Assembly: GCF_001884135.1 (NCBI RefSeq)
Contig: NZ_MAOC01000090.1
Location: 1 to 64,000 of the forward strand
Direction of reading: 5' to 3'
DNA: 64,000 bases
DNA from: Bacillus nitratireducens
GTDB lineage: Bacteria; Bacillota; Bacilli; Bacillales; Bacillaceae_G
Part shown: one piece after another, positions 1 through 64,000 of the stretch
How the letters are laid out: every line of letters starts with the position of its first letter
How positions within the stretch are numbered: the stretch's first letter is position 1
Made by a program: the position numbers and the translations under genes
Notes under the pieces: generated by a model
What the model saw: only the letters and a program-made list of their open reading frames with translations
Databases searched by the model: none
What the model was told of the DNA's origin: nothing

Positions 1-68
1 CTTAGCTCAGCTGGGAGAGCGCCTGCCTTGCACGCAGGAGGTCAGCGGTTCGATCCCGCTAGGCTCCA
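1..68 (+). tRNA. tRNA-Ala (TGC), 5' end cut by window edge
   Basis: The anticodon arm CCTGC-CTTGCAC-GCAGG carries anticodon TGC, which reads alanine codons. The T arm (AGCGG-TTCGATC-CCGCT) and the 3' acceptor strand AGGCTCC plus discriminator A follow. The first five acceptor bases lie outside the window. CCA is not encoded, so it would be added after transcription. Confidence 0.95.
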
Positions 69-80
69 TATAAATAGGGA

Positions 81-111
81 AAGCTTACATCAAATGATGT
101 AAGCTTTTTTT
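81..111 (+). terminator. Rho-independent terminator after tRNA-Ala
   Basis: A 10-bp perfect stem (AAGCTTACAT/ATGTAAGCTT) with a 6-nt loop runs into a T tract. It ends the tRNA transcript. Confidence 0.9.
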
Positions 112-196
112 GTGTTTAAATTTTATTAGGAAAGGCAACTTTCATATTTGTCGTTTAAAATGAAGAAAAGGTGTAAATAAGGAACGGGGGATAATT

Positions 197-1342
197 ATGA
201 AAGTTGTCATTGCATCTGATTCATATAAAGAAAGTTTGAAAGCTATGGAGGTATGTGGAGCTATTGAAAGAGGTTTTGCAGCAGTTTTTCCTGAAGCAGA
301 GTACGTTAAAGTACCAATTGGAGATGGAGGTGAAGGAACGGTCGAATCTCTTGTTGGTGCTACAATGGGGGAAATTATATCACTTAATGTGACAGGGCCG
401 CTTGGAGAGAGCGTGCAAGCCTTTTATGGTATGTCTAAGGATAAGAAGACAGCATTTATTGAAATGGCAGCAGCGTCAGGATTACAACACGTTCCAATTG
501 AAAAGAGAAACCCACTTATTACAACGACAAAAGGGACAGGTGAACTTATATTACATGCATTAGATCAAGGAGCGAAACACATTATTTTAGGACTTGGAGG
601 AAGTGCTACAAATGATGGTGGGGCTGGTATGCTATCTGCTTTAGGTGCAAGGTTTATAAACAGGAAAGGTGAAGTAATAGAACCCTCTGGAGGGACATTA
701 CATTTGATTACTACTGTTGAACTTTCTAGGGTTGATTCACGCCTAAAGGATCTAAAGTTAGAAGCGGCGTGTGATGTAGATAACCCTTTAGTTGGAGCTA
801 GCGGGGCATCTTTTGTATTTGCGAGACAAAAGGGTGCAAATGTAGAGATGATGAAAGAGCTAGATGAGAATTTAAAACATTATGCTAATATACTTAAACA
901 ACATGTGTCTTTAGATGCATCTGAAATACCAGGGGCGGGGGCAGCTGGAGGAATGGGAGCAGCTGTCGTTGCGGTGCTCAAGGGGCAGTTAAGAAAAGGA
1001 ATTGAAATTGTATTAGATTATACAAATTTTGACAAGTGTATAGAGGGCGCCGATCTGGTTGTAACTGGTGAAGGAAGAATAGATGAACAAACAGCGTATG
1101 GAAAAGCTCCTGTTGGTGTCGCGAAGCGGGCGAAATGTCGTCATATTCCTGTAATTGCTATTGGTGGATCTGTATCCTCGAATTATACGACTGTTTACGA
1201 AAAGGGAATTGATGCAGTGTTTAGTATTACAGCGAGTCCAATGACATTAGAAGAAGCATATAAAAGGGCAGAAGAGAATATCGAAATGACAGCAAGAAAT
1301 ATTGCAGCAGTGTGGAAACTAGCATCAGAAAAACGCTTCTAA
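197..1342 (+). CDS. glxK: Glycerate kinase (GlxK/GarK family)
   Basis: The 381-residue protein has the usual length for the GlxK/GarK glycerate kinase family, which phosphorylates D-glycerate with ATP (mostly to 2-phosphoglycerate) and so feeds glycerate into lower glycolysis in the cytoplasm. Visible family motifs are DGGEGT (residues 43-48), GGSATNDGG (133-141) and VTGEGRID near the C-terminus. The ATG has a GGGGG ribosome site about 7 nt upstream. It stands alone between the tRNA terminator and its own terminator, so it is probably monocistronic. Family assignment is firm; the exact phosphorylated position is inferred from the family. Confidence 0.93.
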   Translation: MKVVIASDSYKESLKAMEVCGAIERGFAAVFPEAEYVKVPIGDGGEGTVESLVGATMGEIISLNVTGPLGESVQAFYGMSKDKKTAFIEMAAASGLQHVPIEKRNPLITTTKGTGELILHALDQGAKHIILGLGGSATNDGGAGMLSALGARFINRKGEVIEPSGGTLHLITTVELSRVDSRLKDLKLEAACDVDNPLVGASGASFVFARQKGANVEMMKELDENLKHYANILKQHVSLDASEIPGAGAAGGMGAAVVAVLKGQLRKGIEIVLDYTNFDKCIEGADLVVTGEGRIDEQTAYGKAPVGVAKRAKCRHIPVIAIGGSVSSNYTTVYEKGIDAVFSITASPMTLEEAYKRAEENIEMTARNIAAVWKLASEKRF

Positions 1343-1359
1343 ATGTAGAAGTGTTTTTT
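1331..1359 (+). terminator. Terminator overlapping the glxK stop codon
   Basis: The stem AAACGCTTCTA / TAGAAGTGTTT has a very short loop and is followed by T residues. The TAA stop of glxK lies within the 5' arm. Confidence 0.8.
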
Positions 1360-1610
1360 AATTCATTTATTTGATGATATTTTGCGTAATCCTGAGTGAT
1401 GATGGAGAAAAGTGCGGATAAAAATATTGGCTGATAGAAAGGTCAGTTGTTTCATTAAGTTAACTTTATACATAGAATAGTCTTAAAATTTAGGTTTCAA
1501 TGAGTGTACAATTGAATATATTGTATATCCATGCAGAAAAATGTCGAGTTGAGTCAGACTATATAAAAGATTTAAAATATTTAGGAAGGCATAAAAGGGG
1601 GATACTATCT

Positions 1611-2504
1611 ATGAAAAAAGAAATCTCAGTTATTGGAGTTCCAATGGATTTAGGACAGATGCGTCGCGGGGTCGATATGGGACCAAGCGCGATCCGTTAT
1701 GCAGGGGTAATTGAAAGAATTGAACAAATTGGATATGACGTTAAAGATTTGGGAGATATATGTATTGAGAGAGAAAAAGAAGTAGATGAAAATACAAAAT
1801 TAAGAAACCTTACACAAGTTGCAACTGTATGTAATGAATTAGCAAGTAAGGTTGATCATATTATAGAAGAAGGTCGTTTTCCGCTTGTATTAGGCGGTGA
1901 CCATAGTATTGCTATCGGTACGCTAGCTGGTGTAGCGAAACATTATAAAAATTTAGGTGTTATTTGGTATGATGCACATGGTGATTTAAATACAGAAGAG
2001 ACTTCACCATCTGGGAATATTCACGGTATGTCACTTGCTGCAAGTTTAGGCTATGGACATCCGACGCTTGTAGACTTATATGAAGCATATCCAAAGGTGA
2101 AGAAAGAGAACGTTGTAATTATCGGTGCACGTGCATTGGATGAAGGAGAAAAAGACTTTATTCGCGATGAAGGCATTAAAGTATTCTCAATGCATGAAAT
2201 CGATCGTATGGGCATGACGGCTGTTATGGAAGAAACAATTGCGTATTTATCTCATACGGATGGCGTTCATTTATCATTAGATCTAGATGGGCTTGATCCT
2301 CATGACGCACCAGGAGTTGGAACACCTGTAATTGGTGGTCTATCTTATCGTGAAAGCCACTTAGCGATGGAGATGTTAGCAGAAGCTGATATTGTTACAT
2401 CTGCTGAGTTTGTTGAAGTAAATACAATTTTAGATGAGAGAAACAGAACAGCAACAACAGCGGTTGCTTTAATGGGTTCTTTATTCGGTGAAAAACTGAA
2501 ATAA
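1611..2504 (+). CDS. rocF: Arginase
   Basis: Arginase hydrolyses L-arginine to ornithine and urea, the entry step of arginine catabolism. The 297-residue protein carries all manganese ligands of the ureohydrolase family: GGDHS (His98), DAHGD (Asp121, His123, Asp125) and SLDLDGLDP (Asp224, Asp226). An in-frame ATG exists at 1500, but the start at 1611 is preferred because an AGGGGG ribosome site sits about 9 nt upstream and the protein then begins [11 protein letters not shown] as arginases do. It stands alone here, without rocD or rocE beside it. I found no convincing sigma-54 promoter upstream, so its control is not visible. Confidence 0.95.
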
Positions 2505-2512
2505 ATGTAAGA

Positions 2513-2540
2513 AAAGCAACTGTGAAGTTGCTTTTTTTAT
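2513..2540 (+). terminator. Terminator after rocF
   Basis: The hairpin AAGCAACT-GTGA-AGTTGCTT is followed by seven T residues. Confidence 0.88.
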
Positions 2541-2632
2541 TGGAAAATAGGCGTATAATAATGACTTATATTATACTGTAGGGTAAGAAAGTTTGACATC
2601 TTACCAATTTAAGCTAAAGGGGGCGTTTGTAA

Positions 2633-2660
2633 TTGTCGTTTGTTTCATGTATGGTATAAT
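2633..2660 (+). promoter_or_regulatory. Probable SigA promoter of the cdaA-cdaR-glmM operon
   Basis: TTGTCG (2633-2638) and TATAAT (2655-2660) are separated by 16 bp, about 90 bp upstream of cdaA. The -10 is a consensus match and the -35 is a 4/6 match. Confidence 0.6.
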
Positions 2661-2751
2661 TAACTAGTTGTTGGAAATACATACAGATAGAGCATAAAAC
2701 AATATTTCAATATATGGATAGAATTGCTCGTAAGTAGGAGGAAGGGTTAGC

Positions 2752-3573
2752 ATGCCTTTTGAAGATACGACCATTTTGAAATATCTTAGTACGGCATTAG
2801 ATATTGCTGTTGTATGGTTTATTATATATAAGCTAATTCTTATAATCCGGGGCACGAAGGCTGTTCAACTTTTAAAAGGTATTACAGTTATTATTGTCGT
2901 CCGGATGATTAGTATTTTACTTGAATTGCATACGCTATATTGGCTAACGGAACAAGTATTAACGTGGGGATTCTTAGCTGTTATTATTATCTTCCAGCCA
3001 GAATTGCGAAGAGCACTTGAGCAGCTAGGACGAGGTAGCCTGTTTTCGCGTGTGGGAACTCACGAGGAAGATGAACCTGAAATTGTTGCAACAGCGATAG
3101 CGAAAGCTACGGAATATATGGGAAAACGTAGAATAGGTGCATTAATCACGTTGTCAAAAGAGACTGGGATGGGTGACTATGTGGAAACGGGTATTCCGCT
3201 GAACGCAAATGTGTCATCAGAATTACTCATTAATATTTTTATCCCTAATACGCCTCTTCATGATGGAGCAGTAATTATGCAGGGAAGTACAATTAAAGCA
3301 GCAGCATGTTATCTTCCGCTATCAGAAAGTCCGTTTATTTCTAAGGAGTTAGGAACAAGGCATCGCGCTGCAATGGGAGTTAGTGAAGTTACTGATAGTA
3401 TTACAGTAGTTGTGTCGGAAGAAACGGGTCAAATTTCTTTAACGAAAAACGGTGAGTTACATCGTGATTTGAAGACAGAGCAGCTGAAGGATATGTTGTT
3501 AGCAGAATTTAGTAGGAACGAAAAAACGACTTCTTCGTCTTTATGGAATTGGAGGAGAAAGCGTCATGGATAA
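2752..3573 (+). CDS. cdaA: Diadenylate cyclase CdaA (DacA/YbbP)
   Basis: CdaA condenses two ATP into cyclic-di-AMP, the essential messenger for potassium and osmotic balance and wall homeostasis. The 273-residue protein starts with three hydrophobic membrane segments (about residues 10-30, 40-57 and 65-82), then a DAC catalytic domain with the DGA motif (171-173) and RHR motif (203-205). AGGAGG precedes the ATG. The 3' end overlaps cdaR by 8 bp, the first of two such overlaps in the cdaA-cdaR-glmM operon. That arrangement is conserved in Firmicutes; CdaR and GlmM are both known to modulate CdaA. Confidence 0.96.
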   Translation: MPFEDTTILKYLSTALDIAVVWFIIYKLILIIRGTKAVQLLKGITVIIVVRMISILLELHTLYWLTEQVLTWGFLAVIIIFQPELRRALEQLGRGSLFSRVGTHEEDEPEIVATAIAKATEYMGKRRIGALITLSKETGMGDYVETGIPLNANVSSELLINIFIPNTPLHDGAVIMQGSTIKAAACYLPLSESPFISKELGTRHRAAMGVSEVTDSITVVVSEETGQISLTKNGELHRDLKTEQLKDMLLAEFSRNEKTTSSSLWNWRRKRHG

Positions 3574-5059
3574 GTTAATGGAGAATCATTGGTTTTTAAA
3601 AGGAATCTCATTACTATTGGCGTGTATGCTTTTCATGTCAGCAACTTTAACTGAAAAAAATACGACATCGAGTATATTACCTTTCGTAAATGAAACGAAA
3701 GAAACATTAACTGATTATCCTATTACCCTTAAGTATGATGAAGAGAAATATATTGTAAGTGGTATTCCATCAGGTGGAGTCAAGGTGAAGTTGGAAGGTC
3801 CAAAATCAGCAGTTGCTACAGCAAAAGCAAAAAAACAATTTGATATACCAGTTGATTTGAGAGATAGCGAAAAAGGAACTTATGAAGTTTCTTTGAAAAC
3901 GAACGGGCTTCCAGATGATGTGAAAGGAACAGTTCAGCCATCAACAATTAAAATTACTCTACATGAAAAAGCGAGAAAATACGTTCATGTAGACTTAAAA
4001 TTATCAAATGAGGATCAAATGCCAGCGGGTTCTACTCTCGAAAAATCAAACATTAAACCTGATACTGTTGAGGTAGTTGGGACGAAAGAAGAAATCGAAA
4101 GTATTTCATCTGCTAAGGCGTATATTGATTTGAAAGGTGTTAATAAAACTGTTACAAAAACACCCGAAGTTACATTATACAATAAAGAAGGAAAACGTTT
4201 AAATGTAAGAACAAGTCCATCTAAAATTAGTGTAACGTTGAATGTGGCGACGCAAGCTACAGCAAATAACGTCGAAAAAACAGTTCCTTTAACATATTCG
4301 AAAAAAGGTAATTTACCAGAAGGTTTAGCTGTTACAAATATTAGTGTTGAACCAAAAGAAGTAACGATAGCAGGTCCAAAAGACATTTTGGATAATATAC
4401 AATCTATAGAGGGGGTCGAGGTAGATCTTAGTCAATTGACGGATTCTACAACATTCGATGCCTCTGTTTTATTGCCAAAAGGTGTGACAAGTGCAAAACC
4501 AAATCAAGTGAAGGTTTCTGTAGGGGTACAAAAGGTAAAACAAACGAAAAGTAAAACTATAGATGGTATCCCGATTCAAAAAAATGGAATTCCGAATGAT
4601 GTTACTGCTCAGCTACTTTCGCCACAAGATGGAAAGATAAGCGTTGATATTTCAGGAGAAGCAAGTATAGTAGATAAAATAACAGCTGCTCAAATAACAG
4701 CTGCGATTAATCTGCAAAATGTATCTCCGGGGACGAAGGATGTTTCTATTCAAGTGAGTGGTCCTGGTAATATTTCGATAGAACCAAAACAAAAAAGTGC
4801 TAAAGTCACAATTGTGAAGAAAGAAAAGCCAGATAAAGAAGTACAGGGTAATATTGAACAACCAGATCCAGCAAACGATAAAGAAAATCAAACTGAAAAA
4901 CCAAAAAATCCTGAACCGGATCCAGAAAAGGATCAGGAAAAAGATAAAGACAAAGAAAAAGACAAAGACAAAGAAAAAGAAAATGGCCAAGAAACGAGCC
5001 AAGAACCAACAGTAGATAATCAAAAAGAGCACGAAAAAGGAGCGAATAATAATGGGTAA
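3566..5059 (+). CDS. cdaR: CdaA regulator CdaR (YbbR-domain protein)
   Basis: CdaR is the membrane-anchored regulator of the CdaA cyclase. The 497-residue protein has one N-terminal membrane segment (about residues 9-25) and an extracellular part built of repeated YbbR domains, recognisable by recurring blocks such as [18 protein letters not shown] and VTIAGPKD. The C-terminal 70 or so residues are low-complexity, rich in Lys, Asp, Glu and Pro, with alternating DKEK/DKDK units probably reaching into the wall. The ATG lies inside cdaA (8-bp overlap) with GGAGGAG upstream, and the 3' end overlaps glmM by 8 bp, so translation of all three is likely coupled. Confidence 0.94.
4915..4985 (+). repeat. 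AAAGAC/AAAGAA hexanucleotide-like repeat in the cdaR tail
   Basis: Alternating AAAGAC, AAAGAA and AAAGAT units encode the charged DKEK stretch. Such tracts commonly vary in length between strains by slippage; that is inference here. Confidence 0.6.
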
Positions 5060-6398
5060 ATATTTTGGTACAGACGGAGTACGCGGGGTTGCAAATAAGG
5101 AATTAACACCTGAATTAGCATTCAAAATTGGACGTTTTGGCGGCTATGTATTAACAAAAGATACAGATCGTCCAAAAGTAATTATTGGCCGTGATACACG
5201 TGTATCTGGACATATGTTAGAAGGAGCTTTAGTAGCAGGTCTATTATCAACTGGAGCAGAAGTAATGCGTCTTGGTGTTATTTCTACACCAGGTGTGGCG
5301 TATTTAACAAAAGCTTTAGATGCACAAGCGGGTGTTATGATTTCTGCATCTCATAATCCAGTACAAGATAATGGTATTAAGTTCTTTGGTTCAGATGGTT
5401 TCAAATTAACAGATGAGCAAGAAGCTGAAATTGAAGCATTATTAGACAAAGAAGTTGACGAGTTACCACGTCCAACAGGTACTAACCTTGGCCAAGTGAG
5501 TGATTACTTTGAAGGTGGACAAAAGTATTTACAATACATTAAACAAACTGTAGAGGAAGATTTCTCTGGTTTACATATTGCTTTAGATTGCGCACACGGT
5601 GCGACTTCTTCTTTAGCTCCATACTTATTTGCAGACTTAGAAGCTGATATTTCAACGATGGGGACTTCTCCAAACGGTATGAATATTAACGAAGGCGTAG
5701 GATCTACACATCCAGAAGTCTTAGCTGAATTAGTAAAAGAAAAAGGTGCTGATATCGGACTTGCTTTTGATGGTGATGGCGACCGTTTAATCGCAGTAGA
5801 CGAAAAAGGAAACATCGTTGATGGCGATCAAATTATGTTTATTTGTGCGAAGTATATGAAAGAAACTGGTCAATTGAAACATAATACAGTTGTTTCAACA
5901 GTTATGAGTAACTTAGGATTCTACAAAGCACTTGAAGCAAACAATATTACAAGTGATAAAACAGCAGTTGGTGACCGCTACGTAATGGAAGAAATGAAAC
6001 GCGGTGGATATAACCTGGGCGGAGAACAATCAGGTCACATTATCTTACTTGATTACATTACAACTGGTGATGGAATGTTAAGTGCACTTCAACTTGTAAA
6101 CATCATGAAAATGACGAAAAAGCCATTATCTGAGCTTGCAGGCGAGATGACAAAATTCCCACAATTACTAGTAAACGTTCGTGTAACAGATAAAAAACTA
6201 GCATTAGAAAATGAGAAAATTAAAGAAATTATTCGTGTTGTAGAGGAAGAAATGAACGGAGACGGTCGTATTCTTGTTCGTCCATCTGGAACAGAACCAC
6301 TTATTCGTGTAATGGCAGAAGCACCGACACAAGAAATTTGTGATGGGTATGTACATCGTATTGTAGAAGTTGTGAAAGCGGAAGTTGGAGCTGAATAA
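5052..6398 (+). CDS. glmM: Phosphoglucosamine mutase
   Basis: GlmM converts glucosamine-6-phosphate to glucosamine-1-phosphate, the step after GlmS on the way to UDP-GlcNAc and peptidoglycan. The 448-residue length is standard. Motifs are the phosphoserine loop SASHNP with the catalytic serine at residue 100, the magnesium loop DGDGDR near residue 240, and the C-terminal phosphate-binding RPSGTEP. The start overlaps cdaR by 8 bp, with AAGGAG about 8 nt upstream. It is last of three in the operon and is followed by a strong terminator, so glmS is transcribed separately. Confidence 0.97.
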
Positions 6399-6415
6399 TT
6401 TACCAAATTTGTTTT

Positions 6416-6445
6416 AAAAGGAGCACAAGAAGTGCTCCTTTTTCA
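6416..6445 (+). terminator. Terminator after glmM
   Basis: An 11-bp stem (AAAAGGAGCAC/GTGCTCCTTTT) with a 5-nt loop ends in a T tract. Confidence 0.9.
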
Positions 6446-6475
6446 TATGTTTTATAGACAATGAAAAAAATTTCA

Positions 6476-6504
6476 TTGACGATTTATATTGTTTGTTATA
6501 AGAT
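6476..6504 (+). promoter_or_regulatory. Probable promoter of glmS
   Basis: TTGACG (6476-6481) and TAAGAT (6499-6504) are spaced by 17 bp. It lies just after the glmM terminator and about 45 bp before the ribozyme cleavage site, as expected for the glmS transcript. Confidence 0.65.
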
Positions 6505-6547
6505 TGTCTTGTTCTTTTTCTCAAAGGAAATATTGTAAATTATAAAA

Positions 6548-6715
6548 GCGCCAGAACTACAAGTAGTGTAGTTGACGAGGTGGAGTTTATCGAGATTTCG
6601 GCGGATGACTCCCGGTTGTTCATCACAACCGCAATCTTTTACTTAAAACATTAAGGTGACTTAGTGGACAAAGGTGAAAGTGTGATGAGAGAAAAGGAAC
6701 GGATGAATACTAGCT
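6548..6715 (+). ncRNA. glmS ribozyme (GlcN6P-activated self-cleaving riboswitch)
   Basis: The segment starting GCGCCAGAACT carries the invariant ribozyme core, followed by GACGAGGTGGAGTTTATCGA, ATTTCGGCGGATGACTCCCG and the P3/P4 region. In the family, bound glucosamine-6-phosphate acts as cofactor for cleavage 5' of the first G; here that is between A6547 and G6548. Cleavage destabilises the glmS message and so closes a feedback loop on amino-sugar synthesis. The 3' boundary is approximate. Confidence 0.95.
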
Positions 6716-6751
6716 GTATAAGTATATACGGACTTTAACCCAATCGAGAGG

Positions 6752-6881
6752 AAGGTGAAAGCCGTTACAAGCTTACAGGGCTAGCAATATGTAATCCGTT
6801 TTTTTAATATAAATAAATGGTATCGGACTATGTCGTTACATGTTCGCAAAGCAGTGTAAGCATTTGTAACGGCGACTAAAC
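6752..6881 (+). promoter_or_regulatory. Structured glmS translation start: Shine-Dalgarno separated from ATG by a long hairpin
   Basis: No Shine-Dalgarno sequence lies within 20 nt of the glmS ATG. The sequence AAGGTGA sits at 6752-6758. Immediately after it, GCCGTTACAA-GCTTAC (6761-6776) is complementary to GTAAGC-AT-TTGTAACGGC (6856-6873), giving 16 bp with a 2-nt bulge. If this hairpin forms, only about 10 unpaired nt (2 plus 8) separate AAGGTGA from the ATG at 6882, a normal spacing. The complementarity is seen directly; its use in initiation is inference. Confidence 0.6.
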
Positions 6882-8684
6882 ATGTGTGGAATCGTAGGAT
6901 TTATTGGAGAGCAAGATGCAAAGGAAATTTTATTAAAAGGTTTAGAAAAGCTAGAATATCGCGGATATGATTCAGCAGGTATTGCAGTACAAGCAGAGAA
7001 CGGTGTTATTGTATACAAAGAAAAAGGCCGTATTGCAAAACTTCGCGAAGTCGTAGAAGAGAATGTAGCAGCAAGCGTGGGAATCGGTCACACACGCTGG
7101 GCTACACACGGTGTTCCAAGCAAAGTAAACGCGCATCCGCATCAAAGTACATCAAAACGCTTTACACTAGTTCATAATGGTGTAATTGAAAACTATGAGT
7201 TAGTGAAAAAGGAATATTTACAAGATGTAACGTTCGTAAGTGAGACAGATACAGAAGTTATCGTACAGCTTATGGAACAACAAGTGAGCACAGGACTAAG
7301 TGTAGAAGAAGCGTTCCGTAATACGCTATCTCTTTTACATGGCTCTTATGCAATCGGATTACTTGATGCTGAAAATCCAAACATGATTTATGTTGCTAAA
7401 AACAAAAGCCCGCTATTAGTAGGTGCTGGTGATAACTTTAACGTTATTGCAAGCGACGCTATGGCGATGTTACAAGTTACAGATCAATTTATCGAGTTAA
7501 TGGATAAAGAAATGGTAATCGTAACGAAAGAAAGTATTACAATTAAAAACTTACAAGGTGAAACGATTGAACGTGCACCGTTTACAGCGGAATTAGACGC
7601 AAGTGATATTGAAAAGGGAACGTATCCTCATTTCATGCTAAAAGAAATCGACGAGCAACCACTTGTAATCCGTAATATTATTCAAAAGTACCAAGATGAA
7701 AATGGCGAAATTGAATTAGATCAAGATATCCGTAACGCAATTTTAGATAGCGATCGCATTTACATCATTGCATGTGGAACAAGTTATCATGCAGGTCTTG
7801 TTGGAAAGCAATTCATTGAGAAATTTGCGAAAGTACCAGTTGAAGTACATGTAGCAAGTGAATTCTCTTACAACATGCCATTATTAACAGAAAGACCATT
7901 CTTCATTTACATTTCACAAAGTGGTGAAACAGCTGATAGCCGTGCAGTACTTGTGCAAACAAATGAAATGGGTCATAAAGCATTAACAATTACAAACGTA
8001 CCTGGTTCTACGCTTTCTCGTGAAGCTGATTATACACTTCCGTTATATGCGGGACCGGAAATCGCAGTTGCATCGACGAAAGCATACACAGCACAGCTTG
8101 CAGTACTTTCAATCTTAGCGGCTGACATTGCAAAAGCAAAAGGTGAGGTTCTTGATTTCGATTTAACACACGAATTAGGACTTGTAGCAAATGCAATGGT
8201 AGTACTTTGTGATCAAAAAGAAGAAATGGACGCATTAGCAAAACAATTTTTAGCAACAACGCGTAACTGCTTCTTCATCGGACGTAGCGTAGACTTCTTC
8301 GTAGGTTTAGAAGGTGCGTTAAAACTAAAAGAAATCTCTTACATCCAAGCAGAAGGATTTGCTGGAGGAGAATTAAAACACGGTACAATCGCCTTAATCG
8401 AAAACGGTACACCAGTTATCGCACTTGCTACACAAGAGCACGTAAACCTTGGAATTCGTGGTAACGTGAAAGAAGTAGTAGCACGCGGAGCTAACCCATG
8501 TATCATCTCAATGAAAGGCTTAGAAATGGAAGGTGACAGCTTCGTATTACCAGCTGTACACGAAGCACTAGCACCGCTAGTAGCAGTTATTCCATTCCAA
8601 CTTATCTCATACTACGCAGCACTTCACCGCGAGTGTGACGTTGATAAGCCACGTAACTTAGCTAAGTCTGTTACTGTTGAGTAG
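6882..8684 (+). CDS. glmS: Glutamine--fructose-6-phosphate aminotransferase (isomerizing)
   Basis: GlmS makes glucosamine-6-phosphate from fructose-6-phosphate and glutamine, the committed step of amino-sugar and cell-wall synthesis. The 600-residue protein begins MCGIVGFIG; Cys2 becomes the N-terminal nucleophile of the glutaminase domain, which fixes the start codon. GHTRWATHG and the YRGYDSAG block belong to that domain. Two SIS sugar-isomerase domains follow (for example ACGTSYHAG and SQSGETADS). The C-terminal KSVTVE end is typical. It is a single-gene unit controlled by the upstream ribozyme, and its ATG lacks an adjacent ribosome site. Confidence 0.98.
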
Positions 8685-8740
8685 GAGATTGGTAGGTTAA
8701 TAAATATAGTTGTGGATTTGAAATAAATTTACGAATTTGT

Positions 8741-8775
8741 ATCCCTTTAGATATGTAATCTAAAGGGATATTTTT
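8741..8775 (+). terminator. Terminator after glmS
   Basis: A 12-bp perfect stem (ATCCCTTTAGAT/ATCTAAAGGGAT) with a 5-nt loop is followed by ATTTTT. Confidence 0.9.
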
Positions 8776-8970
8776 GTGTCGAAAAAGAACATCTAAAATT
8801 GCTAAGTGGATGGCACTCTACTAATGAAAGGTTTACTTTATCGGCTTTAGAACGGAACTACTTTTATTTATCTGAATTTTCCGTTACTATTTTAAGTATC
8901 CGTGAACAATTTTCTTTATTACGACAAAAAGAGACGATAGATTCATGGACATTACAAGGGGGCTTATTAT

Positions 8971-10935
8971 ATGAAAGTGAAAGCAAAAACATATTTAAGT
9001 ATAGAAGAGATTATTTCATTACCGTCCTTATCAAGTGCAAACGTAAGTGATGATGGCAAAAACGTAGCATTTGTAAAAAAGTCAGCTAACTGGGAAGACA
9101 ATACGTATAGAAATCATGTATGGATATATGAGAAAGATAAAGGGCAGAGTTACCCACTAACAGATGGGGATATAGATAGTACACATCCATTATGGTCTCC
9201 AGATTCTAAGACTATTGCATACCTTAGCCCAGGCGGTGACGGAGCTAATACAAATCAGATCTTTGTTAAGTCAATAGACGGTTGTAGTGAGGTTCAAATG
9301 ACTGGTGAGGAAGAAGGGATTAGTACATTTAAATGGGATCCCATGGGTAAAGGTTTTTATTATGTTGCACAGTCAAAAGAATGTGAGGAAATACAGAAAC
9401 GTAAGGAACGATATGGAGATTTCCATCATGTAGGTAAGGAACATCGGAATAATTGTTTATACTACATTGAAATAGAAAAAGTGAAACAAAATGATAAACA
9501 GGAACGGAAGGTTAGCGGTCTTTATCAATTAACGGAGGGTAAGGATTTTTATATACATAACTTTGATATTTCAAATGATGGGACAAAGGTTGTATTTATA
9601 GCTACACCAAGCCTAAACGATTATATGAATGGTGATCTATACATATTAGATGTTGAAGCTGAGGAACTACAAAAGATGAATGTAGATAAGTTGTTGGGCG
9701 GGAGCGTTTGCTTTTCTCCTGAGGGCAGCAAAATATGTTACTCAGCAAGCATAAGGGAGAAGGAGTACTATAGAAACCATATACAAGAAAGTATATTAGA
9801 GATATATGATATGAATACTGGGGAGGTAATTCAGCCTCTAACAAACTTTGATAGTACGGTTATGCCATTACAGTGGACAGATAAGGGGATTTTAATTAGA
9901 TGGCAGGATAAAACTAATTATCTCATTGGGTTGCTATGTGAAGATGGGACTGTGGAAATGTTAAGTGACAAAGTAGATGGCTTTATAATGGATGCTTCTA
10001 TAACAAGGGATGGAAATCATATATCCTATAATAAGGCTATTACAAATGAAACCTTTGAAATCTATTTAGACGATAAAAAAATAACGAATGAAAATAGCTT
10101 TTTTGAAGGAAAGCTTAAAAGTAATAGGGAAATAATCTCATGGAAAAGTAGTGACGGTCTTGAAATAGAGGGTGTTTTATCGACTCCAGTAGAGTTTGAC
10201 ACAAATGAAAAATATCCCTTATTAGTAGTAATCCATGGTGGTCCGGCTTGGGCATCCTTCCCAATATTTTCAGATTGTTTTAATGAAAAATATCCTATTG
10301 AGCAGTTTATCGAAAAAGGCTTTATCGTTTTAGAACCAAACTACAGGGGAAGTTCTGGTTATGGTAATGAATTCTTAAAAGCAAACTATAGAAAACAGGG
10401 GATTGCTGACTACGAGGATGTTATATCTGGAGTGGATAAACTAGTTGAAAAAGGGATTGCAGATAAAAATAGAGTAGGGGTTATGGGATGGAGCAACGGA
10501 GGATATATATCAGCTTTCTGTTCTACATTTAGTAGTAGATTTAAAGCTATTTCAGTTGGGGGCGGAATTACTAACTGGAGTACCCATTATGTAAATACAG
10601 ATATCCCTTACTTTATTAGAATGCATTTAGGAAATACTCCATGGAATGATCCAGATATATATACGAAAACATCACCAATGACATATATTAAATCAGCCTG
10701 TACGCCCACTTTAATCCAACATGGCGAAAAGGATGCAAGGATTCCAACTTCCAATGCATATGAGCTATATGAAGGGTTAAGGGATATGGAAGTTGATACA
10801 GAATTAATTATATTTAAAGGAATGGCATATAGTCCTGATCAGCCGGGAATGAATGTAGCTATTATGAAACAGAATCTGATGTGGTTTTCACACTATATTC
10901 TTGGGGAAAGTATGAAAGATTTTAGGGTTTTATAA
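8971..10935 (+). CDS. S9 (prolyl oligopeptidase) family peptidase, catalytic His replaced by Tyr
   Basis: The 654-residue protein has the two-part build of S9C acylaminoacyl-peptidase-like enzymes: a TolB/WD40-like beta-propeller (about residues 1-370) and a C-terminal alpha/beta hydrolase. The nucleophile motif GWSNGGY (Ser508) and the acid motif HGEKDARIP (Asp588) are present. The third triad position is altered: family members read roughly GMxHSxDxP, whereas here it reads GMAYSPDQP, so residue 620 is Tyr (TAT, one transition from CAT). The enzyme may be inactive or altered. ACAAGGGGGC precedes the ATG. There is no signal peptide, so it is cytoplasmic. Confidence 0.88.
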   Translation: MKVKAKTYLSIEEIISLPSLSSANVSDDGKNVAFVKKSANWEDNTYRNHVWIYEKDKGQSYPLTDGDIDSTHPLWSPDSKTIAYLSPGGDGANTNQIFVKSIDGCSEVQMTGEEEGISTFKWDPMGKGFYYVAQSKECEEIQKRKERYGDFHHVGKEHRNNCLYYIEIEKVKQNDKQERKVSGLYQLTEGKDFYIHNFDISNDGTKVVFIATPSLNDYMNGDLYILDVEAEELQKMNVDKLLGGSVCFSPEGSKICYSASIREKEYYRNHIQESILEIYDMNTGEVIQPLTNFDSTVMPLQWTDKGILIRWQDKTNYLIGLLCEDGTVEMLSDKVDGFIMDASITRDGNHISYNKAITNETFEIYLDDKKITNENSFFEGKLKSNREIISWKSSDGLEIEGVLSTPVEFDTNEKYPLLVVIHGGPAWASFPIFSDCFNEKYPIEQFIEKGFIVLEPNYRGSSGYGNEFLKANYRKQGIADYEDVISGVDKLVEKGIADKNRVGVMGWSNGGYISAFCSTFSSRFKAISVGGGITNWSTHYVNTDIPYFIRMHLGNTPWNDPDIYTKTSPMTYIKSACTPTLIQHGEKDARIPTSNAYELYEGLRDMEVDTELIIFKGMAYSPDQPGMNVAIMKQNLMWFSHYILGESMKDFRVL

Positions 10936-11055
10936 TGGCTTGTTTTAGTCTTTAAGCTTTTTAGATGCTTGAAATAAAGTCGTACACATTTATCCGGTTA
11001 TATATGATTGAGTTTAACATTTCGGATAAGGCAAACTGTGAAATATTTTGGTGTA

Positions 11056-11093
11056 AATAAGAAAAGAGCCTGAATGTAGGCTCTTTTCTTATT
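11056..11093. terminator. Bidirectional terminator between the S9 peptidase and DoxX genes
   Basis: A 16-bp inverted repeat (AATAAGAAAAGAGCCT/AGGCTCTTTTCTTATT) with a 6-nt loop lies between convergent genes. Confidence 0.75.
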
Positions 11094-11116
11094 TATATTT
11101 AAAAGGTGAACTGTTC

Positions 11117-11623
11117 TTATGCAGTTTTACTTAATTTATATGCTTCACGGTTATTTTTTTTGAAAAGTTTTGGGAAAACATAACCATCTAATCCAATACG
11201 CCCAGCATTCTGTCCTGCAACTAAAATGAACATAGTTAAAATAAGTAGGTTTGGGTTTACACTAACAGTTCCGCTTAATAAAAATGAAAGGTTCATTATG
11301 ATGCCGAAAAATGCAGCTGTTTTTGTTAATCCACCTAAAATCAAACCTAGTCCTACTAAAATTTCTCCCCATTGAACTAAAAAGCTAAATAGGTCTGCGT
11401 TTGGAAGAACAAAATGTTGAAGAAAATCTGCCCACCAACCTTGTACTGCAGGGTGGTCACCTGATGCTTGAGCGATAGCTCCTTTTAGAAAACCACTTGC
11501 ATCAAAAGACTGTCCAAAAACTTTTCCTATTCCAGCAGCGAGCCATGCATATCCTATGTAAAGTCGTAAAAATAATAATATGAAAGTAGCGCGTTTATCA
11601 GTTCTTAAAAAATTGATAACCAT
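11117..11623 (-). CDS. DoxX family membrane protein
   Basis: The 168-residue protein has four hydrophobic segments and the DoxX-family pattern LRLYIGYAWLAAGIGK at the N-terminus and GEILVGLGLILGG in the third helix. DoxX proteins are small integral membrane proteins, some linked to quinone or thiol redox processes, but the function of this one cannot be told from sequence. GGAGGG precedes the ATG. It appears monocistronic, facing the peptidase gene. Confidence 0.85.
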   Translation of the reverse strand: MVINFLRTDKRATFILLFLRLYIGYAWLAAGIGKVFGQSFDASGFLKGAIAQASGDHPAVQGWWADFLQHFVLPNADLFSFLVQWGEILVGLGLILGGLTKTAAFFGIIMNLSFLLSGTVSVNPNLLILTMFILVAGQNAGRIGLDGYVFPKLFKKNNREAYKLSKTA

Positions 11624-11720
11624 TGAAATCCCTCCAATGTATTGTATTTACATGTTTATTATTTATCCATTGTGAATAAATTCACAATGGATAAAGTGTG
11701 AACAAAAATGGTGTTTTTAT

Positions 11721-11763
11721 AAAATAAAAAAGGCATATAACAATCATATGTTATATGCCTTTT
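11721..11763 (-). terminator. Terminator downstream of the DUF5068-like lipoprotein gene
   Basis: A 15-bp perfect stem (AAAAGGCATATAACA/TGTTATATGCCTTTT, 11728-11763) is followed on the minus strand by a T-rich run (11721-11730). Confidence 0.85.
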
Positions 11764-11782
11764 CTATTATATGTTTAGTAAT

Positions 11783-13099
11783 TTATTTAGGTAATGTAAA
11801 TTTAACTTTTTTACCTTGTGAAATATCTTTAGCTTCTTTATTTCTCATAGGTCCTAACTCAATCTCAAAGCTTTTTTCTTTCCAAATCTTTTCGTACTGC
11901 TCTTGATCTAAAATATATACTTGCAGCAATTCTCCAGATGTTCCAGTTTTAACTGCAGCGTTATAGTCGTAATTTAATAGCATACCTTCATTAATCGTAT
12001 ATTGTGTACCATCATTCACTCTTAATGTAGAGCTTATAGGAGATAGTGAAACGTCTTGAGCATCTTTGTTATCAAGCTTGAATTTTACTGTTAACAGAAC
12101 AAGACCGTTTTTAAAATTTGCAAAGCGTGGAGCTTCGACGGAATTTGGTGTGAATTGAGTGAATTGGTATCCGTCTAATGTAACATTAACAGCACCTAAT
12201 TCTTGGCTGTTATTAATACTTGATTTCTCTTTTAACATTTTTTTATCGCCCATGTTATTAGCTGTAGCTTTATCTTGGTAGAAAGTGTTATCTGTTGCAA
12301 CCTTTTCAGCACCTTGTTTGTTTAAACTTAATGAAAAGCTTCCAGGACTTCCGATTGGAGCATCAAATTTTCCTTTATTAGCTTGTGCAGTTGGGACTGT
12401 GACTGAGACCGTTGAGAGATTTGAAATTTTTGCTAGATCATCTTTTCCGAATGGATAAGCGATATAACCAGAAATAGTTTCTCCTGCTTTTACTAAGTAA
12501 TCATTCGTTGGAGCAAGCTTAGTTGGTAGCTGATCTTCTGTTGGAATTAAATCTCTATAGTTACTATATGCTTTCTGAGCACCAGTAAATGACATGTCCA
12601 ATGCTGGCATATAATAAATATCTTTAGCTGAACTATTTTTTACGCTGTAGTTCACAAGAATAACTCCGCCCTCTGTTTGACGATTAAACGGAATGTCGAA
12701 GTTTGTATGGAATCCATTTAATTCAACTAATGTATAACCATTCATTGTTACTGAAACATCTTCAGCTTTATAGACTTGTGGTTCCTTATTTTCAAAAAGA
12801 ACTTTTGTTTTACCACCTGTTTCTTTTTCCATATAGGAAATCAGCTTAGAGTAATCGCTTGAGCTAGTAGCTGTATTTTCAGGCTTTTTATCTTCAGCTT
12901 TTTTATCTTCAGCTTTTTTATCTTCGGATTTTTTTTCTTCAGGTTTATTTTCTTTCGTTGTATCCGTTTTTTCTGTTTTGTTTTCTTGCGTTACATCTTC
13001 TTTTTGTTCTTTATTTGTCGTATCGCTTTGACCACAGCCAGTTATTACAAAAGCTGCTACGATTAGTGTAGAAAATAAAGAAAGTAATTTTTTTGACAT
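11783..13099 (-). CDS. Putative lipoprotein, DUF5068/DUF4352-like
   Basis: The 438-residue protein starts with a lipoprotein signal ending in the lipobox VITGC (Cys22). A low-complexity linker of repeated EDKKAEDKK units follows (about residues 30-75). The folded part holds two similar beta-rich halves of the kind annotated as DUF4352/DUF5068, each with a pattern like NGYTLVELNGFHTNF or DGYQFTQFTPNSV, suggesting an internal duplication. It should be anchored on the outer face of the membrane. AGGGGG precedes the ATG. No function is known to me; the domain name is from recall and tentative. Confidence 0.72.
   Translation of the reverse strand: MSKKLLSLFSTLIVAAFVITGCGQSDTTNKEQKEDVTQENKTEKTDTTKENKPEEKKSEDKKAEDKKAEDKKPENTATSSSDYSKLISYMEKETGGKTKVLFENKEPQVYKAEDVSVTMNGYTLVELNGFHTNFDIPFNRQTEGGVILVNYSVKNSSAKDIYYMPALDMSFTGAQKAYSNYRDLIPTEDQLPTKLAPTNDYLVKAGETISGYIAYPFGKDDLAKISNLSTVSVTVPTAQANKGKFDAPIGSPGSFSLSLNKQGAEKVATDNTFYQDKATANNMGDKKMLKEKSSINNSQELGAVNVTLDGYQFTQFTPNSVEAPRFANFKNGLVLLTVKFKLDNKDAQDVSLSPISSTLRVNDGTQYTINEGMLLNYDYNAAVKTGTSGELLQVYILDQEQYEKIWKEKSFEIELGPMRNKEAKDISQGKKVKFTLPK
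12881..12950 (-). repeat. 15-bp tandem repeat in the lipoprotein linker
   Basis: The unit CAGCTTTTTTATCTT (plus strand) is repeated with small changes and encodes the EDKKA units of the linker. Confidence 0.65.
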
Positions 13100-13602
13100 G
13101 TTTCTTCCCCCTATTTGTTTAAAACCAGTTGGGTCTGTATAATCAGACCCTTTATATCTCTCGCATTAGCCCCACGTTTTATTATAAGAAAGTGAACCAG
13201 TATTTACCAGTGTTTTTCTGATTGTTTTTATTATTTTGATATCTTAATGGTTATTTTTAATAGAAACATAGTTAAAGCTTATATAGGTAATTACAATATT
13301 TTTCCGCCAAAAGAGAGAGAAGATTATCTTTTCTATTTTAAATATTGAATCTTTTTGTTAGAGTAAATAATAGAGATATATTGAAAGGGGACAAAGACTC
13401 GATATGCGTACGAACTTGTAATGATTAGAAATTAGATAGATGAATTTTTCTCTCGTAAGTGAGGGTTTATTTAGTTATCTATGAATCATTCAAGGCCTGC
13501 ATATTTAGCTTGTACATCCCTTTTGTAAGGATAGATGCCTATGTGGGGAAATTTATATCTCTTATATAAAATATGCGCCCTTTAACTTTGGAGGAGTATA
13601 TG
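13100..13602. other. Intergenic region, 503 bp
   Basis: This lies between divergent lipoprotein and SDR genes. A GGGTCTG-TATAAT-CAGACCC hairpin is at 13131-13150 in the lipoprotein leader, and TATAAT on the minus strand near 13180-13186 could be its -10. Closer to the SDR gene a loose inverted repeat of TAGATA and TATCTA arms surrounds 13433-13480. I see no gene here. Confidence 0.5.
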
Positions 13603-14376
13603 ATGAATCAATTAAAAAATAAAGTAGCTGTTGTTACAGGTGTAAGTCGTCTAGACGGTATAGGAGCAGCTATTTGCACAGAGTTAGCAGAGGCTGGATA
13701 CGATATATTTTTTACGTATTGGACAGAATACGATAAAGAGATGCCTTGGGGCGTTGATGAAAATGAACAAATACAATTAAAAGAAGAGTTGATACAAAAC
13801 GGTGTCAAAGTATCGAGCATGGAATTAGATCTAGCTCAGAATGATGCGCCAAATCAGCTTATAAATAAAGTTACTGAACAACTAGGGTACCCTCATATAT
13901 TAATTAACAATGCAGCGTATTCCACGAATAATGATTTCTCTAATTTGACTGCCGAAGAGTTGGATAAGCATTACATGGTAAATGTTCGCGGCACTACATT
14001 ATTAAGTAGTAAGTTTGCTCAAGGATTTGATAAAAAATCTGGCGGTAGAATTGTTAATATTACTTCGGGGCAATTTAAAGGGCCTATGGCTGGAGAACTA
14101 GCCTATGCAACAACGAAGGGAGCTATTGATGCTCTCACTAGTACGTTATCAGCAGAAGTGGCTCATTTAGGGATAACGGTGAATGCAATTAACCCAGGTC
14201 CAACTGATACGGGTTGGATGACTGAGGAGATAAAGCAAGGATTAAGACCGATGTTTCCTTTCGGCAGAATTGGTGAGCCAAAGGATGCAGCAAGACTTAT
14301 TAAGTTTTTAGTGAGCGAAGAAGCCGGGTGGATTACAGGACAAGTTATTCATTCAGAAGGTGGATTTAAGAGATAA
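13603..14376 (+). CDS. SDR family oxidoreductase
   Basis: This short-chain dehydrogenase/reductase has 257 residues. The N-terminal nucleotide-binding loop is TGVSRLDGIG, a variant of TGxxxGxG with an insert, the NNAAYS block follows the fourth strand, and the catalytic YATTK sits at Tyr168/Lys172 with the partner serine in NITSGQ. The C-terminal INPGPTDTGW and HSEGGFKR blocks resemble 3-oxoacyl-ACP reductase-like SDRs, but the substrate cannot be told. GGAGG at 13590-13594 favours the ATG at 13603; the adjacent ATG at 13600 is possible, and an upstream in-frame ATG at 13573 has no ribosome site. Confidence 0.88.
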   Translation: MNQLKNKVAVVTGVSRLDGIGAAICTELAEAGYDIFFTYWTEYDKEMPWGVDENEQIQLKEELIQNGVKVSSMELDLAQNDAPNQLINKVTEQLGYPHILINNAAYSTNNDFSNLTAEELDKHYMVNVRGTTLLSSKFAQGFDKKSGGRIVNITSGQFKGPMAGELAYATTKGAIDALTSTLSAEVAHLGITVNAINPGPTDTGWMTEEIKQGLRPMFPFGRIGEPKDAARLIKFLVSEEAGWITGQVIHSEGGFKR

Positions 14377-14385
14377 GTTTATAAA

Positions 14386-14424
14386 TAAAAAGGAGGTATC
14401 TCATTTCAGTGAGATACCTTCTTT
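14386..14424. terminator. Bidirectional terminator between the SDR gene and metI
   Basis: The stem AAAGGAGGTATCTCA/TGAGATACCTTCTTT (one G-T pair) has A and T runs on either side and lies between convergent genes. Confidence 0.85.
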
Positions 14425-15093
14425 TTAATCTTTCTTCAATCTTCGTGCTATACCATTTCCTAATGACTGTAATCCTTGAACGAGAATGATTAAAATAAAG
14501 ACTGTTGCATACATTACTTCAGGTTCGTAGCGTAAATGTCCGAATCGATATGCGAGATCACCGAGGCCTCCAGCACCTACAAGTCCAGCCATTGCTGTTG
14601 CACCGATTAAGCCAATTGTTGCGATTGTTAATCCAAGTACGAGAGACGGACGAGCTTCTTTAACCATAACGTGCCAAATGATTTTTATAGTAGAGACTCC
14701 CATTGCTTGATATGCTTCAATGACACCGCGATCCACTTCTAATAAAGCAGTTTCCATTAAACGTGCAATATAAGGGGCTGTAAATACGACAAGTGGTACG
14801 ATAACACCTTGCACGCCAATGGACGTTCCCATTAGAAACTTTGTGAAAGGTAAAATAAAGAATAATAGAATGATAAATGGAAGAGAGCGAATGACATTAA
14901 TAATTGTATTAAGAATAGGATAGATAACTTTATTTTCTCGCTGTCCACCAGGTCTCGTTAAAACAAGTGTGACACCGAGTGGTAATGCAATAAGAATAGA
15001 GATAAGTAGTGAAATAGATGTCATTTGAAATGTTTGAATTGTTGCTTCCCATATTACGTTACCCCACTCATCCAAAAAGGACTTGTTTCCCAT
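14425..15093 (-). CDS. metI: Methionine ABC transporter permease MetI (MetP)
   Basis: This is the membrane component of the MetNIQ methionine importer. The 222-residue protein has five or six membrane segments and the EAA-type loop EAYQAMGVSTIKIIW that docks the ATPase. Its length and the GATAMAGLVGAGGLGDLA block are typical of MetI. It is the last gene of the minus-strand metQ-metN-metI operon and overlaps the metN 3' end by 26 bp, which suggests translational coupling. Confidence 0.95.
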   Translation of the reverse strand: MGNKSFLDEWGNVIWEATIQTFQMTSISLLISILIALPLGVTLVLTRPGGQRENKVIYPILNTIINVIRSLPFIILLFFILPFTKFLMGTSIGVQGVIVPLVVFTAPYIARLMETALLEVDRGVIEAYQAMGVSTIKIIWHVMVKEARPSLVLGLTIATIGLIGATAMAGLVGAGGLGDLAYRFGHLRYEPEVMYATVFILIILVQGLQSLGNGIARRLKKD

Positions 15094-16108
15094 AATCTGT
15101 TCTACCTCCTTCTACGATGATCCCTTGTTCTTGTAAAAATGATAAGGCACGGTGTACTTCATTTTTTTCGCCTTGCATATGAACGGTCAGTTTCCCATAT
15201 GCCTCATGTTTTAACTGCGTAATATTGCCTGATAAAATATTCGGATATACTTGAAAACGTTTTGTAGCGACAGCTAACGCTGGTTCTCCTGAAGCGGTTC
15301 CTATAAATGAAAGTGTTACAATTTCCCCAGTGCTTTGTAGTTCTTTCTGTACCTCTTCTGGAATTTTAGCTGCAAATGCGCTATTTACAAATTTCTTCGT
15401 TGTTACATGTTGTGGATTTGTAAAAATGTCCTTCACAGTCCCGCTTTCAACGACAGATCCATGTTCCATTACAGCAACTCGATCACATATACGCTGGATG
15501 ACATTCATTTCGTGTGTAATTAGCAAAATCGTAATTCCGATTTCTTCGTTGATCTTTAATAATAAATCAAGAATAGAATCGGTCGTTTCTGGATCTAATG
15601 CGCTCGTTGCTTCATCACTTAATAAAACTTCAGGCTCATGAGATAGTGCGCGAGCAATCGCTACACGTTGCTTTTGACCACCAGATAATTCGCTTGAATA
15701 GGCATCTTTTTTATTAAAGAGATCAACAATACGTAAATACTTTTCTACCCTTTTTTCAATTTCATTTTTGGGAAGACCAGATAGACGTAAGGGTAGTGCG
15801 ATGTTTTCATAAACGGTAACGGTTTTAAGTAAATTGAATCCTTGAAAAATCATGCCGATCTTTTGTCTTGCTTTTGCGAGTTCTTTTGTTGATAAGGTTG
15901 TTAAATCTTGTTCATTTACAATGATATTTCCTGTCGTTGGTTTTTCTAATAAATTTACACAACGAATTAATGTACTTTTGCCAGCGCCACTATATCCGAT
16001 GATTCCAAATACTTCGCCCTTTTTTACTTTAAGGGAAGTTGATTTAAGGGCCTCAACATTCCCTTTTTTTGTTGTAAATACTTTGGAGACGTTTTTTAAT
16101 TCAATCAT
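15068..16108 (-). CDS. metN: Methionine ABC transporter ATP-binding protein MetN
   Basis: MetN is the ATPase of the methionine importer. In its 346 residues are Walker A GYSGAGKST, signature LSGGQKQR, Walker B VLLSDEATSALDP and the switch His in LLITHE. The C-terminal part (about residues 265-346) is the NIL domain, which in characterised MetN proteins binds methionine and causes trans-inhibition of transport. It lies 12 bp after metQ and overlaps metI. Confidence 0.96.
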   Translation of the reverse strand: MIELKNVSKVFTTKKGNVEALKSTSLKVKKGEVFGIIGYSGAGKSTLIRCVNLLEKPTTGNIIVNEQDLTTLSTKELAKARQKIGMIFQGFNLLKTVTVYENIALPLRLSGLPKNEIEKRVEKYLRIVDLFNKKDAYSSELSGGQKQRVAIARALSHEPEVLLSDEATSALDPETTDSILDLLLKINEEIGITILLITHEMNVIQRICDRVAVMEHGSVVESGTVKDIFTNPQHVTTKKFVNSAFAAKIPEEVQKELQSTGEIVTLSFIGTASGEPALAVATKRFQVYPNILSGNITQLKHEAYGKLTVHMQGEKNEVHRALSFLQEQGIIVEGGRTDYGKQVLFG

Positions 16109-16120
16109 TATAGTCAGCTC

Positions 16121-16933
16121 CTACCAAGACGGTAAAACAGAACCATCGAATTTTTTCTCAATGAAATCTTTTACTTCTTTAGATTGATAAGCTTTCTTTA
16201 ATTTGTTTACAACAGCATCATCTTTATTTTCAGTACGAACAACGACCCAGTTCACATATGGTGAATCTTTTCCTTCACGGAAAATAGAATCTTTCGCTGG
16301 ACTTAATTTTGCACCTAATGCAAAGTTTGTATTAATTGCAGCTGCCTTTACTTCACTTAGCTGTGTTGGTAATTGAGATGCCTCTAATTCAACAATCTTT
16401 AAATTTTTTGGATTTTCAATTACATCTTTTGCAGTCGCTTTTTCTGTAGCCTTTGGATCAACTTTTAAAACCCCTGCTTTTTCAAATAGCTTTAAAGCAC
16501 GAAGCTCATTTGTTGGATCATTTGGGACAGCGATTGCATCGCCCTCTTTTAATTCTTTTACATCTTTTAAGCTTTTAGAATACACACCCATAGGGAATGT
16601 TACTGTGGAAAATACTTCAGTTAATTTCATATTACGTTCAGCTTTAAATACGTCTAAATAAGATTTAGTTTGATAGCTATTTACATCAAGGCTTTTTTCA
16701 TCTAAAGATACGTTCGGCGCTACATAATCATTAAATACCTTTACATCAATTTCGAGACCATCTTTTGCGGCAACTTCTTTCACCTTTTCAAAAATTTGTT
16801 CATGCGGTCCACCTGTTACACCAACGGTAATCTTTTTCTCATCTAATGCTTTTACCTCTTTATCAGAATTAGCACCACATGCACCTAACAATAATACAGC
16901 TCCACTTACAATACTTAATAATACCTTTTTCAT
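16121..16933 (-). CDS. metQ: Methionine-binding lipoprotein MetQ
   Basis: MetQ is the solute-binding component of the methionine importer. The 270-residue NlpA-family protein has a signal ending in LLGAC (lipid-modified Cys19), then the family pattern KITVGVTGGPHEQIFEKV, a SYQTKSYLD block and VPNDPTNELRAL. It sits outside the membrane, held by the lipid. It is the first gene after the S-box riboswitch, and AAGGGGG precedes its ATG. Confidence 0.95.
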   Translation of the reverse strand: MKKVLLSIVSGAVLLLGACGANSDKEVKALDEKKITVGVTGGPHEQIFEKVKEVAAKDGLEIDVKVFNDYVAPNVSLDEKSLDVNSYQTKSYLDVFKAERNMKLTEVFSTVTFPMGVYSKSLKDVKELKEGDAIAVPNDPTNELRALKLFEKAGVLKVDPKATEKATAKDVIENPKNLKIVELEASQLPTQLSEVKAAAINTNFALGAKLSPAKDSIFREGKDSPYVNWVVVRTENKDDAVVNKLKKAYQSKEVKDFIEKKFDGSVLPSW

Positions 16934-16960
16934 CTATAATTCCCCCTTAATATACGTTCC

Positions 16961-16996
16961 AAAATAAAAAGCACCTCTCAAAAATAAGAGAGGTGC
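16961..16996 (-). terminator. S-box terminator ahead of metQ
   Basis: GCACCTCTC (16971-16979) pairs with GAGAGGTGC (16988-16996); on the minus strand it is followed by a T run. It is the SAM-stabilised off-state of the riboswitch. Confidence 0.88.
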
Positions 16997-17015
16997 CGAA
17001 TAGACGAAATAGGTT

Positions 17016-17134
17016 CCTCTCTTATCTTCCAAAACGAAAATCGTTCTGCAGGAATTAGCACCTTAGCTTATACGTTATAAGCTCGGTTGCCGGGCATCAT
17101 CGGGCCAGTCCCTCCGCCACTCTTGATAAGAGTA
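17016..17134 (-). ncRNA. SAM-I (S-box) riboswitch, metQNI operon
   Basis: On the minus strand the hallmark GGAGGGACTGGCCC-GATGA-GCCCGGCAACC is present, closed by a P1 helix made of CTCTTATC and GATAAGAG. In this class, S-adenosylmethionine binding lets the downstream terminator form, so methionine uptake is expressed when SAM is low. Confidence 0.96.
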
Positions 17135-17163
17135 TGTGTATGTAGTTTTTAAATATGGTACTA

Positions 17164-17192
17164 ATAGTAAATCTTACAAAAAGAATTGTCAA
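17164..17192 (-). promoter_or_regulatory. Promoter of the metQNI operon
   Basis: On the minus strand TTGACA (17187-17192) and TACTAT (17164-17169) are 17 bp apart, about 30 bp upstream of the S-box. Confidence 0.75.
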
Positions 17193-17212
17193 TGGTATTT
17201 TCTGAATATATT

Positions 17213-18121
17213 TTATTTTAAGGTAATGGAAACATTCCCTTTTTTATGCCCTTTTTCTACATATATATGAGCTTCTGGAATTTCTTCTAAGCGATAAATT
17301 CTATCAATAACAGGTTTTAAATTTTCTGTTTCAGTTAATTTTTTTAGTAGAATCATATCTTCTTTACTTACTTTTGCCATCATTCCGTTAACAGATACAT
17401 ATTTTCCATTGGGCGTTAATACTTTTTGACAAAGGGATCTTTTAATTTTTCCAACTGCATCAAATATAATATCGTAGCGTTCAGCTCGCTTTGTAAAATC
17501 TTCTTTCGTATAATCAATTACGTGATTAGCTCCTAAAGATTGCACGAGTTCAAAGTTTGAATTACTACAAACAGCTGTAACGGTCGCGCCAAAATATTTA
17601 GCAAGTTGTACGGCAGCTGTTCCTACTGAACCAGATGCGCCATATATAAGTACTTGTTGCCCTTTTCTTATACGTCCTTTTCTCAGGAAGTGTAAAGCTG
17701 AAGTTCCGCCAAAAGGAATAATGGCAGCTTCTTCATACGTCACATTGGTAGGTTTTAATGATATCAATCCGCTTTCATGCACACATGTATATTCTGCATA
17801 ACCACCGACATTAAGCTCTGTTAATGCGAAAACTTGGTCTCCTTTTTTAAATTGAGTTACATCTGTTCCTATTTCTTCGATTTCACCAGATAGCTCGACG
17901 CCGAGTATAGGTTTTCTTGGTTTTTTAAAACCTAATATAATCCGCATAGGAATCCAAAATAAAAGGGGGCTATTAAAGCCGCGCATTCTACAATCTCCAG
18001 TTGTTACACTTGTTGCGTGAATTTTAACTAATACTTCATTCTTTTTTGGAGTAGGTTTCTCTACATCTTGAAGTTTGAGAACATTAGGTGGCCCATACTT
18101 TGTGCAAATAATTGCTTTCAT
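17213..18121 (-). CDS. NAD(P)-dependent zinc-less alcohol dehydrogenase / quinone reductase-like protein
   Basis: This medium-chain dehydrogenase/reductase has 302 residues. The N-terminal GroES-like domain contains PKKNEVLVKIHATSV and GVELSGEIEEIG but lacks the cysteine cluster and zinc ligands of true alcohol dehydrogenases. The Rossmann part shows LIYGASGSVGTAAVQLAKYFG (about residues 145-165). This build fits the NADPH:quinone reductase or enone reductase subfamily; the substrate is unknown. AGGAGGTC stands just upstream of the ATG. No clear terminator follows it. Confidence 0.85.
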   Translation of the reverse strand: MKAIICTKYGPPNVLKLQDVEKPTPKKNEVLVKIHATSVTTGDCRMRGFNSPLLFWIPMRIILGFKKPRKPILGVELSGEIEEIGTDVTQFKKGDQVFALTELNVGGYAEYTCVHESGLISLKPTNVTYEEAAIIPFGGTSALHFLRKGRIRKGQQVLIYGASGSVGTAAVQLAKYFGATVTAVCSNSNFELVQSLGANHVIDYTKEDFTKRAERYDIIFDAVGKIKRSLCQKVLTPNGKYVSVNGMMAKVSKEDMILLKKLTETENLKPVIDRIYRLEEIPEAHIYVEKGHKKGNVSITLK

Positions 18122-18277
18122 AATGACCTCCTGAATTTAGTTGTTTTTATTTACATCATATTTAAGTATTTCTTTAAACATGTTGTTATTCGAGAAATAA
18201 AGTGAAATAGAAATATTAAAAAGTATATAGATTTCAAAGGAAAATAGATGATATCCTTTTGGAAAGGAGGAGAAATT

Positions 18278-19042
18278 ATGAAAAAACTTATTTTAACTTC
18301 TAGTATGATCCTTGCAGTTATTTTAGGTGTAGGGTGTAGTAATGAGAAAACAACAAAGACGGATGAACCGAAAAAAGCATCGGTTCAAAAAGAGAAGGAA
18401 TTAGCAGCGAAAGATGTTTTCAAGAAAGCGAATGAAGCTTTTAAAAATGAAGAACATGTAACGATGACATATGATGTAGGGATAAAAGCTGAAGGAACAG
18501 AGATGGAGCTGCTAAAGGCTAAAATGCAATTAGAGCCAAAGAAAAAGAATTCTCGTTCTGAAATGAATGTTTCTGGTACAGAGGTTGTAGTGTATGCGGT
18601 GGATGGTAAAGTTGCTGGTCAGGTGAAAAATCCTAATACAGGAGAAGTTATATCTGTACCGGAGGAGCAATTAAATGCTAGCGGGATGAAAGCAACTCAA
18701 GATATTGTAGATAATTTAGAAGTGCCAGCAGTAGTTTTAGATAAAATGAAGATGGAGAAAAGCGGAGATAAATATAAGCTGACGTTTATATTAAAAGGGC
18801 AAGAAACAGAGAGTATGTTAACTAGCATGGATGAAACGCAGAAGAAAATGCTACAAGCACAAAATGCAAAGATAGAAGAAGTGGATGCAGAATACATCAT
18901 TACAAAAGATTTTAAATATGAATCAGCGAAGATAGATATGATTATGAGTAGTAATGGTAAGGATAAGGCACACATTATTACGAATGCAAAATATACATCG
19001 TACGAAAAGTTTGAGCCAATACAGCTGCCAGCAGCAAAGTAA
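18278..19042 (+). CDS. Putative lipoprotein, DUF6612-like
   Basis: The 254-residue protein has a lipoprotein signal with lipobox LGVGC (Cys19). The mature part, with KEELAAKDVFKKANEAF and repeated amphipathic beta segments, resembles the LolA/LppX-like fold annotated as DUF6612 in Firmicutes. The start at 18278 follows AAAGGAGGAG by 7 nt; an upstream in-frame ATG at 18248 has no ribosome site. It is probably exposed on the outer membrane face. The function is unknown and the family name is from recall. Confidence 0.72.
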   Translation: MKKLILTSSMILAVILGVGCSNEKTTKTDEPKKASVQKEKELAAKDVFKKANEAFKNEEHVTMTYDVGIKAEGTEMELLKAKMQLEPKKKNSRSEMNVSGTEVVVYAVDGKVAGQVKNPNTGEVISVPEEQLNASGMKATQDIVDNLEVPAVVLDKMKMEKSGDKYKLTFILKGQETESMLTSMDETQKKMLQAQNAKIEEVDAEYIITKDFKYESAKIDMIMSSNGKDKAHIITNAKYTSYEKFEPIQLPAAK

Positions 19043-19050
19043 TAGTTTTG

Positions 19051-19090
19051 ATGAGGGAGGGACCTAAAATAAAGGGTCTCTCTCTTTTTG
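19051..19090 (+). terminator. Terminator after the DUF6612-like gene
   Basis: GAGGGAGGGACC pairs with GGGTCTCTCTC (some G-T pairs) and is followed by TTTTT. Confidence 0.75.
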
Positions 19091-19159
19091 TTAATACCTT
19101 CTTCGTAGGAAAGTAGGTACAATATGAAGAGGAAGAACGTTAGAAGAGGAGAGTGCCAT

Positions 19160-20596
19160 TTGAAAAAAAGAAAGATAGCAGCTGTTATTGTAGCGTATAC
19201 AGTGTTGCTCGCGACATCTATATATACATACAAAGAGCAACTGGATCATCCTATTATGAGTGATGTAGGGAAGTTACTTCCAACGAAAATTAAACGTGTT
19301 GAAAATGCTGAAGATGAAAGTTCATTAAAAAAGTTAGTGCAAGATGCAACTGTTTCTGGAGAGAAGATTTCTATTGCAGGTATGCAACATAGCCAAGGCG
19401 GACAGACGTATTATCCGAACGGTACGATGCTTGATATGAAAGGGTATAATGAAATATTAGAATTCGATCCGGAGAAGAAGAGGATTAGGGTGCAAAGCGG
19501 TGTCACATGGAATGACATTCAAAAGAAAATCAATCCATATGGTCTTGCAGTTCAAGTGATGCAATCTCAAAATATTTTTACTGTGGGTGGTTCATTAAGT
19601 GTAAATGTACATGGGCGCGATATTCGTCATGAAGCATTGATTGATACAGTAGAGTCGTTCAGATTGTTAATGGCAGATGGTACGGTGCGTAATGTAAGTA
19701 GAGAAGAAAATGCTGATTTGTTTCCGTATGTAGTTGGGGGATACGGATTGTTTGGTGTAATTTTAGATGTGACGCTACAGTTAACAAACGATGAATTGTA
19801 TGAAACGCATACGAAGGTACTAGATTATAAAGAATACTCTTCATACTTTAAGAATAAAGTACGAAGGGACGAGAATATACGCATGCATTTAGCACGTATT
19901 TCTGTTGCCCCAAATTCATTTTTAAAAGAAATGTATGTGACAGATTATGTACTATCAGAAGATCAGCAGAAGCTGAGAGAGTACAGCAAATTAAAAGAAG
20001 AAAATATTATAGCTGTGCCGAAATTCTTACTTGGGTTATCACGTTATAGTGACTGGGGAAAGGGCGCATTTTGGGATATACAAAGAAGTTATTTTGAACG
20101 TACAGATGGTAAGTACGAAACGCGAAATAACGTAATGAGATCTGATAGTGCTTTTATGGAATACGATAATCCAAACTTGACCGAAGTTTTACAAGAGTAC
20201 TTTATACCGATAGATGGTTTTGCAGAGTATATAGATGATTTGCGAAGTGTTTTAAATGAAGAGGAATTAAACCTTCTTAACATTACAATCCGCTATGTAG
20301 AAAAGAATGAGAATGCGGTGCTATCTTATGCGAAAGATGATATGTTTGCGCTTGTGCTTCTAATTAATCAAGGGCGTTCTGAGGATGAAATAAAGAAAAC
20401 AAAAGTGGTCATTCAAAAGATGATTGATGTTACATTAAAGCATAATGGAAGTTATTATTTACCGTATTATTCTTATCCGGCAAAAGAGCAACTAAAGAAA
20501 GCATATCCTCGTATAGAAGAATTCCTTCAGAAGAAGAAGGAAGTAGACCCAGAGGAAAGGTTTGTGAATTTATTTTATAAGGAGTATAGCAAATGA
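19160..20596 (+). CDS. FAD-binding oxidoreductase (PCMH/BBE type), membrane-anchored
   Basis: The 478-residue protein begins with a positively charged stretch and one membrane segment (about residues 5-21). A PCMH-type FAD-binding domain follows, with the patterns SIAGMQHSQGG, VQSGVTWNDIQ and GGSLSVNVHGRD. It belongs to the FAD_binding_4 family of oxidases and dehydrogenases; the substrate is unknown. I prefer the TTG at 19160, which follows AGAGGAGAG by about 8 nt, over the ATG at 19124, which lacks a good ribosome site. The stop overlaps the next gene by 4 bp, so the two are coupled. Confidence 0.85.
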   Translation: MKKRKIAAVIVAYTVLLATSIYTYKEQLDHPIMSDVGKLLPTKIKRVENAEDESSLKKLVQDATVSGEKISIAGMQHSQGGQTYYPNGTMLDMKGYNEILEFDPEKKRIRVQSGVTWNDIQKKINPYGLAVQVMQSQNIFTVGGSLSVNVHGRDIRHEALIDTVESFRLLMADGTVRNVSREENADLFPYVVGGYGLFGVILDVTLQLTNDELYETHTKVLDYKEYSSYFKNKVRRDENIRMHLARISVAPNSFLKEMYVTDYVLSEDQQKLREYSKLKEENIIAVPKFLLGLSRYSDWGKGAFWDIQRSYFERTDGKYETRNNVMRSDSAFMEYDNPNLTEVLQEYFIPIDGFAEYIDDLRSVLNEEELNLLNITIRYVEKNENAVLSYAKDDMFALVLLINQGRSEDEIKKTKVVIQKMIDVTLKHNGSYYLPYYSYPAKEQLKKAYPRIEEFLQKKKEVDPEERFVNLFYKEYSK

Positions 20597-21126
20597 CATA
20601 TAGAAGATTTGTAGCGTCACAAAGCATAATTATGATGGCGGGAAGTATGGTATTTCCTTTTTACATTCTATTGCTTCGAAATGTTGGGAATAGCTTCTCG
20701 CAATTTGGCTGGGCGTACGGCTTATTTGCCTTAACTTCAGCTCTAGTATATCCGTTAGTTGGAAGAACCTCTGATAGAGTAGGTGATAGAAAGTTATTAA
20801 TTATATACGCCTGGTCTATGGCTATATTAATGCTTTGTTTTCCTATTGCAACAGAAGTTTGGCATGTATACATTCTCCAAATTTTAATGGGTATTTTAGG
20901 TGCTGTGCAGCGTAATACGGAGAAGACGTCGTTAGCACGAAAGGTAGAACAGAAAAAAGCTGGTTATGAAATTGGAAAATATCATGTGTGGACATCGGTT
21001 GGAGGAGCAGTAGCAGTTATTGCAACGGGATATTTAGTAGATTTCTTTACGATTGGCACCATTTTTTATATAGCATCTATTTTATATGCAGTGAGTGGAA
21101 TTGTATTAAGTAGCAAAAAAATATAA
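20593..21126 (+). CDS. Half-size MFS transporter
   Basis: The 177-residue protein has about six membrane segments and the MFS motif A block GRTSDRVGDRK between helices 2 and 3. Most MFS transporters have about 400 residues and 12 helices, so this corresponds to the N-terminal half only. The reading frame closes naturally and no second half is visible in the 40 bp before the next gene. It could function as a dimer or be a fixed truncation. It starts inside the FAD oxidoreductase stop (ATGA overlap), which links the two. Confidence 0.78.
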   Translation: MTYRRFVASQSIIMMAGSMVFPFYILLLRNVGNSFSQFGWAYGLFALTSALVYPLVGRTSDRVGDRKLLIIYAWSMAILMLCFPIATEVWHVYILQILMGILGAVQRNTEKTSLARKVEQKKAGYEIGKYHVWTSVGGAVAVIATGYLVDFFTIGTIFYIASILYAVSGIVLSSKKI

Positions 21127-21204
21127 TCATACCCATTTTTACCTGATTACCCTTTATTTGTTATACTTATGGAGAAGACAAAAGAAAAGGGGACATTGCC
21201 TTTG

Positions 21205-22923
21205 ATGAAATTTATAGTTTTAGCTATTCTCACTTTGTTTTTGATTCCATGGACTAGAAGCGGTAATAAAATTCGCGCGGTGGATAAAGGAGGAAATGAG
21301 AAAGTTGTAAAGGGTAAGAAATCATCTATTTTAGTTATTCCTGTTTTATTTTGGATAGGTATTGCAATCTATGAATATTTCTGGCTAATTGATGATCGAG
21401 CAGATTCTATTCTTACTCATTATTCTGTTGCAGTAGCGGTTTTAATTGGGCTTGTTTTATTTTCACAAGAGCAGGTAGGGAAATTAGAAGGTACATTAAA
21501 AGGACTTCTAATGTTTGTTTTACTCGCAAGTTACGGCTATTTTGGTTATTTGCACGATATAGTAATCTCGCAAAAGAAATATGATTCGGTCGTGAAGGTA
21601 GAGAAAGATATTTCAGAGACATTTACTGAAAATGACCAACCGTTTACAGTTCCGCCTAAAACAGCGGAAAATAAAATGAAAAAGGTATTTGGTGATATTC
21701 CGAAAGTAGCTTATTTTGAGCTAGGGGAATTAACGCCACAAATGGTAAATGGTGAAGCCTTGTATGTAGCACCGATAGAAGTTTCGGGATTTTTTAAAGC
21801 GCGTAAGGCAGGAACAATACCAGGTTACGTAACAATGTCAGGTACAAATCCTGATGCGGAAGCGAAATTACATCTTGGATATAAAATGAAGTATGTACCA
21901 AGTATGTTTTTTGGTAATAAATTAGAACGTGCTGTTCGAAAAGCAGAGCCAGATTTAGTTTTTAAAGGGAAACCCAAATTTGAAGTTGATGATAAAGGAA
22001 AACCGTATTATACAATGACATACGGTGAGTTTATTTCAGGAAGATCAGGGTTTGAAGTAGAAGGCGTTGTCGTTGTTGATGCACAAACAGGTGATGTGAA
22101 GCGATATGATAAAGGGAATGCACCTAAATTCGTTGATGGTGTATTAAATCATGAAACAGCATCTACGTTAAATACGTACTTCGGAAAATACATTCACGGA
22201 TTTTGGAATACGAAATTCTCACAAACTGACATGAAGATTCCGACTGAGTGGGGGACGAAGGAGGGCGTTACACCTATCTTCGGAAAGGATGGTAAACTGT
22301 ATTACTTTACAGACTTTACCTCTCCGAAAGAAGGAGTAGATTCTGCTCTCGGTTACTCATTAGTTGATGCACGTACAGGAAAGTTGTATTACTATAACGG
22401 AAAAGAAGTGAAAGGAATTATGGACGGTTCGGCTGCTACAGAAGTAGTAGATAATTCCTTTAAGAGAGAGAAATGGCATGGAACAATGCCAGTTATTTAT
22501 AACGTATACGGTAAGCCTTCTTGGATTGTACCAGTTATTGATGACGGCGGGTTAGTACGTGCTCATACTGTTATATATGCTTCTAATGCAAAAGTGTTTG
22601 CGTCAGGTTCGACGCAAAAAGAAGCGCTTGAGAACTATAAAAATGCGCTAAGCGGAAGTGGTGATTCATTTAGACCGACTTCAAATGGGAAAGAAGCGCA
22701 AAAAGAAGGCACTGTACAACGTGTGTATAAAGAAAAATCAGGTGAAAATACGATTGTGTACGTACTATTAGAAAATGAGCAAAAAGTATTTATGGTACCA
22801 GCGAAGAAATTCCCATATGCAATGTTTACAGAAGTAGGAGATCCAATTCAAATCACATATTTAGACACAGGAGAAACGATGGCATCTGTATCTAAATTTA
22901 CAAATAGTAATTTGAAAAAGTAA
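21205..22923 (+). CDS. Conserved membrane protein of unknown function
   Basis: The 572-residue protein has four N-terminal hydrophobic segments (roughly residues 2-17, 40-57, 67-83 and 95-115), then a large polar region. That region repeats a pattern of the form YFELGELTPQMVNG, DAQTGDVKRYDKGNAP and VDARTGKLYYYNG, like PepSY-type or quinoprotein-like modules, ending in a small beta domain (EGTVQRVYKEKSGENTIVYV). I do not recognise the family. The start at 21205 follows AAAAGGGGAC; an in-frame ATG at 21169 lacks a ribosome site. It is monocistronic with its own terminator. Confidence 0.75.
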   Translation: MKFIVLAILTLFLIPWTRSGNKIRAVDKGGNEKVVKGKKSSILVIPVLFWIGIAIYEYFWLIDDRADSILTHYSVAVAVLIGLVLFSQEQVGKLEGTLKGLLMFVLLASYGYFGYLHDIVISQKKYDSVVKVEKDISETFTENDQPFTVPPKTAENKMKKVFGDIPKVAYFELGELTPQMVNGEALYVAPIEVSGFFKARKAGTIPGYVTMSGTNPDAEAKLHLGYKMKYVPSMFFGNKLERAVRKAEPDLVFKGKPKFEVDDKGKPYYTMTYGEFISGRSGFEVEGVVVVDAQTGDVKRYDKGNAPKFVDGVLNHETASTLNTYFGKYIHGFWNTKFSQTDMKIPTEWGTKEGVTPIFGKDGKLYYFTDFTSPKEGVDSALGYSLVDARTGKLYYYNGKEVKGIMDGSAATEVVDNSFKREKWHGTMPVIYNVYGKPSWIVPVIDDGGLVRAHTVIYASNAKVFASGSTQKEALENYKNALSGSGDSFRPTSNGKEAQKEGTVQRVYKEKSGENTIVYVLLENEQKVFMVPAKKFPYAMFTEVGDPIQITYLDTGETMASVSKFTNSNLKK

Positions 22924-22950
22924 AGCGATAGAGATTCTATCGCTTTTTTT
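22922..22950 (+). terminator. Terminator
   Basis: AAGCGATAG pairs with CTATCGCTT over a 5-nt loop, with seven following T residues. Confidence 0.9.
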
Positions 22951-22979
22951 ACATTATTAAACAGGAAAATACAGTATAC

Positions 22980-23008
22980 TTGACGTATATTTATGTTGTA
23001 ACTATAAT
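22980..23008 (+). promoter_or_regulatory. SigA promoter of the Bcr/CflA gene
   Basis: TTGACG (22980-22985), 17 bp, TATAAT (23003-23008), about 40 bp before the start codon. Confidence 0.82.
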
Positions 23009-23049
23009 TGTTACGATTCGACATTTATATGAAAGGGTGAATGAAAAAA

Positions 23050-24300
23050 GTGAATGGAGTTAATCACGAAGTATATAAACCTGTAAAGACAAACAGGTTA
23101 TGGATGATTCTTGTATTAGGGACACTTACGGCAATTGGGCCATTATCGATTGATATGTATTTGCCATCTTTACCGAAGTTAACAGATGATTTACAAACGG
23201 GGGCATCTCTTGCGCAGCTTACATTGACAGCTTGTTTACTTGGGCTTTCAGTGGGCCAGTTATTTGTTGGTTCAATTAGTGACATTTACGGAAGACGCAA
23301 ACCTCTTATTATCGCTCTTATTATTTATGTTGCTTCTTCTTTACTTTGTGCTGTTGCACCATCGATTTGGAGTTTAGTGCTTTTACGTTTCTTACAAGGT
23401 GCTTCAGGGTCTGCTGGTATCGTTATATCACGTGCAATGGTACGCGATATGTATTCAGGTTCTGAAATGACGAAGTTTTTCTCACTGCTTATGTTAGTAA
23501 ACGGAGCAGCGCCTATTTTGGCACCGATTATTGGAGGGCAATTATTACAGTTCACATCATGGCGCGGCGTTTTTATCGTTCTTGGAGCAATTAGTGTATT
23601 CATGCTAATATCAGCTACTTTCGTATTACGTGAAACATTACCTCTTGAAGAAAGAGAGACAGGTGGATTATCAGGAACGCTTGCAACATACGGAAAGCTT
23701 CTGAAAGATCGTTTATTTATGGGATATGCATTGTCGCAAGGATTAGTAACAGCAGCAATGTTTGCTTATATTTCTGGTTCACCGTTCGTGTTGCAAAATA
23801 TATACGGGGCATCACCACAACAGTTTAGTTTGTTCTTTGCAATTAACGGTATTGGTATTATTATTGCTAGCCAAGTTACTGGCCGCTTAGCGGGGAAAGT
23901 TAATGAGAAAACTTTATTTGTTGCGGGTATTATTATTGCGGCTGTTGGCGGTCTGTCGTTACTACTTACAATCGTATTAGGAATAGGGCTAATCGGTGTT
24001 TTATGCTCGCTATTTCTTGTTGTATCAAGTGTTGGGGTTGTATCAACAACCGGCTTCTCGTTAGCGATGAGAAATCAAAAACAAGCAGCAGGAACAGCAT
24101 CAGCTTTACTAGGTTTATTACAGTTTATTTCAGGAGCACTTGTAGCACCGCTAGTAGGTATTGGTGGAAGCAATACAGCACTTCCTATGGGTGTTGTTAT
24201 AGCTCTTTGTGAAATTGGTGCTGTGTTATGTTATTTATTCATGGCAAAAAGAAGTGAAAAGCAGTTTGAACTGCAACAAAGACAAAATTTAGAGGCTTAA
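23050..24300 (+). CDS. Bcr/CflA family drug efflux MFS transporter
   Basis: This 12-helix major facilitator has 416 residues. It carries the Bcr/CflA hallmark GPLSIDMYLPSLP at the first helix and motif A as GSISDIYGRRKPL. Family members export bicyclomycin, chloramphenicol or sulfonamides by proton antiport, but the substrate here is not known. The GTG at 23050 stands about 10 nt from GGGTG and is preferred; the ATG at 23041 would be only 1-2 nt from it. A clear SigA promoter lies upstream and a strong terminator follows. Confidence 0.88.
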   Translation: MNGVNHEVYKPVKTNRLWMILVLGTLTAIGPLSIDMYLPSLPKLTDDLQTGASLAQLTLTACLLGLSVGQLFVGSISDIYGRRKPLIIALIIYVASSLLCAVAPSIWSLVLLRFLQGASGSAGIVISRAMVRDMYSGSEMTKFFSLLMLVNGAAPILAPIIGGQLLQFTSWRGVFIVLGAISVFMLISATFVLRETLPLEERETGGLSGTLATYGKLLKDRLFMGYALSQGLVTAAMFAYISGSPFVLQNIYGASPQQFSLFFAINGIGIIIASQVTGRLAGKVNEKTLFVAGIIIAAVGGLSLLLTIVLGIGLIGVLCSLFLVVSSVGVVSTTGFSLAMRNQKQAAGTASALLGLLQFISGALVAPLVGIGGSNTALPMGVVIALCEIGAVLCYLFMAKRSEKQFELQQRQNLEA

Positions 24301-24305
24301 TTCAT

Positions 24306-24347
24306 AAAAAGAGCTGATTCAAACATGTTTTGAATCAGCTCTTTTTT
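24306..24347 (+). terminator. Terminator after the Bcr/CflA gene
   Basis: The stem AAAGAGCTGATTCAAAAC-type arm pairs with GTTTTGAATCAGCTCTTT, followed by T residues. Confidence 0.88.
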
Positions 24348-24533
24348 CATTTCTTTGAAATAACTCATGCAAAAGTTACTTGCATAAAGTGACGATACTG
24401 TGACAAAAATGTGGGTATATATATTAAGAAATCATCTTAAGTACAAAATTTAGGATGTTCTCGGTATAATAAAACAAGTGGAGATAAAAGAAACTATAAT
24501 TAGAAGTAGCTGTAGATAAAAGGAGAATTGAAG

Positions 24534-25037
24534 ATGAAGAAGGTTTTGGGTATTGCTGTAATGGGAGGTATGCTCCTTCTAGCAGGGTGTAATGGAAATA
24601 AAGATACGAAAGAACCGAAAGAAAAGGTAGAGCAATCTACTGAACAAACAGAAGAGATGAAAGAATACCTTGCAGTACATGAAAAATATGATATAAAAAT
24701 GAACAAAGAAATCAATAAAGCATTACAGTTATTTGAAGTGGCAAAAGAAAAGGGCGGTAAGGAAATAACGAATGCTAAATATAAGGAAGACGTGCAAAAG
24801 GTAACAACGAGCATGTTAGAAGATATTGATCATATACGTAAAGAAATTCGTGTTCCAAAGTCGAAAGAGCAAGAGCATGAGGTATATGCTGGTTTCTTGG
24901 ATGAATCGGAACAAGCGATGAAAAAATTACAGAAGTTAGCTAAAGAAGAAGATTCATCGTTGATTCGTGATATAGAAATTAACTTTGCAACAGCATCCAC
25001 ATACTATAAACGTTTTCAAACAGAGGCCCAAAAATAA
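24534..25037 (+). CDS. Small putative lipoprotein
   Basis: The 167-residue protein has a lipoprotein signal with lipobox LLAGC (Cys19). A charged linker rich in Lys and Glu follows, then a mainly helical domain with heptad-like spacing, for example MKEYLAVHEKYDIKMNKEI and DESEQAMKKLQKLAKEED. I do not recognise the family; helical lipoproteins of this size are common in the B. cereus group. ATG at 24534 lies 8 nt after AAAGGAG, whereas an upstream TTG at 24528 is only 2 nt from it. The gene ends at a palindromic terminator shared with the facing gene. Confidence 0.75.
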   Translation: MKKVLGIAVMGGMLLLAGCNGNKDTKEPKEKVEQSTEQTEEMKEYLAVHEKYDIKMNKEINKALQLFEVAKEKGGKEITNAKYKEDVQKVTTSMLEDIDHIRKEIRVPKSKEQEHEVYAGFLDESEQAMKKLQKLAKEEDSSLIRDIEINFATASTYYKRFQTEAQK

Positions 25038-25065
25038 CCTTGCGCATGCGCAAGGTTATTTTTTC
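25033..25065. terminator. Bidirectional terminator
   Basis: The palindrome AATAACCTTGCGC/GCGCAAGGTTATT is followed by T residues on the plus strand, between convergent genes. Confidence 0.85.
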
Positions 25066-25271
25066 TTCTTACCATCTCCGTCTTCATCCTCGGATACCAA
25101 TACCTTCTGTTCTTCGTGAAATTCCGAAATTGTTTGTCCAGTAATATTATCGAATGGAGTATAAAAAGAAGTGATACGTTTCTTCTTAATGAAGAGTTTG
25201 TAGAAGCCGATGGTTACGAGTATGACAATTGTTAATGGCAATCCTATGGTGGCTAGAAGTAAGGGATCCAT
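25056..25271 (-). CDS. Small membrane protein, DUF3951-like
   Basis: The 71-residue protein has one N-terminal membrane segment (about residues 3-24), followed by KKKRITSFYTPFDNITGQT and a charged tail that ends in KKKK. It resembles the small family annotated DUF3951 in Bacillus; the name is from recall. The start at 25271 follows AAAGGAG by 9 nt; the frame continues upstream to 25340 without a ribosome site. The function is unknown. Confidence 0.7.
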   Translation of the reverse strand: MDPLLLATIGLPLTIVILVTIGFYKLFIKKKRITSFYTPFDNITGQTISEFHEEQKVLVSEDEDGDGKKKK

Positions 25272-25374
25272 CTTATAAACTCCTTTAAAGTAATTAATTT
25301 TATTATAGGTTAAAGTAGTGACTTTAAGAAATAATACCATTAAAAACTGATTTTTCTAAATATATCCAATTTGA

Positions 25375-25403
25375 TTGACTTTTCTTTTTTTCAGAATTAT
25401 AAT
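25375..25403 (+). promoter_or_regulatory. SigA promoter of the S-box opp operon
   Basis: TTGACT (25375-25380), 17 bp, TATAAT (25398-25403), about 40 bp before the riboswitch. Confidence 0.85.
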
Positions 25404-25444
25404 TCGAAATATACAATTTGAACCAAATAATAATATAGCAATTT

Positions 25445-25548
25445 ACTTATCCAGAGAGGTAGAGGGACTGGCCCTATGACACCTCAGCAGCGGGTTCTGT
25501 AGTAGGAACACCGTGCTAATTCCAGCAAGCAAGGCTTGAAAGATAAGT
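25445..25548 (+). ncRNA. SAM-I (S-box) riboswitch, opp-type operon
   Basis: The conserved AGAGGGACTGGCCC-ATGA-ACC core is closed by the P1 helix ACTTATC/GATAAGT. A terminator follows at 25567. Expression of the peptide-type transporter downstream should rise when SAM is scarce. Confidence 0.96.
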
Positions 25549-25566
25549 GATGGGCATAGTTTTATT

Positions 25567-25604
25567 AAGCCTTGATCTTATTTTTTAAGATCAAGGCTTT
25601 TTGT
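25567..25604 (+). terminator. S-box terminator ahead of the opp-type operon
   Basis: AAGCCTTGATCTTA pairs with TAAGATCAAGGCTT, a 14-bp stem followed by T residues. It is the riboswitch expression platform. Confidence 0.92.
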
Positions 25605-25686
25605 GTTTTAAGAAGTGGAGAAGGAGTAATGGGAACAAATATGTCAATAAAACAAAGTAAATTCATTTGTTTAGGGGGGTATTGAA

Positions 25687-26604
25687 GTGTATGTTATTAA
25701 AAAACTATCGGTTATGGTATTTACACTATGGGTTATTACGACAGTAACATTTTTAATTATGCATATTATTCCAGGGGATCCATTTTCGTCAGATGCGAAA
25801 ATCTTTCCTGAAGAAGTGATACAAAACATGAGAGCGAAGTATCACCTTGATGAACCGTTATGGAATCAGTATGTTGCTTATTTGGATGGGGTAGTTCATT
25901 TTGATTTTGGTGAATCTGTTCAATCGACAGGTCAAGGTGTATCGGAAATTATAACAACCGGTTTTGGACCGTCAGCAATTATTGGTTTACAAGCACTTGT
26001 TATTTCATTGTTAGTCGGAATTGCCGCAGGTACATTTGCCGCGCTATATCATGGGAAAGTGATTGATTATAGTGTGAGCTTGCTTGCGATTCTCGGTATT
26101 TCCATTCCTAGTTTTATTTTAGCGCCACTCTTTATACAAGTATTCGCCATCCAATTTGAATTACTACCAGTGGCGTCTTGGGGAACCTTCGAGCATACTG
26201 TATTACCTTCCTTCGCATTAGCGTTAGGACCAATCGCGGTTATTACAAGGTTTGTTCGCTCTAATATGATTGAAGTGTTGCAGAGTGATTATATTAAGCT
26301 AGCGAGAGCGAAAGGTATACCAATTAAGAAAATCATTATAAGACATGCTCTTCGAAATGCAATTGTTCCGGTACTTACATTTGTTGGCCCATTAATGGCT
26401 GGACTTTTAACAGGAACTTTCGTTATTGAAAAAATATTTTCAATTCCTGGTTTAGGAAAATATTTTGTAGATAGTATTTTTAACCGAGATTATCCGGTAA
26501 TTATGGGAACAACCATTTTCTATAGTTCGCTATTAATTGTATGTATTTTTATTACAGATATCATTCATCGTATTGTTGATCCGCGTATTCGTTCTATTAC
26601 GTAA
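25687..26604 (+). CDS. Peptide-type ABC transporter permease (OppB/DppB family)
   Basis: The 305-residue permease has six membrane segments, the N-terminal pattern LIMHIIPGDPF and the ATPase-docking loop DYIKLARAKGIPIKKI. It belongs to the OppB/DppB group of peptide and nickel importers. A GTG start follows AGGGGGG by about 7 nt. It is first in a five-gene operon (OppB, C, D, F, A types) behind an S-box, so the likely cargo is methionine, a methionine precursor or methionine-containing peptides; that is inference from the riboswitch. Confidence 0.92.
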   Translation: MYVIKKLSVMVFTLWVITTVTFLIMHIIPGDPFSSDAKIFPEEVIQNMRAKYHLDEPLWNQYVAYLDGVVHFDFGESVQSTGQGVSEIITTGFGPSAIIGLQALVISLLVGIAAGTFAALYHGKVIDYSVSLLAILGISIPSFILAPLFIQVFAIQFELLPVASWGTFEHTVLPSFALALGPIAVITRFVRSNMIEVLQSDYIKLARAKGIPIKKIIIRHALRNAIVPVLTFVGPLMAGLLTGTFVIEKIFSIPGLGKYFVDSIFNRDYPVIMGTTIFYSSLLIVCIFITDIIHRIVDPRIRSIT

Positions 26605-26620
26605 GGAGGGGAATGTTTAA

Positions 26621-27625
26621 ATGGGGGCTTATGAAATTAATGACCAGTTATTAACGAATGAAGAGAAAAAAGAATTAACGATAAATAAAGATCAGCAAAC
26701 GATTAGCCGAAAAAAGGAAGTGTTTCGTAAGTTCATATCAAACCCTATAGCAGTTTTAGGGGCAGTGACGTTATTACTAATTATTGTTTTCTCGCTTATT
26801 GGCGAAAGTTTAACGTCATTTACTGCGAGTGAACAAGTAAAAGAAGCAACTAATTTACCGCCTAGTAGTGAGCATTGGTTCGGAACAGATGATTTAGGAA
26901 GAGACATATGGGCGCGTACTTGGGCTGGTGGGAAAATTTCACTAACAGTTGGATTGGTAGCAGCAGCTCTTGATATAGGGCTCGGTGTACTTATCGGAGG
27001 GTTCAGTGGATACGTGAGAGGGCGTAATCGTCTTGGAACGTTAATTGATGAGTGGATTATAAGAGGAATTGAAGTGTTATACGGTATCCCATATTTATTA
27101 ATTGTTATTTTATTATTAATCGTTATGAAACCAGGACTTTTTACAATTATAATCGCCCTTGCGTTAACGGGATGGATTGGCATGGCACGTCTCATTAGAG
27201 CGCAAGTCTTATCTTTAAAGCAAAGAGAATTTGTTATCGCAGCAGAGCGATTAGGTACATCTCATATGAAAATTATATATGGGCATTTAATTCCAAACTT
27301 AACGGGGATTATTATCGTAAATTTATCATTTACAATTCCAGCAGCTATTTTCTCAGAATCATTTTTAAGCTTTATCGGACTTGGAGTACAATCACCAGCG
27401 GCAAGCTGGGGCACGATGACGAACGATGCACTTGGGACGTTACTAAGCGGAGAATGGTGGCAACTATTCTTCCCGGCAATCATGATTGCACTCATCATGT
27501 TCGCATTTAATGCAATTGGTGATGGTTTGCAAGATGCGATTGATCCGAAAATCGTAAAACGTAATCGAAAGGAGAAAAAACATGGCACAAATCTTATCTT
27601 TAGAAAACGTAACGTTGGCCGTTGA
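26621..27625 (+). CDS. Peptide-type ABC transporter permease (OppC/DppC family)
   Basis: The 334-residue permease has a cytoplasmic N-terminal arm, the OppC-type GTDDLGRDIWAR motif after the first helix, and the docking loop EFVIAAERLGTSHMKI. It pairs with the preceding OppB-type protein to form the channel. AGGAGGGGA precedes the ATG. Its last 44 bp overlap the ATPase gene, an unusually long overlap that argues for tight coupling. Confidence 0.92.
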   Translation: MGAYEINDQLLTNEEKKELTINKDQQTISRKKEVFRKFISNPIAVLGAVTLLLIIVFSLIGESLTSFTASEQVKEATNLPPSSEHWFGTDDLGRDIWARTWAGGKISLTVGLVAAALDIGLGVLIGGFSGYVRGRNRLGTLIDEWIIRGIEVLYGIPYLLIVILLLIVMKPGLFTIIIALALTGWIGMARLIRAQVLSLKQREFVIAAERLGTSHMKIIYGHLIPNLTGIIIVNLSFTIPAAIFSESFLSFIGLGVQSPAASWGTMTNDALGTLLSGEWWQLFFPAIMIALIMFAFNAIGDGLQDAIDPKIVKRNRKEKKHGTNLIFRKRNVGR

Positions 27626-28592
27626 AAAAGAGAATAGTAAGCAAGCAATTGTGAAGCATGTTTCCTTTTCTATTAACGAAGGTGAAATAGTTGCACTTGT
27701 CGGAGAAAGTGGTTCAGGGAAAAGTGTTACAGCACAATCAATTATCGGCTTAAATCAAGAGTCAATTCATATTGATGATGGAAATGTATCTTTCCAATCA
27801 AAGGAATTAACTAATTTACAAGAATCAGAATGGAATCAAATTCGCGGGAAAGATATTTCTTTTATCTTTCAAGACCCGCTTTCATCTTTAAATCCGACGA
27901 TGAAGGTCGGAAGGCAAATTACAGAAGTAATTTTGCAGCATGAAAAGAAATCGAAGAAAGAGGCAAAAGAAATTGCAATTAACTTACTAAATGATTTAGG
28001 CATACATGAAGCAGAGAAACGCTTTGAACAATACCCGTATCAGTTAAGCGGTGGTATGAGGCAACGTATTTGTTTGGCCATTGCGTTTTCATGTCACCCG
28101 AAGCTCGTTATTGCAGATGAACCTACAACGGCATTAGATGTAACGATTCAAAAGCAAATTATGGGGTTATTAAAAGAGCGAAAAGAAAAACAAAATACGA
28201 GTATTTTATTAATTACTCACGATTTGGCGCTTGTACGTGAAGTAGCTGACCGGGTGGTAGTTATGTACGGGGGCCGTGTTGTTGAAAAAGGGACGATACA
28301 AGAAGTAATAGGTTCACCTAAGCATCCGTATACAAAAAGTTTATTACAAGCAATTCCGAATATGGACGATTCCGAAAAAGTATTACGTGCTATAGAAGGA
28401 ACGACACCTTCCATTGAAACGTTAAATAGCTTTGGTTGTCCTTTTGTAAATCGTTGCCCAGAAGCGATAAAAGAATGTATTCATCGCTTCCCAGAGAGAA
28501 CGACATATTCTGAGGAGCATAGCTCACATTGCTGGCAACATATTCTGGAGCATAATAAACCGAAATCAAAAGAGAAGGTGAATGCCTCATGA
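27582..28592 (+). CDS. Peptide-type ABC transporter ATPase (OppD/DppD family)
   Basis: The 336-residue ATPase shows Walker A GESGSGKSVT, signature LSGGMRQR, Walker B LVIADEPTTALD and switch LLITHD. The C-terminal oligopeptide_HPY region carries the Cys cluster GCPFVNRCPEAIKEC, as in OppD/DppD proteins with an iron-sulfur cluster. The start is placed after AAAGGAG inside the 3' end of the OppC-type gene. The stop overlaps the next start by 4 bp. Confidence 0.93.
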   Translation: MAQILSLENVTLAVEKENSKQAIVKHVSFSINEGEIVALVGESGSGKSVTAQSIIGLNQESIHIDDGNVSFQSKELTNLQESEWNQIRGKDISFIFQDPLSSLNPTMKVGRQITEVILQHEKKSKKEAKEIAINLLNDLGIHEAEKRFEQYPYQLSGGMRQRICLAIAFSCHPKLVIADEPTTALDVTIQKQIMGLLKERKEKQNTSILLITHDLALVREVADRVVVMYGGRVVEKGTIQEVIGSPKHPYTKSLLQAIPNMDDSEKVLRAIEGTTPSIETLNSFGCPFVNRCPEAIKECIHRFPERTTYSEEHSSHCWQHILEHNKPKSKEKVNAS

Positions 28593-29362
28593 CGACAGAT
28601 TTAATTACTGTTAAGCAAGTAACGAAAACGTATGGAAGTAAACATAAGGAAATCGCAGCGTTAAAAGATATATCACTTTCTATCCCAAAAGGAACAACGC
28701 TTGGCATTATTGGAGAAAGTGGTTCTGGAAAGACAACACTTGGAAAATTAATTGCTGGAATTGAAAAGCCAACATCTGGTGAGATTGATTACAACGGTCA
28801 AGTTGTTCATAAGCTGAAATCAGCGAATAAACGCAATTTCTTACAGAGAGTACAGTTCATTTTTCAAGATTCCACAGCTGCATTAAATCCGCGCTGGAAA
28901 GTGCGCGATATCGTAACAGAAGGCTATATTTCATTCGGTTTAGGCGATAAAGGATTGAAAGATAAAGTCGCAGGTGATGCACTAGAGCGTGTTGGATTAG
29001 ATAGACGATATATTGATCGATATCCACACGAATTTAGCGGAGGACAACGTCAACGTATTGCCATTGCAAGAGCGCTATTGTGTGAGCCAGAAGTATTAAT
29101 CCTTGATGAACCAATTTCAGCATTAGATGTTTCATTGCAAATTCAAATTGTACATTTGCTGCAAAAGATTCAAAAGGAACAAGGCTATACATACTTATTT
29201 ATCGCGCACGATTTGCCGATGGTTCACTATTTATGTGAAAAAGTGGCTGTCCTATATAAAGGAGAACTTGTTGAATTTGGAAATACGGACGAAGTATTCC
29301 GTAATCCACAACATTCTTATACGAAAACATTATTAGCATCAACACCAAAAATTTCAGGTTAA
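28589..29362 (+). CDS. Peptide-type ABC transporter ATPase (OppF/DppF family)
   Basis: The second ATPase has 257 residues, with Walker A GESGSGKTT, signature FSGGQRQR, Walker B LILDEPISALD and switch FIAHD. It is shorter than typical OppF (about 310-330 residues) because the C-terminal HPY extension is nearly absent: it ends soon after HSYTKTLLASTPKISG. The frame closes naturally, so this is probably the normal subtype form. The ATG overlaps the preceding stop. Confidence 0.92.
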   Translation: MTTDLITVKQVTKTYGSKHKEIAALKDISLSIPKGTTLGIIGESGSGKTTLGKLIAGIEKPTSGEIDYNGQVVHKLKSANKRNFLQRVQFIFQDSTAALNPRWKVRDIVTEGYISFGLGDKGLKDKVAGDALERVGLDRRYIDRYPHEFSGGQRQRIAIARALLCEPEVLILDEPISALDVSLQIQIVHLLQKIQKEQGYTYLFIAHDLPMVHYLCEKVAVLYKGELVEFGNTDEVFRNPQHSYTKTLLASTPKISG

Positions 29363-29375
29363 AGGGGAATGTAAA

Positions 29376-30986
29376 ATGAAGAAGTTTTTATTATTTGTCA
29401 TTATGACCGTATTAGCAATTACTTCTGTCGCTTGCGGTAAGAAAGAGACGCAAAAGGCGAGCGCTGGTAAGGGAGAGGGAGATCGGTTAGTAACGAATAT
29501 TAGCAGTGATCCTTATACGCTTGATTCTGCCATTGCGACAGATAGCACGTCGGGTTACATAATTGGACAGTTGTTTTCAAGTTTATATACGCAAGATAGT
29601 GATGGGAAATATCAAAATGAATTGGCAGAGAAAGAAGAAGTAAATGCTGATGGAACTGAATATACAATTCATTTGAAGAAAGATATTAAATGGTCAGATG
29701 GTTCTCCTATTACAGCAAGTGATTTTGAGTTCGCATGGAAGCGATTATTAAACCCGAAAACAGGTTCTATGAATGCGACAGAAATGTATTTTATTAAAGG
29801 TGCAGAGGCATATAATACTGGAAAAGGTGAAGAAGGACAAGTTGGTATTCAAGTTGTTGAACCTCAAACATTAAAGGTAACACTTGAACACCCAGTTGCT
29901 TCTATTAAACAAAAATTAGCAAGTTCATTATTTATTCCATTATCTAAAAAATCAATTGATGATAATAATAAATTAAAAACAGATCCAAAAGAGTTAATTA
30001 CAAACGGACCATTCACATTAAAAGAATGGAAGCATAACCAAGCTATTACAGTACAAAAAAATAAAGAATACTATGATAAAAAGGTAACATTAAAAGAAAT
30101 TGAGTTTCGTATTATTCCAGATTCTAAAACAGCGTACCAATTGTACAAGTCAAAAGAATTAGATTTACTAAGTGGTTTACCACAAGAGATGATTGAAAAA
30201 GAAAAAGGGAACAAAGAATATAAGCGTGTTGCAGGATTTTCATCTTATATTTATTCGTTTAATGTAGAAAAAGAGCCGTTTACAAATGCAAAAGTACGTA
30301 AAGCATTTTCATTAGCAGTTGATCGTAAGTTTATCGTTGAAAAACTGTATAAAAATAACGCACAAGAAGCATATGCATTCGTTCCAGAAGGAGCAAAAAC
30401 ACAAGGTGGTCGTGATTTCCGTAAAGAAAAAGGCGATTACGTAAAATTCGATTCAGCAGAAGCGAAAAAATTATTAGAAGAGGGCATGAAAGAGCAAGGT
30501 TGGTCTACATTACCTGAAGTAACATTAAAATTCACTACAGATACACAACATAAAAAAGTAGCAGAAGCAATGCAAGAAATGTTTAAGAAAAATCTTGGTG
30601 TAGATATTAAATTAGAAAATAAAGAGTGGAAGAGTTACATCGACACATATAAGCAAAGTGATTTCCAATTAGCTTATATGGGATGGGGCGGCTCTCTATT
30701 GGATCCGATTACTAAACTAGATTTATATGCAGGTGATGGTCCAAACAACTATGCAAAATGGCATAATAAAGAATTTGATGCATTAATCAAAGAAGCAGAA
30801 GTTGAACAAAACGAAGATAAGCGTTTTGACTTATTGCATAAAGCAGAAGATATTATGTTTGATGATACACCATTAATCCCAATTATTTTCCCAAGTGCTT
30901 CGTATTTACAAAAATCATCAGTATCTGGCGTCCAATTCATTATTGGGTCTAGTCCAGAACTAAGATATGCAAAAATAAAGAAGTAG
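29376..30986 (+). CDS. Peptide-type ABC transporter substrate-binding lipoprotein (SBP family 5)
   Basis: The 536-residue SBP_bac_5 lipoprotein has a signal ending in TSVAC (Cys20) and family patterns including IKWSDGSPITASDFEFAWKR. It delivers substrate to the permeases encoded just upstream and lies 13 bp after the OppF-type gene, preceded by AAAGGGGA. As part of the S-box operon it is a candidate for binding methionine-related compounds or peptides. Confidence 0.92.
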   Translation: MKKFLLFVIMTVLAITSVACGKKETQKASAGKGEGDRLVTNISSDPYTLDSAIATDSTSGYIIGQLFSSLYTQDSDGKYQNELAEKEEVNADGTEYTIHLKKDIKWSDGSPITASDFEFAWKRLLNPKTGSMNATEMYFIKGAEAYNTGKGEEGQVGIQVVEPQTLKVTLEHPVASIKQKLASSLFIPLSKKSIDDNNKLKTDPKELITNGPFTLKEWKHNQAITVQKNKEYYDKKVTLKEIEFRIIPDSKTAYQLYKSKELDLLSGLPQEMIEKEKGNKEYKRVAGFSSYIYSFNVEKEPFTNAKVRKAFSLAVDRKFIVEKLYKNNAQEAYAFVPEGAKTQGGRDFRKEKGDYVKFDSAEAKKLLEEGMKEQGWSTLPEVTLKFTTDTQHKKVAEAMQEMFKKNLGVDIKLENKEWKSYIDTYKQSDFQLAYMGWGGSLLDPITKLDLYAGDGPNNYAKWHNKEFDALIKEAEVEQNEDKRFDLLHKAEDIMFDDTPLIPIIFPSASYLQKSSVSGVQFIIGSSPELRYAKIKK

Positions 30987-31014
30987 GCAATCGCCTACTT
31001 CTTTATTTTATTTC
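30974..31014. terminator. Bidirectional terminator between the opp-type operon and yusW-like gene
   Basis: A palindrome centred on GAAGTAGGC-AATC-GCCTACTTC has A/T runs on both sides. It covers the last codons and stop of the binding protein gene. Confidence 0.85.
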
Positions 31015-31470
31015 TCTTTTATATTCTTTTTTCGTTCCATCAGAGAAGACAACTTCTAAATCGAATTTTTGGTAGTCTTTATCAAGTTTGAACACGTTTA
31101 CTACTTGATCAATTACTTCTTGGTCAGGAGTATCTTTATCAAATTTTAATTCTTGTAGAAGTGGGCTTAATTTTGTAATAGCCTCGTCGCCTGTTAATTT
31201 TACATCTGCTTTATGGTCTTCAACCTTTGCTTCCATTTTTTTATCGGCTGCTACATTTTTATAATCAGCTTCGTAGTCTTTCTTCGTATCTTGATAGTCT
31301 GCTTTTAAATCAAATTCATTAAAGTTTAGTTTTAAATCTGCAGGAGCCTCTTTTTTTGCTTCTTCAGTCGTTTTCTTATTAGAAGTTGTATCTTCTTTTG
31401 CAGGAGCTTTACATCCTGTTAATGCAGGTACTAGCATAAGTGCTAATAAAGCTGATAGTAAAATTCTCAT
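31003..31470 (-). CDS. YusW family lipoprotein
   Basis: The 155-residue protein has a lipoprotein signal (lipobox ALTGC, Cys20) and a linker of Lys, Thr and Glu. The C-terminal YusW-like domain follows, with an internal near-repeat: NEFDLKADYQDTKKDYEADY and the later YQKFDLEVVFSDGTKKEYKR. The start at 31470 follows AAGGAGGA; the frame continues upstream without a ribosome site. The function of YusW proteins is not known. Confidence 0.8.
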   Translation of the reverse strand: MRILLSALLALMLVPALTGCKAPAKEDTTSNKKTTEEAKKEAPADLKLNFNEFDLKADYQDTKKDYEADYKNVAADKKMEAKVEDHKADVKLTGDEAITKLSPLLQELKFDKDTPDQEVIDQVVNVFKLDKDYQKFDLEVVFSDGTKKEYKREIK

Positions 31471-31611
31471 TATAAATTCCTCCTTATGTAACTTCTTTCT
31501 ATACAAGTTTTTCCTAATTTCATGTAATTATGTATAAACCAAATGAATTATTTACTTAAGGGGGACACATGCTTATGTATTAATTAAATTGAAAAAATGG
31601 TATGTATATAG

Positions 31612-31812
31612 GCATTTCAAACAATCGGCGAATTATTTCCCGCAACATATGCAGCAAATGGCTATTATACAATAATATTTGGAGGAGTTAGTTTAGAGGA
31701 AAATATTATTTCATTATTAGTTATTATATTGGTTACACAATTGGTAGCAGTAATTACTGTATCTATAAAAGGAATAGTAAAGAGAAGAAGTCATGTAGTT
31801 AAAGAAGTATAA
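31612..31812 (+). pseudogene. Remnant of a YhgE/Pip-type membrane protein (C-terminal end)
   Basis: A 66-codon open stretch with no start codon, beginning right after an in-frame TAG, translates to FQTIGELFPATYAANGYYT..., two hydrophobic segments, then VKRRSHVVKEV and TAA. The block resembles the C-terminal end of YhgE/Pip (phage infection protein-like) membrane proteins. The rest of the gene is missing, so it is a decayed fragment with its terminator still present. The assignment rests on recall of the motif. Confidence 0.6.
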
Positions 31813-31815
31813 AAT

Positions 31816-31847
31816 AAAAAAGGTATCCTTCATGGGATACCTTTTTA
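31816..31847. terminator. Bidirectional terminator after the YhgE/Pip remnant and oppA paralogue
   Basis: AAAAAGGTATCC pairs with GGATACCTTTTT over a short loop. Confidence 0.85.
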
Positions 31848-31857
31848 CTAGCGTTTA

Positions 31858-33498
31858 TTATTTTGCAACTTCTGTCCATTTGTAGTTAAACTCACCGCCG
31901 AAGTCAGTTGTTACAAGTCCTTTAATGAATCCGCGTTGTAGATAAGAGCGACCTTGTTGGTATAAAGGAGCGACAGCACCATCTTGTAATAGGATTTTTT
32001 CAGCTTGCTTCATTGCTTCAAAGCGAGCCTTTTCATCACCAGCTAAATCTGTTTTCACTTTATGAATGAGCTCATCGTACTCTTTGTTAGAGTATTTATC
32101 GAAGTTATAAGCACTATCTGTTGTAAATAAATCTAAGAATGTAATTGGATCAGCGAAGTCAGGGCCCCAGCCATCAATCCCAATTTCATAATCACCACTT
32201 AATAGTAGTTTCAACTGTTGTTTACGTGGTTGTGGTTTTAAATTCACTGTTAATCCATCTAGGTTCTTTTCTAGTTCACCTTTTAAATATTCACCAGTCT
32301 TTTTAGCTAGAGCATTATCGCTTGTTAATAGTTCAATTGTTACTTTGTCAGTACCAAGTTCTTGCTTTGCTTTTTTCCAGTTTTCTTTCGCTGTTTTCAC
32401 ATCATCTTTGACTAGATTTCCGTTTTCTTTACGGAAGTCATTACCGTCTGGACTTTTTGCGAATTTCGCAGGAACCATTCCTTCTGCTGGGATTGCACCG
32501 TTATTTAAAATTGTTTCTACGTACGCTTTTTTATTCATTGCACCGTTAATAGCAAGGCGTGCATGTTGATTTTTTAATACTGCATTTTTCTGATTTAGTC
32601 GTAAGAATTGAATGCCGACTTCAGCGCGTTCCTTGAAGTTTGGATCACCTTTATATTTATCAACAAACTCCGCAGTTAAAGCAACACGGTCAATTTGTCC
32701 TGAATCATATAAGTTAACTTCTGTAGACTTATCTTTAACGACATTGAAGTTGATTGCTTCTAATTTTACAGTTTTAGCATCCCAATAGTTAGGGTTCTTC
32801 TTCAATTGGAAGCTTTGTTCGTGTTTCCAGTTATCTAATGTGAAAGCACCATTGTAAATTAAATGATTTGTTTCTAAACCGTATTTATCGCCTTGAGATT
32901 TTAAATAGTCTTCATTAATTGGTAAGAATGTTGAGAATGTCGTTAAGCTTAAGAAGTAGGGAACAGGACGATCTAGTTGTACTTCTAAAGTTTTGTCATC
33001 AAGAGCTTTGATGCCTAATTGATCAACTGGTAATTGTTTTTGGTTTATTTGTTTTGCATTCTGTATATCGAAGAATAAGAATGCATATTCAGCTGCTGTT
33101 TCAGGGTTTACGGCACGTTGCCAAGCGAAGACAAAGTCTTTTGCTGTTACAGGAGTACCGTTTGACCATTTTGAATCACGCAGGTGGAATGTATATTTTG
33201 TTTTATCGGGACTTACGTCAACCGACTCAGCAACACCAGGAATCGGTTTATTATCTTCTCCCATTGCATATAAACCTTCGAAAACATTTCGCATTACGTT
33301 CATGGATTCCCCATCCGTTGCTTTTGCAACATCCATTGTTGGAATTTCTGAAGCAAATGATAAGTTAATCGCTTGTTTATCAGGTGCTTTATCGTTCGCT
33401 TTTGCTCCGCCTGCATTATCTTTATTTCCCCCGCAAGCAGTTAGTAGTAGACTTGCCCCTAAAACAGATGCAACAACAGGTACAACTTTTTTCTTCAT
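31858..33498 (-). CDS. Oligopeptide-binding lipoprotein OppA-like, paralogue 1
   Basis: The 546-residue SBP_bac_5 lipoprotein has lipobox LLTAC. The family block LRDSKWSNGTPVTAKDFVFAWQRAV is the OppA signature. It is a close tandem paralogue of the next gene on the same strand, with long identical stretches such as VNPETAAEYAFLFFDI against VDPATASEYAFLFFDI. The start at 33498 follows GAGGAAAG; an upstream extension to 33630 has no ribosome site. No permease or ATPase is adjacent, so it would have to work with transporter parts encoded elsewhere. It has its own promoter and no S-box. Confidence 0.92.
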   Translation of the reverse strand: MKKKVVPVVASVLGASLLLTACGGNKDNAGGAKANDKAPDKQAINLSFASEIPTMDVAKATDGESMNVMRNVFEGLYAMGEDNKPIPGVAESVDVSPDKTKYTFHLRDSKWSNGTPVTAKDFVFAWQRAVNPETAAEYAFLFFDIQNAKQINQKQLPVDQLGIKALDDKTLEVQLDRPVPYFLSLTTFSTFLPINEDYLKSQGDKYGLETNHLIYNGAFTLDNWKHEQSFQLKKNPNYWDAKTVKLEAINFNVVKDKSTEVNLYDSGQIDRVALTAEFVDKYKGDPNFKERAEVGIQFLRLNQKNAVLKNQHARLAINGAMNKKAYVETILNNGAIPAEGMVPAKFAKSPDGNDFRKENGNLVKDDVKTAKENWKKAKQELGTDKVTIELLTSDNALAKKTGEYLKGELEKNLDGLTVNLKPQPRKQQLKLLLSGDYEIGIDGWGPDFADPITFLDLFTTDSAYNFDKYSNKEYDELIHKVKTDLAGDEKARFEAMKQAEKILLQDGAVAPLYQQGRSYLQRGFIKGLVTTDFGGEFNYKWTEVAK

Positions 33499-33718
33499 TG
33501 TTCTTTCCTCCCTAAATGTGTTGTTCGTAACGTCATAATGTCCATGTCTTGAAGTGTAGCTATAGAAGAAGAGAAAACCTATTCTAAATATGTGTATATA
33601 GGTAATCAGGTGTTCTATATGTATATACATGTTGAACTATAATCTGGCGTTATATGTTTCAACTTTGTAGACATTATATTTTGATGGTTAAATATTTTGT
33701 TTCTTTGATTATTTAGAA

Positions 33719-33747
33719 TATTAACACTGGAAAGAACTATATGTCAA
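33719..33747 (-). promoter_or_regulatory. Promoter of oppA paralogue 1
   Basis: On the minus strand TTGACA (33742-33747), 17 bp, TTAATA (33719-33724). Confidence 0.65.
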
Positions 33748-33788
33748 TAATAAAAATAGATTGTTAATTTCTTAGAATAATATATTAA

Positions 33789-33825
33789 AAAAGCAGATTT
33801 CCTCGTATTGGGGAACCTGCTTTTA
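33789..33825 (-). terminator. Terminator of oppA paralogue 2
   Basis: An imperfect stem with AAAAGCAG and CTGCTTTT ends and a minus-strand T run. It lies beyond the truncated bcr1-like repeat. Confidence 0.7.
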
Positions 33826-33843
33826 ATATGTTTTGCTAAAAAA

Positions 33844-33909
33844 ACAATTGGTACGGGCTAATAATCAGTGGGGATGAAGAAAAAACCACTGATTAAAGTT
33901 TCACTTTAT
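33844..33909 (+). repeat. Truncated bcr1-like repeat ending in TTTAT
   Basis: The last ~60 bp match the 3' part of the fuller copies: CTAATAATCAGTGGGGATGA, then CCACTGATTAAAGTTTCAC and the flanking TTTAT (33905-33909). The TTTAT overlaps the stop codon of oppA paralogue 2. Confidence 0.8.
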
Positions 33910-35546
33910 TTTTCAATTTTTGCCCACTTGAAGTTTAATTGGCCTGCAAAGTCTACTTGTACAATTCCTTTCACATAAGAACGTTCTAAATAAGATTCGC
34001 CTTTTTGGTAAAGAGGAGCGATAACAGAGTCTTTAAATAATATTTTCTCGGATGCTAGTAATGCGTCCCAGCGAGCTTTTTCATCACCAGCTAAAGTTGT
34101 TTTCACTTTTGCTATTGTTTCATCGAATTCCTTATTAGAGTAATGGTCTAAGTTGTAAGGGTTATTCGTTGTAAATAACTCAAGGAATGTAATTGGATCC
34201 GCAAAGTCAGGGCTCCAACCGTCAATTCCAATCTCGTAGTCACCTTTTAATAAAAGTGAAACTTGTTGTTTACGTGGTTGCGGTTTTATATTTACTGTTA
34301 AGCCATCTAAATTCTTTTCTAGTTGTCCTTTTAGGAACTCACCAGTTTTCTTCTCAAGGTCACCATCACTTGTTAATAATTCTAATGTTATCTTTTCAGA
34401 ACCAAGTTCTTTTTTTGCTTTTTTCCATAATTCTTGTGCAGATGTTGTATCAACTTTTGTTAAATCGCCGTTTGCAGTACGGAAGTCTTTTCCATCAGGC
34501 CCTTTTGCAAAGTTTTTCGGCACGAGACTCAAGGTTGGTGTAGAGCCGTCATTTAATAACGTATTTACAAAGGATTTTCGATCAATTGTTTGAGCAATTG
34601 CTTGGCGTGCAGAAACGTTTTGAAGTACTTTGTTTTGTTGATTCATACGTAAAAACTGTACCCCTACGTTTGGGCGTTCTTTAAAGTTAGCATCCTTTTT
34701 ATATTTATCAACGAAGTCAGATGTTAGTTTGATACGATCTAATTGTTTTGACTCGAATAAATTTACTTCTGTAGATTTTTCTTTTACGACGTTAAAATTG
34801 ATTTCTTCCAGTTTGACAGTATCTTTATCCCAATAGGTAGGGTTTTTCTTGAATTTAAAGCTTTGTTCGTGCTTCCAATCGTTTAGTGTAAAAGCTCCGT
34901 TGTACAAGATTGTATTATCTTCTAAAGCGTACTTATCACCTTGTGCTTTAAAGAATTCCTCGTTAATTGGTAGAAATGTTGGGAACGCTGTTAAGCTAAT
35001 AAAGTACGGAACAGGACGTTCTAATTCTACCTCAAACGTATGGTCATCAATTGCTTTTACACCAAGTTGATCGGCTGGAAGTTCTTTGTTGTTAATTTTT
35101 GTTGCATTTTTAATATCAAAGAATAGAAATGCGTATTCAGAGGCTGTCGCTGGATCAACAGCTCTTTGCCAAGCGAAGACAAAATCTTTCGCTGTAACAG
35201 GAGTGCCGTTTGACCATTTTGAATCTCGCAGGTGGAATGTGTATTTTGTTTTATCGCCACTTACTTCATGAGATTTTGCAACACCAGGGACAGGTTTGTT
35301 ACCTTCACCAAGATTATACAAACCTTCAAATACATTTCTCATTACTTGACCAGAATCAGTATCTGTAGCACGAGCTGTATCCATTGTTCGTATTTCAGTA
35401 GGTGAAGATAGGTTTAAAACCTGTTTACTAGGTGCCTCGTCTTTTGCATTTGCTCCGCTTGCTTCGTTTTTATAACTACCGCAACCAGTTAATAAAATAC
35501 TTACTCCTACAACTGATGCAATACCGGGTACAAACTTCTTTTTCAT
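33906..35546 (-). CDS. Oligopeptide-binding lipoprotein OppA-like, paralogue 2 (S-box controlled)
   Basis: The 546-residue SBP_bac_5 lipoprotein has lipobox LLTGC and is the tandem paralogue of the previous gene, with the same length and the same OppA signature block. Unlike that paralogue it is preceded by a promoter, a complete S-box riboswitch and a terminator, so it should be induced when SAM is low. That suggests it captures methionine-containing peptides for an Opp permease, perhaps the S-box operon upstream. GGAGGAAA precedes its ATG. Its stop codon lies at the edge of a truncated repeat. Confidence 0.93.
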   Translation of the reverse strand: MKKKFVPGIASVVGVSILLTGCGSYKNEASGANAKDEAPSKQVLNLSSPTEIRTMDTARATDTDSGQVMRNVFEGLYNLGEGNKPVPGVAKSHEVSGDKTKYTFHLRDSKWSNGTPVTAKDFVFAWQRAVDPATASEYAFLFFDIKNATKINNKELPADQLGVKAIDDHTFEVELERPVPYFISLTAFPTFLPINEEFFKAQGDKYALEDNTILYNGAFTLNDWKHEQSFKFKKNPTYWDKDTVKLEEINFNVVKEKSTEVNLFESKQLDRIKLTSDFVDKYKKDANFKERPNVGVQFLRMNQQNKVLQNVSARQAIAQTIDRKSFVNTLLNDGSTPTLSLVPKNFAKGPDGKDFRTANGDLTKVDTTSAQELWKKAKKELGSEKITLELLTSDGDLEKKTGEFLKGQLEKNLDGLTVNIKPQPRKQQVSLLLKGDYEIGIDGWSPDFADPITFLELFTTNNPYNLDHYSNKEFDETIAKVKTTLAGDEKARWDALLASEKILFKDSVIAPLYQKGESYLERSYVKGIVQVDFAGQLNFKWAKIEK

Positions 35547-35603
35547 TTGATTTTCCTCCTAAATAATTAAGTTTGGATGATGATGAGGGAAATGAAAAAT
35601 AAA

Positions 35604-35640
35604 AAATCCCTCTTTTCGTATTGAGAAAGAGGGATTTTTA
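35604..35640 (-). terminator. S-box terminator ahead of oppA paralogue 2
   Basis: AAATCCCTCTTT pairs with AAAGAGGGATTT, followed by a T run on the minus strand. Confidence 0.9.
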
Positions 35641-35676
35641 CGTACAAGTTATGCACCCGTATATAAACGAAGTCCC

Positions 35677-35786
35677 TCATTCTATCTTTCAAGCACAAAG
35701 CTTGCAGGAAGTGGCACAGTATTCAAAATGAACCTGCTGCCGAGGTTTCAAAGGGCCAGTCCCTCCACCTCTCTTGATACAATGAG
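35677..35786 (-). ncRNA. SAM-I (S-box) riboswitch, oppA paralogue 2
   Basis: On the minus strand the core GGAGGGACTGGCCC-TTTGAAACC-CGGCAGC is followed by the TTCCTGCAAGC and TGAAAGAT blocks. P1 is CTCATTGTATC/GATAGAATGAG. It is the third S-box in the window. Confidence 0.95.
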
Positions 35787-35833
35787 TAAACAAATAAATT
35801 TTATTAATTTTTGTGTTTCTTTGATAATTCAAA

Positions 35834-35862
35834 ATCTTACACCTTAGATAATGAAGTGTCAA
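35834..35862 (-). promoter_or_regulatory. Promoter of oppA paralogue 2
   Basis: On the minus strand TTGACA (35857-35862), 17 bp, TAAGAT (35834-35839). Confidence 0.78.
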
Positions 35863-35896
35863 TCAAATGGAATATAGTTTAAATTTTCAGTTTTAT

Positions 35897-35933
35897 TAAA
35901 AATAAAAAAACCACTGCATATGGCAGTGGTTTC
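35897..35933 (-). terminator. Terminator after the aldo/keto reductase
   Basis: AACCACTGC-CATAT-GCAGTGGTT is followed by a T run on the minus strand. Confidence 0.88.
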
Positions 35934-35937
35934 CCTA

Positions 35938-36771
35938 TTAGAAGTTAAAGTTATCCGGATCTGGACCAACGCGGTGATTTTCATTTAAAGCTTGAATTGC
36001 TTTCATATCATCCGAGCTTAATTCAAAATCAAAGATGTTCGCATTTTCAATGATGCGGTGTTCTTTAATTGATTTAGGAATCGTTACAACTTCATTTTGT
36101 AGATCCCAGCGTAGAATCACTTGTGCAGTCGATTTATTATATTTTGTAGCAATTTCTTGTAATGTTGGGTGATCTAGTAGTTGTCCTTGCATTAATGGTG
36201 ACCAAGCTTCAAGTTGAATACCATGCTCTTTACAGAAAGTGTGCAATTCTTCTTGTGCTAAACGTGGATGGTATTCCACTTGGTTAACCATAGGCTTAAT
36301 TTCAGCAATTTCAAATACGTCTTGTAAGTGGTGAATGTGGAAATTACTCACACCAATTGCACGAACACGGCCGTCTTTATAAAGTTTTTCTAACGCTTTC
36401 CATGATTCAGTATATTTCCCTTTTACAGGCCAATGTACTAAATATAAATCTAAATATTCTAGACCTAATTTCTCTAATGTAGTTTCAAATGCTTGAAGTG
36501 TTGTTTCATACCCTTGATCGCTATTCCATACTTTTGATGTAATAAATAATTCTTCACGTGAAACACCTGCTTCACGAATCGCTTGTCCAACGCCTTCTTC
36601 GTTTTGATAAATTGCTGCAGTATCAATGCTGCGATAGCCATTTTTAATAGCTGCTTTTACAGATTCAATTACTTCTGAACCATCTTCTACTTTAAAAACA
36701 CCTAAACCGAACCAAGGCATTTTTACGCCGTTATGTAATGTTGTGTAGTCGTTTAAACTTGTTAAAGTCAT
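35938..36771 (-). CDS. Aldo/keto reductase (YvgN-like)
   Basis: The 277-residue NADPH-dependent aldo/keto reductase has the full catalytic tetrad: Asp and Tyr in SIDTAAIYQNEEGVG, Lys in FITSKVW and His in LYLVHWPVKG. The cofactor-binding IPKSIKEHRI block lies near the C-terminus. It resembles B. subtilis YvgN, a glyoxal/methylglyoxal reductase, so aldehyde detoxification is a plausible role. It begins 1 bp after the proC-like stop, so the two are cotranscribed. Confidence 0.92.
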   Translation of the reverse strand: MTLTSLNDYTTLHNGVKMPWFGLGVFKVEDGSEVIESVKAAIKNGYRSIDTAAIYQNEEGVGQAIREAGVSREELFITSKVWNSDQGYETTLQAFETTLEKLGLEYLDLYLVHWPVKGKYTESWKALEKLYKDGRVRAIGVSNFHIHHLQDVFEIAEIKPMVNQVEYHPRLAQEELHTFCKEHGIQLEAWSPLMQGQLLDHPTLQEIATKYNKSTAQVILRWDLQNEVVTIPKSIKEHRIIENANIFDFELSSDDMKAIQALNENHRVGPDPDNFNF

Positions 36772-36772
36772 A

Positions 36773-37576
36773 TTAATTCCCCCTAGCTTTTTTGTTTGTT
36801 GCTTCTACTGCCTTTTGAATTGCCTCTGAAAAATTATATTCATATAAAGCTTTGAGACCTTCAGCTGTGGAACCGCCTGGTGTTGTTACTTGTTCGCGGA
36901 GGTTAGCTGGATCTTGCGTTTGTTCAAGCATAGAAGCAGAGCCAGAAATCATTTGAATGACAAGGTGTTTGGCAGTTGCTTCATCGACTCCATAACTTTT
37001 TGTTGCTTCAATTAAGCTTTCAGCAAAGTAATAAAGGAAGGCTGGTGCACTTCCAGTAACTGCAGTAAGCTGATGAACTTCTTCCTCGGTGCAAAGTTGC
37101 GAAGTACCAATGCCTCTTAAAAGCAGTTGCAGGGTTTCTTGATGCATCTCGGTTACTGATTGTCCCATTGTATATAAGGAGATAGACTTTCCAATTTCAG
37201 CAGCTGTATTTGGCATAATCCAAGCAACGGGTGTTCCCCCGGGAAGTCTTTCTTCTAAATAAGATGTGCCAATGCCAGCAGCTACCGTTACGACAAGTTG
37301 ATTCGATAGTAACGGAGATAACTCTGCTAATAATTCTTCATGTGCAGAAGGCGGCATTGCTAAAACAATCGTATCAACAGATGTAACATGCTGCTTCCAA
37401 TCTGTTGTAGTAGACACATTATATCGCCCTTGTAATTGTTCTAGCTTTTCTACGTTGCTTCGGTTAGAAACAATAATTTCTTCGATGTATTCTTTGCTTG
37501 TTTTAAGTAATCCGGAAAATATAGCTTCTGCCATACGACCAGCGCCAATAAATAGAATTCGATGTTTAGTTAGCAT
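36773..37576 (-). CDS. proC: Pyrroline-5-carboxylate reductase
   Basis: The enzyme reduces 1-pyrroline-5-carboxylate to L-proline with NAD(P)H. The 267-residue protein has the N-terminal Rossmann motif LFIGAGRMAEAI and the C-terminal P5CR pattern LREQVTTPGGSTAEGLKAL. The start at 37576 gives MLTKHRILF and has an AAAGGA ribosome site; an upstream extension to 37624 does not. Bacillus has several proC-type paralogues (proG, proH, proI) and I cannot say which this is. It is the first gene of a two-gene unit with the aldo/keto reductase. Confidence 0.92.
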   Translation of the reverse strand: MLTKHRILFIGAGRMAEAIFSGLLKTSKEYIEEIIVSNRSNVEKLEQLQGRYNVSTTTDWKQHVTSVDTIVLAMPPSAHEELLAELSPLLSNQLVVTVAAGIGTSYLEERLPGGTPVAWIMPNTAAEIGKSISLYTMGQSVTEMHQETLQLLLRGIGTSQLCTEEEVHQLTAVTGSAPAFLYYFAESLIEATKSYGVDEATAKHLVIQMISGSASMLEQTQDPANLREQVTTPGGSTAEGLKALYEYNFSEAIQKAVEATNKKARGN

Positions 37577-37693
37577 ATCCTTTATTCCTTTCCAGTGGAG
37601 ATATGTTATAAAAAACGATACCATTTTTAAGAGAATTTTGTAAAAAGAAAAGACTTACCGTAGATGGAATGGATAACGAGGAGGAGGGAATTC

Positions 37694-37798
37694 ATGGTAA
37701 AGGGGAGAGCTATTCCTTATACTGGTGATAGGGAATTTATTATACATCTGGGGAGAGATGATTATGGTCAGAAGTCCACTTTTTTTATTCATTTCTAG
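37694..37798 (+). CDS. Small ORF overlapping the pnuC start
   Basis: A 34-codon ORF begins at an ATG preceded by GAGGAGGG at good spacing and ends inside pnuC, in another frame. Its product (MVKGRAIPYTGDREFIIHL...) is not recognised. A strong ribosome site with short overlap is the layout of a translation-coupling leader ORF, but the peptide could equally be accidental. Confidence 0.4.
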   Translation: MVKGRAIPYTGDREFIIHLGRDDYGQKSTFFIHF

Positions 37799-38414
37799 TA
37801 TTATTTGCGTATTGGTTGGATTTTATATTCAATCGAGTTATATTGAAATTTTCGCATCGGTTATGGGGATTATTAATGTTTGGTTATTAGCGAGGGAAAG
37901 GGTATCTAACTTTTTGTTTGGCATGATTACGGTTGCGATATTTCTGTATATTTTCATTACGCAAGGTTTATATGCAATGGCAGTATTGGCAGCCTTTCAA
38001 TTTATATTTAATGTATATGGTTGGTATTATTGGATTGCACGTAGTGGGGAGGAAGAGGTAAAAGCAACAGTTCGTTTAGGTGTAAAAGGGTGGACTATTT
38101 ATATAATCTTTATGTTAGTTGCTTGGATTGGTTGGGGCTATTATCAAATCCGTTATTTAGAATCAACTAGTCCATATTTAGACGCTTTAAATGCTGTACT
38201 AGGATTAGTAGCTCAATTTATGCTAAGTCGAAAAATTTTAGAAAACTGGTATTTATGGATTTTGTATAACGTGGTTAGCATTGTGATTTATATTTCCACA
38301 GGTTTATACGTCATGCTAATATTAGCTGTTATTAATCTCTTTATATGTGTAGCTGGTTTGCTAGAGTGGAAGAACAACTATAAAAAACAAGTGCATGTAA
38401 ATAATTATATTTAG
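37764..38414 (+). CDS. pnuC: Nicotinamide riboside transporter PnuC
   Basis: The 216-residue protein has about seven membrane segments and PnuC-family patterns: FQFIFNVYGWYYW and the C-terminal SRKILENWYLWILYNVVSI, whose Trp and Asn residues line the substrate site in PnuC structures. It takes up nicotinamide riboside for NAD synthesis. I place the start at 37764, 8 nt after GGGGAG; in-frame ATGs at 37758 and 37725 are less well spaced. It lies alone before a terminator shared with the facing glcU. Confidence 0.9.
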   Translation: MVRSPLFLFISSIICVLVGFYIQSSYIEIFASVMGIINVWLLARERVSNFLFGMITVAIFLYIFITQGLYAMAVLAAFQFIFNVYGWYYWIARSGEEEVKATVRLGVKGWTIYIIFMLVAWIGWGYYQIRYLESTSPYLDALNAVLGLVAQFMLSRKILENWYLWILYNVVSIVIYISTGLYVMLILAVINLFICVAGLLEWKNNYKKQVHVNNYI

Positions 38415-38429
38415 AAAACAATTGGAAGA

Positions 38430-38466
38430 GAAAAACCCCTGAAGCACATATACTTCAGGGGTTTAT
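38430..38466. terminator. Bidirectional terminator between pnuC and glcU
   Basis: AAACCCCTGAAG pairs with CTTCAGGGGTTT around a short loop between convergent genes. Confidence 0.88.
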
Positions 38467-38481
38467 TAATAGAATATAAGC

Positions 38482-39333
38482 TTATGCTTTCGTCATACCA
38501 AGCAATACAGCGCCACCGATAATTAAAACACTACCTAGTGCAATAAAGATCAATTGACGTTTTGTTTTCTTTTCGCCTAAGAATACAATCGCACCGAATG
38601 TTGAGATAACGATTCCAGTTTGAGATAATGGGAAGCTTGTTGCTACTCCGACACGTGGTAATGAAAGAAGTAAGAATAAGTTTCCAGTTCCCCATAGTAA
38701 ACCAGATAAAGCATTACGCATTGCATATTTGTTAAATGGTTTATGTTTAGATGTCAGTACAACCGCACCAACAAACATACCAACTGCTTGTGGTAAAATA
38801 GCAGACCAACCATCGATATTATACCAACGAATAATAATTACATATACAAGGTAGCCGAAAGTAGAAACAATTAAAGTAAGAAGTCCTTTTTTCAATTGTC
38901 CTGGTGGCTGTGCATTTTCTTTGTCGTCTAGTGATGTGAATACAACACCAACTACGATTAATAGGATTGCAATCGTTCCCAGAACAATCGTTGTTGTAGT
39001 AGTCCACTCACGGAAAGCGATAACCCCAAAGATAGAAGTTGCAACAAGTTGCATACCAGTAGAAATCGTTACAGTAGTTGAAACACCTAATTTTTCAACT
39101 GTTTTTAATTGGTTTACTTGTCCTAAAGCCCAGAATAAACCTGAAATAAAACCAACAATTAAGACTGTCATTGTTAAAACTGGTTGAGTAAATACATACA
39201 TAACTGTTGCGAAGAATAGAGCACCGATTGTCATACCTACCGTTTGGCTATATGCACCACCGCCCATTTTTACGCTTACTAATAAGATGTTTCCCCATGC
39301 GATTGCAGGAAGAAGCGCTAATAAAATGTCCAT
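38482..39333 (-). CDS. glcU: GRP-family sugar transporter (glucose uptake protein GlcU)
   Basis: The 283-residue protein has ten membrane segments and the GRP family pattern LLALLPAIAWGNILL at the N-terminus, WALGQVNQLKTVEKLGVS after helix 3 and PLSQTGIVISTFG near the end. GlcU proteins take up glucose by proton symport independently of the phosphotransferase system. GGGAG precedes the ATG. It is a single gene; a set of inverted repeats lies 50-95 bp upstream. Confidence 0.9.
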   Translation of the reverse strand: MDILLALLPAIAWGNILLVSVKMGGGAYSQTVGMTIGALFFATVMYVFTQPVLTMTVLIVGFISGLFWALGQVNQLKTVEKLGVSTTVTISTGMQLVATSIFGVIAFREWTTTTTIVLGTIAILLIVVGVVFTSLDDKENAQPPGQLKKGLLTLIVSTFGYLVYVIIIRWYNIDGWSAILPQAVGMFVGAVVLTSKHKPFNKYAMRNALSGLLWGTGNLFLLLSLPRVGVATSFPLSQTGIVISTFGAIVFLGEKKTKRQLIFIALGSVLIIGGAVLLGMTKA

Positions 39334-39374
39334 TACAAGACTCCCTTCGGTTTTCTATACCAATATAATTACAT

Positions 39375-39427
39375 ATCGTTCTAACGATCGGTAATGCCCC
39401 ACTAATAGAGTAGAAGATTACCGATCG
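39375..39427. promoter_or_regulatory. Inverted repeats upstream of glcU
   Basis: CGATCGGTAAT (39385-39395) and ATTACCGATCG (39417-39427) form an 11-bp inverted repeat with a 21-nt loop. ATCGTT-CT-AACGAT (39375-39388) overlaps its left arm. It could be an operator or a leader hairpin; no T run follows, so it is not a standard terminator. Confidence 0.55.
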
Positions 39428-39604
39428 CTAAAACAGGATGAAGAACTTACGATATAAATGCGTTTTCATTTCTTCATTTTTTGAAACACCTCCATATAAT
39501 AACAGGAAATTGCCTATTTTAGAAAGTGAATTCAAATAAAATGTATATTTTAATAAGGGGTAAAATTCAGTTATTTCCCGGCGGTATATTTTATTTCCTG
39601 AGAA

Positions 39605-39640
39605 ATAAAGAAGCAGCTTCGAAAAAAGCTGCTTTAAGAG
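39605..39640 (-). terminator. Terminator after modB
   Basis: AAAGCAGCTT-TTTTC-GAAGCTGCTT is followed by TTT on the minus strand. Confidence 0.82.
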
Positions 39641-40308
39641 TTAGTAATTCTTTTATTAATAAGCTGAATACATAGCAGAAATAGGAGTGACATACTAATA
39701 GTAATAACTACAAGTGTCCAGGCGAGTTGCATATTACTTGCATCAATCGCCATATAAATTGCAGTTGGGATAGTCTGTGTTTTACCAGGAATGTTCCCAG
39801 CAAACATGAGTGTAGCACCAAACTCACCGAGCGCACGAACAAAGCTCAAAATCATTCCGCTTAGTAAGGCAGGAAATGCAAGTGGGAGTGTAACGTGCAG
39901 GAAAACTTGATATTCACTCGCACCAAGGTCACGAGCACTTTCTTCAATTTGTACATTTGCAATAGAAAATCCTGTTTTTGCTGATTGGTACATGAGTGGA
40001 AATGCAACGACTGTAGAAGCAATGATAGCAGCAGTGGATGTAAACATAATAGACTGCTGAAATAATGATTCTATCCACATTCCAATGGGACTATTATTTC
40101 CAAAAATGATAATGAGAAAAAAGCCGATTACAGTTGGCGGAAGTACCATTGGTAATAAGAAAATAGTTTCTAGTATTACTTTATATCTCCATGAGGAGCG
40201 TGCTAGCGCTCGCCCGATAATCGTCCCTAAAATTGTAACGATAATGGTGGCGCATGCAGCTACTCGTAAAGATAGAAAGATTGGTGACAAAATAGCATCA
40301 AAGCTCAT
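39634..40308 (-). CDS. modB: Molybdate ABC transporter permease ModB
   Basis: The 224-residue permease has about five membrane segments, the ModB pattern FLLPMVLPPTVIGFF at the second helix and the docking loop IEESARDLGASEYQVF. It starts 5 bp after the modA stop with no obvious ribosome site, so translation is probably coupled. No modC ATPase gene is in the window; the B. subtilis yvgK-yvgL-yvgM locus, which this resembles, also lacks one as far as I recall. Confidence 0.92.
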   Translation of the reverse strand: MSFDAILSPIFLSLRVAACATIIVTILGTIIGRALARSSWRYKVILETIFLLPMVLPPTVIGFFLIIIFGNNSPIGMWIESLFQQSIMFTSTAAIIASTVVAFPLMYQSAKTGFSIANVQIEESARDLGASEYQVFLHVTLPLAFPALLSGMILSFVRALGEFGATLMFAGNIPGKTQTIPTAIYMAIDASNMQLAWTLVVITISMSLLFLLCIQLINKRITNS

Positions 40309-40313
40309 GGCAA

Positions 40314-41120
40314 TTATGATAGGACTGTAAATCCATATTTTTTAAAGATAGATTGTGCATCTTTTGACTGCAAATACTCATAAAATGAAGTCGCCTCTTT
40401 CTTGTGCTTAGATTCTTTTATAACACCTAAAGGATAGTGAATTGGCTCATGAGAGGTAGCTGCTGCTGTCTCACCAATCTTTACTTTGTCTGAAATAAGA
40501 GCATCCGTTTTGTATACGATACCAGCATCGACATTGCCTGTTTCTACATATGTTAACACTTGGCGAACGTCTTTTGTAAATACGACTTTATTTTGAATGT
40601 CATTCCAAATATTTTCATGTGTGAGAGAAGCCTTTGCGTATTTTCCCGCAGGTACGGATTCAGGTGTACCAAGTGCAATTTTCTTGATTTTTTCATCTTT
40701 TAAATCTTGGAATTTTGTAAGAGAACTATCTTTTGGGACAACTAGAACGAGTTCATTCCCAAGAAGATTTTTCCCTTCTTTTTCATCAATGAATCCTTTT
40801 TTAACAAGAGTTTGAAATTTATCTTCTGCTGCTGAGAAGAATAAATCAGCAGGCGCACCTTGTTCAATTTGTTGTTGAAGTGCACCAGAAGCACCGAAGT
40901 TAAAAGAAAGTTTAATATTAGGTTCTTTTTCTTTATATTTTGTTTCAATTTCTTTTAGTGCATCTTGTAAGCTTGCAGCAGCGGATATAGTAAGTTCTAC
41001 TGTTTTTCCTTCTTTAGCAGTTGATTTCTCTTTCTTTTCTCCGCTTGTACATGCAGCACTAAATATAAGAAGAAAAGAAAGTATAAGTGCCCCAATGGAT
41101 CGTAATGTAAATTTGTTCAT
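40314..41120 (-). CDS. modA: Molybdate-binding lipoprotein ModA
   Basis: The 268-residue protein has a lipoprotein signal (lipobox SAAC) followed by the ModA hallmark ISAAASLQDALKEIE, then FNFGASGALQQQIEQGAPADLFFSA; these segments hold the oxyanion-binding serines. It captures molybdate or tungstate for ModB. The start at 41120 follows AAAGGGG by about 9 nt. It is divergent from the YvgK-like regulator, with repeated AATTATAACT units in between. Confidence 0.93.
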   Translation of the reverse strand: MNKFTLRSIGALILSFLLIFSAACTSGEKKEKSTAKEGKTVELTISAAASLQDALKEIETKYKEKEPNIKLSFNFGASGALQQQIEQGAPADLFFSAAEDKFQTLVKKGFIDEKEGKNLLGNELVLVVPKDSSLTKFQDLKDEKIKKIALGTPESVPAGKYAKASLTHENIWNDIQNKVVFTKDVRQVLTYVETGNVDAGIVYKTDALISDKVKIGETAAATSHEPIHYPLGVIKESKHKKEATSFYEYLQSKDAQSIFKKYGFTVLS

Positions 41121-41150
41121 AAAAAAGTCCCCTTTCATTTTGACACATTT

Positions 41151-41200
41151 AATTATAACTAAATATAACTAATTATAACTAGTTATAATTGAATATAATT
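41151..41200. promoter_or_regulatory. Tandem 10-bp repeats, probable operator between modA and the YvgK-like regulator
   Basis: Five consecutive 10-bp units follow: AATTATAACT (41151), AAATATAACT (41161), AATTATAACT (41171), then the inverted AGTTATAATT (41181) and GAATATAATT (41191). Units three and four make a perfect 20-bp palindrome (41171-41190). One unit per helical turn fits a cooperative DNA-binding site. Confidence 0.7.
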
Positions 41201-41280
41201 TGAACATATAGCTATTTTGAAAAAATAGGAGAAATATTCTTTTCTTTGTTACAATGAAAGAAGAAAGTGAGGAATCGTCT

Positions 41281-42201
41281 ATGGATCATCATTCCTACAC
41301 AACGGAAGAAGTAGCAAAGCGATTAAAAGTATCAAAACTAACTGTATACGACTTAATTAAAAAAGGAGAACTGCCTTCTTATAGAGTTGGTAGACAGATG
41401 CGCATTGATGCAGCGGATTTAGAACAATATATAAAGCAAATGAAAACTGGTAAGGTGCAAGTTGTTCCTGTAAAGAACGATGGTAATAGTACCTCGAATA
41501 CATGTATTATTAGCGGGCAAGAACTAACGTTAGATATGTTGGCAAAACATATAGAAAATCGTATGCCAAATTCTAATATATTAAGAGCGTATCAAGGTAG
41601 TTTAACGAGTTTAGTGAAGCTGTACCAAGGAGAAGGAAGTGTCGTTAGCCTGCATTTGTTCGATGGGGAAACGGGTACGTATAATGTTCCTTACGTAAAA
41701 CGTATTTTAGTTGGACAACCATGTATTATGATTAATTTATTATCAAGAAATGTAGGGTTTTATGTGCAAAAAGGGAATCCAAAAAATATAAAAACATGGG
41801 CTGATTTATCTCAGTCATCTATACGATTTATAAATCGAGAAAAGGGTTCCGGTATTAGGGTATTAGTGGATGAGCAATTGCGAATTCGAAAAATAAATAA
41901 AGAAGATATTAGCGGTTATGAATGGGAAGAATCGAATCACCTTGGTGTTGCTTCGCAAGTTGCGAATGGAAAAGCTGATGTTGGAGTAGGGTCAGAAAAG
42001 TTTTCGCAAATTGTAAATGTAGACTTTATTCCAATAATGAAAGAACAGTATGATTTAGTAATTTTGAAGAATAAAGAAAATGAAGAGCTTATTGAGTTTA
42101 TGAAAGACATTCTGCAATCGGAAGAATTTCATAATGAATTAAAAGCAATTGGCGGATACGATATGACGAAAACAGGTCAAATTATATATGAAACAAACTA
42201 A
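41281..42201 (+). CDS. Molybdate-responsive regulator, HTH plus periplasmic-binding-like domain (YvgK-like)
   Basis: The 306-residue protein has an excisionase/MerR-type helix-turn-helix at the N-terminus (YTTEEVAKRLKVSKLTVYDL, then SYRVGRQMRI) and a PBP-like domain (about residues 85-300) with WADLSQSSIRFINREKGSGIR and SQVANGKADVGVG. This build matches B. subtilis YvgK and the molybdate-sensing one-component regulators. It likely controls the divergent modA-modB through the repeat array between them. ATG at 41281 follows AGTGAGGA; the in-frame ATG at 41254 lacks a ribosome site. Confidence 0.85.
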   Translation: MDHHSYTTEEVAKRLKVSKLTVYDLIKKGELPSYRVGRQMRIDAADLEQYIKQMKTGKVQVVPVKNDGNSTSNTCIISGQELTLDMLAKHIENRMPNSNILRAYQGSLTSLVKLYQGEGSVVSLHLFDGETGTYNVPYVKRILVGQPCIMINLLSRNVGFYVQKGNPKNIKTWADLSQSSIRFINREKGSGIRVLVDEQLRIRKINKEDISGYEWEESNHLGVASQVANGKADVGVGSEKFSQIVNVDFIPIMKEQYDLVILKNKENEELIEFMKDILQSEEFHNELKAIGGYDMTKTGQIIYETN

Positions 42202-42237
42202 AAAGCTGCTTGTCTATAAGACGAGCAGCTTTTTCTA
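42201..42237. terminator. Bidirectional terminator between the YvgK-like gene and peptide cassette A
   Basis: AAAAAGCTGCTTGTC pairs with GACGAGCAGCTTTTT around a 5-nt loop, between convergent transcripts. Confidence 0.85.
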
Positions 42238-42266
42238 TATATAAAGGGGTTTGGGGAAGCAAAGTG

Positions 42267-42368
42267 TTAAACGAGACTTTGAGCAAGTGTGTAAATGAAA
42301 GCTGTAAGAAGAGTTGCTCCACTTGCAAGTCCGATAAAGTCTGATTTGTTAAATGTAATGATGTTCAT
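42267..42368 (-). CDS. Cassette A, second small membrane peptide (33 aa)
   Basis: A 33-residue peptide begins MNIITFNKSDFIGLASGATL and has a hydrophobic C-terminal half ending AFIYTLAQSLV. AAGGAGA stands 7 nt before the ATG. It follows the first peptide of the cassette by 12 bp. Cassettes B and C encode near-identical versions (MNN(L/I)TFNKLDFLGLASGS...), so the reading frame is conserved at three loci, which argues for a real gene. The function is unknown; a single membrane-spanning or amphipathic helix is likely. Confidence 0.75.
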   Translation of the reverse strand: MNIITFNKSDFIGLASGATLLTAFIYTLAQSLV

Positions 42369-42380
42369 AATAATCTCTCC

Positions 42381-42482
42381 TTATTTGTTTAATGTAGTTG
42401 CAACTGCTTTTGCATCGACAAGTGCGGATAGCACCATGCCCATTGTATTTAAAAATTTGTTTGATTTCATTTTGTTTATCAT
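42381..42482 (-). CDS. Cassette A, first small peptide (33 aa, DAKAV motif)
   Basis: The 33-residue peptide begins MINKMKSNKFLNTMGMV and continues LSALVDAKAVATTLNK. AAGGAG stands 9 nt before the ATG. The block ALxDAKAVxxxLN recurs in cassettes B and C and in the cassette near 56.2 kb, which defines a small family. It is transcribed from the BceR-like promoter at 42530-42594. The family is not one I recognise. Confidence 0.75.
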   Translation of the reverse strand: MINKMKSNKFLNTMGMVLSALVDAKAVATTLNK

Positions 42483-42529
42483 GCGTATCCGCTCCTTTTC
42501 GAATTGTTGTTGCCCTGCTTTATGTCTTA

Positions 42530-42594
42530 ATTATAGGAAATATGATCGCCTGCAACTATCGAATTAGCTTACGGAAGACTTACACTTTTGTAAG
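42530..42594 (-). promoter_or_regulatory. BceR-like promoter of cassette A
   Basis: On the minus strand: CTTACA-AAAG-TGTAAG (42579-42594), 16 bp, TCGATAGT (42555-42562), 19 bp, -10 TATAAT (42530-42535). The palindrome fits TNACA-N4-TGTAA; a further GTAAG half-site lies in the 16-bp gap. Confidence 0.78.
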
Positions 42595-42623
42595 AAAAAA
42601 AGACATTCGTGTAAGAATGTCCT

Positions 42624-43490
42624 TCAAAGCATATTGATATGATGATGCTCTTCAATTGTTTTTAAAAAGCTACGCATTGAATTCGTCATATAGCTATCTT
42701 TACGGCGTATGAAAACCGTTGAAATACTACCGTATTTTTCAGGGATTGCATGACAATGTACCTTACCAGCTTTAGAAAGATGGTGGACAGCAGACTGCGG
42801 TACGAGTGTAATACCAAGGCCGAGTGCAACACTGTTTAGTATTGTTTCTAATATATTAAATTCCATAATTCTTTTTGGCAGCAAACCTTCATCTTTAAGC
42901 CAACGTTCTAGCTTGGAACGGTATCCACATCCTTGATTAAAAACGAGTAGGGGCGTCGTAGTGAATTCTTCTATATGAAAAGCTTTATTTTGTGTAACAA
43001 GCATTAGTTTTTCGGTACTAACATCGTATTGTTCAATTAGTGGATGTTTAATAGGCCCTGATATAAATGCACCATCTAATTGGTGATCGATTACTTCTCT
43101 AATAAGTTCTTCTGTTAGACCAGCTTGTAATGATAAATCAACATTTGGATAGCTCTTATAGTAAGAAGACAAAATGGTAGGCAATGTGCTTACTGTTTCG
43201 ACTGTACCAATTTTTAATATACCAGATGGTGTTTCGCTATCTAAAAACACTTGTTTTAGCTCTTCAACATCTTGCAAAATTTTATGAACATAAACGAGCA
43301 TTTTTCTTCCTTCAGCCGTTAAAGTCATGCCTCGTTTATGACGGTAAAAGAGCGGTGTTTTTAGCTCGTTTTCTAATTGTTTAATACGTGCGGTTACATT
43401 TGATTGTACGTAATTTAATTCCTTTGCTGCGCCACTTACACTACCTTGGTCGGCAACGCTCTGGAAGATTTGTAAGTCTCTTAATTCCAT
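42624..43490 (-). CDS. LysR family transcriptional regulator
   Basis: The 288-residue regulator has the N-terminal winged helix-turn-helix [20 protein letters not shown] and a LysR substrate-binding domain. It is divergent from an EamA-type transporter, which it probably regulates along with itself, through a 14-bp perfect inverted repeat between them. The start at 43490 follows AAGGAGG; an extension to 43520 has no ribosome site. The effector is unknown. It resembles the CysL/CitR-like clade in general form only. Confidence 0.9.
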
Positions 43491-43505
43491 AGTACGATCC
43501 TCCTT

Positions 43506-43540
43506 GATGTTAACTATCATTATAAGTGATAGTTAACATC
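43506..43540. promoter_or_regulatory. Palindromic operator between the LysR and EamA genes
   Basis: GATGTTAACTATCA (43506-43519) and TGATAGTTAACATC (43527-43540) form a perfect 14-bp inverted repeat with a 7-nt centre. Its position in a divergent LysR intergenic region suggests a LysR binding site. Confidence 0.72.
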
Positions 43541-43615
43541 ATTTTGAATCATTTTACGTGATATATTTTTTCTTTTACAATTCTCTTTGTGCAAATAGAA
43601 AGAAGCGGGGGGATT

Positions 43616-44587
43616 ATGGTGAGAAGAGGTCAAATGATAATAGGGGCTTTAGCATGTTTAATTGCAAGTATGTCATGGGGAGCAATGTTTCCGGTTGCTG
43701 ATCATGCGTTAGAATACATAGATCCATTTTATTTTTCACTTATTCGCTACGGAGCGGTGGCGATCGTATTGATTGTATTGTTGCTAATGAAAGAAGGTAA
43801 GAAGGCATTTCGCTTAGAGGGAAGAGGAAAGTTACTCGTCTTTTTTGGAACAATGGCGTTTACCGTATATAATGTATTAATTTTTCTAGGACAAATGTTA
43901 ATGGGGAAATCAGGTGTAATGGTAGCTTCTATTATGGAGGCGCTGATGCCGATGATTTCAATTTGTATTTTATGGGGATATAAAAATATAAAGCCGAAGA
44001 AGTATATGATAACGAGCATGATTATCGCGTTTGTAGGGGCTATATTTGTTATTACGAAAGGTGATATGAGTTTCTTTTTAACATTGAAAGATAACATGTT
44101 TTCGCTAGCATTTATATTTGTTGGTGTTGTAGGATGGGTAATTTATACGATGGGTGGTCAAACGTGTAGCGATTGGTCAACATTACGCTATTCTACTTTG
44201 ACGTGTGTATTGGGTACAACTGTCACAGGGATGATAACTGTAGTCATTACAGTGCTTGGATATGTATCTGTTCCAAGTATGGAAACGATTTCTATTGTGA
44301 AGTATGATTTGTTATTTATGATGACATTACCAGGTATCGTAGCACTACTTGCTTGGAACTACGGTGTGAAAATCTTATCATCCATTAATGGTATTTTATT
44401 TATTAACTTTGTGCCAATTACTACTTTAGTTATTATGATGATGCAAGGGTATAAAATAACAACATTTGATATTGTAGGAACATTATTTGTTATTGCAGCG
44501 CTTATTCGTAATAATGTTTGTCAGAGAAAAGAAGAAAATGCAAATAAACAAATGTTGCAAGAAAAGCAATTGCGCCAAGCTGTTTAA
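43616..44587 (+). CDS. EamA/DMT family transporter
   Basis: The 323-residue protein has ten membrane segments and two EamA repeats; the first begins LIASMSWGAMFPVADHALEYIDPFYFSLIRYG. DMT transporters of this kind usually export metabolites, often amino acids; the substrate is unknown. The GCGGGGGGA ribosome site favours the ATG at 43616 over the one at 43589. It lies 126 bp from the divergent LysR gene and 21 bp before a small membrane protein gene. Confidence 0.88.
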   Translation: MVRRGQMIIGALACLIASMSWGAMFPVADHALEYIDPFYFSLIRYGAVAIVLIVLLLMKEGKKAFRLEGRGKLLVFFGTMAFTVYNVLIFLGQMLMGKSGVMVASIMEALMPMISICILWGYKNIKPKKYMITSMIIAFVGAIFVITKGDMSFFLTLKDNMFSLAFIFVGVVGWVIYTMGGQTCSDWSTLRYSTLTCVLGTTVTGMITVVITVLGYVSVPSMETISIVKYDLLFMMTLPGIVALLAWNYGVKILSSINGILFINFVPITTLVIMMMQGYKITTFDIVGTLFVIAALIRNNVCQRKEENANKQMLQEKQLRQAV

Positions 44588-44608
44588 TAGGCAACTGGAG
44601 GATTTTAT

Positions 44609-44749
44609 ATGTTAGAAAGTTTATTGTTTTTCTTTGCTGCTGGAGTTGCCTGCGAGCTTGCGGCAATTAATCGAAACGGTCGTAAGAATATAAAACAACA
44701 AGCTGAATTGATACAGCTTTTAAGAGAATTGAAGGAAAGAAAAAATTAA
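44609..44749 (+). CDS. Small membrane protein (46 aa) downstream of the EamA gene
   Basis: The 46-residue protein has one N-terminal hydrophobic helix (MLESLLFFFAAGVACELAAI) and a charged coiled-coil-like tail ending LLRELKERKN. TGGAGG stands 9 nt before the ATG, and the gene lies between the EamA stop and a terminator, so it is cotranscribed. The single helix plus basic helix build suggests an accessory subunit, which is inference. Confidence 0.7.
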   Translation: MLESLLFFFAAGVACELAAINRNGRKNIKQQAELIQLLRELKERKN

Positions 44750-44783
44750 AAAGACGACCGGGCATAGACGGTCGTCTTTTTCT
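44747..44783. terminator. Bidirectional terminator after the EamA unit and cassette B
   Basis: AAAGACGACCG pairs with CGGTCGTCTTT around a short loop. A near-identical copy follows plsC at 45848. Confidence 0.88.
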
Positions 44784-44809
44784 ATATAAAGGGGAAAGGG
44801 GACACAAAG

Positions 44810-44905
44810 TTATACAAGCGTTGCGGCATAAATAAAAGCAGTAAGAAGAATTGATCCGCTAGCAAGTCCTAAAAAATCTAATTTGTTAAAAGTCAGGTTA
44901 TTCAT
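44810..44905 (-). CDS. Cassette B, second small membrane peptide (31 aa)
   Basis: The 31-residue peptide MNNLTFNKLDFLGLASGSIL... ends AFIYAATLV. AAGGAGA precedes the ATG. It differs from the cassette C copy at two positions only. It lies 12 bp after the first peptide of the cassette. The function is unknown. Confidence 0.75.
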   Translation of the reverse strand: MNNLTFNKLDFLGLASGSILLTAFIYAATLV

Positions 44906-44917
44906 TATAAATTCTCC

Positions 44918-45019
44918 TTACTTGTTTAATGTAGAAGCAACAGTTTTTGCATCGATAAGAGCGGAAAATACCATGCTCATTGTATGTAAGAAATTGTTTG
45001 ATTTCATTTTGTTCATCAT
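44918..45019 (-). CDS. Cassette B, first small peptide (33 aa, DAKTV variant)
   Basis: The 33-residue peptide begins MMNKMKSNNFLHTMSMV and continues FSALIDAKTVASTLNK. AAGGAG stands 8-9 nt before the ATG. It is a paralogue of the first peptides of cassettes A and C; changes are conservative and the frame is intact. Confidence 0.75.
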   Translation of the reverse strand: MMNKMKSNNFLHTMSMVFSALIDAKTVASTLNK

Positions 45020-45064
45020 ATAGATCCGCTCCTTTTCGAATGGTTGTTGTTACTTTCTGCCCTA

Positions 45065-45129
45065 ATTGTATAAGATAGTGGAGGAGGTCACTATCGAATT
45101 AGCTTACAATAAACTTACACTTTTGTAAG
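45065..45129 (-). promoter_or_regulatory. BceR-like promoter of cassette B
   Basis: On the minus strand: CTTACA-AAAG-TGTAAG (45114-45129), 16 bp, TCGATAGT (45090-45097), 19 bp, -10 TACAAT (45065-45070). Confidence 0.78.
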
Positions 45130-45241
45130 AATTGAAATTTAACAATAAATACTTATTTTTATTACCAACTCCTAAAACTTAGTGTTATAATCGTTGTAAG
45201 AAAATGATTATACTTCGGATATTCAGAAAGGAACGAAACAA

Positions 45242-45847
45242 ATGTATAAACCAATTACATTTTCGTTGAAATATATATTTAAAATGGCTGGGAAGGTAGA
45301 AGTGCAAGGGAGAGAGAAATTACCGGAAGATGGCCCTTACGTTGTTGCGTGTACACATACAAGTTTTATGGATGTTTTAATGTTAGCGGCAGGAATGTAC
45401 CCAACCCAAATTCATTACATGGCAAAAAAAGAATTGTTTGAAGGGAAATTTAAAAATTGGTTTTTTAAAAATGTAAATGCATTCCCTGTAGACCGTGCGA
45501 ATCCAGGGCCAAGCACATTGAAAATTCCATCGCGTTTATTAAAAGAGGGAAAGGTAGTAGGTATTTTCCCGAGTGGAACGAGATCATCAGAAGATGTTTC
45601 ATTAAAAGCTGGGGCTGTTACGATTGCAATGCGTTCTAACGTTCCATTAATACCAGCAGCTTATGTTGGTCCATCAAGTGTAAAAGAATTGATAAAAGGA
45701 AAAAAAGCGCAATTAGTTTTTGGAGACCCAATTCAAATTGATGCTGAAGAACAAATAGATCGAAAAACGGCTATGAAAATGATGACAGATCAATTAAATG
45801 AAAAGTTTGAAGAACTAAAGGAAGCTCTTCAATCAAATCAAAAGTAA
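45242..45847 (+). CDS. plsC: 1-acyl-sn-glycerol-3-phosphate acyltransferase (PlsC family)
   Basis: The enzyme transfers an acyl chain to lysophosphatidate to make phosphatidate, the second acylation in phospholipid synthesis. The 201-residue protein has the acyltransferase motif I HTSFMD (H-x4-D), FPVDR (motif II) and FPSGTRS (motif III; the usual Glu is Ser). The VPLIPAAYVGPS block is motif IV. AAAGGAA precedes the ATG. It lies alone between two peptide cassettes. Bacillus may have more than one PlsC-like protein, so the substrate is inferred. Confidence 0.9.
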   Translation: MYKPITFSLKYIFKMAGKVEVQGREKLPEDGPYVVACTHTSFMDVLMLAAGMYPTQIHYMAKKELFEGKFKNWFFKNVNAFPVDRANPGPSTLKIPSRLLKEGKVVGIFPSGTRSSEDVSLKAGAVTIAMRSNVPLIPAAYVGPSSVKELIKGKKAQLVFGDPIQIDAEEQIDRKTAMKMMTDQLNEKFEELKEALQSNQK

Positions 45848-45884
45848 GAAAAGACGACCGAGCATAGACGGTCGTCTTTTCTAT
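45846..45884 (+). terminator. Terminator after plsC
   Basis: AAAAGACGACCG pairs with CGGTCGTCTTTT around AGCATAGA, followed by T residues. Confidence 0.88.
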
Positions 45885-45899
45885 TACTATTTATATAAA

Positions 45900-46046
45900 G
45901 TGAAACTTTAATCAGTGGGGGTTTTGTTCATCCCCACTGATTATTAGCCCTCATCAATCGGGATTTTACAGGCAGTTGATCTCCCGCCTAACTTCCTCGC
46001 ATTCGCCGAATTCTGAGGTGGGAGTCTTACTGCCCGTTAAAGCGGG
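45900..46046 (-). repeat. bcr1-like repeat with ATAAA (TTTAT) target duplication
   Basis: This is a 147-bp element, minus orientation relative to the other copies. It is flanked by ATAAA at 45895-45899 and 46047-46051. Inner arms CCACTGATT and AATCAGTGG, and GGCAG/CTGCC-type arms, allow a long hairpin. The corresponding place next to cassette B (44786-44800) is uninterrupted. Confidence 0.85.
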
Positions 46047-46070
46047 ATAAAGGGGAAAGGGGACACAAAG

Positions 46071-46166
46071 TTACACAAGCGTAGCAGCGTAAATGAAAGC
46101 AGTAAGAAGAACCGAGCCGCTAGCAAGTCCTAAAAAATCTAATTTGTTAAATGTGATGTTGTTCAT
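46071..46166 (-). CDS. Cassette C, second small membrane peptide (31 aa)
   Basis: The 31-residue peptide MNNITFNKLDFLGLASGSVL... ends AFIYAATLV. AAGGAGA precedes the ATG. It is a paralogue of the second peptides of cassettes A and B, with an intact frame. The function is unknown. Confidence 0.75.
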   Translation of the reverse strand: MNNITFNKLDFLGLASGSVLLTAFIYAATLV

Positions 46167-46178
46167 AATATATTCTCC

Positions 46179-46280
46179 TTACTTGTTTAATGTAGAAGCA
46201 ACAGCTTTTGCATCGATAAGAGCAGATAATACCATGCCCATTGTGTTTAAGAAATTGTTTGATTTCATTTTGTTCATCAT
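46179..46280 (-). CDS. Cassette C, first small peptide (33 aa, DAKAV motif)
   Basis: The 33-residue peptide begins MMNKMKSNNFLNTMGMV and continues LSALIDAKAVASTLNK. AAGGAG stands about 10 nt before the ATG. It is the most consensus-like member of the three paralogous first peptides. Confidence 0.75.
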   Translation of the reverse strand: MMNKMKSNNFLNTMGMVLSALIDAKAVASTLNK

Positions 46281-46327
46281 ATTAGATCCGCTCCTTTTCG
46301 AATGGTTGTTGCTCTGTTTCTGACTTA

Positions 46328-46392
46328 ATTGTATGAAATATAGCGGAGAGTCACTATCGAATTAGCTTACAGGAAAATTACACTTTTGTAAG
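46328..46392 (-). promoter_or_regulatory. BceR-like promoter of cassette C
   Basis: On the minus strand: CTTACA-AAAG-TGTAAT (46377-46392), 16 bp, TCGATAGT (46353-46360), 19 bp, -10 TACAAT (46328-46333). Confidence 0.78.
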
Positions 46393-46472
46393 AAAAACGA
46401 ATGAAGGTGTCATGATGAGAAGATTTGACATATGTTCATGTGATTTATTAAGTTAAAAGTAGAGGTGAGTGT

Positions 46473-47450
46473 ATGGCTAATATTAAAGATATTGCAAAGA
46501 TGGCTGGGGTTTCAGTTACGACTGTTTCGAGGGTATTAAATGATCATCCATATGTAAGTGAAGAAAAAAGGAAAGTTGTTTTAGAAATAGTTGAGAAATT
46601 GAATTACTCACAAAATGCAAATGCTGTTCATTTATCAAAAGGGAAGACGAATATTGTTGGTGTGATTTTACCTTATATTAATCATCCGTGTTTTGATGCA
46701 ATGGTGGGTGGAATGATGGACGTTGCGTTAGCTCATAATTACAGGGTGCTTCTTTGTCAAACGAATTACAATAAAAAAGAAGAAATGAAAAGTTTACATA
46801 TGTTGAAAACAAAGCAACTAGATGGTTTGATCATTTGTTCTCGTGCGAATGAGTGGGAAATTATAGAGCCTTATGCAGCGTATGGGGCGGTTATTGCTTG
46901 TGAGGATAATGATATTGAAAGTATATCGAGTGTATATACAGATCACTTTAATGCCTTTCAATTAGGGATGAGTTACCTTATTGAAAAAGGTTATAAGAAG
47001 ATTGGATATTGTACGGGAAGAAAGTTAGGACCAAGTAGTAAGAAACGTTTTGATGCGTATAAACAACAGCTACAATTAATAGATGAAGAAGTGATGGAAG
47101 ATTGGATTTTCACAGAATGCTTTACATTAGAAGATGGTGTAAGAGTTGCGCATCAATTTAAGGAGATGGAGAATCCGCCTGAAGCATTAATAGTGGCAGG
47201 AGATGAGGTCGCTATTGGGATCATGACAGAAGTTAATAAACTAGGTATTAAAGTTCCTGAAGATTTAGCGATTATTGGTTTTGATAATCAACCGATTTCT
47301 CAAGTTTTACAACTGACAACTATTGACCAAAATTTAAAGGAAATAGGTAAGACGGCTTTTGAAATGTTTTACAGACGAGTGAGTGATGAGGGTTCTAAAC
47401 AAGAAAAGATGGAAATTCCGTATAAACTTGTGGAACGCTCTACAGTTTAG
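46473..47450 (+). CDS. LacI family transcriptional regulator
   Basis: The 325-residue regulator has the LacI helix-turn-helix at the N-terminus (IKDIAKMAGVSVTTVSRVLN) and a type I periplasmic-binding-like effector domain, with VGVILPYINHPCFDAM at its start and GFDNQPISQVLQLTTIDQ near its end. It is a single gene with its own terminator. No sugar uptake gene is adjacent, so its target and effector are not evident. AGAGGTGAG precedes the ATG. Confidence 0.9.
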   Translation: MANIKDIAKMAGVSVTTVSRVLNDHPYVSEEKRKVVLEIVEKLNYSQNANAVHLSKGKTNIVGVILPYINHPCFDAMVGGMMDVALAHNYRVLLCQTNYNKKEEMKSLHMLKTKQLDGLIICSRANEWEIIEPYAAYGAVIACEDNDIESISSVYTDHFNAFQLGMSYLIEKGYKKIGYCTGRKLGPSSKKRFDAYKQQLQLIDEEVMEDWIFTECFTLEDGVRVAHQFKEMENPPEALIVAGDEVAIGIMTEVNKLGIKVPEDLAIIGFDNQPISQVLQLTTIDQNLKEIGKTAFEMFYRRVSDEGSKQEKMEIPYKLVERSTV

Positions 47451-47451
47451 C

Positions 47452-47492
47452 GATAATCCGTTATGTGTATAATCACATAACGGATTATTTTT
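47452..47492 (+). terminator. Terminator after the LacI-type gene
   Basis: AATCCGTTATGTG pairs with CACATAACGGATT around a short loop, followed by ATTTTTT. Confidence 0.9.
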
Positions 47493-47502
47493 TGAAATGT
47501 CT

Positions 47503-47531
47503 TTGACAGGAAACGCATTTCATACTTTATA
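47503..47531 (+). promoter_or_regulatory. Promoter of the PH-domain gene
   Basis: TTGACA (47503-47508), 17 bp, TTTATA (47526-47531). The spacer holds an imperfect palindrome GAAACG/CATTTC that could be an operator. Confidence 0.65.
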
Positions 47532-47610
47532 AAAGAGTTACACCGGTTTGTAATAATCCATGGATTCTTTTCAAGTGTTAAAGCAATGAATAGAATTTGG
47601 AGGGATATGT

Positions 47611-47940
47611 ATGAATGAACTTTTATTAAGTATGAAAAAGTATGTAGAGGATGATGAACAAATTTTAGCATTTGTGATAGGGATATTTGAGAAAGATGAT
47701 TTTACCTTATCATATCGGCATGGGATTTTCGTTGCTACTACTAGACGTCTCCTCTTTTATGGAGAAATTCCGTACTATCCATCAACATTTGAAGTGTATT
47801 CGTATTTGCATATAGATGACATAAATTTTCATCCGCAATTAGTGTTTACTTGTAATCAGGAAACGGTAACAGCTAAGTATATTCAGAAAGGTAATGTGGA
47901 GCGATTTGTCCGTACAGTTAGAGCGAATATGAATAATTAA
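47611..47940 (+). CDS. Small PH-domain protein (YokE-like bacterial PH)
   Basis: The 109-residue protein has the bacterial PH-like pattern ILAFVIGIFEKDD, then GIFVATTRRLLFYGEIPY and FHPQLVFTCNQETVTAKYI, a beta-rich fold closed by a C-terminal helix. It is probably cytoplasmic and its role is unknown. TTGGAGGGA stands 8 nt before the ATG. Confidence 0.72.
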   Translation: MNELLLSMKKYVEDDEQILAFVIGIFEKDDFTLSYRHGIFVATTRRLLFYGEIPYYPSTFEVYSYLHIDDINFHPQLVFTCNQETVTAKYIQKGNVERFVRTVRANMNN

Positions 47941-48057
47941 TCACCCCTTTGTTTAAACATAATATCTTGGTCTTTGTGAGGAAAAATGCGGAATAAAAAC
48001 AACTTCTAAACCTCTAGGAGATAGTGATACAATGTCAAATGGGGGGAGGTATGAACT

Positions 48058-48894
48058 ATGGTTAATCAACGTATAAAAGAGATAACATTAATTACAATTG
48101 GTTCATTGTTATTCGCAATCGGTATTAATTATTTTGCAATTCCAAACCGTTTATCAGAAGGTGGCATTATTGGTGTAACGGTTGTTACGTATTATTTATT
48201 TGGTTGGTCGCCAGGGATTGTCAATTTTGCTATAAATGCAATTTTACTGGCTGTTGGTTATAAATTTTTTGATAAGAAAACGATGGTTTATACAATTTTA
48301 GGGATTGTAGAAACATCCTTGTTTTTATATGTTACGGAACATATTGAGTATCATGTAAATAGTGATACGTTATTAGCGGCTCTATTCGCTGGCTTATTTG
48401 TAGGTATCGGATTAGGGTGTATGTTCAAAGCTGGAGGTACATCAGGAGGGTCGGCAATTTTAGCGCAGTTAGCAAATCAATACTTAGGTTGGAGTGTTGG
48501 TAAAGGCGTACTTATTATTGATATCATTGTAATTGCCGGTTCTGTATTTATAATAGGGCAAGAAAAGGCAATGTATACACTCGTTGCTGTATTTATCGGA
48601 GCGAAAGTAATTGATTTCATTGTAGAAGGAATGGATACAAAAACAGCTGTTACAATCATTTCAAATCAACCGGATTTAATACGTGAAACTATTACGAAAA
48701 ACATGACGCGCGGTGTCACTGTATTAGAGGGGCGTGGCGGATATACTGGTAAAAATAAAGAAGTATTATATATTGTTATTAATAAACAAGAGCTTGTTAA
48801 GTTAAAGCAAGTTATTAGCCGAGTAGATGAAGATGCTTTCGTTGTTATTCACGATGTACGTGATGTACTTGGTGGTGGCTTTAAAGCGAGCTAA
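48058..48894 (+). CDS. YitT family membrane protein
   Basis: The 278-residue protein has five or six membrane segments followed by a C-terminal cytoplasmic DUF2179 domain (about residues 215-275: GVTVLEGRGGYTGKNKEVLY). The first half carries the DUF161-type repeats FAIPNRLSEGGIIGV and FKAGGTSGGSAILA. The YitT group is widespread in Firmicutes and its transport role is unproven. GGGGGGAGG lies upstream of the ATG. The gene has its own terminator. Confidence 0.9.
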   Translation: MVNQRIKEITLITIGSLLFAIGINYFAIPNRLSEGGIIGVTVVTYYLFGWSPGIVNFAINAILLAVGYKFFDKKTMVYTILGIVETSLFLYVTEHIEYHVNSDTLLAALFAGLFVGIGLGCMFKAGGTSGGSAILAQLANQYLGWSVGKGVLIIDIIVIAGSVFIIGQEKAMYTLVAVFIGAKVIDFIVEGMDTKTAVTIISNQPDLIRETITKNMTRGVTVLEGRGGYTGKNKEVLYIVINKQELVKLKQVISRVDEDAFVVIHDVRDVLGGGFKAS

Positions 48895-48927
48895 AAGGTG
48901 AACGAGTAAATTCGTTCGCCTTTTTTA
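48893..48927 (+). terminator. Terminator after the yitT-like gene
   Basis: AAAGGTGAACGA pairs with TCGTTCGCCTTT around GTAAAT, followed by T residues. Confidence 0.88.
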
Positions 48928-48930
48928 ATT

Positions 48931-48995
48931 CTTACAAAAATGTAAGTGTAATGTAATGAGATTCAATAGTAGATTTTATTCCTTCTTTTTAAAAT
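48931..48995 (+). promoter_or_regulatory. BceR-like promoter of the yxeA-like gene
   Basis: CTTACA-AAAA-TGTAAG (48931-48946), 16 bp containing further TGTAAT half-sites, TCAATAGT (48963-48970), 19 bp, -10 TAAAAT (48990-48995). It has the same layout as the peptide cassette promoters. Confidence 0.75.
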
Positions 48996-49032
48996 GGATG
49001 TATATATATCCTGCGGAGGAGGAATGTTTAGT

Positions 49033-49389
49033 ATGAAGAAAAAGATGATCACTACTATAATAGCGATGATAGTGATAGTAGTAATGTTACTGCCTACGAA
49101 ACTTGGACCAGTTATAGATAAATATAATCCACTTTATAAGACGAAAGAATATTATACGGTTGTGAATACAATTGGTCAGCATATTGGTGATGAATGGTAT
49201 GAATATGAATTTATTGCATTTGACGAACGTGGAAAAGAACAAAAAATAAAGAAGACCGTTAAGCATATGTTAAAGAGAGATGAAGCATTAAAAGTGTATG
49301 CAAAAGGACGCTACGGCGAGACGATTGAAGAAATTGAAGCTGTAAATATTCCTATTAATGCGAAGAGTAAACTTTTAACGACGAGATAG
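49033..49389 (+). CDS. YxeA family protein (DUF1093)
   Basis: The 118-residue protein has one N-terminal membrane segment or signal (about residues 5-19). A YxeA/DUF1093 domain follows, with YYTVVNTIGQH, YEYEFIAFDERGKEQKI and LKVYAKGRYGETIEEIEAV. In B. subtilis yxeA belongs to the yxdLM-yxeA operon under the YxdJ response regulator, a BceR relative, which agrees with the BceR-like site ahead of this gene. AGGAGG stands about 10 nt before the ATG at 49033; the ATG at 49024 is also possible. Confidence 0.82.
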   Translation: MKKKMITTIIAMIVIVVMLLPTKLGPVIDKYNPLYKTKEYYTVVNTIGQHIGDEWYEYEFIAFDERGKEQKIKKTVKHMLKRDEALKVYAKGRYGETIEEIEAVNIPINAKSKLLTTR

Positions 49390-49393
49390 CGGA

Positions 49394-49450
49394 TTATACC
49401 CCCACCTATTTTTTGTCGAAAATAAAAATACTAGGTAGGGGTATTTTGAA
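49394..49450 (+). terminator. Terminator after the yxeA-like gene
   Basis: ATACCCC-ACCTA pairs with TAGGT-GGGGTAT around an A/T-rich loop, followed by TTTT. Confidence 0.72.
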
Positions 49451-49457
49451 GCGTATG

Positions 49458-49495
49458 AAAAAGCCTTAGTCCATATGGACTAAGGCTCTTTTTAT
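49458..49495. terminator. Second, probably bidirectional terminator
   Basis: GCCTTAGTCC-ATAT-GGACTAAGGC is flanked by A and T runs. It stands where cassette D transcription would end. Confidence 0.85.
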
Positions 49496-49504
49496 TATAT
49501 AAAG

Positions 49505-49616
49505 GGGAAGGGGGTACATTGTAGTAGCATGAGTGAAAGGTATAAGAAGAGCCGGCTACTAGCAATGTAATTTGGTTATGTGAGTGTTCTTCTTATTTGG
49601 CTTACTTTCTAACTTT
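49505..49616 (-). pseudogene. Decayed peptide cassette D
   Basis: Downstream of an intact BceR-like promoter, the minus strand keeps a degraded version of the second-peptide gene. ATTGCTAGTAGCCGGCTCTT corresponds to CTTGCTAGCGGCTCGGTTCT of cassette C, and the AAAGGGGAAGGGG tail also matches. The first peptide is missing and no frame is open. Confidence 0.65.
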
Positions 49617-49681
49617 ATTGTACGAAATATAGGTAAGGGAAACTATCGAATTACATTACACATAGCTTACAAACATGTAAG
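49617..49681 (-). promoter_or_regulatory. BceR-like promoter of decayed cassette D
   Basis: On the minus strand: CTTACA-TGTT-TGTAAG (49666-49681), 16 bp, TCGATAGT (49642-49649), 19 bp, -10 TACAAT (49617-49622). The palindrome is shared with the opposite promoter. Confidence 0.72.
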
Positions 49682-49730
49682 CCTTCTGTAATGTAATTCG
49701 ATGGTTAATAGATAGTGAATTTCATATAGT
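49666..49730 (+). promoter_or_regulatory. BceR-like promoter reading toward the candidate small RNA
   Basis: The same palindrome (49666-49681) read on the plus strand, 16 bp, TCGATGGT (49698-49705), 19 bp, -10 TATAGT (49725-49730). Confidence 0.72.
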
Positions 49731-49736
49731 GTAACT

Positions 49737-49839
49737 AGAAAGTCTCACTGTATTACTTTCTGTTTGTAATGTTAATGAAGAATAAAAAACCAACTAATTT
49801 TGAATAGCCCTCATCTCTATTTAGATGAGGCTCTTTTTT
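49737..49839 (+). ncRNA. Candidate small RNA (~100 nt) between a BceR-like promoter and a terminator
   Basis: The segment between the -10 at 49725-49730 and the terminator AGCCCTCATCT/AGATGAGGCT (49806-49832) plus T run has no ORF with a ribosome site; the longest ATG frame is 12 codons. A GAAAGT/ACTTTC hairpin lies at the 5' side. It may be a small RNA or a deleted peptide gene. Confidence 0.45.
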
Positions 49840-49843
49840 AAAC

Positions 49844-49908
49844 CTTACAACATTGTAAGGTTTACGTAAGTTAATTCGATAGTAATTTTGTCATATTTTT
49901 TGCATAAT
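49844..49908 (+). promoter_or_regulatory. BceR-like promoter of the 37-residue peptide gene
   Basis: CTTACA-ACAT-TGTAAG (49844-49859), 16 bp, TCGATAGT (49876-49883), 19 bp, -10 CATAAT preceded by TG (49901-49908). Confidence 0.78.
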
Positions 49909-49963
49909 AGATACAAATAGATAAAAAATAATTAGGGATATAGTAAGAAGGGAGAAAACTGGG

Positions 49964-50077
49964 ATGCGTAAAGAAGAAGTAGTGAAGTTTCCAATTAAAG
50001 ATTTCTGTAGCTACTTTACTGTTGCCATAGTATGTATTGGATTATTTGATATAATAACAAATTTAATTGTTAACTAA
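49964..50077 (+). CDS. Small membrane peptide (37 aa) under a BceR-like promoter
   Basis: The 37-residue peptide begins MRKEEVVKFPIKDFCSYF and has one hydrophobic helix (TVAIVCIGLFDIITNLIV). AAGGGAG stands about 9 nt before the ATG, and a terminator follows at once. It is unrelated in sequence to the DAKAV peptides but shares their promoter layout. The function is unknown. Confidence 0.7.
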   Translation: MRKEEVVKFPIKDFCSYFTVAIVCIGLFDIITNLIVN

Positions 50078-50087
50078 TATAGATGAT

Positions 50088-50118
50088 AAAACAAGAAGGG
50101 AGACCCTTTCTTGTTTTT
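50088..50118 (+). terminator. Terminator after the 37-residue peptide gene
   Basis: ACAAGAAGGG-AGA-CCCTTTCTTGT (one bulge) is followed by eight T residues. Confidence 0.82.
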
Positions 50119-50135
50119 TTTATGGGGGCATAAAG

Positions 50136-50969
50136 ATGAAATGGATTGATAGCCATATACATGTTGATCAATATGAGAATGAAGAGAAAAGTAGATTACT
50201 TATAGATGTGGAAAACAGTAAAGAGATACAAGGGCTTATTGCAGTATCTATGAATTATCAATCATGCCTAGAAACTTTATCTTTAGCAAAGCGATATCCT
50301 TTTGTACATCCAGCAATAGGTTTTCATCCGGAGCAACCGATTCATAAAGAGGAATGTGAGCAAATTTATAAATTAATTGAAGATCATGTAGAGAAAATCG
50401 TTGCGATTGGTGAAGTGGGCTTGCCATATTATTTAAGGAAAGAAGATGAAAATATTGCTATCGATCCATACATAGCGGTGTTAAAAAAGTTTGTGGAACT
50501 AGCTAGTAAATACGATTTACCAATTATATTGCATGCGGTTTATGAAGATGCTGACACTGTATGTGATTTTCTTGAAGAATATAAAGTTTCACGTGCACAC
50601 TTCCACTGGTTTAAAGGGAGTGAAGAGACAATGAAACGGATGATGAGGAACGGTTATTATATTTCTATCACACCGGATGTTTTACATAAGGAGAAAATTA
50701 GAAAAATCGTTTCGTATTATCCGCTTGAATATATGATGGTAGAAACAGATGGCCCATGGGAATTTCAAGAGGGTGTTATGACGCATCCGACAATGATTCG
50801 AGAGGTATTAAAGGAAATTAGTGTTATAAAAAACATATCTGTTGATGAGGTTACAGAAACAATATACGAAAATACAATTCAATTTTACCCCGCATTAACG
50901 GGCAGTAGGACCCCCACCTCAAAGTTCAGTGAAAGTAGAGAAGTTAGGCGGGGGTCGGGCTGTCCGTAA
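50136..50969 (+). CDS. TatD family metal-dependent hydrolase, C-terminus replaced by repeat sequence
   Basis: The 277-residue protein is a TatD-type hydrolase (metal-dependent DNase family) with its ligands in place: DSHIHVD at the start, GEVGLPYY, LHAVYED, HFHWFKG and TDGPWEF. The last 27 residues (from Tyr251) are encoded by an inserted bcr1-like repeat, so the natural end has been replaced by TGSRTPTSKFSESREVRRG-type sequence. The core domain seems complete. The start at 50136 follows GGGGG by 7 nt; an upstream ATG at 50067 overlaps the previous terminator and is rejected. Confidence 0.88.
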   Translation: MKWIDSHIHVDQYENEEKSRLLIDVENSKEIQGLIAVSMNYQSCLETLSLAKRYPFVHPAIGFHPEQPIHKEECEQIYKLIEDHVEKIVAIGEVGLPYYLRKEDENIAIDPYIAVLKKFVELASKYDLPIILHAVYEDADTVCDFLEEYKVSRAHFHWFKGSEETMKRMMRNGYYISITPDVLHKEKIRKIVSYYPLEYMMVETDGPWEFQEGVMTHPTMIREVLKEISVIKNISVDEVTETIYENTIQFYPALTGSRTPTSKFSESREVRRGSGCP

Positions 50970-51036
50970 AAGCTCGATTGGTGAAGGCTAATAATCAATG
51001 GGGGATGAACAAAACCCTTACTGATTAAAGTTTCAC
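50889..51036 (+). repeat. bcr1-like repeat inside the 3' end of the TatD-type gene
   Basis: A 148-bp element is flanked by TTTAC (50884-50888) and TTTAT (51037-51041), an imperfect 5-bp duplication. It starts CCCGCATTAACGGGCAGTAG and ends CTGATTAAAGTTTCAC, like the other copies. Confidence 0.85.
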
Positions 51037-51149
51037 TTTATTCGAAAGGATAGGAGAGTCACTCTTATCCTTTTTGTTATGGATATTTTTTCTAATATTT
51101 TCTATAATTTATCATATGTTTAATTTGATGAAGGAAGCAGGGGGAGAAA

Positions 51150-52664
51150 ATGGGGGAAGCATATAAAAAGATAGCTATTACGATTATGACCGGAGCGCTG
51201 TCGCTTGCGATGTTTGGGTGCGAATCAGAAAAAAAGGCGACAAATACAAACGTAGCACAAGAAAATAAGGAAGAACAAGTGGATCCAATAGTTGAAAAAC
51301 AGATGAAAGAAAATGAGAAAAATGGGAATGCAGTTGGAAATAGTTCTAACAAAGGAAAAATGGCAGAGAGTAATGGATGGATTTACTATGCGGTAAATGG
51401 TGATAAAAATACAGGAGGCATTTATCGTACGAAGGATCAATTTCAAACATCAGAACTTGTAGTAAAAGGTGTGGATGCTTCTTACATAAATATAAAAAAT
51501 AAATCTTTATATTTTATTCATACAGATGAAGATAGAAATGCGGGACTATCTTCTTTAATGAAGTATGATATATCTTCTAAAAAGCTGGATACGTTAAAAG
51601 CAGATACAAATTATGTTTATATAAAAGACCAAACGTTATTTTACCAGAAAAAGTATTCTGAACATGGTGGTTTTGATATTGTAGGGATTGTAAAAATGGA
51701 TTTGAAAACAGGGCAAGAAGAGGAAGCTGCATTTAAAAACTCTGGCTGGTCTCGAACGATAGACGATAGTATTCTACATTGGAATAAAAATCGTGGAACA
51801 CAAGTGACAAAAGACAATCAAACTTGGTCAAAAGAAAGTTATGCAACAATATCTAGTGCGACTTATAATAATGAAAAATTATATGCTGTTGTTGATTTTT
51901 CGTTACCTTTTGAAGTAAATCAAGCTGAGCATGGTATATATGAGATAGACACTCAACAAAATAATGAAAAGTTATTGGTAAAGGACGCCTTGCAAATGAA
52001 TGTGAAAGGTGATACTTTTTATTACTTGAAAAATGATGGAGTGTATAAGAAGAAAATTAATGGTGGAAATGAAAAGGTAATTTATAATAAAGCAATAGAG
52101 CCAACTAAATCCTATTTATATTTTGTAGCAGGAGATATGTATCTCTATACAGATAATGGAACTATTTTGAATCTAGATACAAAGAAATCAAATGAAGTAC
52201 AAGATAAGAAGCTAGCAGATGACGCTATGTTACAGAAAGTATGGAATGCACAGAAGGAACTTACCAATATTCAAATGGCCGCACTAACAGGAAACCCAAA
52301 ACGAGTAGAGGATTTTTCATACGGGGAATTAGTGAATCCTATTTATAATACGAAGGATACTTTAGAGATTACGCTATCTACGTACTTCTCAAAATCATTT
52401 ATAGCAGAGTATATGAAGAGTAAGTATATTAAAGAGTTAAATGGAAAAATGCACTATGTTATTGGAGATCCAGGGTCAAGAGCAGGAACTAAATTTACAA
52501 AAATTATTTCTGCCGAGTTAAAGGATGGAAAAATAAAAGCGCAGGTAGAAACGTATAATGACTATGATAATGTAACGGAAAAGGTAGAAGTTGAATTTAT
52601 TTATGAAAATAATCAATGGGTTATTAATAACATGCCGCGTTTTGGTTTTATATTAGGATTCTAA
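51150..52664 (+). CDS. Putative lipoprotein with DUF5050-like propeller
   Basis: The 504-residue protein has a lipoprotein signal (lipobox LAMFGC, Cys24) and a charged linker. A region of repeated beta units follows (NGWIYYAVNG, KSLYFIHTDED, DQTLFYQKKY, GDTFYYLKNDGVYKK), typical of DUF5050-type beta-propellers. The last 125 residues look like a separate NTF2/IseA-like domain, DTLEITLSTYFSKSFIAEYM to EFIYENNQWVINNM; the IseA (DL-endopeptidase inhibitor) resemblance is tentative. GGGGGAGA precedes the ATG. The 3' end overlaps the convergent DUF2334 gene by 12 bp. Confidence 0.72.
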   Translation: MGEAYKKIAITIMTGALSLAMFGCESEKKATNTNVAQENKEEQVDPIVEKQMKENEKNGNAVGNSSNKGKMAESNGWIYYAVNGDKNTGGIYRTKDQFQTSELVVKGVDASYINIKNKSLYFIHTDEDRNAGLSSLMKYDISSKKLDTLKADTNYVYIKDQTLFYQKKYSEHGGFDIVGIVKMDLKTGQEEEAAFKNSGWSRTIDDSILHWNKNRGTQVTKDNQTWSKESYATISSATYNNEKLYAVVDFSLPFEVNQAEHGIYEIDTQQNNEKLLVKDALQMNVKGDTFYYLKNDGVYKKKINGGNEKVIYNKAIEPTKSYLYFVAGDMYLYTDNGTILNLDTKKSNEVQDKKLADDAMLQKVWNAQKELTNIQMAALTGNPKRVEDFSYGELVNPIYNTKDTLEITLSTYFSKSFIAEYMKSKYIKELNGKMHYVIGDPGSRAGTKFTKIISAELKDGKIKAQVETYNDYDNVTEKVEVEFIYENNQWVINNMPRFGFILGF

Positions 52665-54302
52665 TTTTTTCGCACGTCTTAATAATAAAAGAAAGACAAT
52701 TATAATGAACCCAATTATAAGGAAGAACCCATATTGTTTTATATAATCCATTATGTCATTCGCACTTGTTGGTTTTTCAACGTGAATGCCGTCTTTATTA
52801 GTAGTAATATAAATATCTTTCATTTTTACTTCATTCGTTTCTTTTTGTAAATTAATCCACTCTATGTTTGGAATGCTTTCCAGTTCTTTTAATACTTCTT
52901 TTAATGGTGTAACACCTAAGTAAGGGTGATAAAATGCACCGATAATTCCATCGGATAATTTTTCGATAGATACAGCACGTTCTTTCATTTTTGCTATAGC
53001 TTGTGGTTTATCCCCTTCAATAAAGCCAACAGTTTCAGGAATTAATTTCATCCCATGTAAAAATGACGGTGTACTTATATAAGCCGGTGAGTGCATTGAT
53101 TTCCAAGTTGTATCGTTTAGTTGTAGTTGTCCTACATAAGTTGAAAAATATTGTGATAGTATTTCATATCCTTTTTGAGACATTGTATAGTGCGGAGCCT
53201 CAAAGGCAACTGGATATAATTTCGCTTCTACAAGCTCTGTAATCCCTTTTTCAATATGATCTTTCGTATATTTTTCTTCGAAGGCTTTTCCGTTTTCTAC
53301 GTATTTATTATAGTCTTCTGTAGACTGAAAATCTTCTTTTGTCTTGGGTTTTTCATGGTTTGGTTGGCGAATTGGTTGATCTGTTTTTACATCCCAAAAC
53401 TCAAAACCTTCGCCAGTTTCACTATCATAAAACTGATGGGTGTAACCATGCATAACGATAGAACCGCCGTTATCTTGCATAAAGCGTAAAACATCGACTA
53501 ATTCAGAGTTATCCTTTAAATGTACTGTTTTTCCTGTGTCGGGATCTTTGTAAACAGGGATAACAGTAATCATATAAGGAAGGTTTTTCTCTTTTAGTAA
53601 TTCAGCAATTTCTTTTAATTGCTTTACATTTACAGCTGGATGAACGTCTTCAAGACGTAAATAAGCTGAAGTTTTATTTGTCATCGGCTTTTGTTCAAAG
53701 TAAGAAAATAGCATTTCACCGACGTAATGAGACATCCAATCGAAAAGGTTTGGAGTTGCAACGTAATATGATGTTCCTTGGTGAACGATTAACGGATGGT
53801 TTCCATCGGCACTCAAGGCATAAGCAAGAGTTGTTCCTTTTGCTTCAATTTTCTTCATTAAGCGTTCTTCTTGTAATTCATTTTTTAATTTGCGTGTCGG
53901 ATATTCTATAGTATGAGTTCGTATATCAGTTTCATCCGAGGTAATGAACGAAAAACGATTAGATAATTGCTCAACATTTTGACCTAAAACTAATACTGGA
54001 CCTGAGAAGCTTTCCAGAAATTGTTTTACTTCAGTAGAAAGATCTTCTTTTTTCTCTCCTATATAAACGATATGTGTATAAGAAGATGAGTTAGTAATTT
54101 CATTTATCTCTTTTAAACTTTTTACTGTTATATCTTTTGTAAAGTGCCCTAACTGAGTATTAAGGATTTGTACATTGTTTGTAACTGTATTATTTTCTGT
54201 ACTATATAAAATAAGTACCTTTGGTTTTGATGATGTTTGTGCGGATGTGTGTACAGGTATGAGTAGTAAAATACTGAACAAGAGTATTAGGCATTTTTTC
54301 AT
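52653..54302 (-). CDS. DUF2334 (polysaccharide deacetylase-like) membrane-anchored protein
   Basis: The 549-residue protein has a cleavable-type signal (about residues 1-21, ending HTSAQT) and a DUF2334 domain related to polysaccharide deacetylases: AYLRLEDVHPAV, IVMHGYTHQFYDSETGEGFEFWD and AFEAPHYTMS. A C-terminal membrane anchor follows (YGFFLIIGFIIIVFLLLLRRAKK). It would act outside the cell on an unknown carbohydrate. AGGAG stands 8 nt before the ATG at 54302. The frame runs on upstream to 54413 without a ribosome site. Confidence 0.85.
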   Translation of the reverse strand: MKKCLILLFSILLLIPVHTSAQTSSKPKVLILYSTENNTVTNNVQILNTQLGHFTKDITVKSLKEINEITNSSSYTHIVYIGEKKEDLSTEVKQFLESFSGPVLVLGQNVEQLSNRFSFITSDETDIRTHTIEYPTRKLKNELQEERLMKKIEAKGTTLAYALSADGNHPLIVHQGTSYYVATPNLFDWMSHYVGEMLFSYFEQKPMTNKTSAYLRLEDVHPAVNVKQLKEIAELLKEKNLPYMITVIPVYKDPDTGKTVHLKDNSELVDVLRFMQDNGGSIVMHGYTHQFYDSETGEGFEFWDVKTDQPIRQPNHEKPKTKEDFQSTEDYNKYVENGKAFEEKYTKDHIEKGITELVEAKLYPVAFEAPHYTMSQKGYEILSQYFSTYVGQLQLNDTTWKSMHSPAYISTPSFLHGMKLIPETVGFIEGDKPQAIAKMKERAVSIEKLSDGIIGAFYHPYLGVTPLKEVLKELESIPNIEWINLQKETNEVKMKDIYITTNKDGIHVEKPTSANDIMDYIKQYGFFLIIGFIIIVFLLLLRRAKKLES

Positions 54303-54549
54303 TTTGTGTGCTCCTATTCTATATGTAGAATTCAATTTACAATTATATACAAGAAATAAGTTATAGTCCATGTAAGTTACATTTTTGCACGTATTTACCA
54401 ACTGTTTTTTCACAAAATCGGTCTAAAGCATGATGATAATATGTATAGTAATTTGCTATGATGGAAGAGTAAGAGAACGATAGAATGTAGGTAATTGTAA
54501 AGGGAAAGCTGAAAGGGGACAAATTTCAGCGGAGAAAGAGGTAGAGGTA

Positions 54550-55083
54550 GTGAAGAAATTCTTTGTAGGATTTTTAGTTGTTCTTGGAGTGTATTTATAT
54601 TTCCAAGAGAAGTCTGAAGGAATGGATAAACTAATAAATGAGACAAGCTATGTTGATTCAGAGGAAGCAAAACAGATGAAACAAATTATTATAGAGGAAG
54701 CAAAGAAAGTAAACCTTCCAGAATGGATACCTCTTACAATTGCCGAACATGAAAGTAGGCTAAATCCAAGAAGTGTTGGAGATAACGGAACTTCATTCGG
54801 ATTGTTTCAATTGCACCGCGGTGGTGGGCTTGCACCGGATAATTTAACTGATGAAGAGTTGAAAGATCCGCGTACAAATGCGCAAATTGCAATGCCACAC
54901 TTACTGAAAGGGTATAAGCGCGGGGTGCAAAAGGGTTTGACTGATTTTGCATTACTGAAATATATAGCAAATACATCAGGATGGCCAGGGAATCTAGGGC
55001 CAGAGTGGACGGATAACAATATGAAGTATAACGTTGGATTAGAAGATGTATATTATCGGAATAAAGGCGTAATAAAAGAGTAG
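54550..55083 (+). CDS. Lytic transglycosylase-like (SLT domain) protein
   Basis: The 177-residue protein starts with a short N-terminal hydrophobic segment (about residues 4-18). A transglycosylase SLT/lysozyme-like domain follows: IAEHESRLNPRSVGDNG (the Glu in HES is the likely catalytic acid), GTSFGLFQLHRGGGLAP and MPHLLKGYKRGV. It probably cleaves peptidoglycan glycan strands at the membrane surface. The GTG start follows AAGAGGTAGAGG. It ends at a terminator shared with the facing gene. Confidence 0.82.
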   Translation: MKKFFVGFLVVLGVYLYFQEKSEGMDKLINETSYVDSEEAKQMKQIIIEEAKKVNLPEWIPLTIAEHESRLNPRSVGDNGTSFGLFQLHRGGGLAPDNLTDEELKDPRTNAQIAMPHLLKGYKRGVQKGLTDFALLKYIANTSGWPGNLGPEWTDNNMKYNVGLEDVYYRNKGVIKE

Positions 55084-55114
55084 GTTTTCGACACCTACTC
55101 TATTTTTTTATGAA
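55080..55114. terminator. Bidirectional terminator
   Basis: AGAGTAGG-TTTTCGACA-CCTACTCT is followed by ATTTTTTT on the plus strand, between convergent genes. Confidence 0.88.
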
Positions 55115-55889
55115 TAATTTTGTCTTCTTGTTTCATGAAATATTGCGCTAGTTGTATTTTCACCTCTTCTAGTTTTGTAGAAACTTGTGGTATTTTATAT
55201 CCTACATACAATGGTGAAACGACAAACCTAGGAACAACTTTACAAATGATTTTTCCATTTAGATGATAGAAGAATAAGTTATAACTACTACATCCTTTAT
55301 GGAAATCTGTCAGTATGTAACGTACAGTTTGCTGAATATAATTTGCCATTTCATCTATAAATGCAATATCTTCAATGACTATGTTAAATTCAGTAAAGCC
55401 AATAATAGGACGCTCTGAAATATTGAGTTCAATACGTTCGTTTTTTTGTACAATTACTCCTTGGAAATTTTCCTTTTCTACGTTTTCGAGATAGTCTACA
55501 TATTTCATTCCGATAATTTGCATGTGTGCATGGTGCAAACTGCCACCTGAAAATGGACCATGATTTTTATATAAAATCACAGATGCAAATTCCTCGTTAT
55601 TCTGTAAGTTTAACCAATGGTGAATAGAGAAACGAATTAGTTTTCTCATATGTTCTTCTGTATATGTTCCGATATGATCTTCACAATTATCTGTTTCGAT
55701 TAGCACTGTTTGAAAGGTATCTTTTAATGTAGGGAATTTATTTTTTAACCAAATAATAGAGCCCTCAGCTGCTAAAATATCCGTTAAATTTTCTCTGTCA
55801 CAAAAAGGACATGCAGCGCTTCTGTTCCGAATGCTTTCTGGTTTTTGTTTACCGATATCGTTTAAAAAATATAGTTGTTGTGTATCCAT
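55095..55889 (-). CDS. DUF4931 / GalT-like HIT-fold protein
   Basis: The 264-residue protein resembles galactose-1-phosphate uridylyltransferases. A CPFCDREN zinc-type motif lies near the N-terminus and the histidine motif SLHHAHMQIIG takes the place of the GalT HPHxQ nucleophile loop. It is shorter than GalT and fits the DUF4931 group; a nucleotidyl-transfer role is plausible but unproven. The start at 55889 (MDTQQLYF) is preceded by AAAGGGG at a rather long 11 nt; the frame extends upstream to 56003. Confidence 0.78.
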   Translation of the reverse strand: MDTQQLYFLNDIGKQKPESIRNRSAACPFCDRENLTDILAAEGSIIWLKNKFPTLKDTFQTVLIETDNCEDHIGTYTEEHMRKLIRFSIHHWLNLQNNEEFASVILYKNHGPFSGGSLHHAHMQIIGMKYVDYLENVEKENFQGVIVQKNERIELNISERPIIGFTEFNIVIEDIAFIDEMANYIQQTVRYILTDFHKGCSSYNLFFYHLNGKIICKVVPRFVVSPLYVGYKIPQVSTKLEEVKIQLAQYFMKQEDKIIHKKIE

Positions 55890-55974
55890 TTGTATATATG
55901 CCCCTTTAAAATATGTGTAAAAATCCCGCTTAATACATTCGGGAAAAGGAGGAGGAAATCCTTTAAAGGGAATA

Positions 55975-56038
55975 GGGAAAAATAAAAGACAAGATATCCT
56001 CATTACAATAGGGTACCTTGTCTTTTATTTTTTCTTCA
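55975..56038 (-). terminator. Terminator of peptide cassette H
   Basis: AATAAAAGACAAG arms pair over an imperfect inner stem around 55990-56020. The 5' arm covers the end of the third peptide gene. Confidence 0.8.
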
Positions 56039-56147
56039 ATAGTGTGTATGGATAATATAGAGCATTTGCATTTTGTTTCTTTTTTCTATTTTTTATTGTG
56101 TATAAGGCAATTGCCGTACTTGCGATTACAATAATGGCTTTCTTCAT
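56025..56147 (-). CDS. Cassette H, third peptide (40 aa, one membrane helix plus basic tail)
   Basis: The 40-residue peptide begins MKKAIIVIASTAIALYTI, a single hydrophobic helix, and continues with a basic tail (KNRKKKQNANALYYPYTLL). AAAAGGGG stands 9 nt before the ATG at 56147; an ATG at 56153 is closer. It is the last gene of the three-peptide cassette and ends inside the terminator hairpin. The function is unknown. Confidence 0.68.
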   Translation of the reverse strand: MKKAIIVIASTAIALYTIKNRKKKQNANALYYPYTLLKKK

Positions 56148-56163
56148 ATTCATATACCCCTTT

Positions 56164-56241
56164 TTATTGTTGGTTTAATTCTTGGCTAACTGCTTTTGCG
56201 TCGACTAAAGCGTGTAAAATCATTTTCACCATGTTCATCAT
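56164..56241 (-). CDS. Cassette H, second peptide (25 aa, DAKAV motif)
   Basis: The 25-residue peptide begins MMNMVKMILHALVDAKAV and ends SQELNQQ. The segment ALVDAKAVxxxLN matches the first peptides of cassettes A-C, though this version lacks their KSNxFLxTM stretch. AAAGGAGTGAAGG precedes the ATG. It follows the first peptide by 16 bp. Confidence 0.72.
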   Translation of the reverse strand: MMNMVKMILHALVDAKAVSQELNQQ

Positions 56242-56257
56242 ATTCCTTCACTCCTTT

Positions 56258-56338
56258 TTATAGTTCGTTTAGTTCTTTTACAACTGCTTGTCCGTTCACT
56301 AATACCTCAAAGATTGCTTTTACGATTTCTTTCATCAT
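56258..56338 (-). CDS. Cassette H, first peptide (26 aa, NGQAV variant)
   Basis: The 26-residue peptide begins MMKEIVKAIFEVLVNGQAV and ends VKELNEL. It is a divergent member of the same family: the pattern LVNGQAVxxELN replaces LVDAKAVxxxLN. AAGGAGG stands 9 nt before the ATG. It is the first gene after the BceR-like promoter. Confidence 0.72.
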   Translation of the reverse strand: MMKEIVKAIFEVLVNGQAVVKELNEL

Positions 56339-56381
56339 AATTGTTTTCCTCCTTGTTTTTGTCTCTCTTGTTTATACCTTT

Positions 56382-56446
56382 ATTGTATAGGGAGGCATCT
56401 TTTCGTACTATCGCTTTCCATTACGTGAACATAACAGTTTTGTAAG
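56382..56446 (-). promoter_or_regulatory. BceR-like promoter of cassette H
   Basis: On the minus strand: CTTACA-AAAC-TGTTAT (56431-56446), 16 bp, GCGATAGT (56407-56414), 19 bp, -10 TACAAT (56382-56387). The right palindrome half is weaker than in the other copies. Confidence 0.72.
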
Positions 56447-56573
56447 ATTTGATGTCACTTATTGAAATGTTTAGTCTATCTTCATTATTTTCAGAAAAAT
56501 GACTATTCAAACATGAAATGGGAAAGTATAATAAAGAAGTAGTATTAAATTCCGTACGAAAGGGGTGAATGAG

Positions 56574-56708
56574 ATGAAACGTTCTTTAGCTGCACGTGCC
56601 AAATTTTTAGATTATATCTATTTTTGTCGTGCGATTTTTCATGATGTAGTTGTTAACGGGATACGTATGCCCTTTTTTAACAATTGCATAGTAGCTATTG
56701 AACGATAG
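56574..56708 (+). CDS. Leader peptide ORF of the ABC-F gene (44 aa)
   Basis: A 44-codon ORF starts at an ATG with AAAGGGGTGA at ideal spacing and ends at TAG. Its product, MKRSLAARAKFLDYIYFCRA..., is not a known protein. It is followed by two hairpins, the second a strong terminator, and then by the ABC-F gene. Short ORFs in this position commonly sense ribosome stalling ahead of ABC-F resistance genes, so it is probably a regulatory leader. TATAAT at 56527-56532 is a likely -10. Confidence 0.62.
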   Translation: MKRSLAARAKFLDYIYFCRAIFHDVVVNGIRMPFFNNCIVAIER

Positions 56709-56742
56709 AAGTCTCTTCACCCATTTTTGATAAACGTGTGAA

Positions 56743-56812
56743 AAGGGAGCTATTTGGCTTCCTTTTTCTGTGCCAAAAACCATGGGGAATGTTTCTTTCC
56801 CATGGTTTTTTA
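56743..56812 (+). promoter_or_regulatory. Attenuator hairpins ahead of the ABC-F gene
   Basis: Hairpin 1: AAGGGAGC (56743-56750) with GGCTTCCTT (56756-56764), followed by TTTT. Hairpin 2: AAAAACCATGGG (56775-56786) with CCCATGGTTTTT (56799-56810), ending in a T run, a typical terminator. Both lie between the leader ORF and the ABC-F ribosome site. Confidence 0.7.
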
Positions 56813-56832
56813 TATTGAGAGGAGTACGGAAA

Positions 56833-58719
56833 ATGACAATTTGTAGTGTAAATAATGTAACGAAATCTTTTGGTGGAAACATCGTATTTGAAAATATATC
56901 GCTTGAAATAAAGAATGGTGAACGTATTGGATTAGTTGGTCGTAACGGTAGTGGGAAGACAACTATCTTGCAAATTCTAACAGGAATGGAGAGTTTGGAT
57001 GCGGGAGCCATTCATATGAAGAAAGGTACATGCATCGGTCATGTAGCACAAATTCCAAAATTCAATAATGAAATGAATGTATATGATGTATTAAGCTCCG
57101 CTTTTAAAAAGGAAAAAGAGTTGGAGATAGAAATGCATGCTTTAGAAAAAAATATGGCGGAAGAACAGGAAGCATCTGCTTTACAAAAATTGATGGAGAG
57201 ATACGGAGTAATTCAAGAAAGGTACGCGTTTCTCGGTGGCTATGAAATAGAAGCGAATATTATGAAGGTAGCAAATGGTCTACAGGTGACGGAACTGTTT
57301 CCACGATCATTTATGGAGTTAAGTGGTGGAGAACAAACAAAAGTAAGTCTTGCGTACATGCTATTGCAGAAACCGGATTTACTTCTATTAGATGAACCAA
57401 CCAATCATCTAGATTTATTTGCCGTAGAGTGGTTAGAGCAATTTCTAAAAGAATATACAGGAACAGTTATGGTCATTTCGCATGATCGCTATTTCCTTGA
57501 TGAAGTTGTAACGAAAATTTTTGATTTAGAAGATGGAGAAATTCACGTATATCATACGAACTATTCCCAGTTTGTTGAGGAAAAGGAAGAACGGTTGCTT
57601 CAAGAATTTCAAGCGTATCAAGAACAGCAAAAGAAAATAAAGAAAATGAAAGAAGCAATTAAGCGTCTACGTGAATGGGCAAATCAGGCGAATCCGCCGA
57701 ATGAAGGATTGCACAAGAGAGCGAGAAATATGGAACGTGCATTAGAGCGTATAGAGAAACTAAAGAGACCCGTTTTGGATAGAAAACAGATGGGACTTCA
57801 GTTTGAAGGGCAAGAGAGAAGCGGGAAAGATGTTGTTGTAATGAAAGAAGTGAGTAAAGGATTTGCCGACAGACCTTTATTCGAGAAGGCAAATTTGCAT
57901 ATTCGTTTTCAGGAGCGCGCAGCTATCGTCGGACGTAATGGTACAGGAAAGACTACGTTATTAAAATTACTATTAGAAGAAATGAAGCAAGATGCTGGAG
58001 AAATTCGGATTGGTAGTAGTGTGAAAATCGGTTATTTATCGCAACATGCGTATGGGAATATGAAGAACAATGTATTGGAAGCTTTCAGAGATTGTGTGGC
58101 TGTAGCAGAGGGAGAGGCAAGACATATATTAGCTCGCTTTTTATTTTATGGTCCAGCTGTTTTTAAGAAAGTAACGCAACTGAGCGGCGGAGAAAAAATG
58201 AGGTTAAGGCTCGCGCAACTTATGTATCAAGATGTTAACTTTCTTATTTTAGATGAACCGACGAATCATCTTGATATTGAATCAAGGGAAGTTTTAGAGG
58301 AAGCCCTTGAACAATATAATGGGACGATTTTAGCTGTTTCACATGATCGTTATTTCTTAAATAAGTTATTTGAAAAAACATATTGGATTGATGAGCACAA
58401 ATTATTTGAGTTTGCAGGGAACTATGCATGGGCTCGTCAAAAGTGGGAAGAAAGAATTGAGAAACAAGTAGCAAAACAGAAGCAGCAACAGCAAGGGAAT
58501 AAAGTGTTGAAAGTAATGCCTATAAAAAAGAAGGAGTCTAGGAATTTAGAGGAAGTTGAAAACGAGTTAATGCATATAGAAGAAGATATATATGCAATCG
58601 AATGTAAAATGGAACATGTGGTTGATGTTGAAATGCTTGAACAATTGTATGAAGAAAAAACGAAAAAAGAGTTTTTGCGAGCGGAGTTATATAATGAGTT
58701 AGAGAATATTGTGGAGTAA
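56833..58719 (+). CDS. ABC-F family ATPase (ribosome-acting)
   Basis: The 628-residue protein has two ABC domains and no membrane segments. Domain 1 has Walker A GRNGSGKT (36-43), signature ELSGGEQTK and Walker B LLLLDEPTNHLD. Domain 2 has GRNGTGKT, QLSGGEKMR and LILDEPTNHLD. A long charged linker (about residues 250-310) corresponds to the P-site interaction motif that reaches into the ribosome. A C-terminal coiled coil follows. ABC-F proteins relieve stalled ribosomes or confer resistance to 50S antibiotics; which applies here cannot be told, but the leader/attenuator favours an inducible, antibiotic-related role. GAGAGGAG stands 8 nt before the ATG. Confidence 0.9.
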   Translation: MTICSVNNVTKSFGGNIVFENISLEIKNGERIGLVGRNGSGKTTILQILTGMESLDAGAIHMKKGTCIGHVAQIPKFNNEMNVYDVLSSAFKKEKELEIEMHALEKNMAEEQEASALQKLMERYGVIQERYAFLGGYEIEANIMKVANGLQVTELFPRSFMELSGGEQTKVSLAYMLLQKPDLLLLDEPTNHLDLFAVEWLEQFLKEYTGTVMVISHDRYFLDEVVTKIFDLEDGEIHVYHTNYSQFVEEKEERLLQEFQAYQEQQKKIKKMKEAIKRLREWANQANPPNEGLHKRARNMERALERIEKLKRPVLDRKQMGLQFEGQERSGKDVVVMKEVSKGFADRPLFEKANLHIRFQERAAIVGRNGTGKTTLLKLLLEEMKQDAGEIRIGSSVKIGYLSQHAYGNMKNNVLEAFRDCVAVAEGEARHILARFLFYGPAVFKKVTQLSGGEKMRLRLAQLMYQDVNFLILDEPTNHLDIESREVLEEALEQYNGTILAVSHDRYFLNKLFEKTYWIDEHKLFEFAGNYAWARQKWEERIEKQVAKQKQQQQGNKVLKVMPIKKKESRNLEEVENELMHIEEDIYAIECKMEHVVDVEMLEQLYEEKTKKEFLRAELYNELENIVE

Positions 58720-58721
58720 AA

Positions 58722-58775
58722 ATTAGAAAGCTAATTCCTTTCAGTTTTGCTGAAGGGATTAGCTTTCCTTTTTAC
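58722..58775 (+). terminator. Terminator after the ABC-F gene
   Basis: GAAAGCTAATTCCTT pairs with AAGGGATTAGCTTTC, followed by CTTTTT. Confidence 0.88.
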
Positions 58776-58905
58776 CCTGCTATTTGCGGGGCAGTAAGAC
58801 TCCCACCTCAAAATTCGGTTGGAGCTCTGCTGCCCGTAAACGTCCGATTGGTGAGGCTTAATAATCGGTGGGGGATGAACAACCCCCCACTGATTAAAGT
58901 TTAAC
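58776..58905 (+). repeat. bcr1-like repeat downstream of the ABC-F gene
   Basis: A 130-bp element is flanked by TTTAC (58771-58775) and TTTAT (58906-58910). It begins GGGGCAGTAAGACTCCCACC after a short diverged end, and ends CCACTGATTAAAGTTTAAC. Confidence 0.82.
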
Positions 58906-58910
58906 TTTAT

Positions 58911-59146
58911 AATAATATTTTACGTAAGGGATAAATAAAAAATGTGTTTCACGTGAAACAGTAATTTTGATAAATTTATGTTACGCAATTTTCATCCAGC
59001 AAAAATTCCATATCGAAATTGAAGAACTGGTAAAGAGAAAAGTAAATGTTATCAAAAGCTTTTTCAATAATAGTAATTACAGAAGTGTAGGCTAATTATT
59101 TCCCGAGACATAAGTATGCGTGACAGAGACTCATGGTTGAAAGTAA
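58911..59146. other. Intergenic region after the repeat, 236 bp
   Basis: Apart from the parS site at 58945 I see no gene here. The segment TTATTTCCCGAGACATAAG and what follows is unassigned. Confidence 0.5.
58945..58960. other. parS centromere site
   Basis: TGTTTCACGTGAAACA is a perfect 16-bp palindrome and matches the Bacillus parS consensus TGTTNCACGTGAAACA exactly. ParB (Spo0J) loads here and spreads to organise and segregate the origin region together with SMC. It is intergenic, as parS sites often are. Confidence 0.93.
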
Positions 59147-59200
59147 AAAAAGAAGCAGAGTTACAGCCTTACGCGCTGAACTCTGCTTTCTTTTTTTGGA
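59147..59200 (-). terminator. Terminator overlapping the end of the small membrane protein gene
   Basis: AAAAAGAAGCAGAGTT pairs with AACTCTGCTTTCTTTTT; the stem includes the last ~12 codons of the minus-strand gene. Confidence 0.8.
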
Positions 59201-59358
59201 GTATCTTCCCTTGTTGAAATTATAACAGCGATCCCGAGCATAATAAAAAAAGCTAAAAAGAGGACGAACTTTGGGAAGAACGGGAATAGTAATAGTGCCC
59301 CGACTATCATAATTGTTAATAATATATAGTGCAGGACATATTGGAATAGGTTGTCCAT
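59161..59358 (-). CDS. Small membrane protein (65 aa)
   Basis: The 65-residue protein has two closely spaced hydrophobic helices (LHYILLTIMIVGALLLFPFF and KFVLFLAFFIMLGIAVII) and a charged tail, STREDTPKKESRVQRVRL. GGGGGCG stands about 8 nt before the ATG at 59358; the frame extends upstream to 59451 without a ribosome site. Its 3' end is inside a terminator stem. The function is unknown. Confidence 0.72.
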   Translation of the reverse strand: MDNLFQYVLHYILLTIMIVGALLLFPFFPKFVLFLAFFIMLGIAVIISTREDTPKKESRVQRVRL

Positions 59359-59461
59359 GTTTTCGCCCCCTTTTTGGTAGTTGGTTGTTATTATTCTATG
59401 TGGGGCTATTAGGTAATAGAAGGTGTTTTTTGTTTTTTTGAGAGAAAACAATTAGTAAGGA

Positions 59462-59490
59462 TTGACATACCTATTGAAAAGGAATAATCT
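59462..59490 (+). promoter_or_regulatory. Promoter of the first peptide-binding protein gene
   Basis: TTGACA (59462-59467), 17 bp, TAATCT (59485-59490), about 100 bp before the ATG. Confidence 0.75.
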
Positions 59491-59593
59491 TGAAATCAAT
59501 TCATACTATTTTTATAGGTAAAATAAAGATAGTTACAGAAAGGAGCGTTATGTTCCCTCTTAATTAAAAAACAGGAAAGTAAGGGTGAGAATT

Positions 59594-61297
59594 ATGCGAA
59601 AGGCTTTGAAAGGGTTACTTGCTACATTCCTTAGTACATCGGTTTTATTAGCAGGATGCGCTCAAGAAGAGAAAAGTACAAATGAAGCAGCAAAGATGCC
59701 AAAAGTAAAAGATGAGTTTATTAAGGCGAGTGACAAAGCAAAAAGTCCAGCAAAGGCAAAGGAAAGAAAAGATACTTTTGTAATTGGAATGCCGAGCCCT
59801 GGCGGGATATTCCTTCCGCATTTTATGGAGAATGGGTGGGATGGCAATATAACGCAAGCTATCTTTGCTCCTCTTGTTGGGCTGGATAAGGAAGGAAAAC
59901 CAATCCCGATTCTAGCGAAGAAGTGGGATATTTCGGAGAATCAGCTTACATATACGTTCCATTTGAAAGATGATGTAAAGTTTAGTGATGGTTCGCCGTT
60001 AACAGCGGATGATGTAGCATTTACATTAACGTTACTGCATGATCCAACTTATAGTGGTGCAACGGACATAAGCCAAACAGCAATAAAGGGTGGGCAAGCA
60101 TATAAAGAAGGAAAGGCTACATCTATTGAGGGGATTCAAGTCATCGATCCGAAAACAATTACGATTACAACTGAGAAGGTAAATGCCCAAACATTATCGT
60201 TAATTGGTGGAGAAGTTATATCAAAAGCTTATTACGGTAAAGAATATAAGCAAGGAAATTTAGAGTATTTAAAAGAGTTATACGGAAAACCGATGGGGTC
60301 AGGAGCCTATAAACTAGATAAATATATTCCAGGTCAAGAAGTTCGTTTTGTAGCAAATGAAAATTATTTTGAAGGTAAACCGAAGATTGAGCACTTTATT
60401 TATAAAATTACAAAAGGTGATACGAATTTGCAACAATTTCAAGCGGGAGAAGTAGATTATGATGGCTTCACGACAAATACGGAAACGATTGAGCAATTAA
60501 AAGATCTAGGTTTCGCTAATATTAATGTGTATACAGGAAGTTCTTACGGCTATATTAAAATGAATTATAAGAAGTCATACTTTAAAGATAAACGTGTACG
60601 CCAAGCGTTTATTTACGGATTAGAGCGCCAAAAAGTAATTGATACGTATTTCCAAGGTTATGCTTCACTTGTTAATGTGCCAATTACACCAGTTTCGTGG
60701 GCGTATACGGAAGAAGGAATCAATAAATACGAATATAATTTAGAAAAAGCGAAGAAATTACTTGATGAAGCAGGGTGGAAGGCTGGGTCAGATGGTATTC
60801 GTGAAAAAGATGGCCAAAAATTGAAGGTAAGTTATTTTGCTTCTTCTGCAAGTAAAATCAATGATGTGATGATCCCCGTTATGAAAGAGGATTACAAAAA
60901 GATTGGGGTAGATTTCAATCCTGAATACATGGACTTTAATACGATGATTTCCAAGGTAATTAAAGGAGATTATGATTTAGCGATGGTCTCCACACCGATG
61001 ATTGATGATCCAAGCGGAACAATTGAGGAGTTTGTTTCGACAAGTAAGCGTAATTATGATGGATATCATAATCCGAAAGTAGATGAATTAGCTAAGCAGG
61101 CATTAGAAACATTGGATATTGAAAAACGAAAAGAAATCTATAAAAAACTATATCAAGAGTTAAGTGAAGATCCACCTGTTATTTTCTTAAACAATAGTAA
61201 AGTCGTGTCTGCACATAATGCACGAATTCAAGGATTACAAGAAGATAACTATAATGGTATTTTGTTAAGTTTACCTAAATTAAAGATTGATAAATAA
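59594..61297 (+). CDS. Peptide ABC transporter substrate-binding lipoprotein (SBP family 5), first copy
   Basis: The 567-residue SBP_bac_5 lipoprotein has a signal ending in LLAGC. The family block YTFHLKDDVKFSDGSPLTADDVAFTLTLL is clear. It is the first of two paralogous binding proteins ahead of a permease gene; the pair share long stretches such as KYIPGQEVRFVANENY and SWAYTEEGINKYEY. It is a dipeptide or oligopeptide uptake component, with substrate unknown. ATG at 59594 is 6 nt after AAGGGTGAG; a GTG at 59585 lies inside that ribosome site and is rejected. Confidence 0.92.
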   Translation: MRKALKGLLATFLSTSVLLAGCAQEEKSTNEAAKMPKVKDEFIKASDKAKSPAKAKERKDTFVIGMPSPGGIFLPHFMENGWDGNITQAIFAPLVGLDKEGKPIPILAKKWDISENQLTYTFHLKDDVKFSDGSPLTADDVAFTLTLLHDPTYSGATDISQTAIKGGQAYKEGKATSIEGIQVIDPKTITITTEKVNAQTLSLIGGEVISKAYYGKEYKQGNLEYLKELYGKPMGSGAYKLDKYIPGQEVRFVANENYFEGKPKIEHFIYKITKGDTNLQQFQAGEVDYDGFTTNTETIEQLKDLGFANINVYTGSSYGYIKMNYKKSYFKDKRVRQAFIYGLERQKVIDTYFQGYASLVNVPITPVSWAYTEEGINKYEYNLEKAKKLLDEAGWKAGSDGIREKDGQKLKVSYFASSASKINDVMIPVMKEDYKKIGVDFNPEYMDFNTMISKVIKGDYDLAMVSTPMIDDPSGTIEEFVSTSKRNYDGYHNPKVDELAKQALETLDIEKRKEIYKKLYQELSEDPPVIFLNNSKVVSAHNARIQGLQEDNYNGILLSLPKLKIDK

Positions 61298-61322
61298 TTT
61301 TGAAAAAACTCTCAAAATATTT
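61298..61322 (+). terminator. Weak terminator-like hairpin
   Basis: ATTTTGA pairs with TCAAAAT around an A-rich loop, followed by ATTTATA. It is short and A/T-only, so termination is probably partial. Confidence 0.4.
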
Positions 61323-61334
61323 ATATAGAAATAA

Positions 61335-61363
61335 TTGACAAAATATACTGAAAGATATAAGCT
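61335..61363 (+). promoter_or_regulatory. Possible promoter of the second peptide-binding protein gene
   Basis: TTGACA (61335-61340) is followed at 15-17 bp by TATAAG / TAAGCT (61356-61363). The -35 is consensus and the -10 is weak. Confidence 0.55.
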
Positions 61364-61381
61364 AATAACCATAAAGTCTAC

Positions 61382-61452
61382 CGGAAAGGTCGGAATAAAA
61401 TTGTTACCCCTCAAAAACAACTATTTTTTTATAATTAAAACCGACTTTTCCG
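61382..61452 (+). promoter_or_regulatory. Long-range stem in the leader of the second binding protein gene
   Basis: CGGAAAGGTCGG (61382-61393) and CCGACTTTTCCG (61441-61452) pair over 12 bp with one G-T. The 47-nt loop contains TTGTT and AACAA arms. It lies in a leader of about 170 nt ahead of the ATG at 61541. It may be a regulatory RNA structure; it matches no riboswitch I know. Confidence 0.5.
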
Positions 61453-61540
61453 ATTGGCTATAAAATGTTGCTGTGGGAGGCATACATAAGGCAAGCAGTT
61501 CATAAGGTGTAATTATTAAAAAAAAGTTAGGGTGGGGACA

Positions 61541-63268
61541 ATGAAGAAAAAGACAAAAAAATGGGCTGGTGTATTTTCAGTATTGCTGAGTAGTTCGCTT
61601 GTGTTATCTGCTTGTGGGGGACAGGAGGATACAGCTTCTACAGAACCAGTTAAACAGCAAGATTTAAAAAATATAAAAATCGAAAAGATTGCGGCTACAG
61701 ATAAGACGAAAGTACCCGATAAAGCAAAGAATCGAAAAGACACGTTAGTTGTGGGGATTAGTAAACCTGGTGGTGTCTTTTTACCATACTTTCAGCAAAA
61801 TGGCTGGGATGGAAACGTAACTTCTGTTATTTTTGCATCTCTTGTATCGACAGATAAACAAGGAAAGCCAACCCCTGAATTAGCTGAGAAGTGGGATGTT
61901 TCTTCTGATCAGTTAACATATACATTCCATTTACGTAAAGATTTAAAATTTAGTGATGGTTCGCCATTAACAGCAGATGATGTAGCGTTCACATTGACGC
62001 TTTTACATGATAAGGCGTATGAAGGTGAAATAGACATTTCCCAATACGCGGTTAAAGGCGGTAAAGACTATAAAGAAGGAAAGGCAACTTCAATTGAAGG
62101 AATTCAGGTTGTTGACCCGCAGACAATTAAAATTACGACTGAAAAAGTTAATTCGCAGACACTAACTGCTTTAGGTGGACCAGTGCTATCAAAAGCTTAT
62201 TATGGAAAAGGCTATAAACAGAATACAAGTTTAGATTATTTAAAAGAGTTATATGGAAAACCGATAGCTGCGGGTCCATATAAATTTGAAAAGTATATTC
62301 CAGGTCAAGAAGTTCGATTTGTAGCAAATGAAAATTATTATGCAGGTAAACCGAAAATCCCAAACTTCATTTATAAAATCACTGCTGGTGATACAAAGCT
62401 TCAATTGTTCCAAACAGGTGAAGTTGATTACACTGGCTTAGGTACTGGTGATGAAATTCTTGAACAGGCGAAAGGTTTACAATTTGCGAACATTCAAATC
62501 GAAACAGCCGCATCGTTTAGTTATATTTATATGAATAATAATAAGCCGTACTTAAAGGATAAAAAAGTACGCCAAGCACTTATTTACGGATTAGATCGTA
62601 AAAAATATGTTGATACAGCATTAAAAGGATACGGTACAGTAGCTAACGTACCAATTCACCCAACTTCTTGGGCCTATACGGAAGAAGGGGTTAATAAATA
62701 TGAATATGATAAAGAAAAAGCAAAAAAACTATTAGATGAAGCAGGATGGAAAGTTGGTTCGGATGGAATTCGTGAAAAAGATGGTCAAAAATTAAAACTT
62801 TCGTATTTCGGCCCAAGTTCTGCTAAGGATAGTGATTTATTAATTCCGATTGCGAAAGAGAATTATAAAGAGATAGGTGTAGAATTTAATCCTGAATTTA
62901 TGGATTTTAACACTATGCTTTCGAAGGTAAACAAAGGTGATTATGATTTAGCTTCTGTTTCGACACCAATTACAAGTGATCCGAGTGAAACAGCTGGTGA
63001 ATATTTGTCTAGTGCAAATGAAACTAGCCTTGGTTACAAGAATGCAAAAGTAGATGAGTTAATTCAAAAAGGTATTGAAACGGTAGATATTGAAAAACGT
63101 AAACCAATCTATAAAGAACTGTATAAAGAATTAAGTGATGATCCACCAGTAATTCTATTAAACTACCGTAGAACAATTACAGGATACAACGGGAATATAA
63201 AAGGAATTGACCCTGAAAAATACAATAGTATTAGTGCAAACTTACCAGTATTATCTATTGAAAAATAA
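61541..63268 (+). CDS. Peptide ABC transporter substrate-binding lipoprotein (SBP family 5), second copy
   Basis: The 575-residue SBP_bac_5 lipoprotein has lipobox VLSAC and the family block YTFHLRKDLKFSDGSPLTADDVAFTLTLL. It is a paralogue of the preceding gene, but the two leaders differ, so they may be expressed differently. ATG at 61541 follows AGGGTGGGG; a GTG at 61532 overlaps the ribosome site and is rejected. A large hairpin separates it from the permease gene, a usual way to make more binding protein than membrane subunit. Confidence 0.92.
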   Translation: MKKKTKKWAGVFSVLLSSSLVLSACGGQEDTASTEPVKQQDLKNIKIEKIAATDKTKVPDKAKNRKDTLVVGISKPGGVFLPYFQQNGWDGNVTSVIFASLVSTDKQGKPTPELAEKWDVSSDQLTYTFHLRKDLKFSDGSPLTADDVAFTLTLLHDKAYEGEIDISQYAVKGGKDYKEGKATSIEGIQVVDPQTIKITTEKVNSQTLTALGGPVLSKAYYGKGYKQNTSLDYLKELYGKPIAAGPYKFEKYIPGQEVRFVANENYYAGKPKIPNFIYKITAGDTKLQLFQTGEVDYTGLGTGDEILEQAKGLQFANIQIETAASFSYIYMNNNKPYLKDKKVRQALIYGLDRKKYVDTALKGYGTVANVPIHPTSWAYTEEGVNKYEYDKEKAKKLLDEAGWKVGSDGIREKDGQKLKLSYFGPSSAKDSDLLIPIAKENYKEIGVEFNPEFMDFNTMLSKVNKGDYDLASVSTPITSDPSETAGEYLSSANETSLGYKNAKVDELIQKGIETVDIEKRKPIYKELYKELSDDPPVILLNYRRTITGYNGNIKGIDPEKYNSISANLPVLSIEK

Positions 63269-63284
63269 GGATAAGAATGTATAA

Positions 63285-63346
63285 GTAGAAGACATTTTTT
63301 CACTCGGCAAGTAGTGTGCCGCTTTGAAAAAATGTTCTTCTATTTT
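63285..63346 (+). terminator. Large hairpin between the binding protein and permease genes
   Basis: AGAAGACATTTTTTCA pairs with TGAAAAAATGTTCTTCT (one bulge), with an inner CGGCA/TGCCG stem. The following T run is weak, so read-through to the permease is likely. Confidence 0.7.
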
Positions 63347-63371
63347 AAGCATAAGATTGGAGAGAAAAAGG

Positions 63372-64000
63372 GTGAAAACATATATCATTCGTAGGTTGTT
63401 ACAAATGATTCCTACACTGTTGGGTACGTCAGTTATTATCTTTTTTTTATTCGCGCTTCTTCCCGGTGACTATATTGATTCAAATCCAAAGATTACACCG
63501 CAAAGAGCTGAAGAACTTAGAGAGTTATATGGTTTAAATAAACCAATTGTTGAGCGATATTTTCACTGGCTCGGTAATGCATTGCAGGGGGATTTTGGTT
63601 TTTCTCTTCAATATCAAGAACCTGTAACGTCATTATTAAATAAATTTATATGGAATTCGTTTATTGTCGCAGTTATTGCGTTGTTCTTTATTTGGCTAAT
63701 TGCACTTATTATTGGTGTATTTTCAGCGACAAAGCAACATTCTTTATTCGATAAGCTTGTAACAATCGGTGTTTTTGCAGCGATGTCATTCCCTTCATTC
63801 TTTATCGGTTTGTTTTTAATTAAAGTGTTTGCGGTTGACTTTAAGCTATTACCGATAGGCGGGATGATTGATGTTGGGAGTAATTCGACTGGGCTTGCTT
63901 ACGTAATAGAAGTTGCAAAGCATATGGTTTTACCCGTGTTTATTTTGACTCTTCTTGGAGTTGGCTCATTAACTCGTTATTTTAGAACGAGTATGTTAGA
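63372..64000 (+). CDS. Peptide ABC transporter permease (OppB/DppB family), cut by window edge
   Basis: About 209 codons are visible from a GTG start preceded by GGAGAG and AAAGG. The N-terminal pattern is IIRRLLQMIPTLLGTSVIIF, then FFLFALLPGDYIDSNPK, and GDFGFSLQYQEPV marks the segment after the first helix. At least four membrane segments are seen before the window ends within the docking-loop region (LTRYFRTSMLE). It forms the import channel with a partner permease presumably encoded beyond the window. Confidence 0.9.
   Translation, partial: MKTYIIRRLLQMIPTLLGTSVIIFFLFALLPGDYIDSNPKITPQRAEELRELYGLNKPIVERYFHWLGNALQGDFGFSLQYQEPVTSLLNKFIWNSFIVAVIALFFIWLIALIIGVFSATKQHSLFDKLVTIGVFAAMSFPSFFIGLFLIKVFAVDFKLLPIGGMIDVGSNSTGLAYVIEVAKHMVLPVFILTLLGVGSLTRYFRTSML

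Follow-up and report, generated by a model that had tools for sequence, protein, structure and literature searches.

Promoters and genes of the region

The window analysed here, a stretch of 64,000 nucleotides from Bacillus nitratireducens (contig NZ_MAOC01000090.1), contains eight promoters of one common layout (Table 1). Three of these promoters each head a two-peptide cassette, composed of a DUF3948 peptide (B42, B45 or B46) and an amphipathic 33-mer of the LVDAKAV family (A42, A45 or A46). The peptides of the three cassettes are coding sequences: SD-like sites stand ahead of them, pN was lower than pS in all six paralogue pairs, and by these sequence measures the ORFs look to be under selection as protein. 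A sequence-only reading had proposed that most of the eight promoters drive peptides of 25-37 residues. This holds for five, one of which has an additional 42-residue ORF, while of the remaining three, one drives a 118-aa protein of the YxeA family, one a DUF3948-like copy that looks decayed, and one no recognisable ORF. The longer ORF of the YxeA locus (48994-49389) matched TIGR01655 (E 7.6e-14, 52.3 bits, cut-off 29.65) and PF06486 (E 2.3e-13). Locally, the DNA of the apparently decayed copy is 58-63% identical to that of the intact cassettes, a level that the 56-kb locus also about reaches.

Table 1. Promoter layouts, genes and predicted hairpins, in order of position (layout scores out of 24 template bases)
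Feature	Position	Strand	Basis or remark
Peptide B42, 33 aa, DUF3948	42267..42368	-	PF13134 E 2e-17, 63 bits (cut-off 25)
Peptide A42, 33 aa, amphipathic, charge +4, LVDAKAV family	42381..42482	-	SD-like GGAG; pN < pS vs paralogues
BceR-type promoter layout	42555..42594	-	24/24, heads cassette A42/B42
Terminator-like hairpin, 3' of B45	44781-44748	-	hairpin prediction
Peptide B45, 31 aa, DUF3948-like	44810..44905	-	close paralogue of B46; assigned by paralogy, not by family scan
Peptide A45, 33 aa, LVDAKAV family	44918..45019	-	cassette comparison
BceR-type promoter layout	45090..45129	-	24/24, heads cassette A45/B45
Peptide B46, 31 aa, DUF3948	46071..46166	-	PF13134 E 5.9e-13, 48.7 bits (cut-off 25)
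Peptide A46, 33 aa, LVDAKAV family	46179..46280	-	cassette comparison
BceR-type promoter layout	46353..46392	-	23/24, heads cassette A46/B46
BceR-type promoter layout	48931..48970	+	23/24, ahead of YxeA-family gene
YxeA-family protein, 118 aa, from ATG after GGAGGAGG	49033..49389	+	profile matches of longer ORF
Apparently decayed DUF3948-like cassette, frame lost	49486..49600, limits approximate	-	alignment judged by eye
BceR-type promoter layout	49642..49681	-	24/24; palindrome common to site 49666..49705
BceR-type promoter layout, opposite direction	49666..49705	+	23/24; without recognisable ORF
Terminator-like hairpin downstream of layout 49666..49705	49809-49830	+	hairpin prediction
BceR-type promoter layout	49844..49883	+	24/24, ahead of 37-aa peptide
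37-aa hydrophobic peptide	49964..50077	+	SD-like GGGAG
Terminator-like hairpin, 37-mer locus	50088-50117	+	hairpin prediction
Peptide C56c, 42 aa	56025..56153	-	one hydrophobic stretch and strongly positive C-terminal half
Peptide C56b, 25 aa	56164..56241	-	related to A46 (52% over 23 aa) and C56a
Peptide C56a, 26 aa, strongly amphipathic	56258..56338	-	related to C56b
BceR-type promoter layout	56407..56446	-	21/24, right arm TGTTAT

The LVDAKAV family had no match in Pfam or NCBIfam, and the 37-aa peptide reached no family above cut-off in either. An Rfam scan of positions 41000-57500 gave no match. No relatives were found in plasmids for the DUF3948 and A peptides or the 8.2-kb region, in plasmids and phages for the cassette DNA, or in plasmids, phages and viral contigs for YxeA (a protein search for the viral contigs). 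DUF3948 was absent from all 14 control genomes and from the unrelated genome G001. The YxeA family was present in two of the 14, Bacillus subtilis and Lactococcus lactis, and was likewise absent from G001.

None of the eight promoters drives a BceAB-type transporter, as judged from ORFs read by eye rather than by HMM scan, so the window sites would be additional targets and not a Bce module. Among the window ORFs of at least 120 aa, inspection by eye revealed no response regulator, histidine kinase, ATPase or permease of a BceRSAB module. Such a common layout would fit the local regulon that had been suggested, with its regulator encoded outside the window.

Bases and spacing of the common layout

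The layout spans 65 bp and reads CTTACA-N4-TGTAAG, 6 bp, GTAA, 6 bp, TCGATAGT, exactly 19 bp and a TATAAT-like -10 hexamer. Its palindromes are at positions 42579, 45114, 46377, 48931, 49666 (in both directions), 49844 and 56431, and all eight sites lie where the sequence-only reading had placed them. The claimed rigidity was borne out as well: the 16-bp gap after the palindrome and the 19-bp gap to the -10-like hexamer were exact in all eight sites, and the extra GTAA half-site occupied the same position of the 16-bp gap in every one. Together with this GTAA, the TCGATAGT-like half-site, also at a fixed distance in 8/8 sites, may constitute a second, weaker site. BceR-type regulators recognise the palindrome TNACA-N4-TGTAA. 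Seven of the eight window sites match it, as had been stated for all of them; the palindrome at 56431 is imperfect (CTTACA-N4-TGTTAT) and one base off.

To score sites we used a template of 24 defined bases, itself written from the eight window sites, which gave them 24, 24, 24, 24, 23, 23, 23 and 21. The best score anywhere else in the 64 kb was 17, and when the window was simulated 60 times with a first-order Markov model the maximum was 19, with a mean of 0.083 matches of at least 18. When the first gap was altered by -4 to +4, no site of at least 20 was found at any of the eight shifts; for the second gap none was found at seven shifts and two were found at +4. A sigma-70 promoter scan was uninformative on these promoters (35 found vs 35.5 expected from shuffles). 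Repeats of 42-76 nt (D1, I2 and I4) overlie the promoters. The eight sites cannot be counted as independent of one another, since the three DUF3948 cassettes are copies of a duplicated unit (DNA identity 75-90%). Independent sequence evidence for the layout comes instead from its presence in other genera.

The spacing was also examined in viral contigs, where an exact-pattern scan found 33 stretches, and none with one gap a base shorter or with the palindrome arms swapped. When the gap was allowed to vary, 67 stretches were found: 33 with the window's gap, namely 32 of the 33 loci of the exact scan plus L036, ahead of an ABC operon. In the other 34 the gap differed, being shorter by two bases in 27 and by one in a single stretch, and longer by one base in four and by two in two. 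These 34 stretches all carried metagenome-type contig names, and many were copies of a few viral sequences. The right half alone found 33 stretches, 32 of them preceded by TTACA-N4; the exception, L071 (GC 0.50), looks unrelated. A loosened pattern again found 33, gaining only L036 and losing L027. In genome contigs, the control with a gap one base shorter found two unrelated stretches (L001, L002). L013, a locus at a prophage border, has a heterocycloanthracin-type bacteriocin precursor on one side of the layout and a 161-aa ORF on the other.

The layout at Bce-type operons of other genera

A BceR-type architecture had been proposed from the palindrome, and recurrence of the layout at bceAB operons was a test that this proposal could have failed and that it passed. 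A BceB relative occurred in 53 plasmid records; nine of these, together with the provirus locus L036, the only viral contig found by BceB alignment, supplied a sample of 11 ABC operons whose permease is BceB-like. In six of the 11, the whole layout, and not the palindrome alone, lies directly upstream with a score of at least 20/24 (Niallia 24, provirus-flanking L036 23, Priestia L072 21, Bacillus arachidis 21 and 20, Paenibacillus 21), as compared to 14-18 for shuffles. Most of these promoters have a -10-like hexamer 19-20 bp beyond TCGATAGT; that of the first B. arachidis operon shows it less clearly. Three further operons (Listeria, Pseudalkalibacillus and Priestia L078) carry only the palindrome at the corresponding position, with a single base changed; their best full-layout scores (L078 17, L076 15, L075 15) fall inside the shuffle range, the downstream half being weak or absent. 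The Pseudalkalibacillus operon (L076) is a hybrid of an ATPase, two short permeases and an FtsX-like permease, with a spacing that by eye is one base shorter. The remaining two operons of the 11 (L079, L080) lack such a site. Both belong to the same kind of lanthipeptide cluster, from two different strains, with a diverged response regulator and the gene pair inside a longer operon.

Response regulator and histidine kinase genes adjoin the layout in three of the six operons (L072, L073, L077). The Niallia gene order is response regulator, histidine kinase, layout, ATPase and permease, and PsdB is the closest solved relative of this permease (PsdB 4e-77, BceB 1e-28). Near the two B. arachidis operons with the layout, neither gene is annotated in the 18 kb examined in the PLSDB annotation, which is incomplete; these operons thus offer a parallel for control from a distance. 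A YxeA-family gene lies downstream of the layout both in the window and at the viral-contig locus L008. In L078, YxeA, response regulator, histidine kinase and BceAB genes are neighbours, and a weaker 17/24 form stands ahead of the YxeA gene; taken by itself, such a score is also reached by shuffled sequence.

Two other accounts of the sites must be weighed against BceR-type control. WalR- and PhoP-like regulators favour direct repeats at 11-bp steps, and TGTAAG, GTAA and TCGATAG do follow one another in direct orientation at that step, so that another OmpR-family regulator of TGTAA repeats might bind here instead. We consider this improbable, given that the layout recurs ahead of bceAB operons, half of the six adjoining both regulator genes, and that no viral-contig match was found with the shifted gap. 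It is harder still to credit that the layout merely records the common ancestry of a duplicated cassette and has no regulatory meaning. The 75-90% identity of the three DUF3948 cassettes would fit such an origin, and duplication may have spread other sites as well, as the repeats over the promoters would allow; however, the genes downstream differ (YxeA, the 37-mer, the C56 peptides), and the same bases are found at other genes in other genera, the Niallia, Priestia and Paenibacillus matches in particular weakening this account.

A probable peptide-antibiotic regulon and its likely output

The eight promoters probably belong to a BceR/PsdR-type peptide-antibiotic regulon with its regulator elsewhere, the local output of which is mostly small, probably protective membrane peptides. 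We infer the identity of the regulator, the inducer and the function of the peptides. In the proposed mechanism, the binding of peptide antibiotics by a transporter of the BceAB/PsdAB type would activate a small-loop histidine kinase, and a dimer of the phosphorylated OmpR-family regulator would bind CTTACA-N4-TGTAAG at about -71 to -56. A second dimer would then occupy GTAA and TCGATAGT, weaker half-sites in direct orientation at 11-bp steps that reach into the -35 region, and would recruit RNA polymerase. The promoter, which lacks a good -35 although it has a -10, would be activator-dependent. The output would be multi-copy cassettes of leaderless, putatively membrane-active peptides of 25-42 residues (DUF3948, LVDAKAV), the 37-mer and a YxeA-like secreted protein. 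Under peptide attack the peptides might insert in the membrane and either make it more stable or modulate a transporter of the Bce type, as VraH does for VraDE.

A protective or accessory role is, by analogy, the likeliest one for the peptides; two others presuppose the same regulation. It is possible, though we think it unlikely, that they act as weapons: leaderless bacteriocins, or amphipathic peptides like the phenol-soluble modulins, secreted when a competitor's peptide antibiotic is sensed. Lengths of 25-33 residues, the want of an evident leader, the amphipathic character of the A and C56a/b peptides (maximum helical moment 0.43-0.68), the presence of several peptides per operon in several operons and the bacteriocin precursor beside the L013 layout would all suit weapons. 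On the other hand, the B peptides carry no net charge and are hydrophobic throughout, Pfam and NCBIfam gave no bacteriocin or phenol-soluble modulin match for any of the nine window proteins scanned, and the cassettes have no adjoining export or immunity gene among ORFs read by eye. Slightly more doubtful is a regulatory role, either as signals or in a negative or positive feedback by which small membrane peptides would adjust the sensor kinase or the transporter. Copy number and divergence of the cassettes suit an effector better than one feedback loop, even though several different short hydrophobic peptides are under one control and removal of the YxeA-like YsaD altered signalling in Lactococcus (PMC7438565).

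What is new is what the window promoters drive (the peptide cassettes, C56 peptides, 37-mer and YxeA). That the layout matches defence-pump promoters of other bacteria suggests a role for tiny membrane-peptide genes. We give roughly even chances to the broader idea that BceR/PsdR-type sensing in the B. cereus group commands multi-copy leaderless membrane peptides more than a pump, an unrecognised arm of defence that would shield the cell or strike back. DUF3948, a Pfam family of unknown function barely named in the open literature searched, would gain a regulator class and a physiological setting, as does the LVDAKAV family. The 65-bp signature is a compact tool to search for BceR-type targets distant from bceAB. 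The findings also suggest that Bce-type systems, usually seen as one pump per sensor, may drive a battery of small membrane peptides.

In BceR and PsdR targets a main site is reportedly joined through a linker to a second, weaker one ahead of the promoter, a description attributed to Fang et al. 2017. The palindromes of B. subtilis PbceA and PpsdA have a 4-bp centre like the window sites. However, the B. subtilis promoters drive the transporter adjoining the regulator, whereas those of the window drive mostly peptides and have their regulator elsewhere.

Extra Bce-like modules have been remarked upon in B. cereus and B. anthracis. YxeA-like proteins are part of Bce modules in B. subtilis (YxdJK-YxdLM-YxeA) and Lactococcus (YsaDCB/TCS-G) (PMC7438565); unlike these, the window YxeA stands alone under its own promoter. 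In B. cereus G9241, five adjacent DUF3948 transcripts rose on loss of plasmid pBCX01, a setting other than antibiotic stress (PMC10196113). These strongly variable short transcripts are of the same Pfam family, though not necessarily from the same loci as those of the window. With enterocin AS-48, BC0223 and BC0227 of ATCC 14579 rose 2.2- and 2.0-fold (PMC2774856), a rise that is suggestive at most. VraDEH of Staphylococcus aureus includes a small membrane protein with a positive C-terminus that works with a Bce-type transporter and is described as needed for gallidermin, not nisin or bacitracin, resistance (PMC5786555). C56c is built like this VraH protein, a likeness of build with no sequence relation claimed, but its operon in the window contains no transporter. 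Finally, ApsR/PsdR sites of Lacticaseibacillus paracasei read AnnTTACnAnnnnGTnAG, and their core TTACnAnnnnGTnAG is matched, by eye, by five of the eight window sites (PMC10858260). The two systems are alike in being multi-target regulons, with derAB, mprF, dlt and psdAB as targets in L. paracasei (PMC10858260) and small peptides in the window instead.

Promoter layout in the window

The sequence-only reading had described one rigid promoter architecture, and this was confirmed, with gaps and half-sites shared by eight sites. Oriented with transcription, each of the eight carries CTTACA-N4-TGTAAG, 6 bp, GTAA, 6 bp, TCGATAGT (with single changes), exactly 19 bp and a -10-like hexamer. A pattern search recovered five of the claimed palindromes as perfect and one with a single change (shuffles expect 0.22); the seventh, at 56431, was also found, with an imperfect right arm. 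The sites scored 24, 24, 24, 24, 23, 23, 23 and 21 against 24 defined bases, as compared to 17 for the ninth-best score in the 64 kb and a maximum of 19 over 60 simulated windows. Since the template was derived from these same eight sites, the scores are evidence of clustering and do not amount to an independent test.

The TGTAAG, (T/C)GTAA and TCGATAG half-sites are spaced in 11-bp steps, approximately one helical turn. TCGATAG occupies the -35 position of the window layout, where no good -35 was seen. We infer that this spacing and the lack of a good -35 would fit an activator covering the -35 region. The window has a GC content of 35%, and its gene order, as we take it from reading of the ORFs, is rocF, cdaA, ybbR, glmM, glmS, followed by opp and mod genes; this order and the encoded proteins indicate, on the same reading, a chromosome of the Bacillus cereus group.

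Products of the layout promoters

Coordinates of features in the window and at related loci
Feature	Location	Strand	Description
Three cassettes	42.5, 45.1, 46.4 kb		amphipathic 33-mer (charge +3 to +4), then 31-33-residue hydrophobic peptide
48.93 kb promoter	gene 49033-49389		YxeA-family protein, with solved DUF1093 relatives
49.67 kb promoter	49486-49600	minus	apparently decayed DUF3948-like cassette (alignment, by eye); retains perfect layout, 24/24
49.67 kb promoter		plus	short stretch up to terminator-like hairpin; no ORF of note, no Rfam match
49.84 kb promoter			37-mer; no family over its cut-off
56.4 kb promoter			three peptides of 26, 25 and 42 residues
C56c (42 aa)	56025-56153	minus	one hydrophobic stretch, charge +10
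Dispersed repeat	45932-46051 / 50884-51003		two inverted copies, 120 nt, 78%
Repeat extension	45895-45935 / 51001-51041		41 nt, 95%
TatD-like ORF	50067-50969		second repeat copy enters at 3' end; foreign-looking C-terminus
MFS-type protein	20593-21126		177 aa by ORF reading, perhaps a truncated efflux pump
Prophage border	L013:791-4253		layout at 1476-1514, between bacteriocin precursor and 161-aa ORF
Bacillus arachidis plasmid	L074:3784-3823, 7032-7071		layout at each of two BceAB-type operons
B. arachidis permease	L074:8001-9953		matches PsdB and BceB

The second cassette peptide is DUF3948 in both copies scanned (two of three), and SD-like sites precede all six cassette peptides. Because the nonsynonymous proportion was below the synonymous one in all six paralogue pairs (0.04-0.21 vs 0.11-0.60, ungapped), the cassette reading frames look selected as protein.

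At the 56.4 kb locus, the 25-mer C56b aligned with A46, the 33-mer of the 46.4 kb cassette, (52% across 23 residues; E 2e-8, single comparison), and compared with any of the three cassette 33-mers it outscored all 5000 of 5000 shuffles. The 26-mer C56a likewise beat 5000 of 5000 shuffles against C56b; its direct comparison with the 33-mers was weaker, the score being reached by 3, 36 and 50 of 5000 shuffles. We group the 33-mers, C56b and C56a as one putative family, named LVDAKAV here.

The layout in viral contigs and at Bce-type operons

The pattern TTACA-N4-TGTAA-N7-GTAA-N6-TYRATRGT matched 33 stretches in viral contigs, and control patterns in which the final gap lost one base or the palindrome arms were swapped matched none there. 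The 33 stretches form 8 sequence groups and hence are not 33 families. Seven near-identical groups (32 loci) have the layout upstream of one ORF, which is 161 aa in L013, the one locus of these examined further, and matched nothing in Pfam or NCBIfam. In the remaining locus, L008, the gene downstream of the layout belongs to the YxeA family (TIGR01655, E 5.4e-16), as does the window gene at 49033-49389. The bacteriocin precursor of L013 is of the heterocycloanthracin/sonorensin type (TIGR03601, E 1.1e-39); further on come a pPIWI_RE_X-domain protein of 233 aa and an ORF whose product, as read, resembles a phage integrase.

A variable-gap scan yielded L036, a provirus locus with the layout (23/24) directly ahead of genes for an ATPase and a permease of 638 aa. 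Relatives of this permease were matched in 53 plasmid records, nine of which, chosen for different genera and similarities, were analysed; together with L036 they gave 10 loci, in which 11 ABC operons encode a BceB-like permease. The layout lay directly upstream at 20/24 or better in 6 of these 11: Niallia taxi 24, L036 23, Priestia (L072) 21, Bacillus arachidis 21 and 20, and Paenibacillus 21, as compared to 14-18 reached by mononucleotide shuffles (one strand, five pairs for each locus). In Niallia, a response regulator gene and a kinase gene come first, then the layout, then the ATPase and permease genes, and the solved relatives of its permease are PsdB (4e-77) and BceB (1e-28). No response regulator or kinase is annotated in the 18 kb of sequence analysed that holds the two B. 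arachidis operons, an apparent parallel to control from a distance.

Listeria (L075), Pseudalkalibacillus (L076) and a second Priestia locus (L078) have, at the corresponding upstream position, a palindrome that is off by one base, and no full layout above the shuffle range (best 15, 15 and 17). L078 retains the register at bceA and at its YxeA gene (17/24 each); L076 is a hybrid operon with two short permeases in addition to an FtsX-like permease, in which the spacing looks one base shorter. No such site was found upstream in L079 and L080, which are lanthipeptide clusters of one kind from two strains, with a diverged response regulator and with the ATPase/permease gene pair inside a longer operon. 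Because it is present upstream of PsdB/BceB-type operons across genera, we take the layout to be the form of promoter that BceR/PsdR-type regulons use across several genera of Bacillales, and the BceR-type assignment is thereby well supported at the DNA level.

Proposed mechanism and role of the peptides

In the best-supported mechanism, a phosphorylated BceR/PsdR-type regulator would bind the palindrome first and the downstream half-sites second and then activate transcription, and the regulon products would move to the membrane when peptide antibiotics attack. Hierarchical binding, to a main site and then a secondary site, was reportedly described by Fang et al. in 2017.

In strain ATCC 14579, enterocin AS-48 raised BC0223 2.2-fold and BC0227 2.0-fold, both listed as 'hypothetical protein' and having a single TM segment (PMC2774856). 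Since the efflux pumps BC0202 and BC0204 (PMC5417439) and the OppA proteins BC0215 and BC0216 (PMC13185565) have counterparts, by named function and not by sequence, in the window genes near 20.6, 23.0 and 32-35.5 kb, BC0223 and BC0227 should lie near 41-47 kb of the window, a candidate identity; the AS-48 effect is small. Loss of plasmid pBCX01 from B. cereus G9241 raised the transcripts of five neighbouring DUF3948 genes more than any others (PMC10196113); the trigger there was plasmid loss, not antibiotic stress, and the family is the same, the loci possibly not. DUF3948 occurs in 2 papers of the open literature covered. Among the open-literature matches listed, from which subscription journals are mostly missing, none linked BceR-type regulation with DUF3948 or with these peptides.

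The peptides may possibly be secreted weapons; however, none of the window proteins scanned matched a bacteriocin or modulin family (Pfam, NCBIfam). Because of this, and because the small membrane protein VraH is a component of the Bce-type VraDE system (PMC5786555) and YxeA-like proteins belong in Bce modules (PMC7438565), a protective or accessory role is our first choice. In its build, C56c resembles VraH of Staphylococcus aureus. Judged from the DNA, the window would represent a variant on known Bce-type regulons, with a local output of mostly small membrane peptides.
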